Part shown: piece after piece, positions 1 through 64,000 of the stretch
Numbering within the stretch: position 1 is the first letter of the stretch
Layout of the letters: the number at the start of each line of letters is the position of its first letter
Assembly (NCBI RefSeq): GCF_025151385.1
Contig: NZ_CP102287.1
Coordinates: forward strand, 1,240,001 to 1,304,000
DNA length: 64,000 bases
From: Hoylesella buccalis ATCC 35310
Lineage (GTDB): Bacteria; Bacteroidota; Bacteroidia; Bacteroidales; Bacteroidaceae
Reading direction: 5' to 3'
The notes under the pieces: generated by a model
What the model saw: only the letters and a program-made list of their open reading frames with translations
The model's database searches: none
What the model was told of the DNA's origin: nothing
Made by a program: the position numbers and the translations under genes

Positions 1-1237
1 CCAGAAAATGGGGCAGCACAACAATCAGCGGGATGAAGAACAGGCCACTGCGCGAGGCAGCCAGCAGGTTGGCGCGGAACGTCTTACGGATGGTTTGCAT
101 CAACATATTAGACATAAGGAAAAACGCCATGGCTGGCAACGACACCAACTGCCAGCGCAAGGCCTGCGTGCCGATGCGGATTACCTCTGAATCGTTGCGG
201 AACAACTCGACAATGGCATCCGAGAAAAACCATCCCAGCACGGTGCAAGTCAGCAAGAAGCAGGTTCCTATCCTCACCGCAAACCAGAAACCCTTCCGCA
301 CACGGCCATAGAGGCGAGCACCATAGCTGAACCCGCAGAACGGCTGGAAGCCATGTCCCAGTCCAATGACAAAGGCCATGATAATCATTGTAAACCTATT
401 GACGATAGACATAGCTGCCACGGCTGCGTCACCATAGCGCGCCGCAGCCACATTGAGCAGGATGCTGGCCACGCTGGTGAGCCCCTGGCGTGACAGAGAG
501 GGCGTTCCACCGGCCAGAATCTCCTTGATATAGATGCGCGAGGTGGAAAAATGACGAAAGCTGATGCGGATGCTTCCGCCGTGACGGGTCATGCGCAGCA
601 GCACCACAAAGCTGGCCAGCTGACCGAAAACCGTGGCCAAAGCCGCACCAGTGATACCCCAGTCGAGCCAGAAAATAAGGATAGGATTAAGTCCAATGTT
701 GACAATGGCGCCGGCAACGATGCCCCACATGGCAAACGACGCATTGCCTTGGAAACGCATCTGGTTGTTCAGGCACAGCGAACCGGTCATCAAAGGCGCA
801 CCAAGGAGTATGATGCCGAGGTATTTCTCTGTGTAAGGCAAGATGGTAGGCGTGCTGCCAAGCCAGACGGAGAGAGGCTTCAGCAAGAGAAGACCTACCA
901 CCATGATGACCAATCCTGCCGCAAGAGCATAGAAAAAGCCCGTCGACGCCATGGCCTCAGCATTGTGATGCCGCTGCGCCCCGAGCTCGCGAGCGATGTA
1001 GTTGCCCGACCCATTGCCGAAAAAGAAACTGAATGCCTGGATAACGAACATCACAGAGAACACGATGCCCACGGCCGCGACGGCCTGAGTGTTGATCTTT
1101 CCCACGAAATAGGTGTCGGCTACATTGTACAAACTGGTAACCAGCATGCTGACAATCGTGGGCACAGCCATGGTTCCGATAACCCGATAAACGGGCCCTT
1201 GCGTTAAGAATGTATAGTTGTCTCTGTGTTGTTGCAT
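1..1237 (-). CDS. MATE family efflux transporter (3' end outside window)
   Basis: Reading the minus strand from the ATG at 1237 gives an uninterrupted frame to the window edge (about 412 residues), so the C-terminal end is missing only because the window stops. The protein opens MQQHRDNYTFLTQGPVYRVI and continues with TMAVPTIVSMLVTSLYNVAD and TYFVGKINTQAVAAVG, the usual MATE start (TLAIPTI, NVADTFFVG). Hydrophobic segments recur throughout, and GLGHGFQPFCGFSYGAR matches the conserved start of the second half (GxxQGxQPxxGYNYGA). MATE proteins export drugs or metabolites across the inner membrane in exchange for Na+ or H+; the substrate cannot be told. It lies downstream of a truncated dehydrogenase gene and may be read from the same transcript. 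Confidence 0.93.
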   Translation of the reverse strand, partial: MQQHRDNYTFLTQGPVYRVIGTMAVPTIVSMLVTSLYNVADTYFVGKINTQAVAAVGIVFSVMFVIQAFSFFFGNGSGNYIARELGAQRHHNAEAMASTGFFYALAAGLVIMVVGLLLLKPLSVWLGSTPTILPYTEKYLGIILLGAPLMTGSLCLNNQMRFQGNASFAMWGIVAGAIVNIGLNPILIFWLDWGITGAALATVFGQLASFVVLLRMTRHGGSIRISFRHFSTSRIYIKEILAGGTPSLSRQGLTSVASILLNVAAARYGDAAVAAMSIVNRFTMIIMAFVIGLGHGFQPFCGFSYGARLYGRVRKGFWFAVRIGTCFLLTCTVLGWFFSDAIVELFRNDSEVIRIGTQALRWQLVSLPAMAFFLMSNMLMQTIRKTFRANLLAASRSGLFFIPLIVVLPHFL

Positions 1238-1260
1238 ACGAATCTCACGAATTGTGGTGC

Positions 1261-1313
1261 ATGCCGGGTGTCATCACGGTATGCGTATCGTCCCGACGTT
1301 GCCGCCCCGGCAT
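1261..1313. repeat. 8-bp inverted repeat at the end of the SDR remnant
   Basis: ATGCCGGG at 1261-1268 is exactly repeated in inverse orientation (CCCGGCAT) at 1306-1313, with 37 bp between. It sits where the dehydrogenase frame breaks off and before the MATE start. It could be a weak transcription hairpin or the scar of a deletion; nothing decides between these. Confidence 0.4.
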
Positions 1314-1444
1314 CATGACATAGATGACAAACGCACTTGGTTACGGCCAGTCAAGATAAGGTCGTAGCCGTTTTTTGCAAACGCACGGGCACAAGCTTCA
1401 CCTATTCCACTTGTCGCACCTGTAATCAAAGCAATTTTCTTCAT
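1313..1444 (-). pseudogene. Truncated short-chain dehydrogenase/reductase, N-terminal 43 residues only
   Basis: The frame starts MKKIALITGATSGIGEACAR and runs on with AFAKNGYDLILTGRN, which is the complete first beta-alpha-beta unit of a classical SDR: the TGATSGIG dinucleotide loop and the R of TGRN that favours NADP. It then reads only eight more residues and stops at 1313. SDR enzymes are about 230-270 residues, and none of the three frames over the next 75 bp resembles the rest of the fold. The catalytic Ser, Tyr and Lys are therefore absent. It lies 74 bp downstream of the epimerase homologue, so the intact ancestor was probably co-transcribed with it. A deletion that joined the 5' end to the region ahead of the MATE gene explains the arrangement. 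The peptide may still be translated. Confidence 0.8.
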
Positions 1445-1518
1445 AGCTGAAAAAACACGGCCTTGCTCCGTCCTGTGCATACGCAGGAATACTGGCAAGG
1501 CCTTTGTTGGTGATACGT

Positions 1519-2610
1519 TTATGACTGTTCCAATAATATTTGTACGATTCGCTCGGCGCTCCTTCCGTCCCATCGATCGGGAATGGCGCATTTTTTCCAT
1601 GTGCCATTGACCATATCTTCAACGGCCTTGCCCAACAACTGGGCATCTTCGCCAACCAAAACGTTGGAACCGACCTTGACCGTTTCAATATGTTCGGTGT
1701 AACTGTTGAGCGTGATGCAGGGAATGTTGTTGAACGTTGCCTCTTCGGCCACATTGCCACTGTCGGTAATCACACCGCAAGCATGAGCGGTGAGATAGCC
1801 AAACTGCAAGTAGGAAAGTGGCTTTATCAGCCTGAATGTGGGATGATTTGAACCTAAAAGTTCAGCCACGACAGCTGCCGAACGACTGCGAAGCGGCGCC
1901 AACACCATCTTGCCGGCGGCTTTGTCGAGCATGGCATGGAGCATGTCTTTAAGGTTTGCCTTGTCTGCCAGCAAAGCCTTGCGGTTCAAAGTGAAAACAA
2001 TGTAGTCGCCTTCTCTCACTCCCAGTTCGTCAAGCGTGGCAGGACGTTGCAGCCTGCTGTGATTGAAGCGCAACGTATCCATCAAGATATTGCCCACCAT
2101 ATATATCTTCGACAACTCGGCACCCTCACGCGTAGCAGTGCTGTTGCTGCCCATACCGGCCGTGAACAACAAGTCGCTCAACCCATCAATGACCAGTCTG
2201 TTGATTTCTTTGGGCATGTTGATATCAAAACTTCGCGTGCCTGCGACCAGATGCGCCAAGGTGACGCCTTGCTTCTTCGTCACGATGGCCGTTGCCAACG
2301 TAGAAGCCAAGTCGTCCACGACAATCACGACATCGGTAGGATGGGTCTGCAAATAATGCTCAAAGCCAGCCATGACGAGTCCGGTGAGTTGGTTGAGATT
2401 CTCACAATCAACCCCTAAATAGGTGTCTGGATAGGGCATTTGAAGATCGTCAAAAAGCGACTTCTCCAGGGTGGGATCGTCCTCCTTACCGGCATAAACC
2501 AATTGGTAAGAAATATCTCTGCCAGCATCTGCCGCCTTTTGGATGGCCCTGATGATGGGTGCCACCTTGACAAAATTGGGCCGTGCGCCCGCTACGATAC
2601 ATATATTCAT
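1519..2610 (-). CDS. WecB-like UDP-GlcNAc 2-epimerase homologue with altered active site
   Basis: A 363-residue protein with the fold signature of non-hydrolysing UDP-N-acetylglucosamine 2-epimerases: MNICIVAGARPNFVKVAPII at the start, the YMVGNILMDTLR segment, and near the end ITDSGNVAEEATFNNIPCIT (the usual TDSGGxQEEA UDP-binding stretch). Active enzymes carry HVEAGLR, PEExNR and a histidine in the T.HRRE segment. Here these read HLVAGTR, PKEINR and FTLNRKAL, so the residues matching E. coli Glu117, Glu131 and His213 are Val, Lys and Asn; the Asp of the GDT segment remains. The frame is intact and full length, so it is probably a functional protein with another activity rather than a decaying gene. 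A longer frame opens with TTG at 2628, but that lies on the likely promoter -7 element (2626-2633), so ATG 2610 is preferred. Confidence 0.85.
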   Translation of the reverse strand: MNICIVAGARPNFVKVAPIIRAIQKAADAGRDISYQLVYAGKEDDPTLEKSLFDDLQMPYPDTYLGVDCENLNQLTGLVMAGFEHYLQTHPTDVVIVVDDLASTLATAIVTKKQGVTLAHLVAGTRSFDINMPKEINRLVIDGLSDLLFTAGMGSNSTATREGAELSKIYMVGNILMDTLRFNHSRLQRPATLDELGVREGDYIVFTLNRKALLADKANLKDMLHAMLDKAAGKMVLAPLRSRSAAVVAELLGSNHPTFRLIKPLSYLQFGYLTAHACGVITDSGNVAEEATFNNIPCITLNSYTEHIETVKVGSNVLVGEDAQLLGKAVEDMVNGTWKKCAIPDRWDGRSAERIVQILLEQS

Positions 2611-2625
2611 TGTACTATTTTTCTG

Positions 2626-2633
2626 CAAAGTTA
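2626..2633 (-). promoter_or_regulatory. Candidate -7 element of the epimerase-like gene
   Basis: Minus strand reads TAACTTTG, fitting the Bacteroidetes TAnnTTTG -7 box, 15 bp upstream of the chosen ATG. No clear TTTG lies at the usual 19-bp spacing, so only the -7 box supports it. Confidence 0.4.
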
Positions 2634-2796
2634 TACATTATTAATAGAACGGCCATACATTTAGACGGAAGAACTTGTCTTTTTGCCCAGACAGAAGCAT
2701 ATCTTGTGACTTCTGCCATGCTACTACCCTATCAGAAGACAACAGCGTTGTTCGATTTATTGATGCACTCTCCTTTCATGAGAGGCACGCATACGG

Positions 2797-3645
2797 TTAT
2801 TCTTTTTGTATATATCCCTCTTGATCGTAACCTTTATGTGTGCGATGAATAAGGTTGACCAGAGGCTGTACCCGCTGATCCGTAACAACCATATCTTTGA
2901 ATTTGTCGTATTGTGCATCGTATCTTTGTCCGCTACCGTGTTGTAAACGTGTGGCTATGTCGGTGGGAATGAGGAACGAAGCACGAGAATCTAAATGCTT
3001 GTAAAATTCTGATAAATAGATATGTATACCCGCCAAATCAAAATCACCAAAGTGGATATAAGGGTTAGGAATGGTTTTCAACCATTTTATCAAATCGCCC
3101 GATTGAGGATAACGTGACACAAACAACAGTCTGTTGTTAGGAAACAAATAGCGCTGATGGGCTATCTGCACGAAGTTTTCCACATTCTCCATACCTATAA
3201 CCGTTACGTCTTTTGGAATGACAAACGAAGGATAATCATGGATAAAAGGCAACATGCCAGGTTGAAAACGAAGTGTTTGACGCACGCCCGACAGCTTTAC
3301 CTCCAATGGTTCGTATCCATTTACCAAAAAGCCCCTCATTGTTCGTTGCCTCAACAACTTCGAATCTCCCGACAATGCCACCTGCCTACTGCGTTCGGTA
3401 TCATGTTTCAGCTTCATATCCAATATGGCCTGCACATCTCGCAAATTGTATTTTTCTGCCAAATATTTTTGAAAATAGTCAACAGCGGCTACCTTATACG
3501 TCACTCTGCTGCCATGACTAATCGCGACAAGCACACCGTCTTGCAGCATTTCATTTATCCATTTACCCTTTAATTTACTGGCAGCAATCGTTTCTCCGGC
3601 AGCCAATGCGCACAGATTTTCCAATAGCGAACGTGTGATATTCAT
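2797..3645 (-). CDS. jetD: Wadjet JetD-like Toprim nuclease subunit
   Basis: 282 residues. The C-terminal half shows a Toprim-type metal site as in JetD and topoisomerase VI A: a glutamate in VIGMENVENF (about 149-158) and the paired aspartates of FGDFDLAG (about 199-206), followed by a short helical tail. The N-terminal 100 residues look like a winged-helix DNA-binding region (NEMLQDGVLVAISHGSRVTY). In Wadjet systems JetD nicks or cuts circular DNA held by the JetABC SMC motor. Its ATG overlaps the jetC stop by 4 bp, so translation is coupled; it is last in the operon. The protein is compact compared with JetD of the best-studied type I systems. Call rests on the Toprim motifs and on synteny with the SMC genes. 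Confidence 0.85.
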   Translation of the reverse strand: MNITRSLLENLCALAAGETIAASKLKGKWINEMLQDGVLVAISHGSRVTYKVAAVDYFQKYLAEKYNLRDVQAILDMKLKHDTERSRQVALSGDSKLLRQRTMRGFLVNGYEPLEVKLSGVRQTLRFQPGMLPFIHDYPSFVIPKDVTVIGMENVENFVQIAHQRYLFPNNRLLFVSRYPQSGDLIKWLKTIPNPYIHFGDFDLAGIHIYLSEFYKHLDSRASFLIPTDIATRLQHGSGQRYDAQYDKFKDMVVTDQRVQPLVNLIHRTHKGYDQEGYIQKE

Positions 3646-6600
3646 ACTTTCATCGTAATAAGTGCTTTGACAAGCGTGTTCGATTTGTTATCTTTTGTGA
3701 GCAGATAAGTATACTTGTAATCGGATACCGCATACGATATAGGCGAGCTGTTCACCAAATAGATGTTGCGAACATTAGCAAATTTCAGAATTCCCCGCAC
3801 GTTGTTGGGATGCAATTTACCTATCTCGTCCATCATACAATGCAAGGTAAAGTCGCCAAACTTTCTCGACACCTTTTCCTTAAACACGTTGATAAGCATG
3901 ATGTTAACCATTGCTTTCACTAAAATATCCGTACCATCCGAGCCCACATTCGATATTTTTTCTATCCAACCCGTATCGTTATCGTTTTCTTTGATGCGGA
4001 ATTGCAGTTTGAAGGTATCGCTCAAAACCAACCTACTTCTGTTCGGATTCTCGTTTAAACACACCATGAAGTCAAACAATCGTTTGGTGACCCCTCTGTT
4101 GGTATCATCTCTTTGTTGTACAGATGAAAACAGATTCAGTTCGCCTATGTCGTAGCTATGCTCGTCGTTAAAGGTTTTCATATCGTTGAGCAATATCATT
4201 AAGCGGTCGCTACTGGGCTGACTGCGCAAGGCAATTTCTTTAATCACGCCCGCAAAGTTACGCTCGTGGAAGTCGGCATTGATGTCGTTAATAATCTTTC
4301 CTATCTCACTGGCGTAGCTGTTAATGCTTCCCACCTCTTTTGATATGCGTTGCAGGATGTCGCCATATCTATCGCTAAGCCTCCTACTATATTCCTCTAT
4401 TTTGTCATGATCTATAAAGTCGCACAAATTTTGCGCAAATGCCATATAGTCATCATCTGTGTTTAATTGGGTTTTAAAGGCGAAAGTGTTCTTCGTAGAG
4501 AAGTAGCTTTTAAATCGATCTACGTTTTGTTTTAATGCATCAGCCTTCCCAAATTTATCATATAGGCTGTCTTTGAGTAATTGCAAAACCTGCTCTGTAG
4601 GGTCTGTTGATGCCTTTGGCTTGACAGTTGTCCATTCAATTGAAGTTTTGTTCTCTATAGACAGTTTGAAATTGTCAACTGCTGTCAGCCCTTTTTCCAA
4701 TTGATTTTGTTCCGCTTCTTTTTGTCTTATGTTTGTTTCAAACTGCAATTTCTGTTGTCCTAATCTACTACTTCTTAACCTAAATTTTTCATCCAACAGC
4801 GCCAAGTCATTTTCCAATTTCCTCTTTTGCTCTTTCTTTTTATCCTCTTCGGGCAACCATTCTTCTTTAAACGATAAATACTCGAAATATCGTTTGCGGT
4901 TGTTGTTAATAAAATCAAGCTCTTTTTGTAACGTTATCAGCTTATCATTTATTTGTTGCAAAGCAGTTGTATTCACCCCTTGCCCAGCCAACTCGCTGCT
5001 TTCTTGTATTTTTAACTGATTGATCTGACTATTGACAGCGGTGGTTTTTTCTTGCGTTTCTTGTAGCAATTTTTCTATTTTGCTATCCGTTTCTATACGT
5101 TTTGCATTGTTTGCAGATGCGGATTCTTGTTCACAAGCTTTCAATTCCCGACTCCGCTTGTTGCGCAATTTCTCTTTTTCTTGTTGGAAGGTAGATAGTT
5201 GTTCTTGCAGTTTACTGATTTGCAGGTCGATATTTTCTAATCGTTTTTGTTTTTCCTCCTCGTTTCGTTTATCCCAATTTTGCATTTTAACCTGTTCAAC
5301 TTTTATCTGTTGAGCCGTTTGTAGCAGGTTGGCATCTAAAGTTTGGTGTGCCATACGCAGATCTCTAATCTGTTTAGCATACCGATTTTCTATTTGTTGG
5401 ATGTTCTCTTGGGTGGCAGTAGTACATTCATAAATACGCTTTTTGTTTTCTTCAATCTCTTGTTCAGCATCTTGTTTTTCAGCTTTCAAATCGTCTGGCG
5501 TACGGAGTTCACGCTCTATATGCGACAAATCCACATCTACTCCGAAGAGCGAAGCATTGTGTTGACTGCTCAATTGCGGGTGCAGCAGATTGTTATACAA
5601 TACATGTTGTTCGTCAACCACCTTGCCAATCGTTTGTTGCCACCCCTGCTTATGCGTAGACAGCCACTCATAAAACGATCCCTTGTACTGTGCAAGAAGC
5701 TCATCAAGTTTCGCTATTTGTTGAGCAAGCTTTTCATTCTTTTGGTCCAAGTCTTTCTGTTTAGCTTGCAATTCCTGCTCTATTTTTTGCCTTTCGGCTT
5801 CAGCTTCATGCCTCAGTTCATTGATTTTACTGCGATTTTGCTCCTTTTCAATTTCTGTTTTCCTATGTTGTTCATGCAGTTGATCTATATTATTTTTACA
5901 TTGTTCTAACTCGGTGGCGTACAAATGAGTATTCTGGTATACCGATCTTTTACTCTTTGCAGCCGACAAATCAATGTTAGCTGTTTGTATTTTCTCATCA
6001 ACAGTTTGACTTTCAACATCAAAATGCGCATAAATCTCTTTGTTTCGCTCCTCTTTTTGTTGTGCTATTCGTGCCACTTCCTTGTTGTACACCTCTTGTA
6101 AAAGGTTTTTCTTTTCGTTACAAGTGGCTTCAATAGTGCGAAGTTCTAATTGCAGTTTTTCTGTCAGTGCTGCGTATTTATCAGTGATACTCTTATGTTG
6201 CAGTGTTAGTTCTTCTTTATATCGTTTCTTATTCTCTATTTCGTTTTTTACAAAATCCTCTTTCTCAATTCTGCTAACCACAGACAAGATATCGCTTTGC
6301 TGGTAAAACTTTCTCTTGTCAGCAATTTCTTTCAAACGAGCATCTACCGCTCCCAACTCACGATTTTTACCATCCTTCTGTTTGTTGTACTTGCCGCTTT
6401 CTTCTGAAATCAGTCTATTGATACGCTCAAACTCTTCTTTTAATTTTCCTAATTCTTGATGTAACAAGGGCAAACGCTGCTCATCTCGTTGATAAGCATA
6501 TACCAATTCGCTAATCAGCTCTTTGATTTTAGCGGTAATCATCAATAAGTCATGATAAGCCTTCTCCACTTTAGCGGCATCTCTTCGCACCGTAACCACC

Positions 6601-7307
6601 CCATGCTTGTCGGTTTTATACCACAAATGAACGTCATTGTATTCTTGTTCAAACGCCGACACCTGACTTCTATAATAAGCCAAATCAATAGAAATCTCGT
6701 CATCCGTCATCGAACTAATCATGGTGTTTTTGATGAACTCGGCATCCAGCTTCGTGTTCAGAAACACATTTTGAATGGTTCGTGGAATGTTTTGATACTT
6801 ATTGCTTTCGGCAATGGCATATTTACGAAACTCGGGTTGCACCTCATGTCGGTTTCCAAAGATAATGTCGCGATACTCCTCATACCTATCAATGATACGA
6901 GAAGTGTGTACCCCTTTGTCTACTTTTTGTTGTATGTGCATCCACTCGGTGTACACTTCACCTTGTTCGTTCATGAGAATCTCGCGCCGATAAGCACAGT
7001 CGATAAACCGAAAAGACACCCTCCCCCGATGCTTAAAGGCCAAAATGAAATACGCATTGGTATCTCTAATCACTTCGTAAACGATATAAGAGTTAGGGTA
7101 AGGAAAATAAAAAGCATCGAAAGACAGCTTTTCACGCGGAATACCCAGCTTCAATTTGTCGGCGTTGTAGAAAAACAACAACGCTCGTAGCACCGTACTT
7201 TTACCGACACCTTGTGTTCCTACAAAGTGAACGTTGCCGTCTACCTTTACTTCTGCATACGGAATGTGTGCGCTGTTGATGAAAACAATCTTATTCAGGT
7301 ATCTCAT
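3642..7307 (-). CDS. jetC: Wadjet JetC-like SMC/MukB-type ATPase
   Basis: 1221 residues, built like a MukB-type SMC protein. A Walker A loop GTQGVGKST lies at about residues 30-38. Two very long charged coiled-coil arms (roughly 240-540 and 640-930) flank a hinge-like globular segment around 550-620 (GSFYEWLSTHKQGWQQTIGK, then FGVDVDLS). The C-terminal head carries VGSDGTDILVKA, in the place of the ABC signature, and a Walker B strand ending CMMDEIGK near residue 1160. JetC dimers extrude DNA loops together with kleisin JetA and JetB. The start overlaps the jetB end by 17 bp and the stop overlaps jetD by 4 bp. The gene looks richer in A+T than the flanking housekeeping genes, consistent with acquisition by transfer. 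Confidence 0.9.
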   Translation of the reverse strand: MRYLNKIVFINSAHIPYAEVKVDGNVHFVGTQGVGKSTVLRALLFFYNADKLKLGIPREKLSFDAFYFPYPNSYIVYEVIRDTNAYFILAFKHRGRVSFRFIDCAYRREILMNEQGEVYTEWMHIQQKVDKGVHTSRIIDRYEEYRDIIFGNRHEVQPEFRKYAIAESNKYQNIPRTIQNVFLNTKLDAEFIKNTMISSMTDDEISIDLAYYRSQVSAFEQEYNDVHLWYKTDKHGVVTVRRDAAKVEKAYHDLLMITAKIKELISELVYAYQRDEQRLPLLHQELGKLKEEFERINRLISEESGKYNKQKDGKNRELGAVDARLKEIADKRKFYQQSDILSVVSRIEKEDFVKNEIENKKRYKEELTLQHKSITDKYAALTEKLQLELRTIEATCNEKKNLLQEVYNKEVARIAQQKEERNKEIYAHFDVESQTVDEKIQTANIDLSAAKSKRSVYQNTHLYATELEQCKNNIDQLHEQHRKTEIEKEQNRSKINELRHEAEAERQKIEQELQAKQKDLDQKNEKLAQQIAKLDELLAQYKGSFYEWLSTHKQGWQQTIGKVVDEQHVLYNNLLHPQLSSQHNASLFGVDVDLSHIERELRTPDDLKAEKQDAEQEIEENKKRIYECTTATQENIQQIENRYAKQIRDLRMAHQTLDANLLQTAQQIKVEQVKMQNWDKRNEEEKQKRLENIDLQISKLQEQLSTFQQEKEKLRNKRSRELKACEQESASANNAKRIETDSKIEKLLQETQEKTTAVNSQINQLKIQESSELAGQGVNTTALQQINDKLITLQKELDFINNNRKRYFEYLSFKEEWLPEEDKKKEQKRKLENDLALLDEKFRLRSSRLGQQKLQFETNIRQKEAEQNQLEKGLTAVDNFKLSIENKTSIEWTTVKPKASTDPTEQVLQLLKDSLYDKFGKADALKQNVDRFKSYFSTKNTFAFKTQLNTDDDYMAFAQNLCDFIDHDKIEEYSRRLSDRYGDILQRISKEVGSINSYASEIGKIINDINADFHERNFAGVIKEIALRSQPSSDRLMILLNDMKTFNDEHSYDIGELNLFSSVQQRDDTNRGVTKRLFDFMVCLNENPNRSRLVLSDTFKLQFRIKENDNDTGWIEKISNVGSDGTDILVKAMVNIMLINVFKEKVSRKFGDFTLHCMMDEIGKLHPNNVRGILKFANVRNIYLVNSSPISYAVSDYKYTYLLTKDNKSNTLVKALITMKV

Positions 7308-7845
7308 TCTTCACCTCCTCTGATATGGTTAAGCAGTCAACAAGTTCTTCCATGTAATGAAACGCATCTGTCACTACATACTGTTTCGTCACCTCACTGA
7401 TAAGTTCGGCAAAGCCATTGTCGGTTAACTCTTTCATTAACCGCTCTATGATTTCCTGATGTGTGCTGTGCCTGCCACGAAACAATTGTTCAGCCTTCTC
7501 TTTCAACTCAATATCCGAACTCAATCTTACCTCGATGTCTGACGTCATGAATTCAAAGCCGGATGAAAAGGTACCGTTGTATGTTTTCAAGAAATCAAGA
7601 ATGTCAATCCATTGTGCCATGCGCTCTAATTTGCGTTGCATATCGGTCTTACTCTCTTTTCTGCAAAAATAAAAATACCCATTACCTCCTTCTAACAAAA
7701 AGCCAATGCCAGCATAATAGTCGGCATATTCTTGTTGATGATCTTCCAACAAGTCGTAATAAGCTCTCATGTTTTGCGATGTGCTATTGCGTGAGATAAA
7801 CATTCCCTTGCTTAATATGCTAAAAATTTCTTCGGTCTTTTTCAT
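7291..7845 (-). CDS. jetB: Wadjet JetB-like (MukE-like) subunit
   Basis: 184 residues, mostly helical and charged, opening MKKTEEIFSILSKGMFISRN. No catalytic motif is visible. Size and place between the kleisin-like gene and the SMC gene match JetB/MukE proteins, winged-helix subunits that bind the kleisin and tune the SMC heads. Its ATG shares one base with the jetA stop (TAATG) and its 3' end runs 17 bp into jetC, an arrangement that implies one transcript and coupled translation. The assignment is mainly by position and size; the sequence alone would be called hypothetical. Confidence 0.75.
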   Translation of the reverse strand: MKKTEEIFSILSKGMFISRNSTSQNMRAYYDLLEDHQQEYADYYAGIGFLLEGGNGYFYFCRKESKTDMQRKLERMAQWIDILDFLKTYNGTFSSGFEFMTSDIEVRLSSDIELKEKAEQLFRGRHSTHQEIIERLMKELTDNGFAELISEVTKQYVVTDAFHYMEELVDCLTISEEVKNEIPE

Positions 7846-9044
7846 TATTTTGCCGGATAAATAAGTGGATACTCTATGTTTTGAGTAGTTTCAGTTTGAC
7901 TTGTAAAACGCAATTCGCTTTCGTATTGTGTGGCTATTTGGCAGAATAGCACCAGCTTTTCTTCTATGTTCAATTCTCTTTTATACGCATGGTTCATCAC
8001 GAAAGCAAACAAATGGCTGCCTTGCGCCCTAAAGGCATTCATCATTTCTTGCTGGCTCACTACCGATATTCGTTCTTCTTGCTGCTGAATATAAGCCGCA
8101 TCAATAGCTTCGGCAGCCGTTTGTTGCGCCTTGTTGGGCAATTTGATGCGTTGCATGACGTTTTGAAGAAGTTCTATCGCCCCATCTTCGTTGCGTAAAT
8201 AGTTGATAGACAGTTTGAGCCTGTATCCAGCTTGTGGCTCTATCCACACAGGATTTATCTGCCCCATCACCATTTTTACATTGGTATGTTCCTCCCAGGT
8301 AAGTTGATCTTTCAGGTATTTTATTTGCTGAATTTTCTTGAAAAGTTTATTTTGGTAATCAATGAAATTCAGATAGCCAATAATTTGCCGATCAATTTCC
8401 AACAAATTGTGATAAACCTCGTTCAGCTGTAGTTTCACATCTGTCACCACGCTGCGCAACTGTACATCCATGGCTTGCGCAAAAAACACGGGTTGGCTTA
8501 TGTCGATTACGTTCTCAACTTCCTTGATGAGCGTTGCAATGGTGCTACGTTTCTCGTCCAAATGGATGAGCCTTGCTCGCTTGACAAGATAATTAGGTTC
8601 GTTCTTATAAGTATTATCCACATTTCGTTTCAGGTCTATCACGTTGCGAACAGTGGTAAGTGCTATGTTTTTCAGAATCTTTCTTACCTTTTTGTGATAG
8701 TCCATGCGGCGACGCTCATTATTCTCTTTCAGATAGTATTCAATATTTTCGTTGAGCGTTGTGATATATTCTGCCACCGAAGCCGTGTTGATTTGTTCGT
8801 TTACCTCTAACACTTCTTCAAAGAATTGCAGATACACGTCTTCCATTTCCAAGTAGTTCCCCGATTCGTGTATGATGCCATAGTCTATCAAAAACCTGAT
8901 TCGTTCTTCTTTATAGTCAACCAATTCGCGTGCATAGTCGGTCTTGAAAGAGAACGATTTGCGTTTGGCGAACATCTCACGCAGCAATGTCTTTTCTCTT
9001 CCCAATACTTTAATCAGCTCTTCTATGGAACGAAATGTTTTCAT
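7845..9044 (-). CDS. jetA: Wadjet JetA-like (MukF/kleisin-like) subunit
   Basis: 399 residues, first gene of the four-gene operon. The N-terminal region (MKTFRSIEELIKVLGREKTL, then FLIDYGIIHESGNYLEM) looks like a winged helix. The middle, about 90-270, is long and helical with many charged residues (NENIEYYLKENNERRRMDYH), and a second small domain follows. This domain order is that of kleisins such as MukF and JetA, which bridge SMC heads and recruit MukE/JetB. Placement rests on synteny with the clear SMC ATPase and Toprim genes. No recognisable TAnnTTTG promoter was found in the 400 bp upstream, but a hairpin lies in the leader at 9060-9096. Confidence 0.75.
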   Translation of the reverse strand: MKTFRSIEELIKVLGREKTLLREMFAKRKSFSFKTDYARELVDYKEERIRFLIDYGIIHESGNYLEMEDVYLQFFEEVLEVNEQINTASVAEYITTLNENIEYYLKENNERRRMDYHKKVRKILKNIALTTVRNVIDLKRNVDNTYKNEPNYLVKRARLIHLDEKRSTIATLIKEVENVIDISQPVFFAQAMDVQLRSVVTDVKLQLNEVYHNLLEIDRQIIGYLNFIDYQNKLFKKIQQIKYLKDQLTWEEHTNVKMVMGQINPVWIEPQAGYRLKLSINYLRNEDGAIELLQNVMQRIKLPNKAQQTAAEAIDAAYIQQQEERISVVSQQEMMNAFRAQGSHLFAFVMNHAYKRELNIEEKLVLFCQIATQYESELRFTSQTETTQNIEYPLIYPAK

Positions 9045-9059
9045 GTTCGGTTAAATGGT

Positions 9060-9096
9060 CTTATCGCCTATGGCTCGTTAGGCGAAGCATGATAAG
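9060..9096 (-). promoter_or_regulatory. Two-part inverted repeat in the leader of the jet operon
   Basis: CTTATC (9060-9065) pairs with GATAAG (9091-9096), and within it CGCCTA (9065-9070) pairs with TAGGCG (9079-9084). The structure ends 16 bp before the jetA ATG codon. It may be an operator or an RNA hairpin that limits translation. The rest of 9097-9443 shows no convincing gene or promoter. Confidence 0.45.
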
Positions 9097-9443
9097 CAAC
9101 AGACTCTTTTTTTTTCACGATTTAGTGGATGTGTTTCTACATGGCTGGACGTTCAGTTGTGCAAAGGGGGTGCCATCAAAAACAGACTTACACAAAAAAC
9201 GGCTTTTGATGACTGATGGTAGAAAGAATCAAGTCCGTCATTATCTTTGTGGGAAAGATGCGTTTTTGGGATGCTTCCACCCCCTCGCCCATCAATTTAA
9301 CAACAGACTTGACGCCCTCTTAAAATACGAAGAGGATTTGTTGCCTTTTCTCGCCTTATGTCAGAAAGACAGCTAAACATGAATGTGCTTACTGTTCTTC
9401 AGGCAAAGAAAAGGCAACCTCTTCTGGCTATGCAAGCGTTTTG

Positions 9444-10394
9444 CTATTCGGCTTTGAACAAATCCTTGATGCCTCCGATGCTGCCAAGCAGGTTGGTGGC
9501 CTCGTAAGGCAGGTAGACGGTCTTTGACTTGTCGCCCGAAGCCAGCTCCTGCATCATGGCGATGTACTTCTGCGCCAGAAGGTAATTGGCCGGATTGGTG
9601 CTTTTCCCCACGGCCTCGGTAATCTTCTGGATGGCGATGGCCTCGGCCTCAGCCTTGCGAATGCGTGCCGTGGCCTCACCCTCGGCAAAGAGAATGGCCT
9701 GCTGCTTGGTGGCCTCTGCGCGGTTGATGGTACTGGTCTTCTCGCCTTCCGACTGCAAGATGGCCGCCTGCTTCTCGCCCTCACTGGTCAAGATGGTGGC
9801 ACGCTTGTTGCGCTCGGCCTGCATCTGCTTCTCCATGGCCTGCAACACGCTCTCGGGGGGCGTGATGTCTTGCAGCTCCACGCGGTTCACCTTGATGCCC
9901 CACTTGTTGGTGGCGTCGTCGAGAACGGCACGCAACTTGGTGTTGATGGTGTCGCGCGAGGTGAGCGTCTGGTCCAGTTCCAGCTCGCCGATGATGTTAC
10001 GCAGGGTGGTCTGCGTGAGCTTCTCGATGGCGTTGGGCAGGTTGTTGATTTCGTAAACGGCCTTGAACGGGTCCACAATCTGGAAATACAACAAGGCATT
10101 GATCTGCATCTGAATGTTGTCCTTGGTGATGACATTCTGCTTGTCAAAGTCGTACACCTGCTCGCGTAGGTCGATGCTGGTGCTGTAGATGTAGCGGCCG
10201 CGGTTGAGTGTCACGATGTTCTTGGCACGGTCGATAAACGGGATAATGACGTTGATGCCAGGACTGAGTGTGGCATAGTACTTGCCCAGACGCTCTACAA
10301 TTTTGGTTTCTGACTGTGGGATGATGATGATGGCCTGCTTGACGAATATCAAGGCCAATACAACAATCGCCACTAACACATAGGTTGCAATCAT
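9444..10394 (-). CDS. SPFH/band 7 membrane protein, QmcA/stomatin-like
   Basis: 316 residues from the ATG at 10394. One N-terminal membrane segment (ATYVLVAIVVLALIFVKQAI) is followed by the band 7 domain: IIPQSETKIVERLGKYYATL, PGINVIIPF, and VITKDNIQMQINALLYFQIV. A long Ala/Glu-rich helix follows (ERNKRATILTSEGEKQAAIL and repeats of EGE). These proteins form large membrane-anchored rings thought to organise membrane microdomains and restrain proteases. The upstream NfeD-like gene is its standard partner, separated by 32 bp. A longer in-frame start at 10529 would overlap the partner gene and lacks a membrane segment at its start, so it was not used. Confidence 0.93.
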   Translation of the reverse strand: MIATYVLVAIVVLALIFVKQAIIIIPQSETKIVERLGKYYATLSPGINVIIPFIDRAKNIVTLNRGRYIYSTSIDLREQVYDFDKQNVITKDNIQMQINALLYFQIVDPFKAVYEINNLPNAIEKLTQTTLRNIIGELELDQTLTSRDTINTKLRAVLDDATNKWGIKVNRVELQDITPPESVLQAMEKQMQAERNKRATILTSEGEKQAAILQSEGEKTSTINRAEATKQQAILFAEGEATARIRKAEAEAIAIQKITEAVGKSTNPANYLLAQKYIAMMQELASGDKSKTVYLPYEATNLLGSIGGIKDLFKAE

Positions 10395-10426
10395 GATATG
10401 AAGTTTTTTGGTGAATAATTCATGCG

Positions 10427-10879
10427 TTACAGGCACCGCTCCACGGTGAGGATGATGCTGTCCATCTTGACCACGCGCACTCGTTCGCCCCGTTGGATGG
10501 TCTCCAAATCGGTGCTGACAGCCTTCCACACGTCGCCGTCGATCTTGACATAGCCACTCTGCTCGCCCGTGATGGGCTCTTCCACTGTGCCGGTCCGCCC
10601 AATGAGGGCCTCGGCGTTGCTCACCCGGTTGTCACCCGAGGCATGCAGGGCATGCACCAATGGCGGTCGCACGAACACGAGGCTCAGCACCGAGCACACG
10701 GCGAAAATGATGATCTGGAGCCAGAGTGGCACGTCAAAAAGCGAGCTGACCATGGCACCCAGCGCACCGATGGCGAAGCAGGTGACAAAGAAATCGCCCG
10801 ACCCCAGCTCGATAATCAGGCAGAGCATGGCTACGATAGTCCAAACGAGCCATAAATTTTGTGAAATGTATTCTATCAT
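10427..10879 (-). CDS. NfeD-like membrane protein, partner of the SPFH protein
   Basis: 150 residues from ATG 10879. It starts with hydrophobic helices (NLWLVWTIVAMLCLIIEL, then FFVTCFAIGALGAMVSSLF and a third at VPLWLQIIIFAVCSVLSLVF) and ends with a small OB-fold domain (ALIGRTGTVEEPI, GYVKIDGDVWKAVS, RGERVRVVKMDSIILTV), the short form of NfeD. Short NfeD proteins sit next to SPFH genes and probably anchor or regulate the SPFH ring. It is the first gene of a two-gene operon with the QmcA-like gene. In-frame codons upstream to 10972 lack the family sequence. Confidence 0.9.
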   Translation of the reverse strand: MIEYISQNLWLVWTIVAMLCLIIELGSGDFFVTCFAIGALGAMVSSLFDVPLWLQIIIFAVCSVLSLVFVRPPLVHALHASGDNRVSNAEALIGRTGTVEEPITGEQSGYVKIDGDVWKAVSTDLETIQRGERVRVVKMDSIILTVERCL

Positions 10880-10979
10880 CTGTACAAGGTTTTGGTTAAC
10901 GACCACCGCCGCAGGTGGAGCCATCCGGAAATGTGACGCACTGCAAGCAAACGGTGGCGAATTGCATTTCAATCCGCAA

Positions 10980-10987
10980 CAAATTTA
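10980..10987 (-). promoter_or_regulatory. Candidate -7 element of the nfeD-SPFH operon
   Basis: Minus strand TAAATTTG, about 100 bp ahead of the NfeD-like ATG. No good TTTG at 19-bp spacing was seen, so support is partial. Confidence 0.35.
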
Positions 10988-11120
10988 TAGAAAATTCTTG
11001 AATTATACGCCTGTTGGGGCAAGAAAAATCGCTCTTTTTGTAGGTGGAAAATAAAAAAAGATGATTGACCCACCAGGGAAGAAGCGTTCATCCTATATTG
11101 TGCGGACGGAAGGGCATTGA

Positions 11121-11186
11121 CTTTGCCCGCCAAACTCAATGACATTGATGCCCAATATCAATGACTTTGGAGGGCAAAGTCAATGC
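11121..11186. repeat. 22-bp degenerate tandem array, locus 1 (three units)
   Basis: Three consecutive 22-bp units at 11121-11142, 11143-11164 and 11165-11186. They begin CTTTGC, CATTGA and CTTTGG and carry CCAAACTCAATGA, CCAATATCAATGA and GCAAAGTCAATGC at the same offset. A partial unit precedes (ends GGGCATTGA at 11120). It lies between the nfeD promoter and the terminator of the M48 gene and matches five other arrays in the window. Confidence 0.75.
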
Positions 11187-11311
11187 TTTTTCCACGAAAG
11201 GTATAAACTACTGAAAATCAACATTATACATATTCACGAAATAGATGTCAGAAGGGGCGGACAGATAGTGGGGAACCGATGGCGGACGGATGACCCATCA
11301 GCACAAACAGG

Positions 11312-11351
11312 ACAGGGCCTGGCAGGAACTAACTATCCTACCAGGCCCTGT
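11312..11351 (-). terminator. Probable terminator after the M48 peptidase gene
   Basis: ACAGGGCCTGG at 11312-11322 pairs with CCAGGCCCTGT at 11341-11351, extended inward by AGGA/TCCT, giving a strong GC-rich hairpin 18 bp past the stop codon. The following T run is weak. Confidence 0.6.
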
Positions 11352-11369
11352 GAAAGATGGTCGAAGCGG

Positions 11370-12293
11370 TTACTTCCCCGTGTTCCTGTAAAGGCTAGAG
11401 GCAGAAACCGTCTTTTGTCGGGATGACTGTTTCTTATTAGTCAGCTTCCTGCTCGTCTTTGGAGCAGGGGTTGCTGCGGCACCCGAGCCACCATTATAAT
11501 ATTGTAAAGCTGTGGGCATAAGACGCTGTAAGGCGGCAATGCGCTTGGCATCGGTGGGGTGAGTGCTGAACATGTCGCTCTGGTTGCCCTTGCCACTGGC
11601 CATGCGCTGCCAGAATGGGACGGCCACACGAGGGTCGTAACCAGCCATGGCAGCAAAGATAAGTCCCATGTTGTCGGCCTCCAACTCATGGTCGCGTGAG
11701 TATTTCAGGTTGCGGAATTGCAATCCTTGTTGGGCCACCACCTGTGCAATCTGTGTGGTGGTGTTTCCCACACCCAGCGCACCAAGGGCACCGCCAAGCA
11801 CCTGAACGCCCAGATGATCCCTGATTTGTTTGCTCATCTGCTCGGCACTGTGGCGGGCAACGGCATGCGCTATCTCGTGACCTACAACCACTGCCAGGGA
11901 CGGTTCGTCCTGTGTATAGGGCAGAAGGCCTTCGTACACCACGATTTTACCACCGGGCATACAGAATGCGTTGGCCTGCTTGTCGGCGACAAGGTTGAAC
12001 TCCCAGCTATAGTGCTGCAGCTCTTCGCTCAGTCCATGGCTGCTGAAATAGGTTTCAACGGCACGGGCCAACCGCTGTCCCACGCGCCTCACCATGGCCG
12101 TGTTGGCTGCATTGGACGACTTGGTAGCCGAAGCCATGTACTTGTCATATTCCTGTTTGCTCAAACTAAGCACCTGCTCATCCGAGACCATCAGATTCTG
12201 TTTGCGGCCCGTAATAGGCACAGTGCGCGTCGTTCCACATGCTACGAGCAATGCAGTAGCAAAGGTCAACAATAAAATTTTAGCTTTATTCAT
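11370..12293 (-). CDS. M48-family metallopeptidase, lipoprotein
   Basis: 307 residues. The N-terminus ends in a lipobox (ATALLVACGTT; Cys about residue 19), so it is anchored to the envelope and faces the periplasm. The zinc site is HEIAHAVARH (HExxH) with the third ligand in SRDHELEADNMG. The segment PITGRKQNLMVSDEQ and the FCMPGGKIVVYEGLL stretch are typical of the Loi/BepA-like M48 group, which degrade or help mature outer-membrane proteins. The C-terminal 40 residues are Ala/Lys/Ser-rich and of low complexity. Single gene, followed by a hairpin at 11312-11351. Confidence 0.93.
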   Translation of the reverse strand: MNKAKILLLTFATALLVACGTTRTVPITGRKQNLMVSDEQVLSLSKQEYDKYMASATKSSNAANTAMVRRVGQRLARAVETYFSSHGLSEELQHYSWEFNLVADKQANAFCMPGGKIVVYEGLLPYTQDEPSLAVVVGHEIAHAVARHSAEQMSKQIRDHLGVQVLGGALGALGVGNTTTQIAQVVAQQGLQFRNLKYSRDHELEADNMGLIFAAMAGYDPRVAVPFWQRMASGKGNQSDMFSTHPTDAKRIAALQRLMPTALQYYNGGSGAAATPAPKTSRKLTNKKQSSRQKTVSASSLYRNTGK

Positions 12294-12321
12294 ATCCTTG
12301 ATTTTATAAATTTCAATATTG

Positions 12322-12329
12322 CAAACTTA
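12322..12329 (-). promoter_or_regulatory. Candidate -7 element of the M48 gene
   Basis: Minus strand TAAGTTTG about 29 bp upstream of the ATG. The -33 box is not clear. Confidence 0.4.
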
Positions 12330-12497
12330 CAAAAAAAATTGATATGCACGGACAATAGTTGATTATAATTTGAAATAATGCCGGGAAAGGGAAAGGTGGA
12401 ATTGAACTCAGTTGATGCACTTGGGCTTATGTCAGCTTAAACATAACGGCATAGGGAGTCCTCAATCATGCCAACACAGGGTTGTTGCACCATTGGC

Positions 12498-12824
12498 TTA
12501 TTCAGTCGTGTCTCTATTCATAACAACAATAACTTTCGTAGAACGATAGACTTTAATTGTCTGACTATGATCTATAAATCCTTTTTTGGAAAAACTAAAT
12601 TTTGTGTCTATACCTCGACTTGTTGTAGGTAGCATTATCATATACCTAAATCTTCCTAACGAATCTGTACGCATACGAAAATTCATCAGATCGTCTGAAA
12701 TTAAAACACTATCTAAAGGAACGTTATTATAATCCACCACAAGCCCTTCCAAACTTTGTACACTCTCGCATGAGCATAAAACAGAAGCAAAGGCTATGCT
12801 AATCAATGTATCTTGTATTTTCAT
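12498..12824 (-). CDS. Small lipoprotein with carboxypeptidase-regulatory-like fold
   Basis: 108 residues. A lipoprotein signal (TLISIAFASVLCSCESVQS) is followed by a stretch typical of CarboxypepD_reg-like beta-sandwiches: LEGLVVDYNNVPLDSVLI, TDSLGRFRYMI, and FSKKGFIDH near the end. Such domains are usually found as the N-terminal part of SusC-like receptors or on surface lipoproteins. Here the domain stands alone. Function unknown; it lies downstream of nothing obvious and just after (in transcription) no clear operon partner. Codon use appears more AT-rich than in pyrD next to it. Confidence 0.7.
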   Translation of the reverse strand: MKIQDTLISIAFASVLCSCESVQSLEGLVVDYNNVPLDSVLISDDLMNFRMRTDSLGRFRYMIMLPTTSRGIDTKFSFSKKGFIDHSQTIKVYRSTKVIVVMNRDTTE

Positions 12825-12891
12825 ATAAAATGCTGTTTCAAGATTCCATGCAGATTCAACAGATAAACGGGAAGCACAGGTTTTAGTCGGA

Positions 12892-13803
12892 TTAAACGTT
12901 CAATGCGCCAATGATTTCTGTCACCGAAGCACAACCATGGTCATCAAGCCAACGGTTCACTCCATCTCGAACGTGGATGGTAGCCATGGGATCGACAAAG
13001 TTGGCCGTGCCAATCTGGATGGCCGTGGCACCCGCCATGAAGAATTCGATGGCATCTTTCGCCGTAGAAATCCCTCCAAGTCCAATGACAGGGATGCTGA
13101 CTGCTTTGGCCACTTGCCATACCATGCGCAACGCTACGGGCTTTACAACCGGTCCACTGAGGCCACCTGTGGCAATGCTCAACACGGGTTTGCGCCGCTC
13201 TACATCAATGGCCATGCCCATGAGGGTGTTGATAAGCGAAACGCTGTCGGCTCCTTCGGCCTCACATGCTCGTGCTATTTCAGCCACATCGGTGACATTG
13301 GGCGACAACTTGACAATGAGTGTCTTGTGATAAGTCTGCCGAACTGCTTTGACAACCGCTGCCGCTCCGGCACAAGTTACGCCAAAAGCCATGCCGCCCT
13401 GCTTGACATTAGGACAGGAAATATTGAGCTCGATGGCCGGAATCTTGTCCAGGGCATCGATACGGGCGGCACACTCGGCATAATCATCGGGCGTGTTTCC
13501 GCTGACATTGACAATCATGTGGGTGTCGATATCCTTAATCTTTGGATAGATTTCTGAGCAGAAATAGTCTACACCCTTGTTCTGTAGGCCCACACAGTTG
13601 AGCATGCCATGCGGCGTTTCGGCCATTCGCGGATACTTGTTTCCTTGACGAGGATGGAGTGTTGTACCCTTGACAATGATGCCACCAAGCTGATTCAATG
13701 GTACTAAATCGGCAAATTCGAGTCCATACCCGAAAGTACCCGAAGCGGTTAAGATTGGATTCTTAAACTCAATGTCATTTATTTTTACATTTAGAGCTGC
13801 CAT
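12892..13803 (-). CDS. pyrD: Dihydroorotate dehydrogenase, class 1B catalytic subunit
   Basis: 303 residues. Oxidises dihydroorotate to orotate in pyrimidine synthesis, using FMN and passing electrons to PyrK and NAD+. Motifs seen: [18 protein letters not shown] at the FMN/substrate loop, [31 protein letters not shown] with the catalytic cysteine of class 1 enzymes, [22 protein letters not shown], and the phosphate-binding [20 protein letters not shown]. The Cys (not Ser) base and the adjacent PyrK gene mark class 1B. Its start overlaps the pyrK end by 13 bp, so the two are translated together. Confidence 0.97.
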
Positions 13804-14567
13804 AATAACTTCTTAATATTTAACACTGGACCTTCTGTACAGACGCAGATATGGCCGTCAGTAGTATCTTCCACGCAACAAAGACAGGCTCCCAATCCGC
13901 ACGCCATATCATTCTCTAACGAAACTTCGCATGCTATGTCGTTCTGTTTGGCATAGCGTGCCACCGACATCATCATGGGTTTGGGTCCACAGGTAGCAAT
14001 ACGGTCGAATTGTTCTTCCTTGAGAATGGAATGATTGGTTACATAACCCTTCTCGCCTTCTGAACCATCTTCCGTGGTGAGATACAGGTCACCAAGCTCA
14101 CTAAACATGTCCTTTTCAAGCAATTCATCAGCGGTTCGGGCTCCTAATAAGAACGAAGGGCGCACTCCCATCTCCACCAATCGCTTCCCCAAGAAAAGCA
14201 TAGGAGCGATTCCAACACCACCTCCAACGAGCAAGAAACGCTCATCGGTAGAACGTGGCATGGTAAAACTATTTCCGAGTGGTAACAAACAATTGACCTT
14301 CTCACCAGGTTTCTTTCGTACCAGATGACGGGTTCCTTCACCTATCGCAGCCACAAGCAATAAAATCTCATTGCGTTCGTAATCCACCATGTTAATAGAA
14401 ATGGGCCGACGCAAGTAGGTTGAAGGTGAATCGTCAATATGAACCTGTACGAATTGGCCTGGATGCATCTCGGGCAATGTCGATGAAGCACGCAATCGCA
14501 TGAGCCAATGACGATCACTTAATTGCTCTGTTGCTTGTACAAGGAAATCTTCACAAATCTTTCTCAT
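13791..14567 (-). CDS. pyrK: Dihydroorotate dehydrogenase electron-transfer subunit
   Basis: 258 residues. A ferredoxin-reductase-like FAD domain ([20 protein letters not shown], then [16 protein letters not shown]), an NAD-binding domain ([19 protein letters not shown]), and a C-terminal [2Fe-2S] site with four cysteines in [15 protein letters not shown] and [10 protein letters not shown]. It shuttles electrons from the PyrD flavin to NAD+. First gene of the pyrK-pyrD operon. About 350 bp upstream, between here and the XRE gene, hold only AT-rich sequence and one doubtful small reading frame. Confidence 0.96.
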
Positions 14568-14918
14568 TGAACAATTTCGTTATAATAGTATTAAAATAGG
14601 AAGTCATGGACAAATCTTAAACCGCGACACGCGAGGGTAATGATATTACATATAGACCTCGATTGCCTAAACATAGAATAAGCTCAGCTTTGAATAAACA
14701 CCTATTTAAATTGAATAATCGTGAAACACATTATTATATTAAGTGCAAAGTTAGCACAAATAGAACACACTCACAAATGAAAGAAATAAATAAAAACACC
14801 AATAGCAATAATCATTCAATCTTTTGGAAGATTGAACAAAATAGAAAAGCTTATACTGAGTATGGAATAACAATTAACCAATTGACTGAAATGGTTCTGT
14901 AAATGTTACACGATACGC

Positions 14919-15398
14919 TTATTTTTTAGGCACAAAAGTCTCCCACGTTTGGTCATCATAGAATACTCTTATTTCAGCAATCTTACGCGGATTATTGTCA
15001 ATATATTTCGTATTGTTATTAGTGACTTGTTGAAGTTGATTACGTTGCTCTACAAAACTTAACTGCGGTTGAACTACATTACTCTCTGATGGAGTAGAAG
15101 GAGAGTCATCGAAGTTTAAAACAGATTCAGCAGAAGAAGCCGAAACTGCATGATTATCGATATCACCTGTATATTCATCCATAAACATAGGACCATTGCC
15201 ATACAATAACCAATCTAAATTAATAGTTGGAAATTTCTTCTTGATGGCATCGATATGATTCAATGTTGGTTTTGTACGATCATTAAAAATGCTACTCAAA
15301 GAAGCAGGTGAAATATCCAATGCCTCAGCAAAAGTTTGCTGATTCATGTGCTGAGCATTCATCAATTGTTTTATTCGATCTTTCATTTTATCCGTCAT
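14919..15398 (-). CDS. XRE-family DNA-binding protein
   Basis: 159 residues. The first 70 form a Cro/CI helix-turn-helix: KDRIKQLMNAQHMNQQTFAE, LDISPASLSSIFNDRTKPTL, then KKFPTINLDWLLYGNGPMFM, a frequent Bacteroidales arrangement where the helix-turn-helix ends in DWLLxGxGPM. The remaining 90 residues are Asn/Ser/Gln-rich, probably disordered, ending RKIAEIRVFYDDQTWETFVP. Targets are unknown. It has a good promoter of its own (15442-15472) and faces a large AT-rich gene-free region, which could hold its operators. Confidence 0.88.
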   Translation of the reverse strand: MTDKMKDRIKQLMNAQHMNQQTFAEALDISPASLSSIFNDRTKPTLNHIDAIKKKFPTINLDWLLYGNGPMFMDEYTGDIDNHAVSASSAESVLNFDDSPSTPSESNVVQPQLSFVEQRNQLQQVTNNNTKYIDNNPRKIAEIRVFYDDQTWETFVPKK

Positions 15399-15441
15399 TC
15401 AACTTAAAATAGGCCAAAAAAGGCAATTCTCATTGACTTTA

Positions 15442-15472
15442 CAAAGATAAACAATAAAAATCACAAAACAAA
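15442..15472 (-). promoter_or_regulatory. Promoter of the XRE gene
   Basis: Minus strand TTTG at 15472-15469, 19 bp, then TATCTTTG at 15449-15442: the full Bacteroidetes promoter pattern. The ATG lies 44 bp downstream. Confidence 0.75.
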
Positions 15473-16220
15473 CAAATCTATATCATATTTAGTATTCAAT
15501 AGTTTGAATTTAGTTATTTATATTTATAAAACCGACATTAAAAGAATGTAATACAACAACTTTTCATATAGATACATGAATTACATCCTTAAATATTGAC
15601 TTTGTATAAATGTAGCAAAAAATTATAAAAATCTGGGAATAAATGCATTATCGTTTATCATTCTACTGTATACAGGCTCTATTCCATGAAATTAAGTAGG
15701 AATCAATGGTTATATGTAGAAAACAGAAGAAGAAAAACATTATAATGATTGATTATCAGTAACTTAAAGCAAGTTCTTGCTATTGCATATTTATAATTAT
15801 CAAACATGAAATCTAAATATTTACGTTTTAATATTGTGTTTTTATGTTATGATTTATGTATACGTTCATGAATTTATAGAAAATAGCCGTTTTTAAATTT
15901 GCAATCACAAATCAGAAAGAATGTAATCTTTTATGGTTTGAAATCACAAAAATAGTTAACTGTAAATTTACTGATGGTAGAAAGATGAAAAATCGCCATA
16001 ATTTCAATATTCTGAAACAAGGTACAGGGTGCGCTTAAATTTGCGAATTATGAGCACACTAAAATGCGAAGAACCTTGATTCCATCAGGGTTTAACGGCA
16101 AAAAACATGAAAAATGAAAATTGTATTCTAGACGAAAATAAGCTAAAATGAGGTCTATTTCAGGCAAAAAAGAGCTTTTTAAGCATGCGAAAAACCCTCT
16201 TTAGGTGGAAAAAGCTACCC
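15473..16220. other. AT-rich stretch without recognisable genes
   Basis: About 750 bp of strongly AT-rich sequence with stops in all frames and no convincing start, RNA gene or inverted repeat. It runs from the XRE promoter to the 22-bp array behind holA. It may be a remnant of decayed genes or a regulatory/nucleoid-binding region. Confidence 0.5.
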
Positions 16221-16347
16221 TATTAGCGCCCAATTTGAAGTTATTAGGGACCTATTTGAAATTATTAGAGGCCCATTTGAACTTATGGAAGGCTTTTGAA
16301 GTTTATTTAGGAGGAACCCGTTTGATGTTATTTAGAATCCAAATGGG
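16221..16347. repeat. Degenerate tandem array, locus 2 (five units and a partial)
   Basis: Units at 16221-16242, 16243-16263, 16264-16284, 16285-16304, 16305-16329 and a partial to 16347; lengths 22, 21, 21, 20, 25. Each carries ATTAG or a variant followed by CC(C/T)ATTTGAA-N-TT. It ends 7 bp before the holA stop. Less regular than the other five arrays but with the same unit length. Confidence 0.7.
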
Positions 16348-16354
16348 TATTTTT

Positions 16355-17374
16355 TCAATGCAGAATATAAAAAATAAGCTCCTTCATGAGATCCCCTGTC
16401 GATGTGTAGGGATTGTTGATTCCTTTGCTTTTAGCATCAATTTCTCTAAACTTAGCAATGATCTGCATGGTTTTCTTACCTGAATAATTTTTCATTCCTA
16501 TGATATAATCACGCGCAGCCCACCCTCCTCTTAGATCCAAAAATTGTGCAACAGCATTCTCATTTTTGGTGGGAGCATAATAGGCAATCATCAGATTTTG
16601 GAAATAACTGAAGAGCAAAGGAAGAAAAGAAAATATAGACCCTGCTTTGGGATTATTGTCAAAATATTTGATTATCTGATTGGCTTTAAAAACATCTCGA
16701 TTGACCAAGGCACTTCTCAGTTCGAAAGCATTGAAATCTTTGCTCACGCCAATTTGCTTTTCAATGACCTCAGGCACAACCACTCGATTGTTTTCCGGAA
16801 GCGAAATCAGCAATTTGTCCAGCACAGAAATCATCCGATTCAAATCCGATCCAATATGATCGGCAATCATCGCTGTCGACTTATAATCGATGGTCACGTT
16901 TTTCTGTTTCAGATACGAAGCGATGAAAGAAGGCAGTTCTGACTCTCTCATCTTTTTACTTTCAAAAACTACACCTAAAGCTTCAGATCTTCCAATCAGT
17001 TTTTTTCGTCTGTCGATGGTGCCATTTTTGTGGCAAAGCACTAAGATTGTTGATTTAACAGGGTTTTTCAGATATTTTTCAATCACGTCAGTTCCACGCA
17101 AGTTTTGCGCTTCTTTCACGATGACGACTCGATATTCGGCCATCATTGGATATCCCTTTGCCAGATCTACAATCTGTGCAGCATTGATGTCAGAACCAAA
17201 AACTATGTTTTGATTGAAGTCACGCTCTTCGGGTTGCAGGACGTTTTCGGCGATATAATCCGAAATTTTATCGATAAAATACGACTCCTCACCCATTAAT
17301 ATATAAATAGGTGAAAAATGACGTGCCTGAAGATCACGCATGATAGAATCGTATGTGGGTCCTGTTCGAGCCAT
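16355..17374 (-). CDS. holA: DNA polymerase III subunit delta
   Basis: 339 residues from ATG 17374 (a GTG two codons earlier is possible). HolA opens the sliding clamp within the clamp-loader complex. Seen: DLQARHFSPIYILMGEESYF, typical of the delta N-terminus (PVYLLxGEExxL), then DLAKGYPMMAEYRVVIVKEA, VLCHKNGTIDRRKKLIGR, FIASYLKQKNVTIDYKSTAM, and the C-terminal helical domain (FNAFELRSALVNRDVFKANQ). Length agrees with the family. It is divergent from the PD-(D/E)XK gene, with about 140 bp between. A degenerate tandem repeat abuts its 3' end. Confidence 0.93.
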   Translation of the reverse strand: MARTGPTYDSIMRDLQARHFSPIYILMGEESYFIDKISDYIAENVLQPEERDFNQNIVFGSDINAAQIVDLAKGYPMMAEYRVVIVKEAQNLRGTDVIEKYLKNPVKSTILVLCHKNGTIDRRKKLIGRSEALGVVFESKKMRESELPSFIASYLKQKNVTIDYKSTAMIADHIGSDLNRMISVLDKLLISLPENNRVVVPEVIEKQIGVSKDFNAFELRSALVNRDVFKANQIIKYFDNNPKAGSIFSFLPLLFSYFQNLMIAYYAPTKNENAVAQFLDLRGGWAARDYIIGMKNYSGKKTMQIIAKFREIDAKSKGINNPYTSTGDLMKELIFYILH

Positions 17375-17486
17375 TATCACTAAAGACTTGATATGAGATG
17401 GTCATGAAAAACAACCATATCCATTGGCATTTCAATCACGAACCGTGTAATCTCTATCAGGTCTTTTTCTTTTCTTGTTTTTTTAT

Positions 17487-17494
17487 TAACTTTG
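17487..17494 (+). promoter_or_regulatory. Candidate -7 element of the HsdR-N-like gene
   Basis: TAACTTTG, 23 bp before the ATG at 17518. T-rich sequence upstream, no exact TTTG at 19 bp. It excludes the longer in-frame start at 17398. Confidence 0.45.
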
Positions 17495-17517
17495 TATCTG
17501 AATGCAAAATTACTAAA

Positions 17518-17967
17518 ATGTATCCATTAAACCTACCCCATTACCAAATAAAATTAGGCGGCACGAAAGACAAACCCACCATTTTCGACATTCTCCGCAA
17601 GAGATATGTCGCACTTACACCTGAAGAATGGGTGAGACAACACTTCATACATTATTTAATAGAGCACAAACATTATCCCGCCACCTTGTTAGCTAATGAA
17701 ATACAACTCAACATGGCCGGCAAGACACTGCGAGCCGACAGTGTTCTGTACGATTCGCACCTGCGTCCCAGGATGATCATAGAATATAAGGCTCCATCCA
17801 TCCCCATTACACAAAAGGTGTTCGACCAAATATCCACCTATAATTTCCTGCTGCATGTCGACTATCTCATTGTCAGCAACGGCATTGATTCTTATTGCTG
17901 CAAAATGGATTATGAAAGTAAAAAATATTTATATTTAGACCATATTCCAGATTACGAAAATATTTAA
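17518..17967 (+). CDS. HsdR N-terminal-like PD-(D/E)XK domain protein
   Basis: 149 residues, MYPLNLPHYQIKLGGTKDKP onward. It matches the stand-alone type I restriction HsdR N-terminal-like domain common in Bacteroidetes next to holA. Key residues of the PD-(D/E)XK nuclease fold are visible: E701-type glutamate in LANEIQLNMAG, the Asp of LRADSVLYD, and the E-x-K of MIIEYKAPS. Nothing else of a restriction system (methylase, specificity or helicase domain) is nearby, so this is probably a housekeeping nucleic-acid enzyme rather than part of a restriction system. It is followed by a strong hairpin at 18038-18082. Confidence 0.85.
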   Translation: MYPLNLPHYQIKLGGTKDKPTIFDILRKRYVALTPEEWVRQHFIHYLIEHKHYPATLLANEIQLNMAGKTLRADSVLYDSHLRPRMIIEYKAPSIPITQKVFDQISTYNFLLHVDYLIVSNGIDSYCCKMDYESKKYLYLDHIPDYENI

Positions 17968-18037
17968 CAAAACAGAACCTTTTTACGCTCATAAAGCTGA
18001 AATTAACAAGGAAGGAAATTCCTATTAAACCATAAAT

Positions 18038-18082
18038 CGAGTAGGAGGTAAACACTAATCATAGGTGTTTATCTCCTACTCG
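18038..18082 (+). terminator. Long inverted repeat after the HsdR-N-like gene
   Basis: CGAGTAGGAGGTAAACAC at 18038-18055 pairs with GTGTTTATCTCCTACTCG at 18065-18082, with one G-T/A-C mismatch position in 18. It is 70 bp beyond the stop codon. No long T run follows, so it may act as a weak terminator or an mRNA-end stabiliser. From 18083 to 18528 nothing else was recognised. Confidence 0.6.
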
Positions 18083-18528
18083 TTTACCGATTAAAGTTTA
18101 CACGCATCAATTTTCCATACTTTGATTATCGCCCAAAAACAGCCAACACGCAGCCTAACCACCACGAATGCGCTTTTGGTTTTCTCCTCACTGAATGGCA
18201 TTGCGGAGAAGTTGACCATACTTTCAGGGAACACAGAGAAACATCTGCCAAAGAGAGTACACCGCACGTCATCATGAGGGCAACGGTGTATGGCAGGAAA
18301 GCAATGCGTTTCGTGAAATCTTCAGCCACATTTGTACATCATCATTCCCACCTATTTTGTAAGAAAAACATACATGTAAAACGGTACATAAAAAATGATG
18401 AAATAGAAAAAATTGATAGGCACGGACTCACCTAACATACATCTTTAGAAGCGTCAAGGTCTGTTTTTTAATCTAAAAACACGACCTAAATGCGATAAAA
18501 GGCATCACTTGCGCTGTTATAACCATGC

Positions 18529-18616
18529 CATTGGTGAGCAAAGACTTACATATTGGAAGCCAAAGGCATACCTATTGGCATTCAAAAGCATTGTTATTGA
18601 GCAGCAATACAGGTGA
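18529..18616. repeat. 22-bp degenerate tandem array, locus 3 (four units)
   Basis: Four exact 22-bp units at 18529, 18551, 18573 and 18595. They begin CATTGG, TATTGG, TATTGG and TATTGA, and at positions 11-14 carry CAAA, CAAA, CAAA and CAAT, then mostly G(A/G/C)(C/A)(A/T)T. This is the clearest array. It lies 217 bp before the sialidase -7 element. Confidence 0.8.
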
Positions 18617-18744
18617 AGGCGATGAGAAAGCGATGAGCAGATAGCGTATCAACCTCGTAATCAGCAACTTGCAAAAGTCGTTCATTTTGGTCATATTTGA
18701 CGCCATGGCGTGAGTTGCTCACCTACAAACGAATTTTGAAGAGG

Positions 18745-18759
18745 TTGTTGTAAAGAAAA
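18745..18759. repeat. TTGTTGTAAAGAAAA box shared with 39478-39492
   Basis: Starts 129 bp after the end of array locus 3. The same box with one change (CTGTTGTAAAGAAAA) starts 129 bp after the end of array locus 4. Equal spacing suggests one composite intergenic element present at both places. Confidence 0.6.
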
Positions 18760-18832
18760 TTTCGAATCTTTCCGAATTTTTATTTTGCAGGAGTTTAGCG
18801 ATGAAATCACAGTTGTTTTCAAAAATTTTCCG

Positions 18833-18840
18833 TACATTTG
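18833..18840 (+). promoter_or_regulatory. Candidate -7 element of the sialidase gene
   Basis: TACATTTG fits TAnnTTTG and lies 27 bp before ATG 18868. The -33 region (GTTGTTTTC) is only an approximate match. It excludes starts at or before 18838. Confidence 0.45.
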
Positions 18841-18867
18841 CCAACATCAAACAATATTTGGAACACA

Positions 18868-20148
18868 ATGAACAACAAGTATTTTGCTATGCGCACACAT
18901 CACAACCACATCCATCAGTTAGCAGGCACGCACCTTCGCACGGTCATCAGCATCGCCGTGCTCATGCTCTGCATCAGTACCCATGCCACCAATGAGGCAG
19001 ACAGCCGGCAGCGGCTTTTCACTACGCCGGAGAAGGATGCTATCCCCTATCGCATCCCCGCCATCACCACATGCAGCAACGGCGACATCATCGCTGCGTC
19101 AGACTACCGCTATTGCGGCTCTGACATTGGCTATGGAGCCGTGGACTTGGTCTATCGCATCAGCCGCGACAATGGCAAGACCTGGTCGGAAGAGAAGATA
19201 TTGGCCGACGGACAAGGCAACGAAGCTGACATCAAGTGGGATTACGCTTTTGGCGACTGCGCCTTGGTGGCCGACAAAAACAGCAGCGAGGTGCTGGCTA
19301 CTTGCGCGGCCGGCAAAACAGTATATTTCCAAGCAACACGCAACAACCCTAACCGCATTGCCATCTTCCGCAGTTATGACAACGGAAAAACATGGGACAA
19401 GGGGCACGAAATCACCGAGCAGATATACCCCCTGTTCGACCAACGAAAGGCCGGCCCCATCCAGTCACTCTTCTTCACGTCGGGCAAGATACACCAAAGC
19501 CGCCACGTCAAGGTAGGCAAATACTACCGTTTGTATGTCGGCCTGTGCACCTTGTCTGGCAACTTCGTGCTTTACAGCGACGATTTTGGCCGGCAGTGGA
19601 ACGTGCTGGGCGACATCAACACATCGCCCTGTCGCGACGGTGACGAGGTGAAATGCGAAGAATTGCCCGACGGCAGCCTCATACTCAGTTCGCGTCACAA
19701 CGGCCGACTGTTCAACGTCTTCACCTTCAGCAACCTCAAAAAGGCCGAAGGCTCGTGGGGACAACGCACCAAAGCGGCTGCATTCACGGGCATCGAGAAC
19801 GAGTGTAATGGTGAAATCTTGGTTGTCCCAACCATTCGCAAAGCCGATGGCAAGAAAACGTTCGTAGCCATTCAGTCGGTACCTTTTGGTCCACAGCGAA
19901 CACGCATCGGCTTCTTTTACAAAGATTTGGGCAAGAGACATCTCACATCCCAGCAGTTGGCTAACGGTTGGCAGCGAGGCATGATGGTGGCAACAGGTCT
20001 GGGAGCCTACTCTACCATGACGCTTCAGAAAGATGGGAGAATTGGATTTCTATGGGAGTCAGGTCCCACCATCTACAACATCGACTATCAAAGCCTAAAA
20101 CTTGAGGACATCACCAACGGGCAATATCAACTCAAGGGGAAGTTCTGA
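18868..20148 (+). CDS. nanH: Exo-alpha-sialidase (GH33), secreted
   Basis: 426 residues from ATG 18868; a second ATG at 18889 is also possible. A hydrophobic signal segment (RTVISIAVLMLCISTHAT) precedes the mature enzyme. The catalytic arginine motif is present (AIPYRIPAITT), as are Asp-boxes: SRDNGKTW, SYDNGKTW and SDDFGRQW. RHNGRLFNVFTFS and the late YSTMTLQKDGRIGFLWE are typical of the six-bladed propeller and its catalytic Tyr/Glu region (ENECNGEILVV holds the likely Glu). It releases terminal sialic acid from host glycans outside the cell or in the periplasm. No sialic-acid transport or catabolism genes lie nearby. Confidence 0.94.
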   Translation: MNNKYFAMRTHHNHIHQLAGTHLRTVISIAVLMLCISTHATNEADSRQRLFTTPEKDAIPYRIPAITTCSNGDIIAASDYRYCGSDIGYGAVDLVYRISRDNGKTWSEEKILADGQGNEADIKWDYAFGDCALVADKNSSEVLATCAAGKTVYFQATRNNPNRIAIFRSYDNGKTWDKGHEITEQIYPLFDQRKAGPIQSLFFTSGKIHQSRHVKVGKYYRLYVGLCTLSGNFVLYSDDFGRQWNVLGDINTSPCRDGDEVKCEELPDGSLILSSRHNGRLFNVFTFSNLKKAEGSWGQRTKAAAFTGIENECNGEILVVPTIRKADGKKTFVAIQSVPFGPQRTRIGFFYKDLGKRHLTSQQLANGWQRGMMVATGLGAYSTMTLQKDGRIGFLWESGPTIYNIDYQSLKLEDITNGQYQLKGKF

Positions 20149-20230
20149 AACACACGAAAAGCCTGAAAAATAAAAAGAAATACAATGGCAGCACACCATG
20201 CGAACATGAATCAAAATAAACGAGAGAATA

Positions 20231-21046
20231 ATGGCAGCAGGTAAATGGATAGGTGGAATACTAGGTTTCATGCAGGGAGGGCCACTAGGCGCACTTGCTG
20301 GATTTGCAATTGGATGGCTCTTCGACAGCGGCTTGGACACCTTCAGTGAAGGCGGATCGGGTGACGAATATCGACAACGTCAGGGCAACAGGTATGCACA
20401 ATACAATCAACAGCAACGACAATACGCCGAAGGACAACGCAACACGTTTCTCTTTTCCATTCTCGCATTGGCATCGTATGTCATCCGAGCCGACGGCAAG
20501 GTGATGCATTCGGAGATGCAAACGGTGCGCAATTTCCTCAGACAGAACTTTGGTGAGGTGGCAGTGAAGCAAGGCGAGGAGATTCTTCTCAGGCTTTTCG
20601 AACAACAAAAGCAAATGGGGTGGAGGCAGTTCAGCAACACCATCCGGCAAGCATGCATCCAAATTAGCTTCAACATGGGCTATTCTGAACGGTTGCAGCT
20701 GTTCAACTTCCTGGTTATCATCGCTCAAGCCGATGGCATGATTGTCAGTGAAGAGGTCAACGTCCTGAAAGAGATAGCCCAATATCTGGGACTTTCAGCT
20801 GCCGATGTTGACTCCATGCTCAACCTCAAAGACAGCTCTACAAACCTCGAAGCAGCATACAGAGTACTGGGAATTGCCCCCTCTGCTACCAATGATGAGG
20901 TGAAAAAGGCTTATCGGCAGATGGCCTTGAAGCATCATCCCGACCGTGTTTCCACGCTGGGTAACGACGTGAAGAAGGCCGCGCAGAAGAAGTTTCAGGA
21001 AATCAACAATGCCAAAGACCTCATTTACAAAGCCCGCGGCATGTAG
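20231..21046 (+). CDS. DjlA-like TerB/J-domain co-chaperone
   Basis: 271 residues. The N-terminus is a glycine-rich hydrophobic segment (GILGFMQGGPLGALAGFAIG), likely a membrane anchor. Residues about 70-190 are a TerB-like helical domain (ILALASYVIRADGKVMHSEM, FLVIIAQADGMIVSEEVNVL). The C-terminal 70 residues are a J domain: YRVLGIAPSATNDEVKKAYR, then MALKHHPDRV with the HPD tripeptide, and FQEINNAKDLI. This is the DjlA order, a membrane-bound partner of DnaK. It follows the sialidase gene by 82 bp on the same strand. Confidence 0.92.
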   Translation: MAAGKWIGGILGFMQGGPLGALAGFAIGWLFDSGLDTFSEGGSGDEYRQRQGNRYAQYNQQQRQYAEGQRNTFLFSILALASYVIRADGKVMHSEMQTVRNFLRQNFGEVAVKQGEEILLRLFEQQKQMGWRQFSNTIRQACIQISFNMGYSERLQLFNFLVIIAQADGMIVSEEVNVLKEIAQYLGLSAADVDSMLNLKDSSTNLEAAYRVLGIAPSATNDEVKKAYRQMALKHHPDRVSTLGNDVKKAAQKKFQEINNAKDLIYKARGM

Positions 21047-21133
21047 CTCTACGCCCCCCTCGCACACCAACGGCAACTGCAGTGGCTTCGTGGCCTTACG
21101 CGGCAAGGGAAGAAGCGGTAGAAACAGGAGAAA

Positions 21134-21346
21134 CTAAGCCATTTCCGCTTGTCTGCCATTGATAGATACCTTATGGCTGGTTCGAGATATTACCACAGCA
21201 TGTGTTACATAGGAAATGATGCTTACATCGTAGAAATCGTATTCAACGCCATCAGAAGGGTTGAAATCATTACTGCCCACCAATGAAGAGAGGTAAAGAA
21301 TACCCTGAAACATGTTCATGGGAATGTAACAAATCTCGAAAAACAT
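21134..21346 (-). CDS. Unrecognised small protein with its own promoter
   Basis: 70 residues from ATG 21346 (MFFEICYIPMNMFQGILYLS onward; a later ATG at 21319 would give 61). I do not recognise the family. The C-terminal part, DFYDVSIISYVTHAVVISRT then SHKVSINGRQ, alternates like beta strands. No signal peptide or membrane segment is evident. The evidence that it is a gene is the perfect promoter just upstream (21381-21411), with the predicted transcript starting about 28 bp before the ATG. It is convergent with the TerB/J-domain gene and stands alone. Confidence 0.55.
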   Translation of the reverse strand: MFFEICYIPMNMFQGILYLSSLVGSNDFNPSDGVEYDFYDVSIISYVTHAVVISRTSHKVSINGRQAEMA

Positions 21347-21380
21347 TTGTTGAGTTGGGTACAAACATAAGTTTTTCGGG

Positions 21381-21411
21381 CAAAGGTAGTACAGCGTCCA
21401 TACCACACAAA
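21381..21411 (-). promoter_or_regulatory. Promoter of the small gene at 21134-21346
   Basis: Minus strand TTTG (21411-21408), exactly 19 bp, then TACCTTTG (21388-21381). A complete match to the Bacteroidetes consensus. Confidence 0.75.
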
Positions 21412-21512
21412 AACAGCTAATGTTGGGGGCATACGTCTATTTTGTCATATTAGCCGTGTATTTTGAGTGATGAAGCCAAGAAACAGCACCCATGACGTGC
21501 AGGGCTTAATAA

Positions 21513-21546
21513 AATCTCCCGTCAACCAGGTGGTTGACGGGAGATT
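21513..21546 (-). terminator. Terminator of the susC-M16 locus
   Basis: Perfect 16-bp inverted repeat (AATCTCCCGTCAACCA, 2-bp centre, complement) 39 bp past the M16 stop. On the minus strand it is followed by TTTATT, as in an intrinsic terminator. Confidence 0.8.
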
Positions 21547-21584
21547 ATGTTAATGCCAAACACTGAATAGTCAAGAACGGCTCA

Positions 21585-24404
21585 TTATTCTTGCGGCAAC
21601 ATCACCACGGTAACACGATTGTTGCCCTGCAAGAATTCTTTCATAAAATCGCACAGTCCCTTCACCGTTTGTTTCTTGATGACATCCTTGTATTGAGAGT
21701 GCGTGTCCATGCCATAACGGCGATACATACCGATGACGTTTCGCCAATAAGTGTTTGTTTTTACAGCTAAATCGGCATTTTTTAGCATATAGGCTTTCAC
21801 CTTTTCCAACATGGCTTCATCGCAATGCGTGGTCATGCGCTCGGCCTCGTCGCGCATTATTTTTAGGGCGATATCACTTTTCTCTGGCTTCACGGGACAT
21901 GTCACCACGAGCGAGTAGGCGTGGAAATCACCCTCTATCTCAGCCGAACCGTCGGCTCCGCACGAATAGGCCGCTCCCGCATCCTCGCGTATCTTCTTGA
22001 GATACACCATGCTAAGTATTTGCCCTATCATGTTCATCTTCATGGCGCCATCCAAAGTATACGACATGTCGGTATTGTGCCACACCATGCAAGCCATAGC
22101 CTTGGGCGTCTGCATCTTACGATGGAACACGTTTTCAACCACGCCCTTTTGATAGGATGTAAGCAAATGTCCGTGCCTCACCTTACCCTTGGTGGGCAGC
22201 GAGCCAAGATAACGGCATACGAGCGGCCGAATGGTAGACTCGTCATAATCGCCCACAAAGGTGAACGTCCATGCCGATGCGTTGGCTGTGCGCTCGCGCG
22301 CGATTTGGAGCACGCGGTCATAGTCTATATCTTTGAGGTGTTCCTCAAGAAATGGCCTAAGCCTTGGATTGTGTCCATAGAGTGTGGCCGTAAGCGAATC
22401 CGAGTAGATTGTCTCGTGCGACAAATTCCTGTTTTTGAGCGATGTACGCCACCCGTCCATGAGATTGGCCACCGCTTTCTCATCCTTGCCAATATTGGTG
22501 AAATACAGATAAACGAGTTGTAGCATGGTCTCCACGTCTTGCTTGGCGGCCGATCCACCCACGCCCATATATTTATCACCGATGGAAAGATGGGCGTTGG
22601 CTGTCTTGCCGGCGAGAATTTTAGGCAGTTGCATACCCGTGAATCCACCTAACGCGCTGCTGCCCACTATATCGTCAAAAGCTGCCAAGTTAGCAAAGTC
22701 TTTCTCTCCGTAGAGCGACTTTCCACCAGGTCCAATCGCTGACAGCCCCACTTGCCCTTTCTTGAAGTCGGTTTTCTTGAGCACCACGGTCACGCCATTG
22801 GAGAGTTTCAGTTCGGTGAAACCGAACTTGTCGTTCTTCTTTTCTTTGACAATCCTGCCAAGTCGTGGTAATTTTTTCATCAACGGCTGCTGTTGTAAGG
22901 TGTCCACATAGGCCTCAAAATTGGCCTGGCGAGCCTGCTTCACAGCTTCGAGCAAATCCTCTCGCTTGGGATAGACATTTCCCTCTTTCTCATTGTTAAA
23001 GTTGATTATCACCAAGTTATGGTCAGACTTGGGCAAAAGATTTGGCAACACCCTGTTAATCTCCTCCAAAGGTATTTGTGGGATGGCCTGTCGCATCATA
23101 TAATAATACTCCTCAAAAGCCGGTATTGGCTCGTTGGAGAGATAATTTCCCTTGTAGTCGTCAGCGAACGAGGCGTTCCCGCGCTTGTCCTTGTTGTTGT
23201 AAGCGCGTTCCAAGCCGTTGAGAAGGTTTTTCTTGGCCCTGTCATACTCTATCTGCGTGAATCCTTGGTCAGCTGCGCGGTGAGCCTCGGCAAGAGCGGT
23301 TTTCAAGGCTTTGGCAGTTAGTTCGATGCTTCTTGGCGCGGCAGATACCCTGAAAGCATTTTTTGTTTTGGCGAAAATAAACGTTCCATCAGCCGCCTCA
23401 GCACCAAGGTATGGGCATCCGCTCTTTTGCGCCGCCTCGGCATATCTGTCGTTGAGCATGCCTATAGCTACATTTTTTACATAATTGGCCATGACGTAGT
23501 CCATGGAATTTTTAAGCGAGTCGGGCCATGGATCGTGCTTGAAGAGAGCCTCAACGGCACTGTTGGGTTGTTCCTTATCCTTGTCAATCACGACAATGGG
23601 CGTATCGTTGTCTGGCACTTGCTCGGCTACAATGGGCGCAATGTCGGCCGGATTAGTCACAGTACCGAACATCTGCCGTATCATACGCTCTGTATGATCC
23701 ACATCAACATCACCCACGACGATGATGCACTGATTGGATGGTTGGTACCATTTTTCATAGTAGGCGCGCAGCTCTGCAGGTTTGAAATTGTCCACGACAC
23801 TCATCAGCCCGATGGGAAACCGCGAGCCATACTTAGATCCAGAGTAAAGTGTGGGCAAGTTTCGCTCCAACATACGCGAGTTAGCACTGGTGCGCTCTCT
23901 CCACTCTTCATGTATCACGCCTCGTTCTTTGTCTATCTCTTGAGGGTCCAATGTCAGACCGTTGGCCCAGTCGTGCAGGATGAGCAGGCACGAGTCGAGT
24001 GCGCTCTGTCGCTTGGTGGGCACGTTGGAGATGTTGTAAACCGTCTGGTCTATAGACGTATATGCGTTGAGATCTCCACCAAACTTTACGCCCAAAGACT
24101 CACAATACCTGATGACGTTGTTGCCTGGGAAGTTTTTGGTACCGTTGAAGCACATGTGTTCAAGGAAGTGAGCCAAACCTCGCTGGTTCTCTTCTTCCTG
24201 TATGGAGCCAACACGCTGTACGATATAGAAGTTGGCACGCTTCTCGGGCCAGTTGTTATGGCGTATGTAATACTTAAGGCCATTATCCAAAGTCCCTATT
24301 CTTACAGCCGTGTCTACCGGCAACGTCTGCGGCAAATCAGCCGCTTGTGTCATGGTGGGCAGAATGACGAAACCAAGCAATGCCCTCCAAAAGAGATGTT
24401 TCAT
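21585..24404 (-). CDS. M16-family zinc peptidase, secreted
   Basis: 939 residues from ATG 24404. A signal peptide (LFWRALLGFVILPTMTQA) is followed by the N-terminal M16 domain with the inverted zinc motif in RGLAHFLEHMCFNGT (HFLEH about 79-83) and a downstream glutamate in the ERGVIHEEWRER stretch. A second, non-catalytic M16 half follows after a linker near residue 540 (FTELKLSNGVTVVLKKTDF). The length fits the two-domain PqqL/pitrilysin-like group. It should cut peptides in the periplasm. Last gene of the locus that begins with susC, which suggests that peptides are what the SusCD pair imports. Confidence 0.93.
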   Translation of the reverse strand: MKHLFWRALLGFVILPTMTQAADLPQTLPVDTAVRIGTLDNGLKYYIRHNNWPEKRANFYIVQRVGSIQEEENQRGLAHFLEHMCFNGTKNFPGNNVIRYCESLGVKFGGDLNAYTSIDQTVYNISNVPTKRQSALDSCLLILHDWANGLTLDPQEIDKERGVIHEEWRERTSANSRMLERNLPTLYSGSKYGSRFPIGLMSVVDNFKPAELRAYYEKWYQPSNQCIIVVGDVDVDHTERMIRQMFGTVTNPADIAPIVAEQVPDNDTPIVVIDKDKEQPNSAVEALFKHDPWPDSLKNSMDYVMANYVKNVAIGMLNDRYAEAAQKSGCPYLGAEAADGTFIFAKTKNAFRVSAAPRSIELTAKALKTALAEAHRAADQGFTQIEYDRAKKNLLNGLERAYNNKDKRGNASFADDYKGNYLSNEPIPAFEEYYYMMRQAIPQIPLEEINRVLPNLLPKSDHNLVIINFNNEKEGNVYPKREDLLEAVKQARQANFEAYVDTLQQQPLMKKLPRLGRIVKEKKNDKFGFTELKLSNGVTVVLKKTDFKKGQVGLSAIGPGGKSLYGEKDFANLAAFDDIVGSSALGGFTGMQLPKILAGKTANAHLSIGDKYMGVGGSAAKQDVETMLQLVYLYFTNIGKDEKAVANLMDGWRTSLKNRNLSHETIYSDSLTATLYGHNPRLRPFLEEHLKDIDYDRVLQIARERTANASAWTFTFVGDYDESTIRPLVCRYLGSLPTKGKVRHGHLLTSYQKGVVENVFHRKMQTPKAMACMVWHNTDMSYTLDGAMKMNMIGQILSMVYLKKIREDAGAAYSCGADGSAEIEGDFHAYSLVVTCPVKPEKSDIALKIMRDEAERMTTHCDEAMLEKVKAYMLKNADLAVKTNTYWRNVIGMYRRYGMDTHSQYKDVIKKQTVKGLCDFMKEFLQGNNRVTVVMLPQE

Positions 24405-24473
24405 AGTTGTGATGGTGTTAGCCGCACGGCTCCTCAACCGAAGTGCCGCGCGGTGGTGACTTACGCAATATAG

Positions 24474-25577
24474 TTACTGTTTGGCTGGTGTGGTAAATTT
24501 CTTGGTGTGCAACTTGCCCCATTCGCCCTTGACATTGCGTGCCATAGAACACGCGATGTATGTAGTGGCGGGCAGCGCATTCCATTTGGCGCGATCCACG
24601 CGATACTGATTCCAATAGGGATCTTGCGGAATATCCTTTTGCAGCATGTCGATAACGCCGCGTTCACCCATGTCTTTGGCGTTGAAAGCCTCCTCGGTGA
24701 TGATGATATCACGGTGTACAGCCGCTTGATCATTGGGCGTATATACTATTTCCTGGAAGTAGCCAGTGTCGTCACTGCCGCCAAATTGTCCAATCTCAAT
24801 GTTCACGGCAGCCACACCCTCGCCACCCAACAAGGCTGTTTTGACGGGCATGGTGACAATGTCGAGGTACACGCCATCCTTGTCCCAAGGCAACGCACAT
24901 ATCTCATAGTCATAGTTGGGTATCATATCATCCCATGTGTGGCTCATCTCCTTGGTGTAAGCCGACTGGCCACTGAACCGCCTAATCATGTCGGAAGGAT
25001 TTGAGAAGCCCATCATCGGACCGTGGTGCGCCACGATACTATCTATGCTTCCGGCCTCGAATTGACAAATGGCATAACCTGCCACATCAGCGTTGGGACT
25101 GAACTTCACCGTAACGCTGTCGGGGCCAAGGGCCGTCACGGTGCATGTGAGTCGCGGATTGCCTGCCGGCTTGTGCTTGGGCGTTGTGAAAGAGGTGCGC
25201 GTGACGAAACCTGCAGCGCCATCCTTGTCGTAGCCGAGGGTGAGCAACGTGTATTCTTTCTCGGGCAAGACACAGAACCCCATGTCCACGAATTTCGCAT
25301 CTTTGAGGTTGGGTGTGCGTTTTTCTGTTTTTTGGTTACTGAAATAATTGGCCAACACAGCGTCACCAATGCGAGTAGCTATGTCGGATGTAAAAAGCTG
25401 CATGCTGTACGAAACACACGTTGTACCTTTCGAGAGCGATAGCGTCATGGGACCATTGTCGTTGCAATTTACGGTTACGTCAACGGTAGCCTTCATGTCA
25501 TTTTGGGCTGCCACCTGTGTCACCACGGTCATAGTGAAGAGGCAGAGCAATGTTTTGAATATTTTCCTAATGTTCAT
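24474..25577 (-). CDS. Secreted protein with FN3-like repeats, unknown function
   Basis: 367 residues with a signal peptide (FKTLLCLFTMTVVTQVAAQ) and no lipobox. Two Ig/fibronectin-like regions can be discerned: FVTRTSFTTPKHKPAGNPRL and LTCTVTALGPDSVTVKFSPN, which is the usual form of an FN3 domain start. Both halves contain phrases like YTLLTLGYDKDGA and YEICALPWDKDGV that fit the middle of an FN3 domain (Y.v.a.a.D..G). The C-terminal 80 residues include DMLQKDIPQDPYWNQYRVDR. I do not know its role. It lies between the PKD-like lipoprotein and the M16 peptidase in one transcription direction, 70 bp from the peptidase start. Confidence 0.7.
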   Translation of the reverse strand: MNIRKIFKTLLCLFTMTVVTQVAAQNDMKATVDVTVNCNDNGPMTLSLSKGTTCVSYSMQLFTSDIATRIGDAVLANYFSNQKTEKRTPNLKDAKFVDMGFCVLPEKEYTLLTLGYDKDGAAGFVTRTSFTTPKHKPAGNPRLTCTVTALGPDSVTVKFSPNADVAGYAICQFEAGSIDSIVAHHGPMMGFSNPSDMIRRFSGQSAYTKEMSHTWDDMIPNYDYEICALPWDKDGVYLDIVTMPVKTALLGGEGVAAVNIEIGQFGGSDDTGYFQEIVYTPNDQAAVHRDIIITEEAFNAKDMGERGVIDMLQKDIPQDPYWNQYRVDRAKWNALPATTYIACSMARNVKGEWGKLHTKKFTTPAKQ

Positions 25578-25692
25578 GTTATGATTGTTTTTGATTGTTC
25601 ATGTTTGAGGATTGTGAAGAGATTCATGCGCCGACTATGCGACACCCGGCTCTCTTCACAATGTAAGGAATTATAGTTGTTAGCTTGTTTTA

Positions 25693-27363
25693 TCAATACA
25701 TGTCAAGTGTGGTGCGTTCTGCACGCAGTTGTTTGATGGAGGCTACCCGCCCACCAGCGTTGTATTTGCCCACAAGGACTGGTGCCGGCAGGTTTGTCAC
25801 CTCATAGATTAAGACATCACCGTTCTCACATCCAACAAGCAAATGCTTGTAATCACGTCCCTGCGTGTACTGGTCGTTGCGGTCATAGGTCATGGCCGTA
25901 ACTTTGGAGGTAATGCCCTTGAGCGGCAGTTGGCCTACCTGGTCTATGGATGTGGAACCCCATGTGCCGCTCCTAACAACCACAAACACCTTGTTGCCCT
26001 CTGAAAAGAGGTCACAACGGCTCTTGAGATTACTCAAACGGGTTGTGGCCGCAGTAAGGAACACGGTTTCTTTATTGAGTAGGTGCCCTGTCACCTCGTA
26101 CGGGAAGTAATAGGTGTTGGCCATCGGCACATTGAGTTTGCGCGTCCGATTGTCCACGGCAAAGGTTCCAACCATGGATTTTCCGCCCGTGTTATACCAT
26201 ATTTGATACCAACTGTTGTTTCGGTCCCAATACATTTGCCCATTGATGGCGGTCAAATAGAATACCTCTGCATCTGCTGGCATCTTCATGATGGGTGCTC
26301 CCGCCCATCCCGGCATTGACAAGTCGGTCATAAAGACACGATAGCTGTGATAGTTTCCCTCCAACGATGTCGCGATGAGCACGCGTCTGTTTTTCTCGTC
26401 GTAGCACGGGATGTTGGTGTGTCCCCACAGCGTATGTCCAAAATTGGTTACCTTGTAACCCTTCTCATCGAGATAATACGGCTCAGTAAGAAACTTTCCA
26501 CCGAGGTAGTGCTTGCCCGTCTGGCGCGTGAAAATACGGCCGTCTTGGGTAGCAACCCATGTGAATGCGGGGTTGTCAGCATCTATTTCTTGGTCCCTGC
26601 GAGCGCTAACCTTGAAGTTGGCAGGCGTTCCGTCGGCAAACTGTGAACCAAGTTCCCAAGCCTGCTTAAGCGTGGAGGCGTTGAGAACCACCGCGTCTCC
26701 CTCCTGCGTGATGGCCGTCACCGAACCTGTCGGACTGACATTGAGCGACAGCGAGACATCCATGCGCTTGGGTGTTCCGGGAATATCGTCGGACAAGTGT
26801 TTCTTGAAGATAAACTTGGGTACGCTGAATGTGCCGTTGGCGGCACGTCCATATTTCAGGCTCAACGCCGACATGGAACCGATATGCGGGTCGCTGTTGT
26901 TCTTAGCCGAGTAGACGATGAAGTCGCACTCTGCGATGGGCGGCTCGATGGTGATATAGGTTCGGGCCTTGAAAGAAATACCCGTGGCTTTCTCTATGAT
27001 AGCAAAGTCACCGTCAAAACTCCCAGTGGGATAGTCGGTCAGTCCCAAGCGTTTCATGAACTCATCGGTGGGAATAGTCTCTTTCAGCTCAGTAGAGAAT
27101 ACCTTGCCATTAAGGCGCCACTCATAGCGCACCTCCTTGCTTCTCTCAAGCGAGTCGAGTTTTCCCCAATTGAAGTATCTCGACGCGTCGATGTATGTTT
27201 TCTCGCCACCCCGTCCATACACGTATATAGGGTCGTTGTTTACATTGATGAGCCACGTTGGCGGCTTAAGCGATTCGTAAGTGTAATTTCCCTCATCACT
27301 GAAGCACGCAGTCAGCGTAGCGCATACAATTGCGCACGCAATGGCGTTTCTCATTGTTTTCAT
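25693..27363 (-). CDS. PKD-like family lipoprotein
   Basis: 556 residues. A lipobox (CATLTACFSDEGNYTYESL) places the protein on the membrane, probably the cell surface. The start, C-x-DEGNYTYE, and the following EVRYEWRLNGKVFS are the pattern of the Bacteroidetes PKD-like lipoproteins found next to susC/susD/DUF4843 genes. The C-terminal two thirds read like a beta-propeller (YRVFMTDLSMPGWAGAPIMK, MTYDRNDQYTQGRDYKHLLV). Presumed to bind the imported substrate at the SusCD surface. Fourth gene of the locus. Confidence 0.85.
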   Translation of the reverse strand: MKTMRNAIACAIVCATLTACFSDEGNYTYESLKPPTWLINVNNDPIYVYGRGGEKTYIDASRYFNWGKLDSLERSKEVRYEWRLNGKVFSTELKETIPTDEFMKRLGLTDYPTGSFDGDFAIIEKATGISFKARTYITIEPPIAECDFIVYSAKNNSDPHIGSMSALSLKYGRAANGTFSVPKFIFKKHLSDDIPGTPKRMDVSLSLNVSPTGSVTAITQEGDAVVLNASTLKQAWELGSQFADGTPANFKVSARRDQEIDADNPAFTWVATQDGRIFTRQTGKHYLGGKFLTEPYYLDEKGYKVTNFGHTLWGHTNIPCYDEKNRRVLIATSLEGNYHSYRVFMTDLSMPGWAGAPIMKMPADAEVFYLTAINGQMYWDRNNSWYQIWYNTGGKSMVGTFAVDNRTRKLNVPMANTYYFPYEVTGHLLNKETVFLTAATTRLSNLKSRCDLFSEGNKVFVVVRSGTWGSTSIDQVGQLPLKGITSKVTAMTYDRNDQYTQGRDYKHLLVGCENGDVLIYEVTNLPAPVLVGKYNAGGRVASIKQLRAERTTLDMY

Positions 27364-27390
27364 AATGCGTTCCTTTCGTTGTTTGCGTGG

Positions 27391-28155
27391 TTAAACATTG
27401 ACGGTCATCACACTTCCGTCTTCTTCCTTGGCCTGCTCCGGATGCTCCACAAGCCATTGCTTGAACTGCCTGACAAGTTTGATAGCCTTGTATGGCGCCT
27501 TGCGCAACATATCCTCGTTGAGTGTGGCTTGCTTGTCAATGTTAAGCAAGAATAGTTTGTACTTACGACTGGAGTATTCGCCGAAGAGATTGTTGGTCAC
27601 ATCAGCATCCCACCACTCGGGTTTGACGGCTTCACGCGTGAGTACGATGACAGCCCGCGTACGCTCAGTCTGTCCTAACTGTATCTCGCCCATGGGCATC
27701 AGCTCTACCGTGAGCTTCACACCATGTGGCATGCTTTTGAGCCTGGCCGACCTGAACATCCTTATGGCGATGGTGTCACTTTGGTTTTTGGCTCCCTCCG
27801 GCACATTGTGTGCCCTGAACGTGTAAGTGTCTTGCAGTTTGTACTCGTCTGGCAGAGCCGTTGTCATGTCTGGCACAACCTTGAGTTTGAACGTTACGTC
27901 ACGCTCAAGCAGCCGACCAGTCATGTTGACCACAATCTTGGCATCTATCTCTGACACGTCATCATTCTCAAAGAAGAAAGACGCTATAGTCGAGTCGGCC
28001 TTTTCCTTACCAGGTGCGACGGCATCCTTGTAGAACTTCTCAAAATATATATGATGTTCCTGCCCGAAGGTCATCAGTCCTTCTTCCTGGCACGACACAC
28101 AGACTAACAATGCCGCAAGGGGCAGTATATAGATGTATTTTTTCATACGTTTCAT
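27391..28155 (-). CDS. DUF4843 lipoprotein
   Basis: 254 residues with lipobox (LPLAALLVCVSCQEEGLMTF). The segments HIYFEKFYK, ASFFFENDDVSEIDAKIVVN, MTGRLLERDVTFKLKVV and GQTERTRAVIVLTREAVKPE match the DUF4843 family, which accompanies SusD and PKD-like lipoproteins in Bacteroidetes loci that lack glycosidases. Likely a surface accessory of the uptake complex. Eleven bp separate it from the susD stop. Confidence 0.88.
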   Translation of the reverse strand: MKRMKKYIYILPLAALLVCVSCQEEGLMTFGQEHHIYFEKFYKDAVAPGKEKADSTIASFFFENDDVSEIDAKIVVNMTGRLLERDVTFKLKVVPDMTTALPDEYKLQDTYTFRAHNVPEGAKNQSDTIAIRMFRSARLKSMPHGVKLTVELMPMGEIQLGQTERTRAVIVLTREAVKPEWWDADVTNNLFGEYSSRKYKLFLLNIDKQATLNEDMLRKAPYKAIKLVRQFKQWLVEHPEQAKEEDGSVMTVNV

Positions 28156-28166
28156 CGTTTACAGTT

Positions 28167-29774
28167 TTATTTTGTTTCCTCCGCTGGTATGGGCAGCACG
28201 CTCTCTTGCTTGGTCAACGGCTTGACGGTGCCGTTGTCACGTTTCACGCCAGCGTTAAGCCGCTTGTAGAGATAGAACAGTTGTCCCTCACTAATCCACT
28301 CTCGCTGTCCCTCGCGCACAAGATCCTTAACGAAAGCGCCCCATGAGGTTTGCGTGGGCAACTTGTAGTCATTCAACCCTCTGTGCTCGCGCATAGTGTT
28401 GAGCAAACCGTAAGCACCCTCGAAATCGCCCTTTCGAGCCATGCACTCGGCCACGATATATCTCAACTCAGACGTACGTAGCAAAGGCAAGATGGTGACA
28501 GTACGGTCACGCTCCATCGTATTTCTCTCTTTGACGTACCATTTGGTGGAGAGAAAGTTGCGGTAAGAGCCTTTGGGTTCGTATACTAAGCGGGTAGAAC
28601 GAATGTCGGTGGTACTCTCATCCATACCCGAGATGGTCTTGAAGATGTCTTGCCCATCTTTGTTCACAATGAACAAGTCACTGCTATGCTGATTTTTCTC
28701 TCGTGGGAAAAGGCGTTCCAAACCAGCCTCGTCCACTTGCTTCTCGTTGTACAATCCCATGACAAGCGTGCCCACCATGCGTATGTCATTCATCTCCTCT
28801 GGCTGATCCACCCATGCGAAATTGAACTGCTCATCCTTGAAAGGCTCGAACTTAGTAGCATTGGCACCCTCGAAAGTGGCGTCCAACACCTCCAGAGCAT
28901 ACGCCTTGGCCTTGTCCAAAGAAGAAGGGTCAAACGTTGCGTTATATTGATGGGCGCGCGCCAACAATGCCGTGATGGCCCAATAGGAGAACCTGTAACC
29001 CCTGCCTAAAAAGAAAGGATCAACGCTCGTGGGGTCAGCGGCACCCTCCATGCCAAACATCAAGGAGTTATAGAAGCGCGCCTCACCCGACACGCTGGCA
29101 CTGTACCCCAATGGTGAGAAATCGAAAGGCTTGACAAGCTCGCGCGCCTGCTCAAGGTCTGCAATGATTTTTCCCATTACTTCCTTGATGGGCAAGTGCG
29201 TGGCCCGCTTATTCGGGAACTCAGTGACGTAGGGAATGTAATTGGCACCATCGTCGTCAATGGGTGCGGGGGCAAAGAGACGAAGCATGTCGAGGTGGAT
29301 AAAAGCTCTGATGGCCTTGGCCTCGCCGAGGATGTTGTCTCTCTCCATCTTGCCTTCGCTGAACTTATTATCACTCTCACCCTCCAGATGTTTGATTAAA
29401 TCGTTGTCGGCGGCAATGGCGTTGAAGGCCGCCAACCAGATGTTGTCTATCAGTGGCTGTAGCTTGGCATCCTTGTAGTCACGCTTGCCAGCTGCGATAT
29501 AGGTAGGGTTACTCAAGTCGTTAGAGCTGACATTGATGTCGTACTGACCTGAGAAGAAGTCAATAACGCCAAATTGCAACTCACGGCCGTAGAGCGTAGG
29601 TGATGCCATGCTCTTGTAGATGCCATGCAGAGCGGAACGATAGCCGTCGCCGGTTTCGAAAAGCTCGTTGGCTGTTGACTGGCCCTCTACGGGCACATCA
29701 AGCCAGTCGTTGCAGCTGCTCAGCCCAAAAAGTGCCATGCAGACTATGATGATGGAATATGTTTTTTGTTTCAT
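28167..29774 (-). CDS. RagB/SusD-family nutrient-binding lipoprotein
   Basis: 535 residues. Lipoprotein signal (IIIVCMALFGLSSCNDWLDV) followed by VPVEGQSTANELFETGDGYR, the classic SusD opening. Later segments are also typical: ADNDLIKHLEG, AKAIRAFIHLDMLRLFAPAP, VMGKIIADLEQARELV, SELRYIVAECMARKGDFEGA and the closing REWISEGQLFYLYKR. SusD/RagB proteins cap the SusC barrel at the cell surface and bind ligand. The RagAB type imports peptides, and the M16 peptidase at the end of this locus fits that reading. Confidence 0.95.
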   Translation of the reverse strand: MKQKTYSIIIVCMALFGLSSCNDWLDVPVEGQSTANELFETGDGYRSALHGIYKSMASPTLYGRELQFGVIDFFSGQYDINVSSNDLSNPTYIAAGKRDYKDAKLQPLIDNIWLAAFNAIAADNDLIKHLEGESDNKFSEGKMERDNILGEAKAIRAFIHLDMLRLFAPAPIDDDGANYIPYVTEFPNKRATHLPIKEVMGKIIADLEQARELVKPFDFSPLGYSASVSGEARFYNSLMFGMEGAADPTSVDPFFLGRGYRFSYWAITALLARAHQYNATFDPSSLDKAKAYALEVLDATFEGANATKFEPFKDEQFNFAWVDQPEEMNDIRMVGTLVMGLYNEKQVDEAGLERLFPREKNQHSSDLFIVNKDGQDIFKTISGMDESTTDIRSTRLVYEPKGSYRNFLSTKWYVKERNTMERDRTVTILPLLRTSELRYIVAECMARKGDFEGAYGLLNTMREHRGLNDYKLPTQTSWGAFVKDLVREGQREWISEGQLFYLYKRLNAGVKRDNGTVKPLTKQESVLPIPAEETK

Positions 29775-29799
29775 AATCGTTGTCGTTGATTTTTTTAGG

Positions 29800-32700
29800 T
29801 CAATAACTTGCTCGCAAACTTATGCTGTATGTGTGGGCATAAGGGTATGAGAGTCCGCGTTCCACCCTCACGGTGTTCCACCGAGCCAAGTCGGATGCGT
29901 TGATCGTGACGGACAGTGCGCTCAGCTTGAGCTTAGAGATAAGTTTCCGACTGAAGTCGTAGCCTATAGACAAGCTGTTGAAATGCACATAGTTATCATT
30001 TTGCACAAATCTTGACGTAGGCCTGGTGGAGCTTTTTTCACCCAATCCATAGAATGGTGCTATGTCGCCCACCTTGCGCCATCTGTCCGTGATGACACGA
30101 CGGTCTACATTCTGGTCTTTTATTTGTGCGTTCTCCACTTTCTCGAGCAAAGTCTGGTTGTACACCTGACCGCCAAATGCGTAGAGGAACGAGGCGTTCA
30201 TGTAGATTCCCTTATAGGCCACATTGATGCCGAACGAGCCTTGCGCATCGGGATTGGTGTCACCGCACACTACCATGTCACTTGCGTTCCATTCCTTGGT
30301 AATGGTGCCGTCTTTCTTCCTGAAAAGCTCTTTGCCGCTGGCAGGGTCAATGCCCAGGGAGGGCATGGCGTAGATGGCCGTGGTAGACGCTCCCACATAA
30401 TATTGGATGAGGGGGCGGTTCTGCAAGTTTTGATATTGCGGATGCTCTGCATCGTAATTATCCCTGATTTTCTTATTGTATTCCTCAATGGCATCGTCCA
30501 ATTTGGATATTCTGTTCTTATTTGCACCCAAATTGGCGTTGGCCACTACCGACCAGTCGCGGTTGCGGAAGAGCGTGATATTAGTCTTAAGCTCAAAGCC
30601 TTTGTTCTCGATAGAACCAACGTTGCCGCTATAAGAGGTGAAACCCGATGATGGCCTTATACTAATGCGGTCAATCATGCCATCCGTTGTTTTCTTGTAA
30701 TAGGCAGCCTCGATATATAATCGGTTTTTGAAAAGCTCCGCTGTGAAACCCACGTCGAGCGACTTGGTGATTTCCCACGACAACGCCGAGTTGCCCATGG
30801 TGAAGAGCCTAACTGCTGGCCCTGTGTAATACCACGCCTTCGTGTCGGCCTTGTAGCTGCTGATTACGTCGAAACGCGAGAAGTTCACCTTTCCGGTGCT
30901 GCCATAAGTACCACGCAGTCTAAGCGTGTTAATCCACGGCAATTTCTTGACGAACGAGTAGTTGTGCACGTTCAAGCCCACGCCGACAGAGGCGAACGGA
31001 GCAAAACGCTTGTCCTCGCCAAACTGCGAAGAGCCGTCCATACGGAACGAAGCATCCAGCAAATAGATTTCGTCAAAGGTGTAATTAAGGGCTCCCAACA
31101 CGCCAAAGAGCCTTGTCGTGGATTTGGTGTCGATGGTTTTGTCAGTCTGCGTGGCCGCATATATGGGGTCGTTCAGGCTACCGATATTGAACCCCTCCAA
31201 CCTGTACGACAAGCGGCGGTCATTGGTCTCCTGTGCGTCCACACCCGCCGTGAGATTCAAGAAGTGGCGCTTAAGACGCTTGTTAAAGTGGAGCATGGCG
31301 TTGGCGTTCCATTTCAGACGAGTGTCGCCAGACACATCGAGCGATCCTTTGCGGTTGTTGGCTACGGTGCGAAACAAGAAAGAGTCCTTAGGGTCTTTGA
31401 AAGTCTTGCTGTCTGTCTTCACTTGGCTTACGCTAAATGTGCCTCGCAGATACAAGCTTGGGGTGAAATGAATGTTCACGCTCAAATTGTCGGTCACGTC
31501 GGTGATACCCCCGCGGCCACTGTAGCTTTGCAAATAGCGTTCCCGCCACAGCGGATTGGCTCTGTGAGACATGGGCAGCTCGCGCAGCAATTCACCAGCA
31601 TCGTCATAGATGGCATCGTAAGGCAGCTGCTGCGAATAGTCGTTGAAATAGCCGTATGGCGAGTCCTCGTAGGATGTTCTGTTGAGTGTCACCTTGTTTT
31701 GTATGTGCAACCAATCTCTCAACCGATAGTCTATCATCATCCCCGCACCGTACCTGTCTCGCTTGGAGCCTTTCATCACACCGGCGTTGTTGTCATAGTT
31801 TAGGTTCAGCATGTACCTCACCTCGTTGACACCGCCCGAGAGCGACACGTCATTACGCCAGTTGTAAGCGTTGCGCAGAGGCCGCGCCAGCCAGTCGGTG
31901 TTCACGCCGCGCCTCACTTCATTTAGTTTGTCGTTATACTCCCTCTCCTTATCTATCGTGGCCACACCAAAAGTCCCAACATACAGCCCGGCATCTTTCT
32001 CTACCTGCAACTTCTCGGTGGCGTTGGTCAGATTATAGTCTGAAAGGTCGGGGAAGGACAGCTCCAAAGTGGTATTATAGTCTATGCGTATCTCACCTGC
32101 CTTGGGAGGTACAGTGGTGACAATCACGACACCATTTGCCGCACGCGAGCCATAGAGTGCCGTGGCTGCGGCATCTTTCAAGATGGTCATGCTCTCAATG
32201 CGGTTGATATCCATGTCGTATATCTTTTGCACGTCCACTTCAAACCCGTCCAGCATGAAAATAGGCATGTTAGGGTTGTCACGCAGGTTGGTACGTTGGG
32301 TGAGGCGCTGGTTCTCCACGTCCAAACCTCTATTCTGCGATATGCTCGACGCTCCTCGAATGCTAATTTCATGCATCTGGTTAGGATCTGCACCAAACCC
32401 AAGGTTGTCCATAATGCGGAATGAGGGGTCAAAAACCTGCAAGGCTTTCACGGCGTCTTTAGAGTTCACCTTCTTGAGATCCTCACTAGTCACGATAGTG
32501 GCCGAACCTGTAAAACTGTTTTTCTTGAGTTTCTGGAAACCCGTCACCACCACTTGTTCAATCTGCGTGGAATTCTCCTCCAAATAGATGGTAAACCTGC
32601 GGTGTTTTCCAACGGTGAAATTCTTGGGTTTGTAGCCGATGAAACTCACTTGAAACACGTCTTGAGCAGAGCATTCCTTGACGACAAATTTTCCCTCCGC

Positions 32701-32901
32701 ATTGGTGGCCGTGCCTCGCAACCCACTTTTCAAGCGCACCGTGGCGCCGGCAATAGGCTCGTTGTTGGTGTTGTCAACCACAGTTCCCTCGATGGTGAAC
32801 CTGTCGCTCCCGGCTGGCTGTTGAGCCAAGAGAGGTCCACTTAGCGAAAACAGCGCTATGATCCCAACTACGAGGGACTGGCTAAAAAAAGTTTTTCGCA
32901 T
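29800..32901 (-). CDS. SusC/RagA-family TonB-linked outer-membrane protein
   Basis: 1033 residues. Signal peptide (VVGIIALFSLSGPLLAQQ), a CarboxypepD_reg-like domain at about 35-110 (TIEGTVVDNTNNEPIAGATV), the TonB-linked receptor plug with ILKDAAATALYGSRAANGVV and IVTT (the SusC signature), then a beta-barrel of about 750 residues ending in an aromatic-containing strand (YSISLRASY). It imports large ligands across the outer membrane using TonB energy. First gene of the six-gene locus, with a consensus promoter at 32983-33013 and a perfect palindrome just upstream of it. Confidence 0.96.
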   Translation of the reverse strand: MRKTFFSQSLVVGIIALFSLSGPLLAQQPAGSDRFTIEGTVVDNTNNEPIAGATVRLKSGLRGTATNAEGKFVVKECSAQDVFQVSFIGYKPKNFTVGKHRRFTIYLEENSTQIEQVVVTGFQKLKKNSFTGSATIVTSEDLKKVNSKDAVKALQVFDPSFRIMDNLGFGADPNQMHEISIRGASSISQNRGLDVENQRLTQRTNLRDNPNMPIFMLDGFEVDVQKIYDMDINRIESMTILKDAAATALYGSRAANGVVIVTTVPPKAGEIRIDYNTTLELSFPDLSDYNLTNATEKLQVEKDAGLYVGTFGVATIDKEREYNDKLNEVRRGVNTDWLARPLRNAYNWRNDVSLSGGVNEVRYMLNLNYDNNAGVMKGSKRDRYGAGMMIDYRLRDWLHIQNKVTLNRTSYEDSPYGYFNDYSQQLPYDAIYDDAGELLRELPMSHRANPLWRERYLQSYSGRGGITDVTDNLSVNIHFTPSLYLRGTFSVSQVKTDSKTFKDPKDSFLFRTVANNRKGSLDVSGDTRLKWNANAMLHFNKRLKRHFLNLTAGVDAQETNDRRLSYRLEGFNIGSLNDPIYAATQTDKTIDTKSTTRLFGVLGALNYTFDEIYLLDASFRMDGSSQFGEDKRFAPFASVGVGLNVHNYSFVKKLPWINTLRLRGTYGSTGKVNFSRFDVISSYKADTKAWYYTGPAVRLFTMGNSALSWEITKSLDVGFTAELFKNRLYIEAAYYKKTTDGMIDRISIRPSSGFTSYSGNVGSIENKGFELKTNITLFRNRDWSVVANANLGANKNRISKLDDAIEEYNKKIRDNYDAEHPQYQNLQNRPLIQYYVGASTTAIYAMPSLGIDPASGKELFRKKDGTITKEWNASDMVVCGDTNPDAQGSFGINVAYKGIYMNASFLYAFGGQVYNQTLLEKVENAQIKDQNVDRRVITDRWRKVGDIAPFYGLGEKSSTRPTSRFVQNDNYVHFNSLSIGYDFSRKLISKLKLSALSVTINASDLARWNTVRVERGLSYPYAHTYSISLRASY

Positions 32902-32982
32902 AGGTATAACAAATTTTGATTAATAATGAATAAATCTCTCATGCAAGCGAGTTCAAACCATGTGGTTTCAACATGCTCACTG

Positions 32983-33013
32983 CAAATATATGTTATTTAG
33001 ACTTAAATTCAAA
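32983..33013 (-). promoter_or_regulatory. Promoter of the susC-M16 locus
   Basis: Minus strand TTTG (33013-33010), exactly 19 bp, TATATTTG (32990-32983). Predicted start near 32976, giving a leader of about 75 bp before the susC ATG. Confidence 0.75.
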
Positions 33014-33033
33014 ATAAGAAAATCATTGAAAAA

Positions 33034-33058
33034 AAGGATGTTGCACTGCAACATCCTT
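33034..33058. promoter_or_regulatory. Perfect 25-bp palindrome, candidate operator of the susC locus
   Basis: AAGGATGTTGCA, one base, TGCAACATCCTT: a perfect 12-bp inverted repeat. It lies 20 bp upstream of the susC -33 box, about -58 to -82 from the predicted start, a common activator position, and in the space shared with the divergent regulator gene. A smaller repeat, GTTTTG-TTA-CAAAAC, is at 33138-33152. Confidence 0.65.
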
Positions 33059-33220
33059 ATGTTTACTGACACTATGAAGAACATCGCATAGAGAAATATA
33101 TCTGGTTTTTGCAACAAAAAAAAGGACAATTGTTAATGTTTTGTTACAAAACAACACTTTCTTTCTTTCAAAAATGCTACTTTCGTGACGTTTTTTGCAC
33201 ACAATTTCATTATTTTAGCT

Positions 33221-33228
33221 TATCTTTG
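33221..33228 (+). promoter_or_regulatory. Candidate -7 element of the TPR/HTH regulator
   Basis: TATCTTTG. The nearest TTTG upstream (33194-33197) is 23 bp away, longer than usual. The ATG at 33237 would be nearly on the transcript start, which favours the ATG at 33273. Confidence 0.5.
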
Positions 33229-33272
33229 CGACATAAATGAAGTCTATAATCCTAAAACATATCATATCTCGC

Positions 33273-34898
33273 ATGCGTAAAGAGCTTCACAAACTCTATT
33301 TAACCGCCCGTTCTCTCAACCTCATATTTATCTTGACCATGCTCGTTACAGCCATCGCCTTGACGACCGCATGCAACCATTTCTCCGACCATCAAGCCAG
33401 TCTTGACAGGGTGGATACCTTGCTCGCCCAAGGCAACGTTGACGCAGCCTACACCTTTTTATGTGAAATGTCAAACGAGCACCTTGACAGCCACGGCGAC
33501 ATGGCGCGTTACACACTGCTCAAGACAGAGACTTTCTTCCGCAAGCAACTCCCCGTGGACAACGACTCCATCGATTATGCCATCTTCTACTACGAGCAGA
33601 ACGGTGATCAAGAGCAACTCGCAAGAGCATGCTACTACAAAGGCGTGATACATTTTTTCTACCGTGGCAATACCCGACGAGCTATCCTTTTGCTCAAACG
33701 TGCAGAAAACTTGGTCAAACAATCCAAAAACCTCACACTGAAGCACAAGGTCTATTCATCCATCTCCTACATCAACCTAATTAACAAAAACTACGCCACC
33801 GCCATCAAATACGCTCGCAAAGCGGGCGACATGGCACGCAAGCTCAACAACAAAGAGTGGATAGGCTATAGCCTCACCTACATTGCCAACGCATACAGTG
33901 GATTGCAAAAACCCGACAGCAACTTGGAATACCTACGCCAAAGCCTCAACTACTACCCATACCTGAGCCGCGAAAACCAGTCGGTGCTACTCTCAAACAT
34001 CAGCGAAGCCTATCATCTTAACAACGATTCAGCCAAGGCCGAAGAGTACATACAGCGAGCCTTGAGAGAACGGCCAAGCAGCTACACCTACGCAGTACTG
34101 GCCGATTTTTACATACAACGAGGTGAACTGAAACGCGCTCACGACTGCTTGCTAAAGGCCGCAGACACCACAGACGTATACACCTACGAAAAAGTGCTGC
34201 ACAGCCTCTTCACATTGAGACAAACTATGCGCGACTATCAAGGAGCCACGCGCATAGCCGACACGCTGCTCGCTTTTCAAAAGCGACAAGAACTCATACG
34301 CAGCCAAAACAACATTTACGACATACAGAACAAATATGAGCGAGAAGAACACGAGAAACAAATCGATACTTATCGCACATACTCCACCGGTCTACTCATC
34401 ATATTGGTGCTATCAGTAGCAACAATGGTGCTCTACCACAAGTACAAACAAGCACGCGACCGGCGAGACCTGCTGCAAAAACATCTGCTGCTCAACGAGT
34501 ATAGCGACCAGCTGCACGAGCTGAAAGCCACTCAGAACATCACCAACAAAGAACTAATCGAGCTGAAAAAGAAAGTAAGTACGCTCAAAGATACCGAGGT
34601 ACAAAGGCTCAGCAACGGAAAGATTCTATACGAGAGCGTGCTTTGCAACCGAAACACCATACATTGGAGCAACCAAGATTTTCTTGACTTCTTAGAGTAC
34701 ATCAAACTCATCGACATGCCCTACGTTGAACAACTGAACCAAACATACTGTAGGCTCTCGCCCAAACAGTACCTATATCTCACTGCTACCGAGCGCATGG
34801 GCAAGACAGAGCAAGAAGTGGGAGACATTTTGGCCATTGGCCCCAGCAGCGTGCGCTCCATCAAAAGCCGTATCAAGAGCAAGCGCATGACTGAATGA
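33273..34898 (+). CDS. Membrane-anchored TPR protein with C-terminal LuxR-like HTH
   Basis: 541 residues from ATG 33273. An N-terminal hydrophobic segment ending in a lipobox-like stretch (MLVTAIALTTACNHF) leads to TPR-like repeats at about 40-340 (DAAYTFLCEMSNEHLDSHGD, EEYIQRALRERPSSYTYAVL). A transmembrane helix follows near residue 380 (YSTGLLIILVLSVATMVLY), then a coiled coil and a C-terminal helix-turn-helix (RLSPKQYLYLTATERMGKTE, EVGDILAIGPSSVRSIKSRI). This is a one-protein signalling design in which a periplasmic TPR sensor is joined to a cytoplasmic DNA-binding end. Divergent from susC with about 370 bp between, so it is the likely regulator of that locus. Confidence 0.82.
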   Translation: MRKELHKLYLTARSLNLIFILTMLVTAIALTTACNHFSDHQASLDRVDTLLAQGNVDAAYTFLCEMSNEHLDSHGDMARYTLLKTETFFRKQLPVDNDSIDYAIFYYEQNGDQEQLARACYYKGVIHFFYRGNTRRAILLLKRAENLVKQSKNLTLKHKVYSSISYINLINKNYATAIKYARKAGDMARKLNNKEWIGYSLTYIANAYSGLQKPDSNLEYLRQSLNYYPYLSRENQSVLLSNISEAYHLNNDSAKAEEYIQRALRERPSSYTYAVLADFYIQRGELKRAHDCLLKAADTTDVYTYEKVLHSLFTLRQTMRDYQGATRIADTLLAFQKRQELIRSQNNIYDIQNKYEREEHEKQIDTYRTYSTGLLIILVLSVATMVLYHKYKQARDRRDLLQKHLLLNEYSDQLHELKATQNITNKELIELKKKVSTLKDTEVQRLSNGKILYESVLCNRNTIHWSNQDFLDFLEYIKLIDMPYVEQLNQTYCRLSPKQYLYLTATERMGKTEQEVGDILAIGPSSVRSIKSRIKSKRMTE

Positions 34899-35024
34899 CG
34901 GCAAGGGGAATCACCATGTGCATGTCAAAAACTCCCATAAAAGTAATCCACACACAGACTTATCGCATGTCCCATTATCATAAAGCAACATATCTCCATT
35001 CATGACACACGCCAACCGTAACTA

Positions 35025-35067
35025 AAATTTAGCCAAAGAAAGACAGCAATCTTACTTTGGCTAATTT
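35025..35067. terminator. Bidirectional terminator-like hairpin
   Basis: AAATTTAGCCAAAG (35025-35038) pairs with CTTTGGCTAATTT (35055-35067), apart from one bulged T. It separates the convergent regulator gene and zinc-ribbon gene. Confidence 0.7.
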
Positions 35068-35129
35068 CATTTATTCACCGAATGTTCAAGGGGCATCACC
35101 CCTTTTCATCATGCCGGTTTGAAGCAGGT

Positions 35130-35963
35130 TTATTTATCTTCTTCGTCCTTCTTCGCGGTTTTGCGAACGGAACGCTTGCGCTTTGGTTTCTCCTCCGTTG
35201 CGTTTTTCTCTACTTTCACACCGGCCAATTCGGGATCAATCATGATACGACCACAATACTCACACACGATGACCTTCTTGTGCATCTTGATGTCCAGCTG
35301 TCGCTGAGGCGGAATCTTGTTGAAGCAACCACCGCAAGCATCACGCTGCACATAGACAATGCCCAGTCCGTTTCGTGAGTTTTTGCGAATGCGTTTGAAA
35401 CTTGAGAGCAGACGCGGTTCTATTGCGCCCTCGAGTTCACTGGCCTTGTTTTTCAGTTTTTCCTCCTCGTCACGAGTTTCCTGCATGATTTCATCAAGCT
35501 CTTCCTTCTTCTCCTTCAAGGCTGCCGTACGATCCTTAATCAGCTCATCGGCCTCTGCCAAATCGGCATTTTTCTCTTCCACCTTGATTAAGGCTTCCTT
35601 GATTTTCTTGTTGCAAAGCTCTATCTCAAGGCTTTGGAACTCAATTTCCTTGGTCAGCGTGTCATACTCACGGTTGTTCTTCACCTCGTCAAGCTGTTTC
35701 TTGTAACGCTCCACGCTCGATTCGGCACTTGTAATGTCTGCTTTCTTCTGGGTGATCGCCTTCTTGAACTCATCGATTTCGGTCTTAATCTTCTCCATAC
35801 GAGTGGTCAGACCAGCTATCTCGTCCTCCAGGTCCTGCACCTCAAGTGGCAGTTCCCCGCGCAAGGCTCGTTTCTCATCAATGCCCGACAGGGTGGTTTG
35901 CAACTGATAAAGCGCCTTCAACTTCTCTTCTACTGATAAATCTGTAGGATCTTTCTTTGCCAT
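35130..35963 (-). CDS. Coiled-coil protein with C4 zinc ribbon
   Basis: 277 residues. About 190 residues of coiled coil (LTTRMEKIKTEIDEFKKAIT, KEKKEELDEIMQETRDEEEK) are followed by a zinc ribbon with cysteines in DACGGCFNKI and VIVCEYCGRI (CxxC...CxxC), then a basic tail rich in Lys/Arg. This is the C4-type zinc-ribbon/CdsZ-like family, often placed beside the Nif3-like gene, as here (34 bp apart). Thought to bind nucleic acid or ribosome-associated targets; the precise role is unclear. Confidence 0.9.
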   Translation of the reverse strand: MAKKDPTDLSVEEKLKALYQLQTTLSGIDEKRALRGELPLEVQDLEDEIAGLTTRMEKIKTEIDEFKKAITQKKADITSAESSVERYKKQLDEVKNNREYDTLTKEIEFQSLEIELCNKKIKEALIKVEEKNADLAEADELIKDRTAALKEKKEELDEIMQETRDEEEKLKNKASELEGAIEPRLLSSFKRIRKNSRNGLGIVYVQRDACGGCFNKIPPQRQLDIKMHKKVIVCEYCGRIMIDPELAGVKVEKNATEEKPKRKRSVRKTAKKDEEDK

Positions 35964-35997
35964 GTTCTATTCTATTTTTAATTGATTCAACCCATTA

Positions 35998-36786
35998 TTA
36001 AAGGTAGATGATCGGATTCGTGTTGATGTTGGTCAGGTGACATTCAGCTCCGGGACACTGCTCCTCGATAACCTGTTTCAAAAGCTCGATAGTGTACTGT
36101 TCACTCTGATAATGACCTATCACGGCCAACTGAATACGCTGCTCCATGTCGAAGAACTCGTGATAGCCCATTTCGCCCGTCACGAAGGCATCGGCACCAG
36201 CCTGCAATGCGTCATTCAAGAGAAACGAACCCGAACCTCCACACATTGCAACGGTTTTGATGGGGCGCCGCAACAGCTGATTGGCCTGCACGCACTCCAC
36301 GTCAAATTCGCGTTTGAGCATCATGATGAAGTCATCGGCAGCCATTGGTTCTGCAAAGGAACCGACAACACCCTCACCACCTTCCACACCATCAACCAGC
36401 TGCGTCTTGCCGATGAACGACAGGTTCTGCAACCCCATCTTCTCGGCAATCTTGTAGTTAACGCCACCTTTAGCACTGTCCAGGTTGGTGTGCATCGCCA
36501 CGATAGCCACGTTGTGACGGATGGCCTTCATGACCGTTCGCTGCACATAGTTTTGATTGGAGATGCACGACAACCTGCGGAATATCAGCGGATGGTGCGC
36601 CACTATGAGATTACACCCCAGCGCAACAGCCTCGTCAACAATCTGTTCCGTCACATCCAGACACAATAAAGCCCCTGATAGTTCCGCCTCTGTCAATCCA
36701 ACTTGCAACCCAGCGTTGTCATAATCTGCTTGCAAGGGCAAAGGCGCGAATCGTTCAAGGGCATTCACCACTTCTATTATCTTCAC
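35998..36786 (-). CDS. Nif3-like dinuclear metal-centre protein (DUF34)
   Basis: 262 residues from a GTG at 36786 (MKIIEVVNALERFAPLPLQA). Metal ligands typical of the family are seen in DYDNAGLQVG, IVAHHPLIF, VAIVAMHTNLDSAKGGVNY and, near the end, VTGEMGYHEFFD plus VIGHYQSEQ. The family forms hexameric rings with two metals per subunit and is linked to GTP cyclohydrolase-type or damage-control chemistry. An upstream in-frame ATG at 36849 lies before the likely -7 element (36811-36818), which supports the GTG start. Confidence 0.92.
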   Translation of the reverse strand: MKIIEVVNALERFAPLPLQADYDNAGLQVGLTEAELSGALLCLDVTEQIVDEAVALGCNLIVAHHPLIFRRLSCISNQNYVQRTVMKAIRHNVAIVAMHTNLDSAKGGVNYKIAEKMGLQNLSFIGKTQLVDGVEGGEGVVGSFAEPMAADDFIMMLKREFDVECVQANQLLRRPIKTVAMCGGSGSFLLNDALQAGADAFVTGEMGYHEFFDMEQRIQLAVIGHYQSEQYTIELLKQVIEEQCPGAECHLTNINTNPIIYL

Positions 36787-36810
36787 GCTACCTATATTAT
36801 TTAGCTGTTG

Positions 36811-36818
36811 CAAAGATA
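36811..36818 (-). promoter_or_regulatory. Candidate -7 element of the Nif3-like/zinc-ribbon operon
   Basis: Minus strand TATCTTTG, 24 bp upstream of the GTG start. No -33 box at standard spacing. Confidence 0.45.
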
Positions 36819-37036
36819 ATGTTTTCACGACAAATACGCAAGATCGCAACGCAGTTTAACGTTATTTTCCGTTTCACATGCTCTTCACAACCCTACTTTT
36901 TCTAAAACAAAACCCTATACTCATGCACCCCATCGCAATAGCATGAACTGAAAGAAGAAGATACAGGCATGGCAAAAGACGAACACAAACAAGCACGAAA
37001 CAGATGATTATGAACCTGTTGCGACCCATACCATCG

Positions 37037-37654
37037 CTACAAATCGAAGTTGATGCCATACTTCAGGTTGATGGAGGGCATGACATGACCGTCAATATAA
37101 TGTATCACGACATCAGCACCCCATATTCCAGAAGACGGCAGGTAATAGTCTATACCCAACACGCTGGCCGCAGAGAAGCCTTTAAACTCGTGTCCTTCTA
37201 TCTCGGTCACTATTTTCTGTTTCGGATTACCCGTCGTTTCAATGGCTCCCCAGCCTCCCAACAACTGCGCATAAGCATGTAGGTGATCGTTCACAGGATG
37301 CAGATAGCCCGCACCCACACCCATGAAGGAAGCATCCTGGTTGTGCTTTAGGCTTATCGCCTCGTTGGCATAAACGCCCGGGTATGTTCCCCTACTGAAG
37401 CCACCATGTATCAGGGCAGCCGCAAACCAGTTGTCTGTTACCATACACCTACCTGCGAGATTATAGTCCCACCCTATCTTTTTGGTCATGCCGGAGAAAT
37501 ATTGCAGGCCACCAGAAAGCTCTATCCGGATGATTTGCGCCTTAACCTTCAATGGACATGCGCTCATCATCATGACCAGCCAGCAAACGCACCACAGGCG
37601 AAAGCTGGCTGATAATTTCTTGCAGGCGCATACTAAGCGCTTGTGACACAACAT
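37037..37654 (-). CDS. Outer-membrane beta-barrel-like protein, unknown
   Basis: 205 residues from ATG 37654; a longer frame opens at 37702. Signal segment CVCWLVMMMSACPLKVKAQ then an alternating pattern of barrel strands: IRIELSGGLQYFSGMTKKIG, FMGVGAGYLHPVNDHLHAY, SAASVLGIDYYLPSSG and a terminal strand ending YGINFDL (final aromatic-x-Leu-like end). No domain recognised. It overlaps the upstream lipoprotein gene only if the long start is used; with the chosen start the two are 10 bp apart and form an operon. Confidence 0.7.
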   Translation of the reverse strand: MLCHKRLVCACKKLSASFRLWCVCWLVMMMSACPLKVKAQIIRIELSGGLQYFSGMTKKIGWDYNLAGRCMVTDNWFAAALIHGGFSRGTYPGVYANEAISLKHNQDASFMGVGAGYLHPVNDHLHAYAQLLGGWGAIETTGNPKQKIVTEIEGHEFKGFSAASVLGIDYYLPSSGIWGADVVIHYIDGHVMPSINLKYGINFDL

Positions 37655-37664
37655 ACCCCGATAT

Positions 37665-38297
37665 TTATGGATGATAAATTTCAGCAATGGTTTCAAAATC
37701 ATCCGGGCGGATGTCCTGATTGTTTATCTTCTTCGCCAAGGCTGCATCGTCATTAAGATATTCCAACAGCAGTTTGCGCTTCTGTCGCTTGCTGATGTCA
37801 GAGACCGAAATCGTCTTTGGCATTTTGCCGCCTTTCTTTAGTGCCAGATGCTCAATGCTACCGTTCTGCACGCTGGTAATTTTAAGGTATCCACTCGAGG
37901 GAATGGAGTAATCAAAACTGCATGTATAGAATTCGACATACGGTCCTGTTGCAGTCACTGCCATCCACAATGGCTTACGCATCTTTTTCCTCAGAAATTC
38001 TGATGGGAGATACTTCAACGTGTGCTTACGCTCAGGATGCGTCTTCTTCCACACGGTAAGCGAGGCGATGTCTTTAGCTTCCACAACGGTCTTCTGCCCA
38101 TCGTTGACCACAATCGAGAGACGCTTGGTGTTGACATTGGGCATCTCTACACGTCCCACATACTCCTTACCATCTTTCATGATAATCTTTCCTTCTTCCT
38201 TGTCGGTAGCGTCTTTAACCAGTCCGTAAATTTGACACCCACCAAGGGTCATCGCCACGCATACGGTGGCAATGACGGCAAACAGTGATTTTCTCAT
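37665..38297 (-). CDS. Lipoprotein of unknown function
   Basis: 210 residues with a clear lipobox (ATVCVAMTLGGCQIYG). A beta-rich opening (EEGKIIMKDGKEYVGRVEMP) resembles small Sm-like or SH3-like modules. The rest is Lys-rich without a motif I recognise. Lies between two barrel proteins in the same direction (33 bp from the upstream one), so the three probably form one envelope-related operon. Confidence 0.7.
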   Translation of the reverse strand: MRKSLFAVIATVCVAMTLGGCQIYGLVKDATDKEEGKIIMKDGKEYVGRVEMPNVNTKRLSIVVNDGQKTVVEAKDIASLTVWKKTHPERKHTLKYLPSEFLRKKMRKPLWMAVTATGPYVEFYTCSFDYSIPSSGYLKITSVQNGSIEHLALKKGGKMPKTISVSDISKRQKRKLLLEYLNDDAALAKKINNQDIRPDDFETIAEIYHP

Positions 38298-38330
38298 ATC
38301 TGTATATTTAGTTAATAGTCAATTTGTTGT

Positions 38331-38864
38331 CTACCAAACGTAAGCCACTCCTACTTGGAACAACGTCCGATCGTAGTTTTTAACGTACCGGTATTTTACC
38401 TCGGCAAAGCCTTTGAACGATGGAGTGAAATAATACTCACATCCCGCCCCGAGGTCAAAATTGAGATTGCCTTCCGAATCGTCCGTATAGTCATCAGGAA
38501 GGATGTCGACACCGGCTGGCTTCTCTATCACATTGTTCAGCTTCATGATGGAATACCCCAAACCTAAAACAGGATAAATGCCCAGCTTAGGAGTCAACGG
38601 AAACACATAGTTGAAGTCGGTGCCAAACTCAATAAAGCTGGCGTTGTTTTGCTTGAAAAAATAGTTGGCAAACATGCTAAAACGGAACTCATCACCAAAA
38701 AACTTTTGCAAGGTCAATCCGGCACCGCCATGGTTGTAATCTCCACTTGTTCCATAGAGGCCCGAGGCACCGAGCGCATAGGTTCCAAAGTCGGTCTTAA
38801 TTTTGGCGTTTGTTGACATGCAACAAGCAACAATGCAAATAAATGCAACAAATAATCTCTTCAT
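38331..38864 (-). CDS. OmpA/OprF-like small beta-barrel porin
   Basis: 177 residues from ATG 38864. Signal peptide LFVAFICIVACCMSTNA, then barrel strands: TYALGASGLYGTSGDYNHGG, FRFSMFANYFFKQNNASFIE, LGIYPVLGLGYSIMKLNN, FDLGAGCEYYFTPSFKGFAE and the last strand QVGVAYVW with an aromatic end. This is the eight-stranded OmpA-like domain with no peptidoglycan-binding part. First gene of the three-gene envelope group. Confidence 0.82.
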   Translation of the reverse strand: MKRLFVAFICIVACCMSTNAKIKTDFGTYALGASGLYGTSGDYNHGGAGLTLQKFFGDEFRFSMFANYFFKQNNASFIEFGTDFNYVFPLTPKLGIYPVLGLGYSIMKLNNVIEKPAGVDILPDDYTDDSEGNLNFDLGAGCEYYFTPSFKGFAEVKYRYVKNYDRTLFQVGVAYVW

Positions 38865-39004
38865 ACGGTGTTTATTTAGTAAAGAATTTAACATTTCAAG
38901 GCCATTGCTTCACGCTTCAATATCCGACACAAGTTGATTGAAGATGACCATGCAAAAATAAAGAATAATATTGATATTTTGTTTTTTTTTACATACTTTA
39001 ACTA

Positions 39005-39110
39005 GAAAAAGTTATTAGTTGACGAGTTGACAAGGTAACGAGTAAACAAGTTGATTAGTCCTTCAGCTCATCTCTCCCCTCCTTCGGAGGGGTCGGGGGA
39101 AGCTTTCCCC
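39005..39110. repeat. Decamer-like repeats followed by GC-rich inverted repeats
   Basis: 39009-39057 contains a run of related 10-11 bp words (AGTTATTAGTTG, ACGAGTTGACA, AGGTAACGAGT, AAACAAGTTG). The opposite strand matches words at 42230-42262 (AACTTGTGAAC, AACTCGTCAACT). Next, CCCCTCC-TTC-GGAGGGG (39076-39092) forms a hairpin, and a near-palindrome GGGGAAGCTTTCCCC follows. Likely dispersed intergenic repeat elements. Confidence 0.55.
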
Positions 39111-39261
39111 TCCTGTTAAATTAAATGACAAAAAAACTGCATTTGGATTTTCATGAAATAGAAAAAACAAGCAAGAAAAACAAGCAAAACAACCGTGTTC
39201 AACACGCTCAACAAGTGCATGCCACCGTTATAGCATTGAGTTAACGCTGTAATATGTATCA

Positions 39262-39349
39262 CTTTGGCAGCCTACAGTCATACTTTTGAAGGACAAAAGC
39301 ATTGCATTTGCACGGAAAAAGGGCTGCTTTTCGACCGAAAAATCAATAA
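39262..39349. repeat. 22-bp degenerate tandem array, locus 4 (four units)
   Basis: Units at 39262, 39284, 39306 and 39328, each exactly 22 bp. They begin CTTTGG, TTTTGA, ATTTGC and TTTTCG and centre on CCTACAGTCAT, ACAAAAGCATT, GAAAAAGGGCT and GAAAAATCAAT. Lies between the porin gene and the permease gene. Confidence 0.75.
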
Positions 39350-39477
39350 AAAGAGGATAGAAGAAATAGATTTTTCGCGTAACTCATTGACACTATTGAT
39401 GGTATAAAATCATCAAATGCTTGCGGTATTTACGAGCAATCAAGGACGTCATGAATTTGGCGAGAATTATGAGAAGG

Positions 39478-39492
39478 CTGTTGTAAAGAAAA
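39478..39492. repeat. CTGTTGTAAAGAAAA box, copy of 18745-18759
   Basis: Starts 129 bp after the array ends at 39349, the same distance as at the 18.5-kb locus. The remainder of 39350-39560 has no gene. Confidence 0.6.
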
Positions 39493-39560
39493 CGGAAAGA
39501 CATTCCCGACCTATTCATGCAAAGAAGTAGGAAAAACATGGCCCTGTGTGTGGCTGGTCA

Positions 39561-40346
39561 TCAGTTGGTGTCTTGCCGCTCAGTCCCCTTTAATTGGGCA
39601 TAATCATCCAACAAATATCGGCGCGAAACCGTCACGGTGACGATGATGGAGAGCACCGCTGCCGTAAACATGGCAACCAACAGTACCACCTGGCACGCCA
39701 CGGCTGTGAGCACACTGGCGCCTACTAACAGCATGCCCCACATCACCAAAGGCGACACGCCCATAACAACCCACCCCATGCCTGACAGACTGGGCAGGGC
39801 CGACTGCTGTATTGCACGCCGCAACAGGTAGCCGAGCGCATGGCTATGGGTGGCGCCATTGGCCAGCAAATAGTGGTAAAGCTGCCCATGGTGGCGCAAT
39901 CCCATATAGTAAACATGCAGGGCTTTGCTGTTTGCGTGGATGAGATGCCCGGTGAGCAGGGCCACGACTGGTATCATATAACGGGGTTCAAACACGTTTG
40001 CCCCTCCCATGACCAACAACAGCACATACAGACCAACCACCAGCACGCCTGCAAACGTACCGGCCAACACGGGCAGAAAAAATTGCCGCAGGGGCAACTT
40101 GGCCCGCACAATGGACAACGTGGCTCCCCAAACGATGATGAGCAGAGAGAACAACAGCGTAAAGAACGGTTTGTCAAGTGTGACAACTTCGTACAGCAAC
40201 ACACCCAGCACCAAAAGGCTGCCCGCCATTTTAAGGAACGAACGAAGCGTCTTCGTGAGCAGTGGGATGTTGAACACATAGAAAACATAGCAGGGAACAA
40301 GCAACAGCAAGAGCCCTAAAATACATTGCATGAAAGTGATGTCCAT
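39561..40346 (-). CDS. UPF0014/FetB-like membrane protein
   Basis: 261 residues with about seven hydrophobic segments (QCILGLLLLLVPCYVFYVFN, LLVLGVLLYEVVTL, FAGVLVVGLYVLLLVMGGAN). EPRYMIPVVALLTGHLIHAN and the late LRRAIQQSALPSLSGMG match the FetB/UPF0014 permease pattern (PRYxIPLxGMxLGN; RAIxxALIP). The conserved GLVSLPGMMTG motif is altered to VMGVSPLVMWGML. FetB permeases work with FetA in metal (iron) export. The adjacent ATPase-like partner lacks catalytic motifs, so ordinary transport is doubtful. The two genes are 5 bp apart. Confidence 0.75.
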   Translation of the reverse strand: MDITFMQCILGLLLLLVPCYVFYVFNIPLLTKTLRSFLKMAGSLLVLGVLLYEVVTLDKPFFTLLFSLLIIVWGATLSIVRAKLPLRQFFLPVLAGTFAGVLVVGLYVLLLVMGGANVFEPRYMIPVVALLTGHLIHANSKALHVYYMGLRHHGQLYHYLLANGATHSHALGYLLRRAIQQSALPSLSGMGWVVMGVSPLVMWGMLLVGASVLTAVACQVVLLVAMFTAAVLSIIVTVTVSRRYLLDDYAQLKGTERQDTN

Positions 40347-40351
40347 TTTGT

Positions 40352-40975
40352 CTACGGTGTCAAATTGATAACCACATCAGCCATTTCGGCAACTTGCTCG
40401 TCGGTGGTTGTCCACAAGACAAGATGCCCGGCGGCTTTCATCGACTGCATGTACGACAGCACCAAAGGTACACTTTCGGGTGTCTGCCAAGCCGTTGGCT
40501 GATTGAGAAGAATAATATTTGGATTGAGAACGCCTGCAAACGAGAGCATGATGCGCTGTTGCACGTCGGCCGAAAGCGAACACAACTGCCGCTCATAACA
40601 CGACTTATCGATGCCCAACAATTGCCATTGCCTTAAAAGGGCCGTCTTTTGCTCGTGTCGTGCAGGTGCTTCCGTGTCCACCAGCAAATGGAAAAGCGAG
40701 GACACGGAAATGTCGCCAAAGTCAAATTTGCTGGGAACGTATGCCATCATCTGCCGAAAGAAAGGAGCCGACAGTGAGGTGACGCGCTCGCCATCTACCG
40801 ACACATACCCACTTTCGAGTGGCTGCAAACCTAAAAAGGCGTGCAGCAAAGTCTCCAAAGCCTCTGTATCTTGTGCGTGCACGCACGTCAGCTGCCCATC
40901 CATAGCCATGAACGACAGGTCTTTGCATACAACGTGGCTACCCATTTTGATGGTGGCATCCTTGATTTCTATCAT
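40352..40975 (-). CDS. ABC ATPase-like protein without nucleotide-binding motifs
   Basis: 207 residues from ATG 40975. The frame of an ABC ATPase is plain: MIEIKDATIKMGSHVVCKDL, LQPLESGYVSVDGERV, and VLNPNIILLNQPTAW. But the Walker A position reads HAQDTEALETLL (no GxxGxGKS), the signature reads CSLSADVQQR (no LSGGQ), Walker B ends NQP rather than DEP, and the switch histidine is replaced in LWTTTDEQVAEM. The protein should not hydrolyse ATP by the usual mechanism. The frame is intact and follows the family along its full length. It is paired with the UPF0014-like gene, the FetA position. Confidence 0.8.
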   Translation of the reverse strand: MIEIKDATIKMGSHVVCKDLSFMAMDGQLTCVHAQDTEALETLLHAFLGLQPLESGYVSVDGERVTSLSAPFFRQMMAYVPSKFDFGDISVSSLFHLLVDTEAPARHEQKTALLRQWQLLGIDKSCYERQLCSLSADVQQRIMLSFAGVLNPNIILLNQPTAWQTPESVPLVLSYMQSMKAAGHLVLWTTTDEQVAEMADVVINLTP

Positions 40976-41118
40976 ACATTGGCAAATGTACACAAAAAAT
41001 ATAAGAATCAACCGACTGTACCGTGATAAAAAATGGCTCAGCACCGGTCTAATGCCTCATTCCATCTTCCTCGTTGCATATATTTTAATTGTATGGGTTG
41101 TAAATCGCTTTTTTAGTG

Positions 41119-41126
41119 TATATTTG
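41119..41126 (+). promoter_or_regulatory. Candidate -7 element of aguA
   Basis: TATATTTG, 31 bp before ATG 41158. It rules out the longer GTG start at 41116, which overlaps it. Confidence 0.5.
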
Positions 41127-41157
41127 TAACGATAAAGTATCGACAAAGAATAAACTG

Positions 41158-42207
41158 ATGACAAAATACAAGATACTCTACTACCTGCCTGCCGAATGGG
41201 AGCCGCAAAAAGCCGTGCAATTGACATGGCCACATGCCCATACCGACTGGCAACCCTATTTGCAAGACATTGTTGACACCGAGGTGCAACTGGCAAGGGT
41301 GATTGCAAGATATCAGGAGGTGATCATCGTCACACAAGATGTGGCAGAGACAAAACGTCATTTCACGGCACAGGAATGCCAACGAATCAGGTTCGTAGAA
41401 TGTCCTCTCAACGATACATGGGCTCGCGACCATGGCTTCATCACCTTGCTGCCGAAGGACGGCAAAGCTGCTCCCCAGCTCTTGGATTTCCAATTTAACG
41501 GTTGGGGGAACAAGTTTGAAGCCTCCAAGGACAACCTGATTAACAGGCAACTTGTAGCTCAAAACGCCGTAAAAGGCGAATATGTAGATTATAACGACTT
41601 TGTCTTAGAGGGAGGTTCCATCGAGAGCGACGGCAAGGGAACCATCCTGACCACCAGTCTCTGCTTGCTCGCTCCAAACAGAAACCAACCGCTGACAAAG
41701 CAAGAAATAGAACGAAAGTTGCTCGAAAGATTGCACGCCAACCGCATTTTATGGATAGACTACGGAAAGCTAGTGGGTGATGACACAGATGGACACATAG
41801 ACACAACCGTGCGCTTTGCCCCAAATGACACCTTATTATATATAGGTACCGGTGACGAGGAGGACGTACAATACGACGACTTCAAAAAAATGGAACGACA
41901 GTTGAAAACGTTTCGCACCATAGAAGGCAAGTCCTATCGATTGCTCAAGCTCCCTATACCCCAGCCTATTTACTACGAAGGCGAGCGTCTGCCAGCCACT
42001 TACGCCAACTTCGTTGTCATTAATGGGGCGGTGATAGTTCCAACTTATCAACAAGACGAACTGGACAGGCAAGCACTCGACATCATTGGGACGGCCTTTC
42101 CCCACCGCGACATCATTCCCCTGGATGCTACAACGGTCATCAAGCAACATGGTTCACTGCACTGTCTTACCATGCAACAAATGCAAACTTTGAACTTTGA
42201 ACATTGA
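41158..42207 (+). CDS. aguA: Agmatine deiminase
   Basis: 349 residues. Converts agmatine to N-carbamoylputrescine and ammonia. Family motifs: PAEWEPQKAVQLTWPHAHTD at the start, NDTWARDHGFIT, VLEGGSIESDGKGTILTT, DDTDGHIDTTVRF, TYANFVVINGAVIVPTY and the catalytic cysteine in KQHGSLHCLTMQQ. The Bacteroidetes-style QHGSLHC replaces the GGGxHC of other phyla. Next gene, 96 bp downstream, is the amidohydrolase for the second step, so the pair gives putrescine from agmatine. Confidence 0.95.
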   Translation: MTKYKILYYLPAEWEPQKAVQLTWPHAHTDWQPYLQDIVDTEVQLARVIARYQEVIIVTQDVAETKRHFTAQECQRIRFVECPLNDTWARDHGFITLLPKDGKAAPQLLDFQFNGWGNKFEASKDNLINRQLVAQNAVKGEYVDYNDFVLEGGSIESDGKGTILTTSLCLLAPNRNQPLTKQEIERKLLERLHANRILWIDYGKLVGDDTDGHIDTTVRFAPNDTLLYIGTGDEEDVQYDDFKKMERQLKTFRTIEGKSYRLLKLPIPQPIYYEGERLPATYANFVVINGAVIVPTYQQDELDRQALDIIGTAFPHRDIIPLDATTVIKQHGSLHCLTMQQMQTLNFEH

Positions 42208-42300
42208 ACTTTGAACTTTATGATTGGCAAAGCTGTCAACTTGTGAACATGTAAACTCGTCAACTAAAAAACTAAAAAACTCATAAACTCATAAACTCAA
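42184..42300 (+). repeat. Low-complexity repeats between aguA and aguB
   Basis: Overlapping the aguA end, TTTGAAC-type words repeat four times (42187-42218). Then 10-bp-like words AACTTGTGAACATGT, AACTCGTCAACT, two of ACTAAAAA and two of ACTCATAA run almost to the aguB ATG. This leader may affect translation of aguB or simply be expanded intergenic repeat. Confidence 0.6.
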
Positions 42301-42303
42301 AAA

Positions 42304-43191
42304 ATGAACGAAATAAGAATAGGAATACTACAATTGCGGAACACAAAATGTGTAGACGATAACAAAAAGAAAATAGCCGAGAACATCACCGACTTGGCGC
42401 AGCGTGGCGCACAGCTCATTGTGTTGCAAGAACTGCACAACTCGCTCTACTTTTGTCAGGTGGAGGATGTAAACAACTTCGATTTGGCAGAACCAATCCC
42501 GGGTCCTTCTACAGAGTTCTTCGGCAAGTTGGCTAAAAAATTAGAGGTGGTCATCATCACTTCGCTATTTGAAAAGCGGGCTCCCGGCCTGTATCACAAC
42601 ACAGCAGTGGTGATAGAGAAAGACGGAACTATCGCTGGGAAATACCGCAAGATGCACATACCTGACGACCCTGCTTACTATGAAAAGTTCTATTTCACGC
42701 CTGGCGACTTGGGTTTCCACCCCATCGACACGTCCATCGGTCGCTTAGGTGTACTGGTCTGTTGGGATCAATGGTATCCAGAGGCAGCCCGACTCATGGC
42801 ATTGCAAGGCGCACAACTCCTCATCTACCCCACAGCCATTGGTTACGAAAGTAGCGATGACAAGGATGAGCAACAGCGACAACGCAACGCATGGATGACC
42901 GTTCAGCGTGGGCATGCGGTAGCTAACGGCATTCCCGTCATCACAGTAAACCGAGTTGGACACGAAGACGACCCTTCTGGACAAACCAATGGCATTAACT
43001 TTTGGGGTAGTTCGTTTGTGGCTGGTCCACAAGGAGAGCTGTATTATCAGGCGTGCGATGACGATGAAGAGAGCGTGGTAATAGACATCGACCTCGACCA
43101 TAGCGAACAAGTACGCCGCTGGTGGCCATTCTTGCGTGACCGACGGATTGAGAACTATCAAGACATTGTGAAAAGATACATCGACAAATAG
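42304..43191 (+). CDS. aguB: N-carbamoylputrescine amidohydrolase
   Basis: 295 residues, nitrilase superfamily. Hydrolyses N-carbamoylputrescine to putrescine, CO2 and ammonia. The Glu-Lys-Cys triad is visible: LIVLQELHNSLYF (Glu), GKYRKMHIPDDPAYYEKFYF (Lys) and LGVLVCWDQWYPEAARLMAL (Cys). YPTAIGYES and the late FWGSSFVAGPQGE are typical of AguB. Second gene after aguA; followed by a strong terminator. Confidence 0.96.
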   Translation: MNEIRIGILQLRNTKCVDDNKKKIAENITDLAQRGAQLIVLQELHNSLYFCQVEDVNNFDLAEPIPGPSTEFFGKLAKKLEVVIITSLFEKRAPGLYHNTAVVIEKDGTIAGKYRKMHIPDDPAYYEKFYFTPGDLGFHPIDTSIGRLGVLVCWDQWYPEAARLMALQGAQLLIYPTAIGYESSDDKDEQQRQRNAWMTVQRGHAVANGIPVITVNRVGHEDDPSGQTNGINFWGSSFVAGPQGELYYQACDDDEESVVIDIDLDHSEQVRRWWPFLRDRRIENYQDIVKRYIDK

Positions 43192-43320
43192 GCAACCGGA
43201 ATGAAGCACATAGCCATGCAATAGATCCCATTCTGATTGAACATCGAATTCTTGGACGCAAAGGTAGCAAGCTGAAACGGTTTCTACACGTGCCTGTCTA
43301 TTTGGCTGTTAACCTACAAA

Positions 43321-43360
43321 AAACTCCGCGTACTCAAACAAGTACGCGGAGTTTTTTATA
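43321..43360. terminator. Bidirectional terminator between aguB and ppiD
   Basis: AAACTCCGCGTACT (43321-43334), loop CAAACA, perfect complement (43341-43354), then TTTT. Serves the convergent genes on both sides. Confidence 0.88.
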
Positions 43361-43434
43361 TTTCGATGCAACGTTAGTTGGTCAATACCATTGATTGAGC
43401 CACCCTAACGATGAGCAATTTGATATCTATCTCA

Positions 43435-45576
43435 TTAGAAGAACAAGTAGCGATCATCAACTACGCCGGCCTTTATCACCAATTCGTTCATGAAGTTGCC
43501 TGCAAACTGCAATGCCTTCTGCCTAGCTTTATCTTCTTCTGCCTTTGCTTCAAACTTACCAGGACGGGTAGTCCGGTTGGTTACTTGGAAGACATAGACA
43601 CCTGCATTGCCCTTAACAGGCTTGGCAGAGAACTGTCCTTTTGCCGTAGCAGCAACCGCACCACTCAATGCAGGCTCACTGGCACCTGTACTCATCACAA
43701 ACACCGGCGCCGAGAAGGTTACCTGATTGACAGGAGCAACGGTAGCTCCCTTCGCCTTAGCAGCAGACACTGACTTCACGTCCTTGGCCTTAGCCATAAG
43801 TTGTTCGGCCTTCTTGTCACGCATTACCTCGGCCTTCAACATCTCCTTCACTTGTGGATCATCGTAAGGACGATAGCCCTTTGGATGAATCTTGTCAAGC
43901 ACCACGAGCAACAACTGGTCGTTGTTACCGCACTCGTACATTGGAGATATTTCACCTTCTTTCGCCTCGAACAACCATTTCAGAGCGTCACGAGTGTCGT
44001 TGATGCCCACCAATGTATGTGTAGAAGTGGTGATATCCTTTGCTTCCTGCACCGTGTAACCACAGCCTTTTGCATTCTTAGCAATTTTATCCGGTGTCTG
44101 GTTGGCACTGACAAATGAGCTGAACTTGTTATAGGCGGTTGAATAAGTCTCCTTAGAGAAATCGATGGTCTTCTTAATGACGGCAGCCGTATATTTGTTA
44201 ATCATCGCCCTGCGGTCAACAACCTGTATGATGATATTGCCTTGGCCCAGCTTCATGTTTCTCGTTTCGCTGACGCCAAGATTATTGAGTGTATTGATAT
44301 ACGTCTTTGTATCAGCGTCCATAGACGGAGCTTGCTGATATTGTGCGGTCGTCAACCAGGTCTTTTCGCCCGTTTGTCCATATTTTATGGCCAGCAACTC
44401 GAAGTCGGCACCACCGTTCAATGCAGTGTAAATGGAGTCAGCACGCTTCTGAGCTTCGTCAGCTGTCGCACCCATTACCTGAATTTGGCGATACTGCACC
44501 GAGTCGGGCAACAATTGTTTAGAAACCAATTTGATAACATTCAGCGTGTTATCCATCTGACTTTCGAACGGCCCAAAGGTCTGTCCAACTGCCATGGAGT
44601 CAAGTCTGTCGGCGATGTCGGACGCATAAGCAGTCTTGGCGACAGGCAAACCCAGATAGTTCACCAATGACGTACTCTTGCGAACAGCGTTTGCAGGGTC
44701 GGCTGCTGCAGCCAAGTCGGCTGTATATTTCGTGAATGACTTCTGCAAAGCCGCACGGTCGTTTGCCGAAGGTGCTACCTGTACCGTCACATACTTGATG
44801 TCACGACTCTCTACATACTGCTTGAAACGGCCCTTCACTTCTTCGTACTTCGCCTTCAAGTCAGCGTCAGAGATTTTCACCTTGCTATCTTCAATACTTG
44901 AATAAGGGAACGTAGCCAGCTCAATCTGGCTCTCCTCGTTGGTCTCTTTGTATGCCATTTTGGCCTCAACGGGATTAGAGAGGATGCAACTGGCAAGAAG
45001 ACTTTGATATTTTTGTGCCAGCAATTGTTGGCGAAGTGTCTTCTCTATGAACGTCCAATACTTGTACAATGCTTGATACTGCTCAGCAAGTTGTGGGTTA
45101 GCGGTTTGCTGTGTCTTATAATCAGCGAGGAACTTCTTCAGCGAATTCGCATCAAAACGACCCGTTTGTTGATTCACAAACGGTGTTTGCATCAACATGG
45201 GGTTAGTTCCTTCATTCAAGATATTCTGCAATTCGGCATCTGTTACGGTCAGTCCCAGCTTGTTGGCTTCATTCTCTACCACCTTGGTCTGAATGTAAGT
45301 TTGCCAAACCATGTCTTTCACTTGGTTCAACTGCATCTCATTGAGGTTATTCACACCTTGTTGCATCTTGATGACTTCCGAATACTCATCAATGAGTTTT
45401 TGAAAGTCTTGCACGCTGACTTTCTCACCTAACACTTCGCCTATCTGCTGGCGTCGGTCGTTTCGTGATGCTTCGCATGAACGAAATCCCTCTTCAGCAA
45501 TAAACGCAAAAAGACCCAAACCGATAATACTAATCAAGATCAGGCCTCTTTTTCTAATTTTTCCTAATGCTGCCAT
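43435..45576 (-). CDS. ppiD: PpiD/SurA-like periplasmic peptidyl-prolyl isomerase
   Basis: 713 residues. A short cytoplasmic start and one membrane helix (GLILISIIGLGLFAFIAEEG) anchor the protein. A SurA-N/chaperone region follows (VLGEKVSVQDFQKLIDEYSE, VTDAELQNILNEGTNP), then a parvulin-like domain about 350-440 (ADSIYTALNGGADFELLAIK) and a second region near 540 (LKWLFEAKEGEISPMYECGN). Assists folding of secreted and outer-membrane proteins. First in line after the CNNM/lptC group on the same strand, a grouping that fits envelope assembly. Confidence 0.92.
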   Translation of the reverse strand: MAALGKIRKRGLILISIIGLGLFAFIAEEGFRSCEASRNDRRQQIGEVLGEKVSVQDFQKLIDEYSEVIKMQQGVNNLNEMQLNQVKDMVWQTYIQTKVVENEANKLGLTVTDAELQNILNEGTNPMLMQTPFVNQQTGRFDANSLKKFLADYKTQQTANPQLAEQYQALYKYWTFIEKTLRQQLLAQKYQSLLASCILSNPVEAKMAYKETNEESQIELATFPYSSIEDSKVKISDADLKAKYEEVKGRFKQYVESRDIKYVTVQVAPSANDRAALQKSFTKYTADLAAAADPANAVRKSTSLVNYLGLPVAKTAYASDIADRLDSMAVGQTFGPFESQMDNTLNVIKLVSKQLLPDSVQYRQIQVMGATADEAQKRADSIYTALNGGADFELLAIKYGQTGEKTWLTTAQYQQAPSMDADTKTYINTLNNLGVSETRNMKLGQGNIIIQVVDRRAMINKYTAAVIKKTIDFSKETYSTAYNKFSSFVSANQTPDKIAKNAKGCGYTVQEAKDITTSTHTLVGINDTRDALKWLFEAKEGEISPMYECGNNDQLLLVVLDKIHPKGYRPYDDPQVKEMLKAEVMRDKKAEQLMAKAKDVKSVSAAKAKGATVAPVNQVTFSAPVFVMSTGASEPALSGAVAATAKGQFSAKPVKGNAGVYVFQVTNRTTRPGKFEAKAEEDKARQKALQFAGNFMNELVIKAGVVDDRYLFF

Positions 45577-45765
45577 TGTTAATTATACTGTTTTATTTTT
45601 TTGTTTTTTATATTCGTTTAAAAGCATTGTTCGTACTACAAAATAACATAACAACCTGTGCCATGGTACTGTTAGTTACTTACAAAATGCGTACAAAAAT
45701 ACTAAATTCTTAGCAAACGCATGAATTTTTCAGTTGAAATTTTGCGTTCAAGCCCTTTTATAGGG

Positions 45766-47043
45766 TCATTCGGGCAGAACTTTCAGCTGAACCAGCTCTA
45801 TTTTAGCGGTTGCAATCTTGATAATCTTGAACTCGAATTTTCCTATTTTGACAATCTCATTCAACTTCGGGAAGCTACGATAGGCATTCAATATCAACCC
45901 ACCAAGCGTCATGTACTCCTCACTTTCGGGCAAATCTAGGCTGAACATTTCGTTCACTTTGTCTATCTCCAGCCGAGCCGACAACAGGTATTCATCCTCG
46001 TTAGTCTGCTTGGCGACATATTTTAGGCTGTCGTGTTCGTCCTCTATCTCACCGAATATTTCCTCCACAATGTCCTCCAAAGAAACGATACCGCTAGTCC
46101 CTCCGAACTCATCTACCACCACTCCCAGGCTTTTTTTCTGCTGTAACAGTATTTGCATGAGCTTCTGTGCGGGCATGGTTTCAGGCACAAAAGGCATGGA
46201 ACGGATACCATCTTTCCATGAAGATGGATTCTTAAACAGTTCTGAACTGTGGATATAGCCTTTGATGTGATCGATATCCTCCGTGTAAACAATGATTTTT
46301 GAATTACCACTCTCAATGAATTTCTGTCTCAATTCATCGAGTGTGCACGTATTGATGTCTACCGAATTAATCTCAGTTCGCGGCACCATGCAGTCGCGCA
46401 CCTTCGTATCAGGGAAATCAAGTGCGTTGTGAAAGATTTTCACCTCATTCTCTATTTCCTCATTACTTCGCGCGTTATCTATGCTTGATTGAATCAGATA
46501 ATCCAAATCAACCTTGGAAAATCCACCCGAGATGGCGTCTTTCGGAATGCGAACCCTGAACAGCCGAAGAATCAGCCCAGATAAAAAGGTTGCGAAACGG
46601 CTGATGGGCCATAGGATGACGTAAAACAAATAGGCTGGAAAGGCGAACACTCGCATCAGTCGGTTGGGGTTGTTTTGGAACAGTGTCTTCGGCAAAAACT
46701 CGCCCGTAAACAAGATAATCAGCGTCGACAGCACCGTATCTGCCGGCACGGTGAATGCGGCATCCATCCCTGCAAAGATTGTTTGATCAAAGAGACGCGC
46801 AATTAAGATCCCATATACCACCAGCACAATGTTGTTTCCCACCAGCATAGTGCTGACAAAGCTGTTGGGGTTGTTGAAGAAAAGAGACAAGAAGCGCTTC
46901 GAAATTCCCATTTTCTCCTTGTCCAGCTGTGCAAGCATACGGTTGCTGGACACGAAAGCTATCTCCATTCCTGAAAAGAAAGCAGAGAGTATCATCGTGA
47001 TGAGAATGCCGATAATCAGCGTTAAATCAACTTGTTCATTCAT
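45766..47043 (-). CDS. CNNM/CBS-domain membrane protein (CorC/HlyC type)
   Basis: 425 residues. A CNNM transmembrane domain at about 1-190 (LIIGILITMILSAFFSGMEI, FVSTMLVGNNIVLVVYG), a CBS pair at about 205-330 (VRDCMVPRTEINSVDINT, KSLGVVVDEFGGTSGIVSLE), and a C-terminal CorC/HlyC domain (ARLEIDKVNEMFSLDLPESE, YMTLGGLIL). Family members are linked to Mg2+/Co2+ transport; the Bacteroidetes version is related to GldE of gliding/secretion bacteria. It is followed on the minus strand by ppiD after 190 bp and preceded by lptC by 14 bp. Confidence 0.93.
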   Translation of the reverse strand: MNEQVDLTLIIGILITMILSAFFSGMEIAFVSSNRMLAQLDKEKMGISKRFLSLFFNNPNSFVSTMLVGNNIVLVVYGILIARLFDQTIFAGMDAAFTVPADTVLSTLIILFTGEFLPKTLFQNNPNRLMRVFAFPAYLFYVILWPISRFATFLSGLILRLFRVRIPKDAISGGFSKVDLDYLIQSSIDNARSNEEIENEVKIFHNALDFPDTKVRDCMVPRTEINSVDINTCTLDELRQKFIESGNSKIIVYTEDIDHIKGYIHSSELFKNPSSWKDGIRSMPFVPETMPAQKLMQILLQQKKSLGVVVDEFGGTSGIVSLEDIVEEIFGEIEDEHDSLKYVAKQTNEDEYLLSARLEIDKVNEMFSLDLPESEEYMTLGGLILNAYRSFPKLNEIVKIGKFEFKIIKIATAKIELVQLKVLPE

Positions 47044-47057
47044 TATTTAAATCCTTA

Positions 47058-47708
47058 TCAAGGGGTCGTTGGCATCTTAGGTCGTGGTGATGCTTGCGGA
47101 CGACTGAAAGTATTGAGGCTATCTACTGCCACGGTAGTGGTGTCAGACTCGCCCGTAAAGTCGGATTTTTCAAACGAACCCCTACTGTTGGTCACCAGGT
47201 ATCTGGTCATCCGCTCATCACTTCGGAAATAACTTCCTTGCAGCGTTCGCTTGGGAGTGACAAGTTTTGAGTACTTACGCGAATACAACTCGTGTGCACG
47301 CCGATCCAGAAACAACTCCTCACTGGTAAAGTCCAGTCCGTCTTTGGTCAATATCTTCACCCGTCCCCGCAGTTCCCAAAGCTGCTTGTCGGTGTAATAG
47401 TAGGCCGTATCGCATTGTATGTAGGACTGCACATGGAAGCTCTCATCAAACTGTTCTAAGAAAGCTCCCTTGATGAAAACCGACTTTTGAGAGGTTTCAT
47501 TTTGGTAGATTTCCCATCGTTCTGTCACTATTTTATACTTGATGACGCCCGAGTCGGATATCAACTGGTTCACCCCATAGGTAGTCATCATAGGCACCGA
47601 GTCGCGTTCATGAATGGCAGGCGCAATATGTTCCCTCTGTTTTTCGCACGAAATGAAAAACAAAATGTGCAACAATAATAAGATAGGTATGACAGACTTC
47701 TTGACCAT
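47058..47708 (-). CDS. lptC: LptC-like LPS export protein, lipoprotein
   Basis: 216 residues with a lipobox (LLLLHILFFISCEKQ). The core is an OstA/LptC beta-jellyroll: DSGVIKYKIVTERWEIYQNE, FIKGAFLEQFDESFHVQSYI, QLWELRGRVKILTKDGLDFT, SEELFLDRRAHELYS. It carries LPS from the inner-membrane transporter toward LptA. The last 30 residues are Pro/Ser/Thr-rich. Position between the FadL-like barrel and the CNNM protein is the usual Bacteroidales order. Confidence 0.9.
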   Translation of the reverse strand: MVKKSVIPILLLLHILFFISCEKQREHIAPAIHERDSVPMMTTYGVNQLISDSGVIKYKIVTERWEIYQNETSQKSVFIKGAFLEQFDESFHVQSYIQCDTAYYYTDKQLWELRGRVKILTKDGLDFTSEELFLDRRAHELYSRKYSKLVTPKRTLQGSYFRSDERMTRYLVTNSRGSFEKSDFTGESDTTTVAVDSLNTFSRPQASPRPKMPTTP

Positions 47709-47738
47709 TCAGTTACCTTCCCTGCCTCACAAAGCAGA

Positions 47739-49040
47739 TTAATTAACCTTCCATTTAGCGAACCAACGCTCATTGAAGGTCAGTCCGATATTGATACGAA
47801 ACGTATTCTCTGTGATAAAGGCCTTCGCATCCTGTCGAATCCACTGCGCAGAGACATTCAACAACGACCGATTGTTGTAAGCATTGACGATAGGAATGCC
47901 AAAACCAGCACTGACGCTTATTTCCTTTGGTCCATCCACACCATTTACTTTCATATAAGGTGTGGCGTAGGAAGCACCTAACCGATAGCGGATTCGTTTG
48001 AAGAAATTGCGACTGTTCACATCATGACAGAACTCTCCACCAACTGTAAATCGATGCCGATCGTTGAATTCATTCTTTGACAGTGCGTACTGTGGCACAC
48101 CACTGGCGATGGAATAAACAGGATATTCGGTTTTTGACCACTGCTGCAGCAGATAATCAACGCCCAACTTCAATTGGTTTTGGTGGTTCCAAGCCAATCC
48201 TCCTCCAATAGCTGTAGGCAGTTCCAAGCCGTTGGTTATGCTATAAGCGGTTGTGTCCTGCACGCCAGTCTGCGGATTTCGTGAGATAACATCCAACGTT
48301 GGATCGGCACCAAGTTTATGTCCCAGACTATACACAGCACCCAAGGTAACCTGATCTTTCTTCGACAATTGAGCCGTATATTGCAATCCCAAATCCAATT
48401 TATAATTCCTCACCTGTGCCGAATAAAACTTTGAAACGGTATTAACCGACTGGTCATTGTAGCTGTTCACGACCGAACGGTTCAACTCCCCCCATAGATA
48501 AGAGATATTGGCACCCAAAGAGAATCCCTTGAAGGGTGCCCATCCCGTCCCCAAGTACACCTGGTGCAAGCCACCATTGCCAGTGTAAGTATTGGTTGTT
48601 GTGGTCTTTGCGTAGTTTTCATCCACGTTGATGGTCATGGTATTGGCATAATTATATCCAACGTTGGTAAAAGGAACCAAGCCAAAGCTCAAGCCCAAAT
48701 GCTTGGCCAGACGCAAACCAGCGACCACATATTCAAGGTCTGCATTTTTCGCATTCTTCTTTTTACCATTCTCTGCGAAATTAGTGAGTTGCCCAGAGAT
48801 GCCCGCATCGAACACAAAGGTGAGCGAATCGAAGGCTGAATAAGAGGCAGGATTGATGAAATTCACCTGGTCGTTCTCCCTGAAACCATAACTCAATCCG
48901 TTCATGCCACGGTTGAATCCGCTGGTCTGGTCAGACAACAGCCCCAAACCATACTGGCTATAAGGAGAATTCGTGCCACTTTGAGCAAACGTAGATATAG
49001 TGAAAGCTGCCAACAAAAGGGCACCTGCTACTTTTTTCAT
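47739..49040 (-). CDS. FadL-like outer-membrane beta-barrel protein
   Basis: 433 residues with a signal peptide (VAGALLLAAFTISTFAQ). The mature start GTNSPYSQYGLGLLSDQTSG and RGMNGLSYGFRENDQVNFIN, then NPASYSAFDSLTFVFDAGIS, follow the OMPP1/FadL pattern (NPAxxA...). Repeated strand-like segments follow, including LGASYATPYMKVNGVDGPKE and the end strand FRINIGLTFNERWF. Transport of hydrophobic compounds is the family role; substrate unknown. First gene of the barrel-lptC-CNNM-ppiD series; 31 bp before lptC. Confidence 0.85.
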   Translation of the reverse strand: MKKVAGALLLAAFTISTFAQSGTNSPYSQYGLGLLSDQTSGFNRGMNGLSYGFRENDQVNFINPASYSAFDSLTFVFDAGISGQLTNFAENGKKKNAKNADLEYVVAGLRLAKHLGLSFGLVPFTNVGYNYANTMTINVDENYAKTTTTNTYTGNGGLHQVYLGTGWAPFKGFSLGANISYLWGELNRSVVNSYNDQSVNTVSKFYSAQVRNYKLDLGLQYTAQLSKKDQVTLGAVYSLGHKLGADPTLDVISRNPQTGVQDTTAYSITNGLELPTAIGGGLAWNHQNQLKLGVDYLLQQWSKTEYPVYSIASGVPQYALSKNEFNDRHRFTVGGEFCHDVNSRNFFKRIRYRLGASYATPYMKVNGVDGPKEISVSAGFGIPIVNAYNNRSLLNVSAQWIRQDAKAFITENTFRINIGLTFNERWFAKWKVN

Positions 49041-49065
49041 TCTGTTCTGATTTCTATTTTGGATG

Positions 49066-49126
49066 CAAAAATATCGAAAATTTTCTAATTAAACGCACAT
49101 TAAGTGGGAAATATAAGTTATTTTTG
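49066..49126. promoter_or_regulatory. Divergent candidate -7 elements
   Basis: Minus-strand TATTTTTG at 49073-49066 (26 bp before the FadL-like ATG) and plus-strand TATTTTTG at 49119-49126 (before the DUF4105 gene). Neither has a clear TTTG 19 bp upstream. Confidence 0.45.
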
Positions 49127-49130
49127 CATC

Positions 49131-50339
49131 GTGAAACGTTTTACCACGCATTTAAAGTATTTACTGGTATTGGTTGCATTCCTTTTGACCACGCAGCAAA
49201 CCAATGCGCAAGTAGACAGCGTCCTGCTCAAAAGTATGGACTCGGTTAAGATTAGCTTGCTCACTTGTGGCCCCGGCGACCAAATCTATTCGTATTACGG
49301 GCACACTGCCATTCACTACAACGACGTAGGCCGACAGCAAGACATCGTCGTAAACTATGGCATGTTTTCCTTCCAGAAAAGCTACTTCATCTTACGTTTT
49401 GTGTTCGGGCTCACCGACTATGAAATGGGCATTCAAGACATCAATGACTTCATTGCCTCATACGCTCGCAGAGGTAGTTGGGTGAAAGAACAACAGCTCA
49501 ACCTCACCAGAGAAGAAAAATGGGCCATCACACAAGCCATTGACGTGAACTACCGGCCCGAGAACCGCGTGTATCGATACAACTATTTTTACGACAATTG
49601 CACCACCCGGGCCCGCGACATGATTGTCAACCACATCAACGGCAACGTGCTGTATGCAGAGAACAAGAACGTCACCACCTCGTACCGCCAAATGATTCAT
49701 CAGTGGAACGAGCAATATCGATGGGCCCGTTTTGGCAACGACCTGTTGCTTGGGGTCAAGGCCGACGCTAAGACAGACAACGCACAACAGCAGTTTTTAC
49801 CCGACAGTCTGCGGGAAGATTTCGCCCATGCCCTTGTGATTGACCGCCAAGGACAGCGAAGAAACCTCGTAGAAAGCACGTCGTACCTCATTCAACCCAT
49901 CGAGAAACCTGTGGAAAAAGCTGCCGTCACGCCAGTTGTTTGTGCCATATTGTGGCTCATCCTGACGCTCATTACGTGCTTGGTCGAATGGAAGACACGG
50001 CGCATTCTTTGGGTTTACGACCTCCTTGTCATGCTTGTCACAGGCACGGCCGGCCTCATTTTGCTGGCCATGGTTTTCTCGCAACACCCCACGGTACAAC
50101 TGAATTTCCAAATTCTGCTGCTCTGTCCGCTCAACCTTTTCTACCTCTTCCCCACTATCAAAGCCTTGCGCATGTGTAGAATTCATTCCTACATCAAGCT
50201 GTACAGCCTGCTGCTGGTGGCCAACCTCATGTTGGCGTTCTTCCAAACCTATGCTGAAGGCATGGTCATTGTGGCACTGTCTTTACTTTTAAGGTATGGA
50301 TGGTTGATGATTCACACCTACAAAAAACCAGTAAAATGA
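49131..50339 (+). CDS. DUF4105 (Lnb N-terminal-like) membrane protein
   Basis: 402 residues from a GTG at 49131, which opens a proper signal peptide (KRFTTHLKYLLVLVAFLLTT). The DUF4105 domain follows: VKISLLTCGPGDQIYSYYGH, TAIHYND, FVFGLTDYEMGIQDINDF and FYDNCTTRARDMIVNHI with the conserved YYGH and NCTTR motifs. Four membrane helices close the protein (VVCAILWLILTLITCLV onward). Function is not known; the NCTTR cysteine suggests a papain-like or lipid-acting enzyme. The only longer start (49104) lies before the -7 element. The stop overlaps the next gene by 4 bp. Confidence 0.85.
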   Translation: MKRFTTHLKYLLVLVAFLLTTQQTNAQVDSVLLKSMDSVKISLLTCGPGDQIYSYYGHTAIHYNDVGRQQDIVVNYGMFSFQKSYFILRFVFGLTDYEMGIQDINDFIASYARRGSWVKEQQLNLTREEKWAITQAIDVNYRPENRVYRYNYFYDNCTTRARDMIVNHINGNVLYAENKNVTTSYRQMIHQWNEQYRWARFGNDLLLGVKADAKTDNAQQQFLPDSLREDFAHALVIDRQGQRRNLVESTSYLIQPIEKPVEKAAVTPVVCAILWLILTLITCLVEWKTRRILWVYDLLVMLVTGTAGLILLAMVFSQHPTVQLNFQILLLCPLNLFYLFPTIKALRMCRIHSYIKLYSLLLVANLMLAFFQTYAEGMVIVALSLLLRYGWLMIHTYKKPVK

Positions 50340-51703
50340 TGAATAAGTGTCTCTCCGCGATGATTGTCGCAACCCTCACGGGAACCACTGTTCAGGCGCA
50401 AACCTTACAAGCTGCGCCGCGATTGGTGGTGAACATCACCATCGACCAGTTGCGCAACGATTATATAGAACATTATTCGCCACTTTATTCCCAAGACGGT
50501 TTCAAGAAACTATTGCAGAAAGGCAGCGTGTACGAAGCTGCCAGTTACCCGTTCACGCCTGTCGATCGGGCTTCTGCCATAGCCACCATCGTCACCGGAA
50601 CAACCCCCTATTACCATAATATCATCAGCACGCAGTGGCTCGACCGAAAGACGTTGCGCCCGGTTTTCTGTGTTGATGACACCCAACATAAGTCCTCACC
50701 GCAACGCATGTCCACGTCCACCATTGGTGACGAACTGAAAGTTTCGAGCGGTGGTTCGGCCATCGTTTACGGTCTGGCGGCCAACAGAGAGGCTGCCGTA
50801 CTGTCAGCAGGACATGCAGCAGATGGCGCCATCTGGATAAACGATAAGACGGGCAGCTGGACAACGTCAAGTTATTACAGCGACAAAGCCCGCAAATGGA
50901 TCAACGCCTATAGCAGTACCAGGCCCCGACCCGGCAAAGAGAAGACGCAACTGAACGACGCTGTGTGCAACGCCTCTGTGAGCTGCGTGGTCAACAATGC
51001 CATGGGCAAGGACGAAATTACCGACTTTTTGTCAGTCACCCTGTCGGCGGCAGGCAGCAATACCGATGCATGGCGAACGGATTTAGAGGCCGTTTACCGC
51101 GGATTGGACAAGACCCTGGCGTCGCTCATCACCCGCATCGAACAGGCGGTAGGTGCCAATCGGGTGCTCTTCGTGCTCACCAGCACGGGATACACCGAAG
51201 ACCCAAAGGTTGACTACGCCAAATACCGCATCCCAACCGGGACGTTCTACATCAACCGAACGGCCAACCTGCTGAACATGTACCTTGGGGCCATCTACGG
51301 ACAAGCCCGCTATGTGGAGACATGCTACCGCAACCAGATATATTTGAACCGCAAGCTCATTGAAGACAGGCTGCTCTCTTACGAGGATGTTATTTCGCGT
51401 TCGAAAGATTTCCTCATTCAGATTGCGGGCATTCGCAATGCCACCGAGAGTCCTTACAACCCCGCTGTCAGTGGTGATTTGCTCATAGAGGTTGCGCCAG
51501 GATGGCAGTTGTACAACGAAGACAATCAAGATCATTATACAGCACGCGCGACGTTCGTACCCTTCCCCATCATTCTTTACGGGGCAGGCATCAAACCACA
51601 GCGCATCAACTTGCCTGTGACGGTTGACCGCATTGCGCCAACCATCGCCAAATCCATTCAGATTAGGGCACCCAACGCCTGCAAGTCGGCACCGCTTCAG
51701 TAA
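50336..51703 (+). CDS. Alkaline-phosphatase-superfamily-like protein lacking most metal ligands
   Basis: 455 residues; signal peptide LSAMIVATLTGTTVQAQ. The opening RLVVNITIDQLRNDYIEHYS keeps the first metal-binding Asp of PafA-like phosphatases, and YPFTPVDRASAIATIVTGTT is the nucleophile loop, though its usual GHAS is DRAS. The strand that should end ADHG reads VLFVLTSTGYTEDP, and the DxxGH motif expected before YRGLDKTLASLI is missing. FVPFPIILYGAGIKPQRI near the end still fits the family. The protein is thus likely a non-catalytic or altered relative. Coupled to the DUF4105 gene by a 4-bp overlap and placed upstream of secA. Confidence 0.8.
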   Translation: MMNKCLSAMIVATLTGTTVQAQTLQAAPRLVVNITIDQLRNDYIEHYSPLYSQDGFKKLLQKGSVYEAASYPFTPVDRASAIATIVTGTTPYYHNIISTQWLDRKTLRPVFCVDDTQHKSSPQRMSTSTIGDELKVSSGGSAIVYGLAANREAAVLSAGHAADGAIWINDKTGSWTTSSYYSDKARKWINAYSSTRPRPGKEKTQLNDAVCNASVSCVVNNAMGKDEITDFLSVTLSAAGSNTDAWRTDLEAVYRGLDKTLASLITRIEQAVGANRVLFVLTSTGYTEDPKVDYAKYRIPTGTFYINRTANLLNMYLGAIYGQARYVETCYRNQIYLNRKLIEDRLLSYEDVISRSKDFLIQIAGIRNATESPYNPAVSGDLLIEVAPGWQLYNEDNQDHYTARATFVPFPIILYGAGIKPQRINLPVTVDRIAPTIAKSIQIRAPNACKSAPLQ

Positions 51704-51794
51704 GTCATACCTAACCGCATGTCATTCAATTGGTTAGCGTGGATTTACCAAATTTTCTTTCTTCCATTTACCCCTTCGGTTTTAAACTCATGGA

Positions 51795-51882
51795 GATTGA
51801 CCACCAAAGTCATTGAGATTGAGTGCCAAACTCATAGAGATTGGCCCCTAAAGTCAATGCTTTTGAAAAGCAAGACTTGAAA
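51795..51882. repeat. 22-bp degenerate tandem array, locus 5 (four units)
   Basis: Units at 51795, 51817, 51839 and 51861, each 22 bp. Three begin GATTG and the last TTTTG. CCAAAGTCATTGA, CCAAACTCATAGA, CTAAAGTCAATGC and GCAAGACTTGAAA occupy the same offset. A partial unit precedes (51781-51794). Lies about 120 bp before the secA -7 element. Confidence 0.75.
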
Positions 51883-52001
51883 GGCCGATTTGGAAGGCTG
51901 AAAAGCCTACCTGACAAGGGGTGCGAGGTGCCTGGAGATGGCTTTATGCCAAGAATATCAAATAATTAAAAGAGAAGTGGCAAATTAACAAATTTTATTC
52001 G

Positions 52002-52009
52002 TAATTTTG
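52002..52009 (+). promoter_or_regulatory. Candidate -7 element of secA
   Basis: TAATTTTG, 44 bp before the secA ATG. The -33 region is not a clear match. Confidence 0.45.
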
Positions 52010-52053
52010 CAACACATTATATAATAAGAAATAAACAAAAACAACCATAAAAG

Positions 52054-55386
<3,333 letters not shown>

Positions 55387-55401
55387 ATATCAACGTATGA
55401 A

Positions 55402-55470
55402 AATGATAGATGGTTGGAATCGCTCACAAACACACCAGGAATGGGCGCACAACCGTCTATCATTTTTTTT
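55402..55470 (+). terminator. Terminator of secA
   Basis: AATGATAGATGGTTG (55402-55416) pairs with CAACCGTCTATCATT (55450-55464) apart from one mismatch; a T run follows. The loop is long, 33 bases. It ends 17 bp before the next ATG. Confidence 0.75.
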
Positions 55471-55486
55471 TGATTCATTTGCATCC

Positions 55487-56281
55487 ATGAACATTCAAAT
55501 CAACAACTTAAAGAAGGCTTTTGGCGAGAAAATTGCCGTTGACATCCCCAACTTCGTGATTCATGATGGGGATATTCTCGGACTGGTAGGTAACAATGGA
55601 GCCGGAAAAACCACGCTGTTCAGACTGCTACTCGACCTGTTGAAGGCCGATGAGGGGCGGGTTTTGCTTAATTTCGGACTTACCAACCCGCATCAGGAGC
55701 CTGCGCCAGAACCCCCAGTGGATGGCACACCGGCTGCTGAAGCATTCACGGTAGACCCTTCCCAATCGGAAGATTGGAAGCAACATACGGGTGCCTACAT
55801 CGACGAGGGATTCCTCATTGACTTTCTGACGCCAGAGGAATACTTTGAATTTATCGCCAAAGTGAATCACATTGACAAGGAACGTCTCTCCACATTCTTG
55901 GCTTCGCTATCCAAATTCATGAATGGCGAGATACTCGGTCAGAAGAAATTGATTCGCGATTTCTCTGCCGGAAACAAGCAAAAAATAGGCATCATCTCCG
56001 CTCTCATCGCACAACCAAAGCTGCTGATTCTTGATGAGCCTTTCAATTTTCTGGATCCTTCGAGCCAAAACTTCTTGAAACGTTTGTTGCTGAATTATCA
56101 ACAAGCAACGGGAGCCACCATCCTCGTGAGCAGTCACAACCTGCAACACACGGTGGAAATATCCAATCGAGTGGCACTGATGGAGAGTGGTTCCATCATC
56201 AAAGACCTGCCCAACATACACGGACAGGCTGAAAAAGAACTGGAAGATTATTTCAATGGGACGCAGGATGCATCCGAATGA
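55487..56281 (+). CDS. ABC transporter ATP-binding protein
   Basis: 264 residues from ATG 55487. Walker A GLVGNNGAGKTTLFRLLLDL and Walker B LLILDEPFNFLDPSSQ are intact; the signature reads RDFSAGNKQKIGIISA, a common Bacteroidetes variant of LSGGQ; the H-loop is VSSHNLQH. An unusual Pro/Glu-rich insert of about 40 residues follows the first beta domain (HQEPAPEPPVDGTPAAEAF). It is probably part of a two-gene exporter, but no permease gene lies in the window: the next gene is comEC on the other strand. A longer frame would overlap secA and its terminator and was rejected. Confidence 0.9.
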   Translation: MNIQINNLKKAFGEKIAVDIPNFVIHDGDILGLVGNNGAGKTTLFRLLLDLLKADEGRVLLNFGLTNPHQEPAPEPPVDGTPAAEAFTVDPSQSEDWKQHTGAYIDEGFLIDFLTPEEYFEFIAKVNHIDKERLSTFLASLSKFMNGEILGQKKLIRDFSAGNKQKIGIISALIAQPKLLILDEPFNFLDPSSQNFLKRLLLNYQQATGATILVSSHNLQHTVEISNRVALMESGSIIKDLPNIHGQAEKELEDYFNGTQDASE

Positions 56282-56297
56282 ACACGAAAAATGCTGA

Positions 56298-57842
56298 TTA
56301 CATGATGCGCGAACGGACGTATGCTTGGCGCAAATAAGCTGCAACCCAGCAAACACAAGCAATGATGACGTACATGAGTGCTAACTGCCAAAGATTGATG
56401 TGAATGCCTTCAACGCTCGCTCCCGGCCAGTTTGCGAGGAGCGACAGATAGTGATTCAGGACTTGGGTCATCAAAGTTAGCGCGACAGCCACGACACTTT
56501 GCAACAACGGTGCAAAGGACAAGGCGAACAAAAGACAGGAGGTATAGAGGATGAGGACGGTCAGTGGGACGGCCAACAGGTTGGTAAGAAGGAAGTAACA
56601 AGAAAAACGGCCGAAATAATAGGCCACCAACGGAGCCGTACCGAGCTGTGCCGCCAACGATACGGCCATCATTCCCCACAACTTTCTCACAACGATCGAC
56701 CTGGAGCGGATGGTATCTGGCATCCAACGTTCAATGGGTCGATAAAGCAATAGAATGGCCGCGACAGCCATGAAAGACAGTTGGAAACCTACATCCCATA
56801 AGCTCAGCGGATGCAGCAGCAACATCACAATGCCCGTAAGTGATAGGGCATTGAGCGACATCTTATCGCGGTTGAGCAGTGACACCAATGAATAAACGGT
56901 GAGCATGATAGCCGAACGCATGACACTCGATGACATTCCCGTTAAAAACACATAGACCCAAACGGTCAACACTACGAACGCAAGACTGAAAACACGCCGC
57001 AATCCTCGCCCACCCAGCACCAAGACAAGCAGTCCGTAGATGATGCTAAGATGCAAACCAGACAGGGCCAAGATATGAGAAGCGCCCGAAATGGAAAAGA
57101 TTTCCTTGGTCTGTTTGGACAAAAACGACTTTTCTCCCAACGTCATCGCAGCCAAGACGGCATAATCTTGGTCATCAAAACCATGGGTAGCATAATGACT
57201 CAGTAGTTTTTCTCGCACCTTTTGCGCCTTCAAACGCAATCGCTCGAACCGAGGCATGCACGTCAAATCAAGCTGACATTGCGCCCAATGACGGTTATAA
57301 ATGAACGTTTGCGCCCGATAACCCCGTATCGCCATCCACCGTTGATAATTGAAATGACTGTTTGAGGGATAACTCCGAATGGGCTGAAAGGCCGAACGAA
57401 ACCAGATTCCATCGCCCACTTTCAACGCTTCATAACGCCTTTCAACGGTATCGCGCAATATCGATGCCCTCACTTTTTGGCCGGATAAAGGGCCGGAAAG
57501 GACATACAAATCGCACTGAACCACCTTACCTCTCACCTTTGGCGTGGTCATCACGACGGCTTCAGACACATGTTCTTCCTCGGGAATGGGTACAGCCAGA
57601 CGGTTTTTCTGCATGGTCATGAGCAGCATGCCAAAGCACATCACGGTGAAAAGAATGGCCACTCCCTGCGCTGTTTTCCATCGGTAGCTCGCTAATGCGA
57701 TTAACAAGACCGATGAAGCGATGGACAACCACAGCCATGTTGGCACGACAAACCCGAAAGAGTCGCCTGCAACAAGACCTACGATCAATGCCAAGGCAAC
57801 CCTAAAGAGGGGATAAAGTTGCAGCCAATCACGCACTTTCAT
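56298..57842 (-). CDS. comEC: ComEC/Rec2-family DNA-uptake channel protein
   Basis: 514 residues. DUF4131-like N-terminal region with several membrane helices, then the competence domain (YAVLAAMTLGEKSFLSKQTK, FSISGASHILALSGLHLSII) and eight or more further helices. The extracellular beta-lactamase-like domain of long ComEC proteins is absent, as is usual in Bacteroidetes. Role is passage of single-stranded DNA across the inner membrane during natural transformation. Convergent with the ABC ATPase gene. Confidence 0.92.
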   Translation of the reverse strand: MKVRDWLQLYPLFRVALALIVGLVAGDSFGFVVPTWLWLSIASSVLLIALASYRWKTAQGVAILFTVMCFGMLLMTMQKNRLAVPIPEEEHVSEAVVMTTPKVRGKVVQCDLYVLSGPLSGQKVRASILRDTVERRYEALKVGDGIWFRSAFQPIRSYPSNSHFNYQRWMAIRGYRAQTFIYNRHWAQCQLDLTCMPRFERLRLKAQKVREKLLSHYATHGFDDQDYAVLAAMTLGEKSFLSKQTKEIFSISGASHILALSGLHLSIIYGLLVLVLGGRGLRRVFSLAFVVLTVWVYVFLTGMSSSVMRSAIMLTVYSLVSLLNRDKMSLNALSLTGIVMLLLHPLSLWDVGFQLSFMAVAAILLLYRPIERWMPDTIRSRSIVVRKLWGMMAVSLAAQLGTAPLVAYYFGRFSCYFLLTNLLAVPLTVLILYTSCLLFALSFAPLLQSVVAVALTLMTQVLNHYLSLLANWPGASVEGIHINLWQLALMYVIIACVCWVAAYLRQAYVRSRIM

Positions 57843-57882
57843 TCATCATCGTCCATCAAATTGATTCGTAGTTGTCTTGAGA

Positions 57883-58593
57883 TTATTCATAATCATCAAT
57901 CACACGATTGGTAAATTCCATCATGGGTTGAGCCACCTTGAATAACTCTGTCATGGGTTCTATCCAGCCATTGCCCTCAAAAAAGTCATCTTCAACCCGA
58001 TGCCAGCAAGCATAATCCTTCATTCGAAGATAGTCAATAAACTCATAATCGGCCGGAAAACCCTTCGGACAAGTCTTCAATCGGCTGATTCCAAAGCCCT
58101 TGTCCGATGCCTGTTCATCACTCCACGAACCCTGAGTGGCATAACCAAAGAAATGAACAAACTTGCCATTCTCCACACATCTTCGCCACTCGTCAATGTT
58201 GCCCATAATCTCATTGCGGCAAGAGGTCAAGATATGGGTGGGCAACCAATAAGCTCCGGCCGACAACAGGCAATGACCTGGCTGCACATGGATGTAGTAA
58301 CCAGCATGTAACGACTTACGACCTTTGGCGCTGATGTATGCACCAAAATGCCTTTTGTAGGGCGATTTGTCGGGCGAGAAACGTGTGTCACGATTAAAAC
58401 GGAAGCACGCTTCCTTGGCTGTTACATGCGATACGTAGGCATCAAACTTAGAGATGGCTGCGATAGCCCGCTCCACTCCCTCCTCAAAATCGTTGCGACA
58501 AGCCAAATATTCGTCTTTATGGGCTTGATACCAGTCACGATTGTTATTCTTGGCAATGCGCTCTAAATATTTTAAAATGCGTTGGATATTCAT
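57883..58593 (-). CDS. DUF2461 family protein
   Basis: 236 residues. The pattern LKYLERIAKNNNRDWYQAHK, CFRFNRDTRFSPDKSPYKRH and FGAYISAKGRKSLHAGYYIH then VQPGHCLLSAGAYWLP is that of DUF2461. Function unknown. It lies on the minus strand between nth and comEC, 45 bp after nth starts its 3' end, so it may be in one transcript with them. Confidence 0.9.
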   Translation of the reverse strand: MNIQRILKYLERIAKNNNRDWYQAHKDEYLACRNDFEEGVERAIAAISKFDAYVSHVTAKEACFRFNRDTRFSPDKSPYKRHFGAYISAKGRKSLHAGYYIHVQPGHCLLSAGAYWLPTHILTSCRNEIMGNIDEWRRCVENGKFVHFFGYATQGSWSDEQASDKGFGISRLKTCPKGFPADYEFIDYLRMKDYACWHRVEDDFFEGNGWIEPMTELFKVAQPMMEFTNRVIDDYE

Positions 58594-58638
58594 ATAATCG
58601 ATGTTTTAAAGATGGAAGATGCAAGTTACAACAATGAT

Positions 58639-59289
58639 TCATGCAAGTTTGGAAGATGTCAATCGCTTAGGACAAATCTGGTCAAACTGGCACTTTTCAC
58701 ACTTGGGACGTTGACTTTGACAAATGTATCTGCCATGCAAAAGCAGCCAATGGTGCGCACTCGACACATCTTCTTCAGGGATGTACTTCATCAATTCAAG
58801 TTCAACTTTCAAGGGAGTGTCGGCCTTCAGCGGCACCAACCCCATGCGATGACTCACTCTGTAGACGTGAGTATCAACCGCAATCTTTGCTTTTCCATAC
58901 CAAACGGCTTGCACTACGTTGGCCGTCTTGCGCCCTACGCCAGGCAATTTCACCAAATCGGCGGTGTTGTCCGGCACTTCTCCGCCGAAATCGCTTACTA
59001 ACATTTGCGCCATCTCCACCAAATGCCGTGATTTGGCATTAGGATAACTCACGCTGCGCACATATTCCAACACCTCTTCGGGCGTAGCTTGTGCCATCGA
59101 CTGTGCGTCAGGATAACGCTGAAACAACGCCGGTGTCACCTGATTGATGCGCTTATCGGTGCATTGTGCGCTTAACAATGTGGCAACCAATAGCTGAAAA
59201 GCCGACCCAAACTCAAGTTCGGTCGTAACGATGGGCGTTGTTTTTCTGAAATAATCGAGAATATATTGATATCTTTCTTTTCGTGTCAT
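58639..59289 (-). CDS. nth: Endonuclease III
   Basis: 216 residues from ATG 59289. A DNA glycosylase/AP-lyase for oxidised pyrimidines. Helix-hairpin-helix with the catalytic lysine: VKLPGVGRKTANVVQAVW; the catalytic aspartate: KIAVDTHVYRVSHRMGL. The C-terminal [4Fe-4S] cluster has four cysteines (YICQSQRPKCEKCQFDQICP). FQLLVATLLSAQCTDKRINQ is the usual N-terminal helix. A longer upstream frame to 59358 would start in the cyd terminator region and is not supported. Confidence 0.97.
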   Translation of the reverse strand: MTRKERYQYILDYFRKTTPIVTTELEFGSAFQLLVATLLSAQCTDKRINQVTPALFQRYPDAQSMAQATPEEVLEYVRSVSYPNAKSRHLVEMAQMLVSDFGGEVPDNTADLVKLPGVGRKTANVVQAVWYGKAKIAVDTHVYRVSHRMGLVPLKADTPLKVELELMKYIPEEDVSSAHHWLLLHGRYICQSQRPKCEKCQFDQICPKRLTSSKLA

Positions 59290-59373
59290 ATCACAAAAAT
59301 ACGAAACATTTCGCAATTCACCAAGCCCTTGAAGCGTTTTCACACACCATGACATCAAGGTTTCTCGATAAAA

Positions 59374-59417
59374 AAAATGTGACTAAACTCAAGTGTCTCA
59401 CCGAATTTAGTCACATT
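59374..59417 (-). terminator. Terminator of the cyd operon
   Basis: AATGTGACTAAA (59374-59385) pairs with TTTAGTCACATT (59406-59417). On the minus strand a run of eight T follows. It ends the cydAB transcript 20 bp past the cydB stop. Confidence 0.85.
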
Positions 59418-59436
59418 CTTTTATAATTAGATAAGC

Positions 59437-60582
59437 TTAATAAGCATCCTCATGTTTAATCTCTTCTTTCGTGATTTTCTTGCTATCCATGGCATGCCAT
59501 ACATAAACTATATAAGCAAGGACGAATGGAATAAAGAGTGAAACAATGGCCATAGTGCGCAATGTAAATTCACTACTACTACTGTTCATGATGGTCAGTG
59601 AACTCTGCAAATCGGCATTAGAAGGATAATAAGCTGTATTGTTCCAACCTGCAATGAGCAACAGAACCAAAACAACTAAGACTACGCCAATACCTGCCGG
59701 CCAAATACCCTTGATATAGGTGTTACTCAATACAGTCTTGACAATGCCGAACAGCAGCAATACCACGCCAACCAGCAACACAATAGCAAGATACCACATG
59801 TCTAACAGGTTGTATAGATACTTCATCGACTCCATAGAAATCACGCCAGTGGCTGGGTCATAGGCGAAACCATCCTTCAACAAGGTTCTAATTAGGAACG
59901 GGAGGAACAGCAACAAGAATGCTCCTGTGTTGTAAATAAGATGCTTACGGCTGCGAGCGCGCAGTGTATCATCGGCCACATTATTAATAATGTAGAGCAA
60001 ACCCAATATGCGAGCCAAGAAGAACACGGCTAAACCCAGCACCACATTCCATACATCCAGCAACGCATCCAAGCCATGACTGTAGTTGGCCCACCTGCTT
60101 ATCACCGGTGCCATACCATTGGTGATGTTAATCTTGTCGACCAAGAAGTTAGAACCGTTGAAGAATGTTGCAACGGCACCACCCAACAAAACAGGACCCA
60201 AAATACCATTGATGACCAAGCACCATTGGAAAGTCTTCACTCCTAAGATGTTTCCCAGTTTGTTTTGAAATTCATAGCTCACTGCCTGAACAACAAACGA
60301 GAAGAGAATAATCATCCACAACCAATAAGCACCACCGAAGCTGGTACTGTAAAACAAAGGAAAAGAAGCGAAGAAAGCACCACCAAAGGTAACCAACGTC
60401 GTGAAAGTGGTTTCCCACTTGCGCCCCGTACTGTTGACAACCATCCTACGCTCATGTTCGGTCTTACCCAGGTTGAACACCAAAGAGTTAGCACCCTGAA
60501 CAAACATCAAGAATACCAGTAAGGCTCCTAACAAAGAAACAAGAAACCACCAGTAATGTTGTAAAAAACTATATGTAATCAT
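59437..60582 (-). CDS. cydB: Cytochrome bd quinol oxidase subunit II
   Basis: 381 residues, about nine membrane helices (YWWFLVSLLGALLVFLMFVQ at the start, FGGAYWLWMIILFSFVVQAV after it). GGAYWLWM, YEFQNKLGN and the WCLVINGILGPVLLGGAVAT stretch are typical of CydB. Second oxidase subunit, with CydA gives a high-affinity quinol oxidase that removes traces of oxygen. It follows cydA by 17 bp and is last in the three-gene operon. Confidence 0.97.
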   Translation of the reverse strand: MITYSFLQHYWWFLVSLLGALLVFLMFVQGANSLVFNLGKTEHERRMVVNSTGRKWETTFTTLVTFGGAFFASFPLFYSTSFGGAYWLWMIILFSFVVQAVSYEFQNKLGNILGVKTFQWCLVINGILGPVLLGGAVATFFNGSNFLVDKINITNGMAPVISRWANYSHGLDALLDVWNVVLGLAVFFLARILGLLYIINNVADDTLRARSRKHLIYNTGAFLLLFLPFLIRTLLKDGFAYDPATGVISMESMKYLYNLLDMWYLAIVLLVGVVLLLFGIVKTVLSNTYIKGIWPAGIGVVLVVLVLLLIAGWNNTAYYPSNADLQSSLTIMNSSSSEFTLRTMAIVSLFIPFVLAYIVYVWHAMDSKKITKEEIKHEDAY

Positions 60583-60599
60583 TGTATTACCTTTCTTAT

Positions 60600-62162
60600 T
60601 TATAATTCAACCTGATTTGACTTTTCACTATTCTCAGGACCTTTCTTAATAGCCTTGCAAAGAATGTTAATCTCAACAGCCAACATGGCGGTGAAGAGAA
60701 TCAAGAATATAAAGAAGGTGACAATAACCGAACTCGGTTTAATGTCAGACACGGCAACCCATGTCGGCAACATATCCTGGATGGTCCACGGCTGACGACC
60801 AAACTCTGCCACTAACCAGCCTGATTGAGAGGCCAGGTAAGCGCATGGCAACAGCACGATGCCCGAAATCAACAACCAGCGATGTTTGATGATGTCTTTC
60901 TTGTAAACGATGAAAAGCGAACAGATAAAGAACAAAATCAACAACATGCCGATGCCAACCATCACTCTGAATGCCCAGAAGTTCACTGGAATGAACGGAA
61001 CAACTTGGTGGGGCGATTTTACATAACCATAACCAAAATAAGGCATGTTGTCTTTCAGAATCTGCTTGGTAGCTTCATCCTTCTTGCCTGAACGATAATC
61101 TTGCAGCGCTGCAATGGCCATCTGGCCGCGCTTCATCTTTTCTTCTACCGAAATAACCTTCGTACCGTCAGGTTTGGTATAACCATTCAGAAGGTCATTC
61201 ACGCCAGGCACATATCCATTGGCGTCTAAGGTTGCCAAGAATGACAAGCCATTAGGCACGGCCATCTTCATCGGTGGCTCTTGCTGGTTCACATAGTCGG
61301 GTTGCTTAAATGGGTTAACAGCTGCAAATACCGTCAATCCCTGGCCCGTTCCACCATTGTAAAGCGCTTCCATCGAAGCCAGTTTCATAGGCTGTACCTT
61401 GCCAACCTGGATAGCTGAGCTGTGTCCGGTAATCAATGTCAATGCCACAGCTGCCAAGCCAAAGATACTACCTATCTTCATACTCTCAATAGCCAACTTG
61501 TGATCACGCTTCTTAAGCAAGTACCAACTACTTACGGCCACAGTAAACACAGCACCGATAATCCATGAAGAGGTCACGGTATGACAGAACTTGTCCACGG
61601 CAAAGGGCGACAAAGCCACGTCCATAAACGAGTTCATCTCAAAGCGCATGGTATCAGGATTAAACTCCTGTCCAACGGGCAACTGCATCCAAGCGTTAGC
61701 TACCAGAATCCACCAAGCAGAGATGGTTGCGCCCAACCCCGTGAGCCAGGTAGAAGCCAGGTGGAAACCAGGAGACACTTTCTTCCATCCAAAGAACATT
61801 ACAGCCACGAAGGTAGCCTCCATGAAGAAAGCAATAATACCCTCGATAGCCAACGGAGCACCGAAGATATCGCCTACAAACCATGAGTAGTTGCTCCAGT
61901 TGGTACCAAATTCGAATTCCAAGATGAGGCCTGTTGCCACACCCATGGCGAAATTAATACCAAACAGCTTTTGCCAAAACCGCGCCGCATCCTTCCAAAA
62001 AGGGTCACGGGTACGATAATAGCGAGTTTCCATAATTCCCATAACGACGGCAAGACCAAGCGTTAATGGAACAAAAAGCCAGTGATAAATGGCTGTTAAA
62101 GCAAATTGGGCACGCGACCAGTCGATCGTTTGTGCCGAAATGTCTAATAACAGATTGTGCAT
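60600..62162 (-). CDS. cydA: Cytochrome bd quinol oxidase subunit I
   Basis: 520 residues. QFALTAIYHWLFVPLTLGLA (haem ligand His), FATNW-like region in LILEFEFGTNWSNYSWFVGD, DKFCHTVTSSWIIGAVF (second His ligand), and the quinol-side loop carrying TGHSSAIQVGKVQPMKLASM. Nine helices end in a short tail. Catalyses quinol oxidation with reduction of O2 to water; useful for an anaerobe that tolerates low oxygen. First oxidase gene after the small DUF4492 gene. Confidence 0.97.
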   Translation of the reverse strand: MHNLLLDISAQTIDWSRAQFALTAIYHWLFVPLTLGLAVVMGIMETRYYRTRDPFWKDAARFWQKLFGINFAMGVATGLILEFEFGTNWSNYSWFVGDIFGAPLAIEGIIAFFMEATFVAVMFFGWKKVSPGFHLASTWLTGLGATISAWWILVANAWMQLPVGQEFNPDTMRFEMNSFMDVALSPFAVDKFCHTVTSSWIIGAVFTVAVSSWYLLKKRDHKLAIESMKIGSIFGLAAVALTLITGHSSAIQVGKVQPMKLASMEALYNGGTGQGLTVFAAVNPFKQPDYVNQQEPPMKMAVPNGLSFLATLDANGYVPGVNDLLNGYTKPDGTKVISVEEKMKRGQMAIAALQDYRSGKKDEATKQILKDNMPYFGYGYVKSPHQVVPFIPVNFWAFRVMVGIGMLLILFFICSLFIVYKKDIIKHRWLLISGIVLLPCAYLASQSGWLVAEFGRQPWTIQDMLPTWVAVSDIKPSSVIVTFFIFLILFTAMLAVEINILCKAIKKGPENSEKSNQVEL

Positions 62163-62174
62163 AATGTAATGTAT

Positions 62175-62399
62175 TTAATGAATGTTTCGTTTAATCATCT
62201 CGGTAGATACGAAATCTGCTTCATCGCCTTTTTGCGAGTTCTGTTTGATGAAATCAGGAAAGAAGAATACTTTCAGAATAGCGAACATGATGAAGAGTTT
62301 AATCAAAATGACAGTCCATAGTGTTTTACCTACGGTCATGTGCTTAAAGCCATCATAGTACAAATCAAAAGCTCGATAAATAAAGCTGTTTTTATTCAT
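62175..62399 (-). CDS. DUF4492 small membrane protein of the cyd operon
   Basis: 74 residues from ATG 62399 (MNKNSFIYRAFDLYYDGFKH, then MTVGKTLWTVILIKLFIMFA). One membrane helix and a charged tail. DUF4492 proteins sit immediately upstream of cydAB in Bacteroidetes and may take the part of CydX. The cydA ATG lies 12 bp beyond its stop. A minus-strand TACCTTTA at about 62428-62421, one base off the -7 consensus, may be the operon promoter. Confidence 0.88.
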   Translation of the reverse strand: MNKNSFIYRAFDLYYDGFKHMTVGKTLWTVILIKLFIMFAILKVFFFPDFIKQNSQKGDEADFVSTEMIKRNIH

Positions 62400-62667
62400 A
62401 GTAAAGTAGTTTTCGGGTGTAAAGGTAATAAAATATATGTAAAGTTGTACTTTTTCGTAAAAAAAATTATTCACAACGTTGGAAGAAACAAATTCAAGCC
62501 GATATGGATACATGATTTTTCTTGACAACGAGCCTTCAAATCCCGGGCGTATTTGCAAGCAACATACTTTTGGCTGGCAAATACGGCAAGCACGAGCCAC
62601 TTTCATACCAAATTGTTACACAAACACTTACACACACATGCACTCCATAACACTTCATCATTTTGGC

Positions 62668-62798
62668 TTTCAGATGCCAACAGCATAGCTTTTAGGCAGC
62701 AATAACAATGCTATTGGCAGTTTATCAGCATGCTTTTAGCCCGTTAAAGCATGCAGATGGCAAGACAAAAGGATGCTTCTGAGCGGACAAAATCAATA
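62668..62798. repeat. 22-bp degenerate tandem array, locus 6 (six units)
   Basis: Units start at 62668, 62690, 62712, 62734, 62755 and 62777; lengths 22, 22, 22, 21, 22, 22. Five of six end in GC after CATA, CAAT, GCAT, GCAT or GGAT. The start is TTTC, TTTT, TATT, TTTT, AGAT or TTCT. It is the longest array, between the cyd promoter region and the coiled-coil gene. Confidence 0.75.
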
Positions 62799-63140
62799 TT
62801 TTTGTGTAAAAATACGTTTTTTCTTCCTAAATTATTGCCTCCTTACATCCGCTGTGCCTATTGATTTTTTCCAGATGAACAGTTTTCAACAGCTGTTTTT
62901 GGGGTAAAAAACGATGAAAATATCTGACAAATTCTTCTATTACGTCTCTGCATCACAGCAGTGACACAAGATTGACGCATACCTCTAACTCACCATGCAG
63001 CATCCCCTGAGCGCAGGGGGGTCGCATCACATCCTACAACGAAATACAAAGCTCAAGACCCCCAAAAAGTGCTTTGCAAAGTTTATTTTTATCAAAAAAC
63101 ATTAAAAACAAGCCGAATGGTCATTTGTCTTTTATTTTTT
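62799..63140. other. Gene-free stretch with hairpins
   Basis: No reading frame of note. CCCCTG-AGCG-CAGGGG (63005-63020) forms a hairpin, and a GGGGGTC/GACCCCC pair (about 63016 and 63056) offers an alternative fold. It could hold a small RNA or terminator; this is not established. Confidence 0.35.
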
Positions 63141-63171
63141 TTTGCCAATCAACATTAAATATATAAATTTG
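63141..63171 (+). promoter_or_regulatory. Promoter of the coiled-coil gene
   Basis: TTTG (63141-63144), exactly 19 bp, TAAATTTG (63164-63171); ATG is at 63200. A complete match to the Bacteroidetes promoter. Confidence 0.8.
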
Positions 63172-63199
63172 CAAAGACAATTATTAAGTAAAATTACCT

Positions 63200-64000
63200 A
63201 TGAAAAAAAAGGTAGTCATTCCGATAATCGTTTTCATGCTCCTACTCGTTGCAGGCATTGTATATCTTGCCTACAACCTGAACAAGCAGCAACAGCATAA
63301 CCAGGAGATGCAAGAGTTGGCCGAGCTGGACAAGCAGGAAATGGAAAACGAATATCAACGATTTGCCGATCAATATAGTGAGATGAAGACACAAATCAGC
63401 AACGATTCCATTGTCGCTCAGCTCACCAAAGAACAGGAAAAGACCGAGCGGCTCTTGAACGAGCTGAAGCAAGTAAAGAGCAATGACGCTCGTGAAATTG
63501 CCAGGTTGAAAAAAGAATTGGCCACCGTGCGCGCCGTCCTGCGCAGCTATGTGATGGAAATAGACTCGCTGAACCGGCTCAATCAAAACCTGACCAAGGA
63601 AAATACCCGCATCAAGGGAGAATATGAAGCTGCCAACCGACAAATAGAAGGGTTGAGCACTGAAAAGGCAAACCTGTCGGAGAAGGTGGCCATCGCTGCA
63701 CAATTGGATGCCACAGGCATTAACCTATCCCTTCGTGACAAGCGAGGCAGGGCAACCAAGCGGTTGAAAAAGGCTAAGACCCTGCAAGTGGATTTCAGCA
63801 TTGCGAAAAACGTTACTGCCACCAATGGCATGCGTACGCTGTATGTGCGCATTGTAGCACCTACGGGAAGCGTGCTGGGCGGAGCCGGTACATTCCCATA
63901 CGAGAACAAGAATTTGCAGGCTACTGCAAAAAAAACCGTGGAATACGGCGGTCAGCAAACCAATGTCACAGCCTATTGGAACATAGACCAAGCCATGGTC
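63200..64000 (+). CDS. Membrane-anchored coiled-coil protein (3' end outside window)
   Basis: 267 codons are visible from ATG 63200; the frame is open at the window edge. One N-terminal helix (VVIPIIVFMLLLVAGIVYLA) is followed by a coiled coil of about 160 residues (QEKTERLLNELKQVKSNDAR, EYEAANRQIEGLSTEKANLS) and then a globular region (LQVDFSIAKNVTATNGMRTL, YVRIVAPTGSVLGGAGTFPY). The pattern suggests a periplasmic or surface protein held in the inner membrane. I do not recognise a named family with certainty. A full consensus promoter lies upstream. Confidence 0.8.
   Translation, partial: MKKKVVIPIIVFMLLLVAGIVYLAYNLNKQQQHNQEMQELAELDKQEMENEYQRFADQYSEMKTQISNDSIVAQLTKEQEKTERLLNELKQVKSNDAREIARLKKELATVRAVLRSYVMEIDSLNRLNQNLTKENTRIKGEYEAANRQIEGLSTEKANLSEKVAIAAQLDATGINLSLRDKRGRATKRLKKAKTLQVDFSIAKNVTATNGMRTLYVRIVAPTGSVLGGAGTFPYENKNLQATAKKTVEYGGQQTNVTAYWNIDQAMV

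Follow-up and report, generated by a model that had tools for sequence, protein, structure and literature searches.

The intergenic DNA of Hoylesella buccalis ATCC 35310 carries tandem arrays of a 22-bp palindromic unit at 75 places or more. Our preferred reading, to which we assign a probability of roughly 0.55, is that these arrays are cooperative double-stranded sites for a putative chromosome-organising protein with shifting specificity. The stretch from which the analysis started (the window) spans 64,000 nucleotides of contig NZ_CP102287.1. An initial annotation of this window had listed six arrays of a degenerate 22-bp unit, and its reading as a whole is partly supported. All six arrays are real and five belong to one palindrome family (E 5.6e-21 to 2.6e-5), but the sixth has a period of 21 bp and lies outside both the R1 profile and the unit PWM (Table 1). 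Two family members, at 39 and 62.7 kb, are weak, and the unit model finds only two units in each. The genome-wide extent of the arrays, their recurrence with other sequences in relatives and their avoidance of close spacing are not visible from the window alone.

Table 1. Arrays and anchor gene in the 64-kb window. G062 and G207 are sister species; G045 is more distant.
Feature	Position	Strand	Sequence evidence	Context and conservation
Array, 4 units (17-bp palindrome + 5-bp linkers)	11109..11191		R1 profile E 5.6e-21; unit PWM: 4 units, all 22 bp	Intergenic, between NfeD-domain gene and M48 peptidase gene; in place in G062 and G207
Degenerate array, 21-bp period, different sequence	16221..16347		Identity 0.51 at lag 21; no match by R1 profile or by unit PWM	Adjoins DNA polymerase III delta subunit (holA-like) gene; position conserved in G062 and G207
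Array, 4 units, diverged words (CAAAAGCAT type)	18517..18599		PWM: 4 units, 22 bp; R1 E 3.4e-9	In place in G207 and G062
Weak, diverged array	~39228..39349		R1 E 5.2e-6 (39230-39310); PWM: 2 units	Start overlaps weak 40-codon gene prediction; region conserved in G207
Array, 4 units	51783..51865		R1 E 1.1e-20	Upstream of secA; in place in G207 and G062, and in G045 with altered outer bases
secA, anchor gene for orthologous loci	52054..55386	+	Pfam SecA domains	
Diverged array	62665..62804		R1 E 2.6e-5 (62665-62725), 0.47 (62739-62804)	Between divergent genes; in place in G062 and G207

The 22-bp periodicity is far stronger than in resampled DNA. Five intergenic segments of the window reach the lag-22 threshold, whereas 100 Markov resamplings average 0.01 such segments and never exceed 1, and lag-22 identity within the five family arrays is 0.46 to 0.61 versus about 0.25 over lags 5 to 44. 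A search of the window against Rfam returned no RNA family match. A better description of the repeat than the pattern first proposed, (T/C)(A/T)TTGG-N4-CAAA-(A/G)(G/T)CAT-N3, is CAAWNKCA-W-TGMNWTTG plus 5 bp, that is, a 17-bp palindrome followed by a 5-bp linker. The profile from the organism's own genome, YCAAWNKCA-W-TGMNWTTGR, is symmetric on both strands. In a set of 47 arrays from this genome, collected with a unit finder that allowed steps of 20–24 bp and penalised those off 22, the linker measures 5 bp in all 128 cases and 27 arrays contain four units. Degenerate units and 5-bp linkers do not describe a CRISPR, with its near-identical repeats and unique long spacers. As for phased A-tract curvature, the arrays exceed their flanks in 11-bp power by a factor of about 1.8 to 3.5, yet in two of three species this power is below that at 5.5 bp.

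The annotation had supposed that the length of the unit rather than its sequence is kept; substitution rates between sister species show that, within one species, particular bases are kept as well. The AA/TT positions of the palindrome changed in 0 of 214 comparisons, against 10.2% in the flanks (319/3135) and 19.5% in the linkers, and C7/G11 changed in 2 of 108. The outer C1/G17 (9.6 and 11.1%) and T10 (16.7%) are not clearly slower than the flanks. Two rows were left out of these counts: the second copy of a G207 locus and a G062 locus that was partial. Since the complete absence of change at AA/TT needs selection, the arrays are under sequence-specific purifying selection in a fixed helical register. 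Neutral minisatellites generated by replication slippage would account for the tandem layout, for the likeness of neighbouring units and for one extra unit in G062, but they are largely refuted by this invariance; they would also fit poorly with a 22-bp period common to unrelated sequences with few arrays at neighbouring lags, and with the deficit of close array pairs. We regard this origin as extremely improbable. Slippage, offered earlier as one way to maintain the family, is not supported as the main cause, given this invariance and the persistence in place of 12 of 12 strict arrays. As to the origin of the units, neighbouring units in the own arrays are more alike than random pairs, which indicates that duplication or local conversion took part.

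Palindromic units could also be read as RNA, the arrays being tandem hairpins that act as terminators or mRNA stabilisers. Among 16 position pairs, the 14 testable ones (the other two are invariant) show no excess complementarity, with z from 0.5 down to -2.8, so the elements seem to be read as DNA, not as a folded RNA. An array in L068 does end, by eye, in a terminator-like hairpin, and three species pooled favour convergent gaps (32 arrays versus 18.0 expected) over divergent ones (23 versus 31.7), which leaves room for a role at 3' ends. Against this, the 44 own arrays with both neighbours have no orientation bias: 23 lie between tandem, 13 between convergent and 8 between divergent genes, with about 22, 11.7 and 10.3 expected from placeable base pairs. 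RNA-level elements are therefore improbable, and a terminator or promoter role was rejected for the own arrays, which lie near the orientation expectation, the pooled bias being towards convergent gaps. The annotation's first suggestion, that a protein stacking with helical phase binds these sites, agrees with the fixed register, the dyad symmetry on both strands, the purifying selection on bases and the lack of hairpin covariation.

The arrays are almost always intergenic. None of the 47 is mostly genic, although three overlap a predicted gene end by 13–35 bp; likewise, in 464 kb in which coding sequence makes up 0.83 of the bases, 0 of 19 arrays are mostly genic and 1 of 61 units falls in a gene. 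The earlier statement that all arrays lie outside genes is thus right in the main but not to the letter. One weak R1 match in the window (55839-55885, E 0.007) is inside a gene, and under a looser model the array loci lying mostly in predicted genes number 5 of 55 for G016, 5 of 43 for G268 and 1 of 16 for the own genome; these 5, 5 and 1 were dropped before the spacing tests described below.

For the own genome, arrays were listed from 150 scored candidates out of 2236, and places less than 500 bp apart were merged, which gives the count of at least 75 places. None of the 75 intervals listed is shorter than 5 kb, where uniform placement would give about 8 (P 1e-4). In G016, 38 of 49 intervals measure 4.5–13 kb versus about 22.6 expected on placement into real gaps. 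G268 has a deficit below 4 kb at four of five thresholds and an excess at 4.5–13 kb at three of five. The coefficient of variation of the spacing is below the null in G016 only (0.58 vs 0.84); it exceeds the null in the own genome (1.43 vs 0.92) and in G268 (1.31 vs 0.83) because of array-free holes of 80–128 kb. Close pairs are therefore rare despite large array-free stretches, and arrays often stand 5–13 kb apart in the genomes examined.

Two further explanations bear on this spacing. BIME-2 elements are gyrase hotspots, and the arrays might be topological sites of this kind that act without a dedicated protein. Their spacing is near the size of topological domains, and the pooled enrichment in convergent gaps would suit gyrase; coordinated, species-specific changes of specificity would not be expected of this enzyme, and the motif in G045 does differ. 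We consider gyrase sites quite unlikely. Tn7-like ends, for their part, carry 22-bp transposase sites and confer target immunity, and relics of such ends would explain both the usual four sites per array and a minimum spacing, hence the close-pair deficit. The palindromic units of the arrays, the conservation of the arrays in place and the failure to find shared flanks around the own arrays make this origin very improbable.

We then turn to relatives. The scan of the genome and of related genomes, which the annotation had proposed as a check, finds arrays genome-wide in H. buccalis and recurring with other sequences elsewhere. In a sequence-agnostic scan, 22 bp dominates the intergenic tandem arrays of G016 (61 segments, no other lag exceeding 8) and G268 (45 segments, no other lag exceeding 7), and the palindromes of both differ from the own palindrome. 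Across 22 Prevotella-type loci, 17 segments occur at lag 22 versus at most one at lags 17–21 and 23–30. Relatives with array-bearing loci include Leyella lascolaii khD1, Prevotella vespertina A2879 and Bacteroides sp. 214. Lag-22 segments number 13 in Bacteroidaceae-type loci and are absent from 35 other loci. These groups were set by title and SecA identity: L107 (Porphyromonadaceae) and L081 (Paraprevotella) count as Prevotella-type, and L109 (Prevotella) and L131 (Prevotellaceae), with SecA 67 and 61% identical, count among the others. Three of 14 genomes, sampled at one stretch each, have no lag-22 segment, so the system may not be universal. The secA gap holds an array in 5 of 25 loci examined, two of them weak.

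Arrays also persist in place while their sequence changes. In a 260-kb stretch, all 12 strict arrays have a counterpart at the same position in one or more sister species, one of them with the extra 22-bp unit in G062 mentioned above. G045 has the same core with other outer bases genome-wide: the TTA...TAA form has 74 matches and CAA...TTG 7 (reversed control 8). The corresponding counts are 3 versus 292 in the own genome, 2 versus 273 in G062 and 5 versus 244 in G207. At 3 of 3 loci tested, G045 has an array at the orthologous place. The reversed pattern is an unclean control, since it is high in some genomes (71 in G074, 58 in G167, and 19 beside 77 forward in G006); possibly these species use GTT...AAC palindromes. 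As a separate observation, three contigs of G207 start with an IS end followed by an array, directly or within about 25 bp, so the arrays bear on genome assembly.

Mobile or selfish extragenic palindromes of the REP/BIME type, spread by some enzyme, would explain the differences between species as replacement by new copies. Like REP/BIME with RAYT, the arrays are high-copy, dispersed, intergenic, palindromic and species-specific, and their neighbouring units are locally similar. Palindromes of one REP superfamily reportedly end on one side in a GTAG or CGTC tag; the own profile has neither, and many G016 units contain CGTC as a string, whatever its role as a tag. Unlike REP/BIME, the H. buccalis arrays keep a rigid 22-bp register and a close-pair deficit, and they have in-place counterparts with another motif in G045. 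RAYT/REP membership was rejected, as the own genome has no Y1 (HUH) transposase (0 matches to PF01797, with 5 of 14 control genomes matching). A MITE with common flanks was rejected too: comparison of the 94 flanks of the 47 arrays revealed no shared leader or tail, and the 20 listed of 23 matches all involve either 2–3-unit arrays in which additional units had gone undetected or a single pair of adjacent arrays. With the conservation in place described above, these results make a mobile family unlikely, though a mobile or gene-conversion mechanism may spread new motifs.

Other known systems resemble the arrays in part. Plasmid iterons are tandem protein-binding sites about 22 bp apart, and the arrays share this layout for a putative binding protein, but iterons sit at one origin and the own arrays are dispersed over the chromosome. 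The sites matS, parS and those of SlmA or Noc are single palindromes with stable motifs, bound by structural DNA-binding proteins; the arrays, palindromic sites for a protein that is putative here, differ in forming tandem groups with species-specific motifs. BrickBuilt, a MITE minisatellite of Porphyromonas gingivalis, has a tandem 23-nt unit (AGAYCATARTATCCTCTCRTRTG), 19 elements, a leader, a tail and terminal inverted repeats (PMC4596501). It shares with the arrays a Bacteroidales host, a similar unit length and dispersed sites, and differs in its unit sequence and in its flanks, no shared ones having been found for the own arrays. In searches of the open-access PMC literature, we found no description of the arrays themselves.

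Taken together, the observations would fit a model in which the dyad-symmetric sites of an array, usually four in H. buccalis and more in some other genomes, are locked 22 bp apart and together form a platform. Copies of one putative DNA-binding protein, probably dimers, would bind side by side and cooperatively, in register and about two helical turns apart. Such platforms, almost always intergenic, shunning close spacing and often 5–13 kb apart on the chromosome backbone, may serve the protein less to control single genes than to organise the chromosome, as an anchor, domain border or topological insulator. Its recognition sequence would drift between species, with the arrays following in place. 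An SMC-like DUF3584 gene of the window was considered as partner and rejected: it occurs in 4 of 40 genomes searched, including the own, and G016 and G003, which both have lag-22 arrays, lack it.

Bacteroidaceae are abundant in the gut. We propose, tentatively and with more doubt than the reading of the arrays themselves, that this family has a chromosome-architecture system unlike known ones, in which spaced tandem palindrome platforms are read by a fast-evolving DNA-binding protein whose specificity shifts between species while hundreds of sites follow in place. If this is true, a family whose nucleoid organisation is believed to be little known would have an element that spans the whole chromosome, and bacteria a counterpart to an evolving genome-wide anchor code. 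Array DNA of the own species is a direct bait for finding the binder, and the motif differences among species are a natural experiment in the co-evolution of one protein with hundreds of sites.

Five of the six arrays that the initial annotation assigned to a degenerate 22-bp unit belong to one family; the sixth, at 16.2 kb, is real but has a period of 21 bp and a different sequence. In register, each unit consists of the 17-bp palindrome CAAWNKCA-W-TGMNWTTG and, after it, 5 bp of linker. The seed pattern for the unit profile fixed CAA, CA, TG and TTG and left positions 0, 4–6, 9, 12–14 and 18 free; among these, positions 4, 6 and 9 and their mirror positions proved clearly non-random. The periodicity itself was borne out without assuming any sequence: the window holds five intergenic segments whose self-identity at 22-bp offset passes the threshold (lag-22 segments), where 100 Markov resamplings of its intergenic DNA average 0.01.

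The pattern CAAARTCAWTGACTTTG, with up to two mismatches, matches the 3.31-Mb genome 136 times on the forward and 142 times on the reverse strand, the two sets being for the most part identical palindromic sites; its reversed control has no match there. A profile built from 26 four-unit arrays finds at least 171 matches on both strands together, and those listed merge into at least 75 places. In 464 kb (the window and 20 evenly spaced samples of the genome) we identified 19 strict arrays, eight of them with two units. Unit spacing is exactly 22 bp in 42 of 42 cases, and neither reversed nor block-shuffled sequence of these 464 kb yields a strict array. None of the 19 lies mostly in genes, in agreement with the intergenic placement first proposed. 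The same is true of 47 distinct arrays (30 loci chosen as best matches, the rest from the samples and a 260-kb stretch), of which 27 have four units and in which all 128 linkers measure 5 bp. A looser 22-column model gives 3–7 units per array here, and 3–12 and 3–10 in two other species, G016 and G268; 1 of 16, 5 of 55 and 5 of 43 loci, respectively, fall mostly inside predicted genes.

In two sister species (G207, 97% identical over the secA region; G062, 95–96%), each of the 12 strict arrays in the 260-kb stretch has an in-place, same-register counterpart in one or both, and one array is longer by one 22-bp unit in G062. Substitutions between the species, counted with some arrays entered twice, once per sister species, and hence not independent of each other, number 0 of 214 at positions 2, 3, 15 and 16 (AA, TT), 2 of 108 at positions 7 and 11, 40 of 321 at variable arm positions, 5 of 52 and 6 of 54 at outer positions 1 and 17, 9 of 54 at position 10, 37 of 190 in linkers and 319 of 3135 in flanking intergenic DNA. 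At the flank rate we calculate about 22 changes at AA/TT, a number that selecting arrays by their match in the H. buccalis genome lowers by an estimated half; the complete absence of changes still stands out. Adjacent units are more alike (z up to 5.7) than pairs drawn at random, and their origin therefore involved tandem duplication or local conversion. As the main cause of the family, the suggested replication slippage is not supported, given the unchanged AA/TT positions. At 14 testable position pairs, in the palindrome and across the linker, complementarity does not exceed column make-up (z 0.5 to −2.8), and pairs 4–14 and 5–13 are complementary less often than expected (z about −2.8). This speaks against a hairpin family.

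Unit length is also kept where the sequence is not, as had been surmised: lag 22 dominates contiguous 400-kb stretches of G016 (61 intergenic segments; at most 8 at other lags) and G268 (45; at most 7), whose palindromes differ (consensus TTACa.tGTAATTTGa.tCAAA and AAgCAaTGcTTTTa.a.t.tAA). Among 22 Prevotella-type loci anchored on secA, a sequence-agnostic search finds 17 intergenic arrays at lag 22, spread over nine loci, with at most one at each lag of 17–21 and 23–30 and five each at 15 and 16; coding repeats there have lags that are mostly multiples of three. By our own sorting of loci on record title and SecA identity, 23 Bacteroidaceae-type loci contain 13 lag-22 segments (no other lag exceeds 4); the 35 loci left over contain none in 55.7 kb of intergenic DNA. 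At least one such segment occurs in 11 of 14 genomes sampled by one stretch each; the sampled stretches of G211, G396 and G065 (the last 7 kb only) have none. Two genomes, G003 and G179, show many segments at other lags too and hence carry little weight. G211, whose sampled stretch is without a 22-bp segment, has a 20-bp-period array. This and other observations are collected in the table.

Coordinates of individual features seen in H. buccalis and compared genomes
Feature	Location	Observation
IS3-type element (rve integrase), full copy	593782-595281 (L016:1518-3017)	directly at array end
IS3-type element (rve integrase), full copy	861375-862874	directly at array end
IS3-type partial match	462 kb	10 bp from array
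IS3-type partial match	639 kb	about 56 bp from array
IS3-type partial match	1073816	near no listed array
Operon	window 1519-9044	MukB/SMC-like DUF3584 protein, weak JetC match
Dispersed repeat	window 21227-21435	also at ends of several G207 contigs
Short-period tandem repeats	window 42186-42304	AACTTTG and AACTCAAA, across one gene's end into gap before next
TTAA-type array (locus L274)	G207, contig C34, about 28061	nearly identical letters in G045, contig C92
20-bp-period array, G211	L054:1837-1946	CCTAT words; lag-20 identity 0.76
Array, Prevotella vespertina	L068:14109-14254	last unit inverted, giving a long terminator-like hairpin, then T run (by eye)

A more distant relative, G045, separates place from motif. 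Its array upstream of secA shares the core CTCATGGAG and has outer bases TTA...TAA, not CAA...TTG. Genome-wide counts of the TTA...TAA dimer pattern are 74 in G045 (2 for the reversed control), 3 in H. buccalis, 2 in G062, 5 in G207, 3 in G228, 6 in G153, 4 in G002 and 0 in G182. Conversely, the CAA...TTG form has 7 matches in G045, which is background (reversed control, 8), versus 292 in H. buccalis, 273 in G062, 244 in G207 and 195 in G228. Flank comparison extended to two more G045 arrays, both of which have counterparts at orthologous places in H. buccalis and G062; at one (L270) the left flank alone is common and the right flank is a multi-copy element, and the other (L277) is a degenerate, mixed array in all three species. 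Array places thus persist while the motif differs between related genomes. At least one TTA-type array (L274) occurs in G207, whose arrays are mostly CAA...TTG; it could be ancestral or acquired. The reversed control of the CAA...TTG pattern, a GTT...AAC form, is strongly enriched (40–71 matches) in G074, G167, G202, G194 and G222, possibly as yet another version of the motif.

Along the H. buccalis chromosome, all 75 listed intervals measure 5 kb or more, where uniform placement would give about 8 below 5 kb (P 1e-4), although exhaustive scanning of 260 kb found one of 4.9 kb; 24 measure 7.5–15 kb, a number reached in 0 of 20,000 simulations. In the 260 kb, four of five thresholds give 10 intervals of 4.5–13 kb where 3.2–3.7 are expected; with the lowest threshold there are 11 where 4.9 are expected. 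In G016 (50 arrays in 400 kb), placing arrays into the actual gaps between genes would give 15 intervals below 4 kb and about 22.6 at 4.5–13 kb; the observed numbers are 5 and 38 of 49, and the difference holds whichever threshold is used. In G268, intervals below 4 kb are under expectation at four of five thresholds (P 0.006–0.025; lowest threshold, P 0.29), and those of 4.5–13 kb exceed it at three (P 0.008–0.018; otherwise 0.08 and 0.25). Only in G016 does the coefficient of variation fall below the null (0.58 vs 0.84, P 0.001); it exceeds the null in H. buccalis (1.43 vs 0.92) and G268 (1.31 vs 0.83) because of large array-free stretches, at about 1303–1430 kb in the former, much of it without counterpart in the G062 stretches compared, and of 80 kb in the latter. 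We therefore limit the firm claim to a deficit of close pairs and many intervals of 5–13 kb, with no regular lattice. With respect to gene orientation, 44 H. buccalis arrays are distributed as intergenic base pairs are; when three species are pooled, arrays are overrepresented in convergent gaps (32 vs 18.0 expected) and underrepresented in divergent ones (23 vs 31.7).

IS3-type elements also occur beside arrays in the sister species: two of four matches in G062 flank one array on both sides, and three G207 contigs, chosen for arrays near their ends, open with an element end followed by an array. The element may target arrays. The DUF3584 operon is perhaps Wadjet-related; PF12128 was found in 4 of 40 genomes searched, H. 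buccalis included.

In this genome a hallmark of each of REP/RAYT, BrickBuilt, CRISPR and RNA elements was tested for and is absent, and iterons are placed differently from these arrays. We found no earlier description in the open-access literature, the part of the literature covered. No tested family fits the arrays; a broad reading, as dispersed extragenic palindromes, would put them within a known kind.

The register is rigid, the dyad profile is equal on both strands, selection acts on single bases, the linkers are free and paired positions do not covary. Together this points to a putative protein that reads the arrays as double-stranded DNA, with adjacent copies spaced by about two helical turns. 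Register, dyad and selection fit the helically stacked sites suggested by the initial annotation, with the binder itself a candidate proposed from sequence. A change in its specificity would leave a motif difference with sites in place, and gene conversion among arrays could help a new motif to spread. The spacing, together with the weak gene preference, points to a role of the arrays that may lie at the level of the chromosome.
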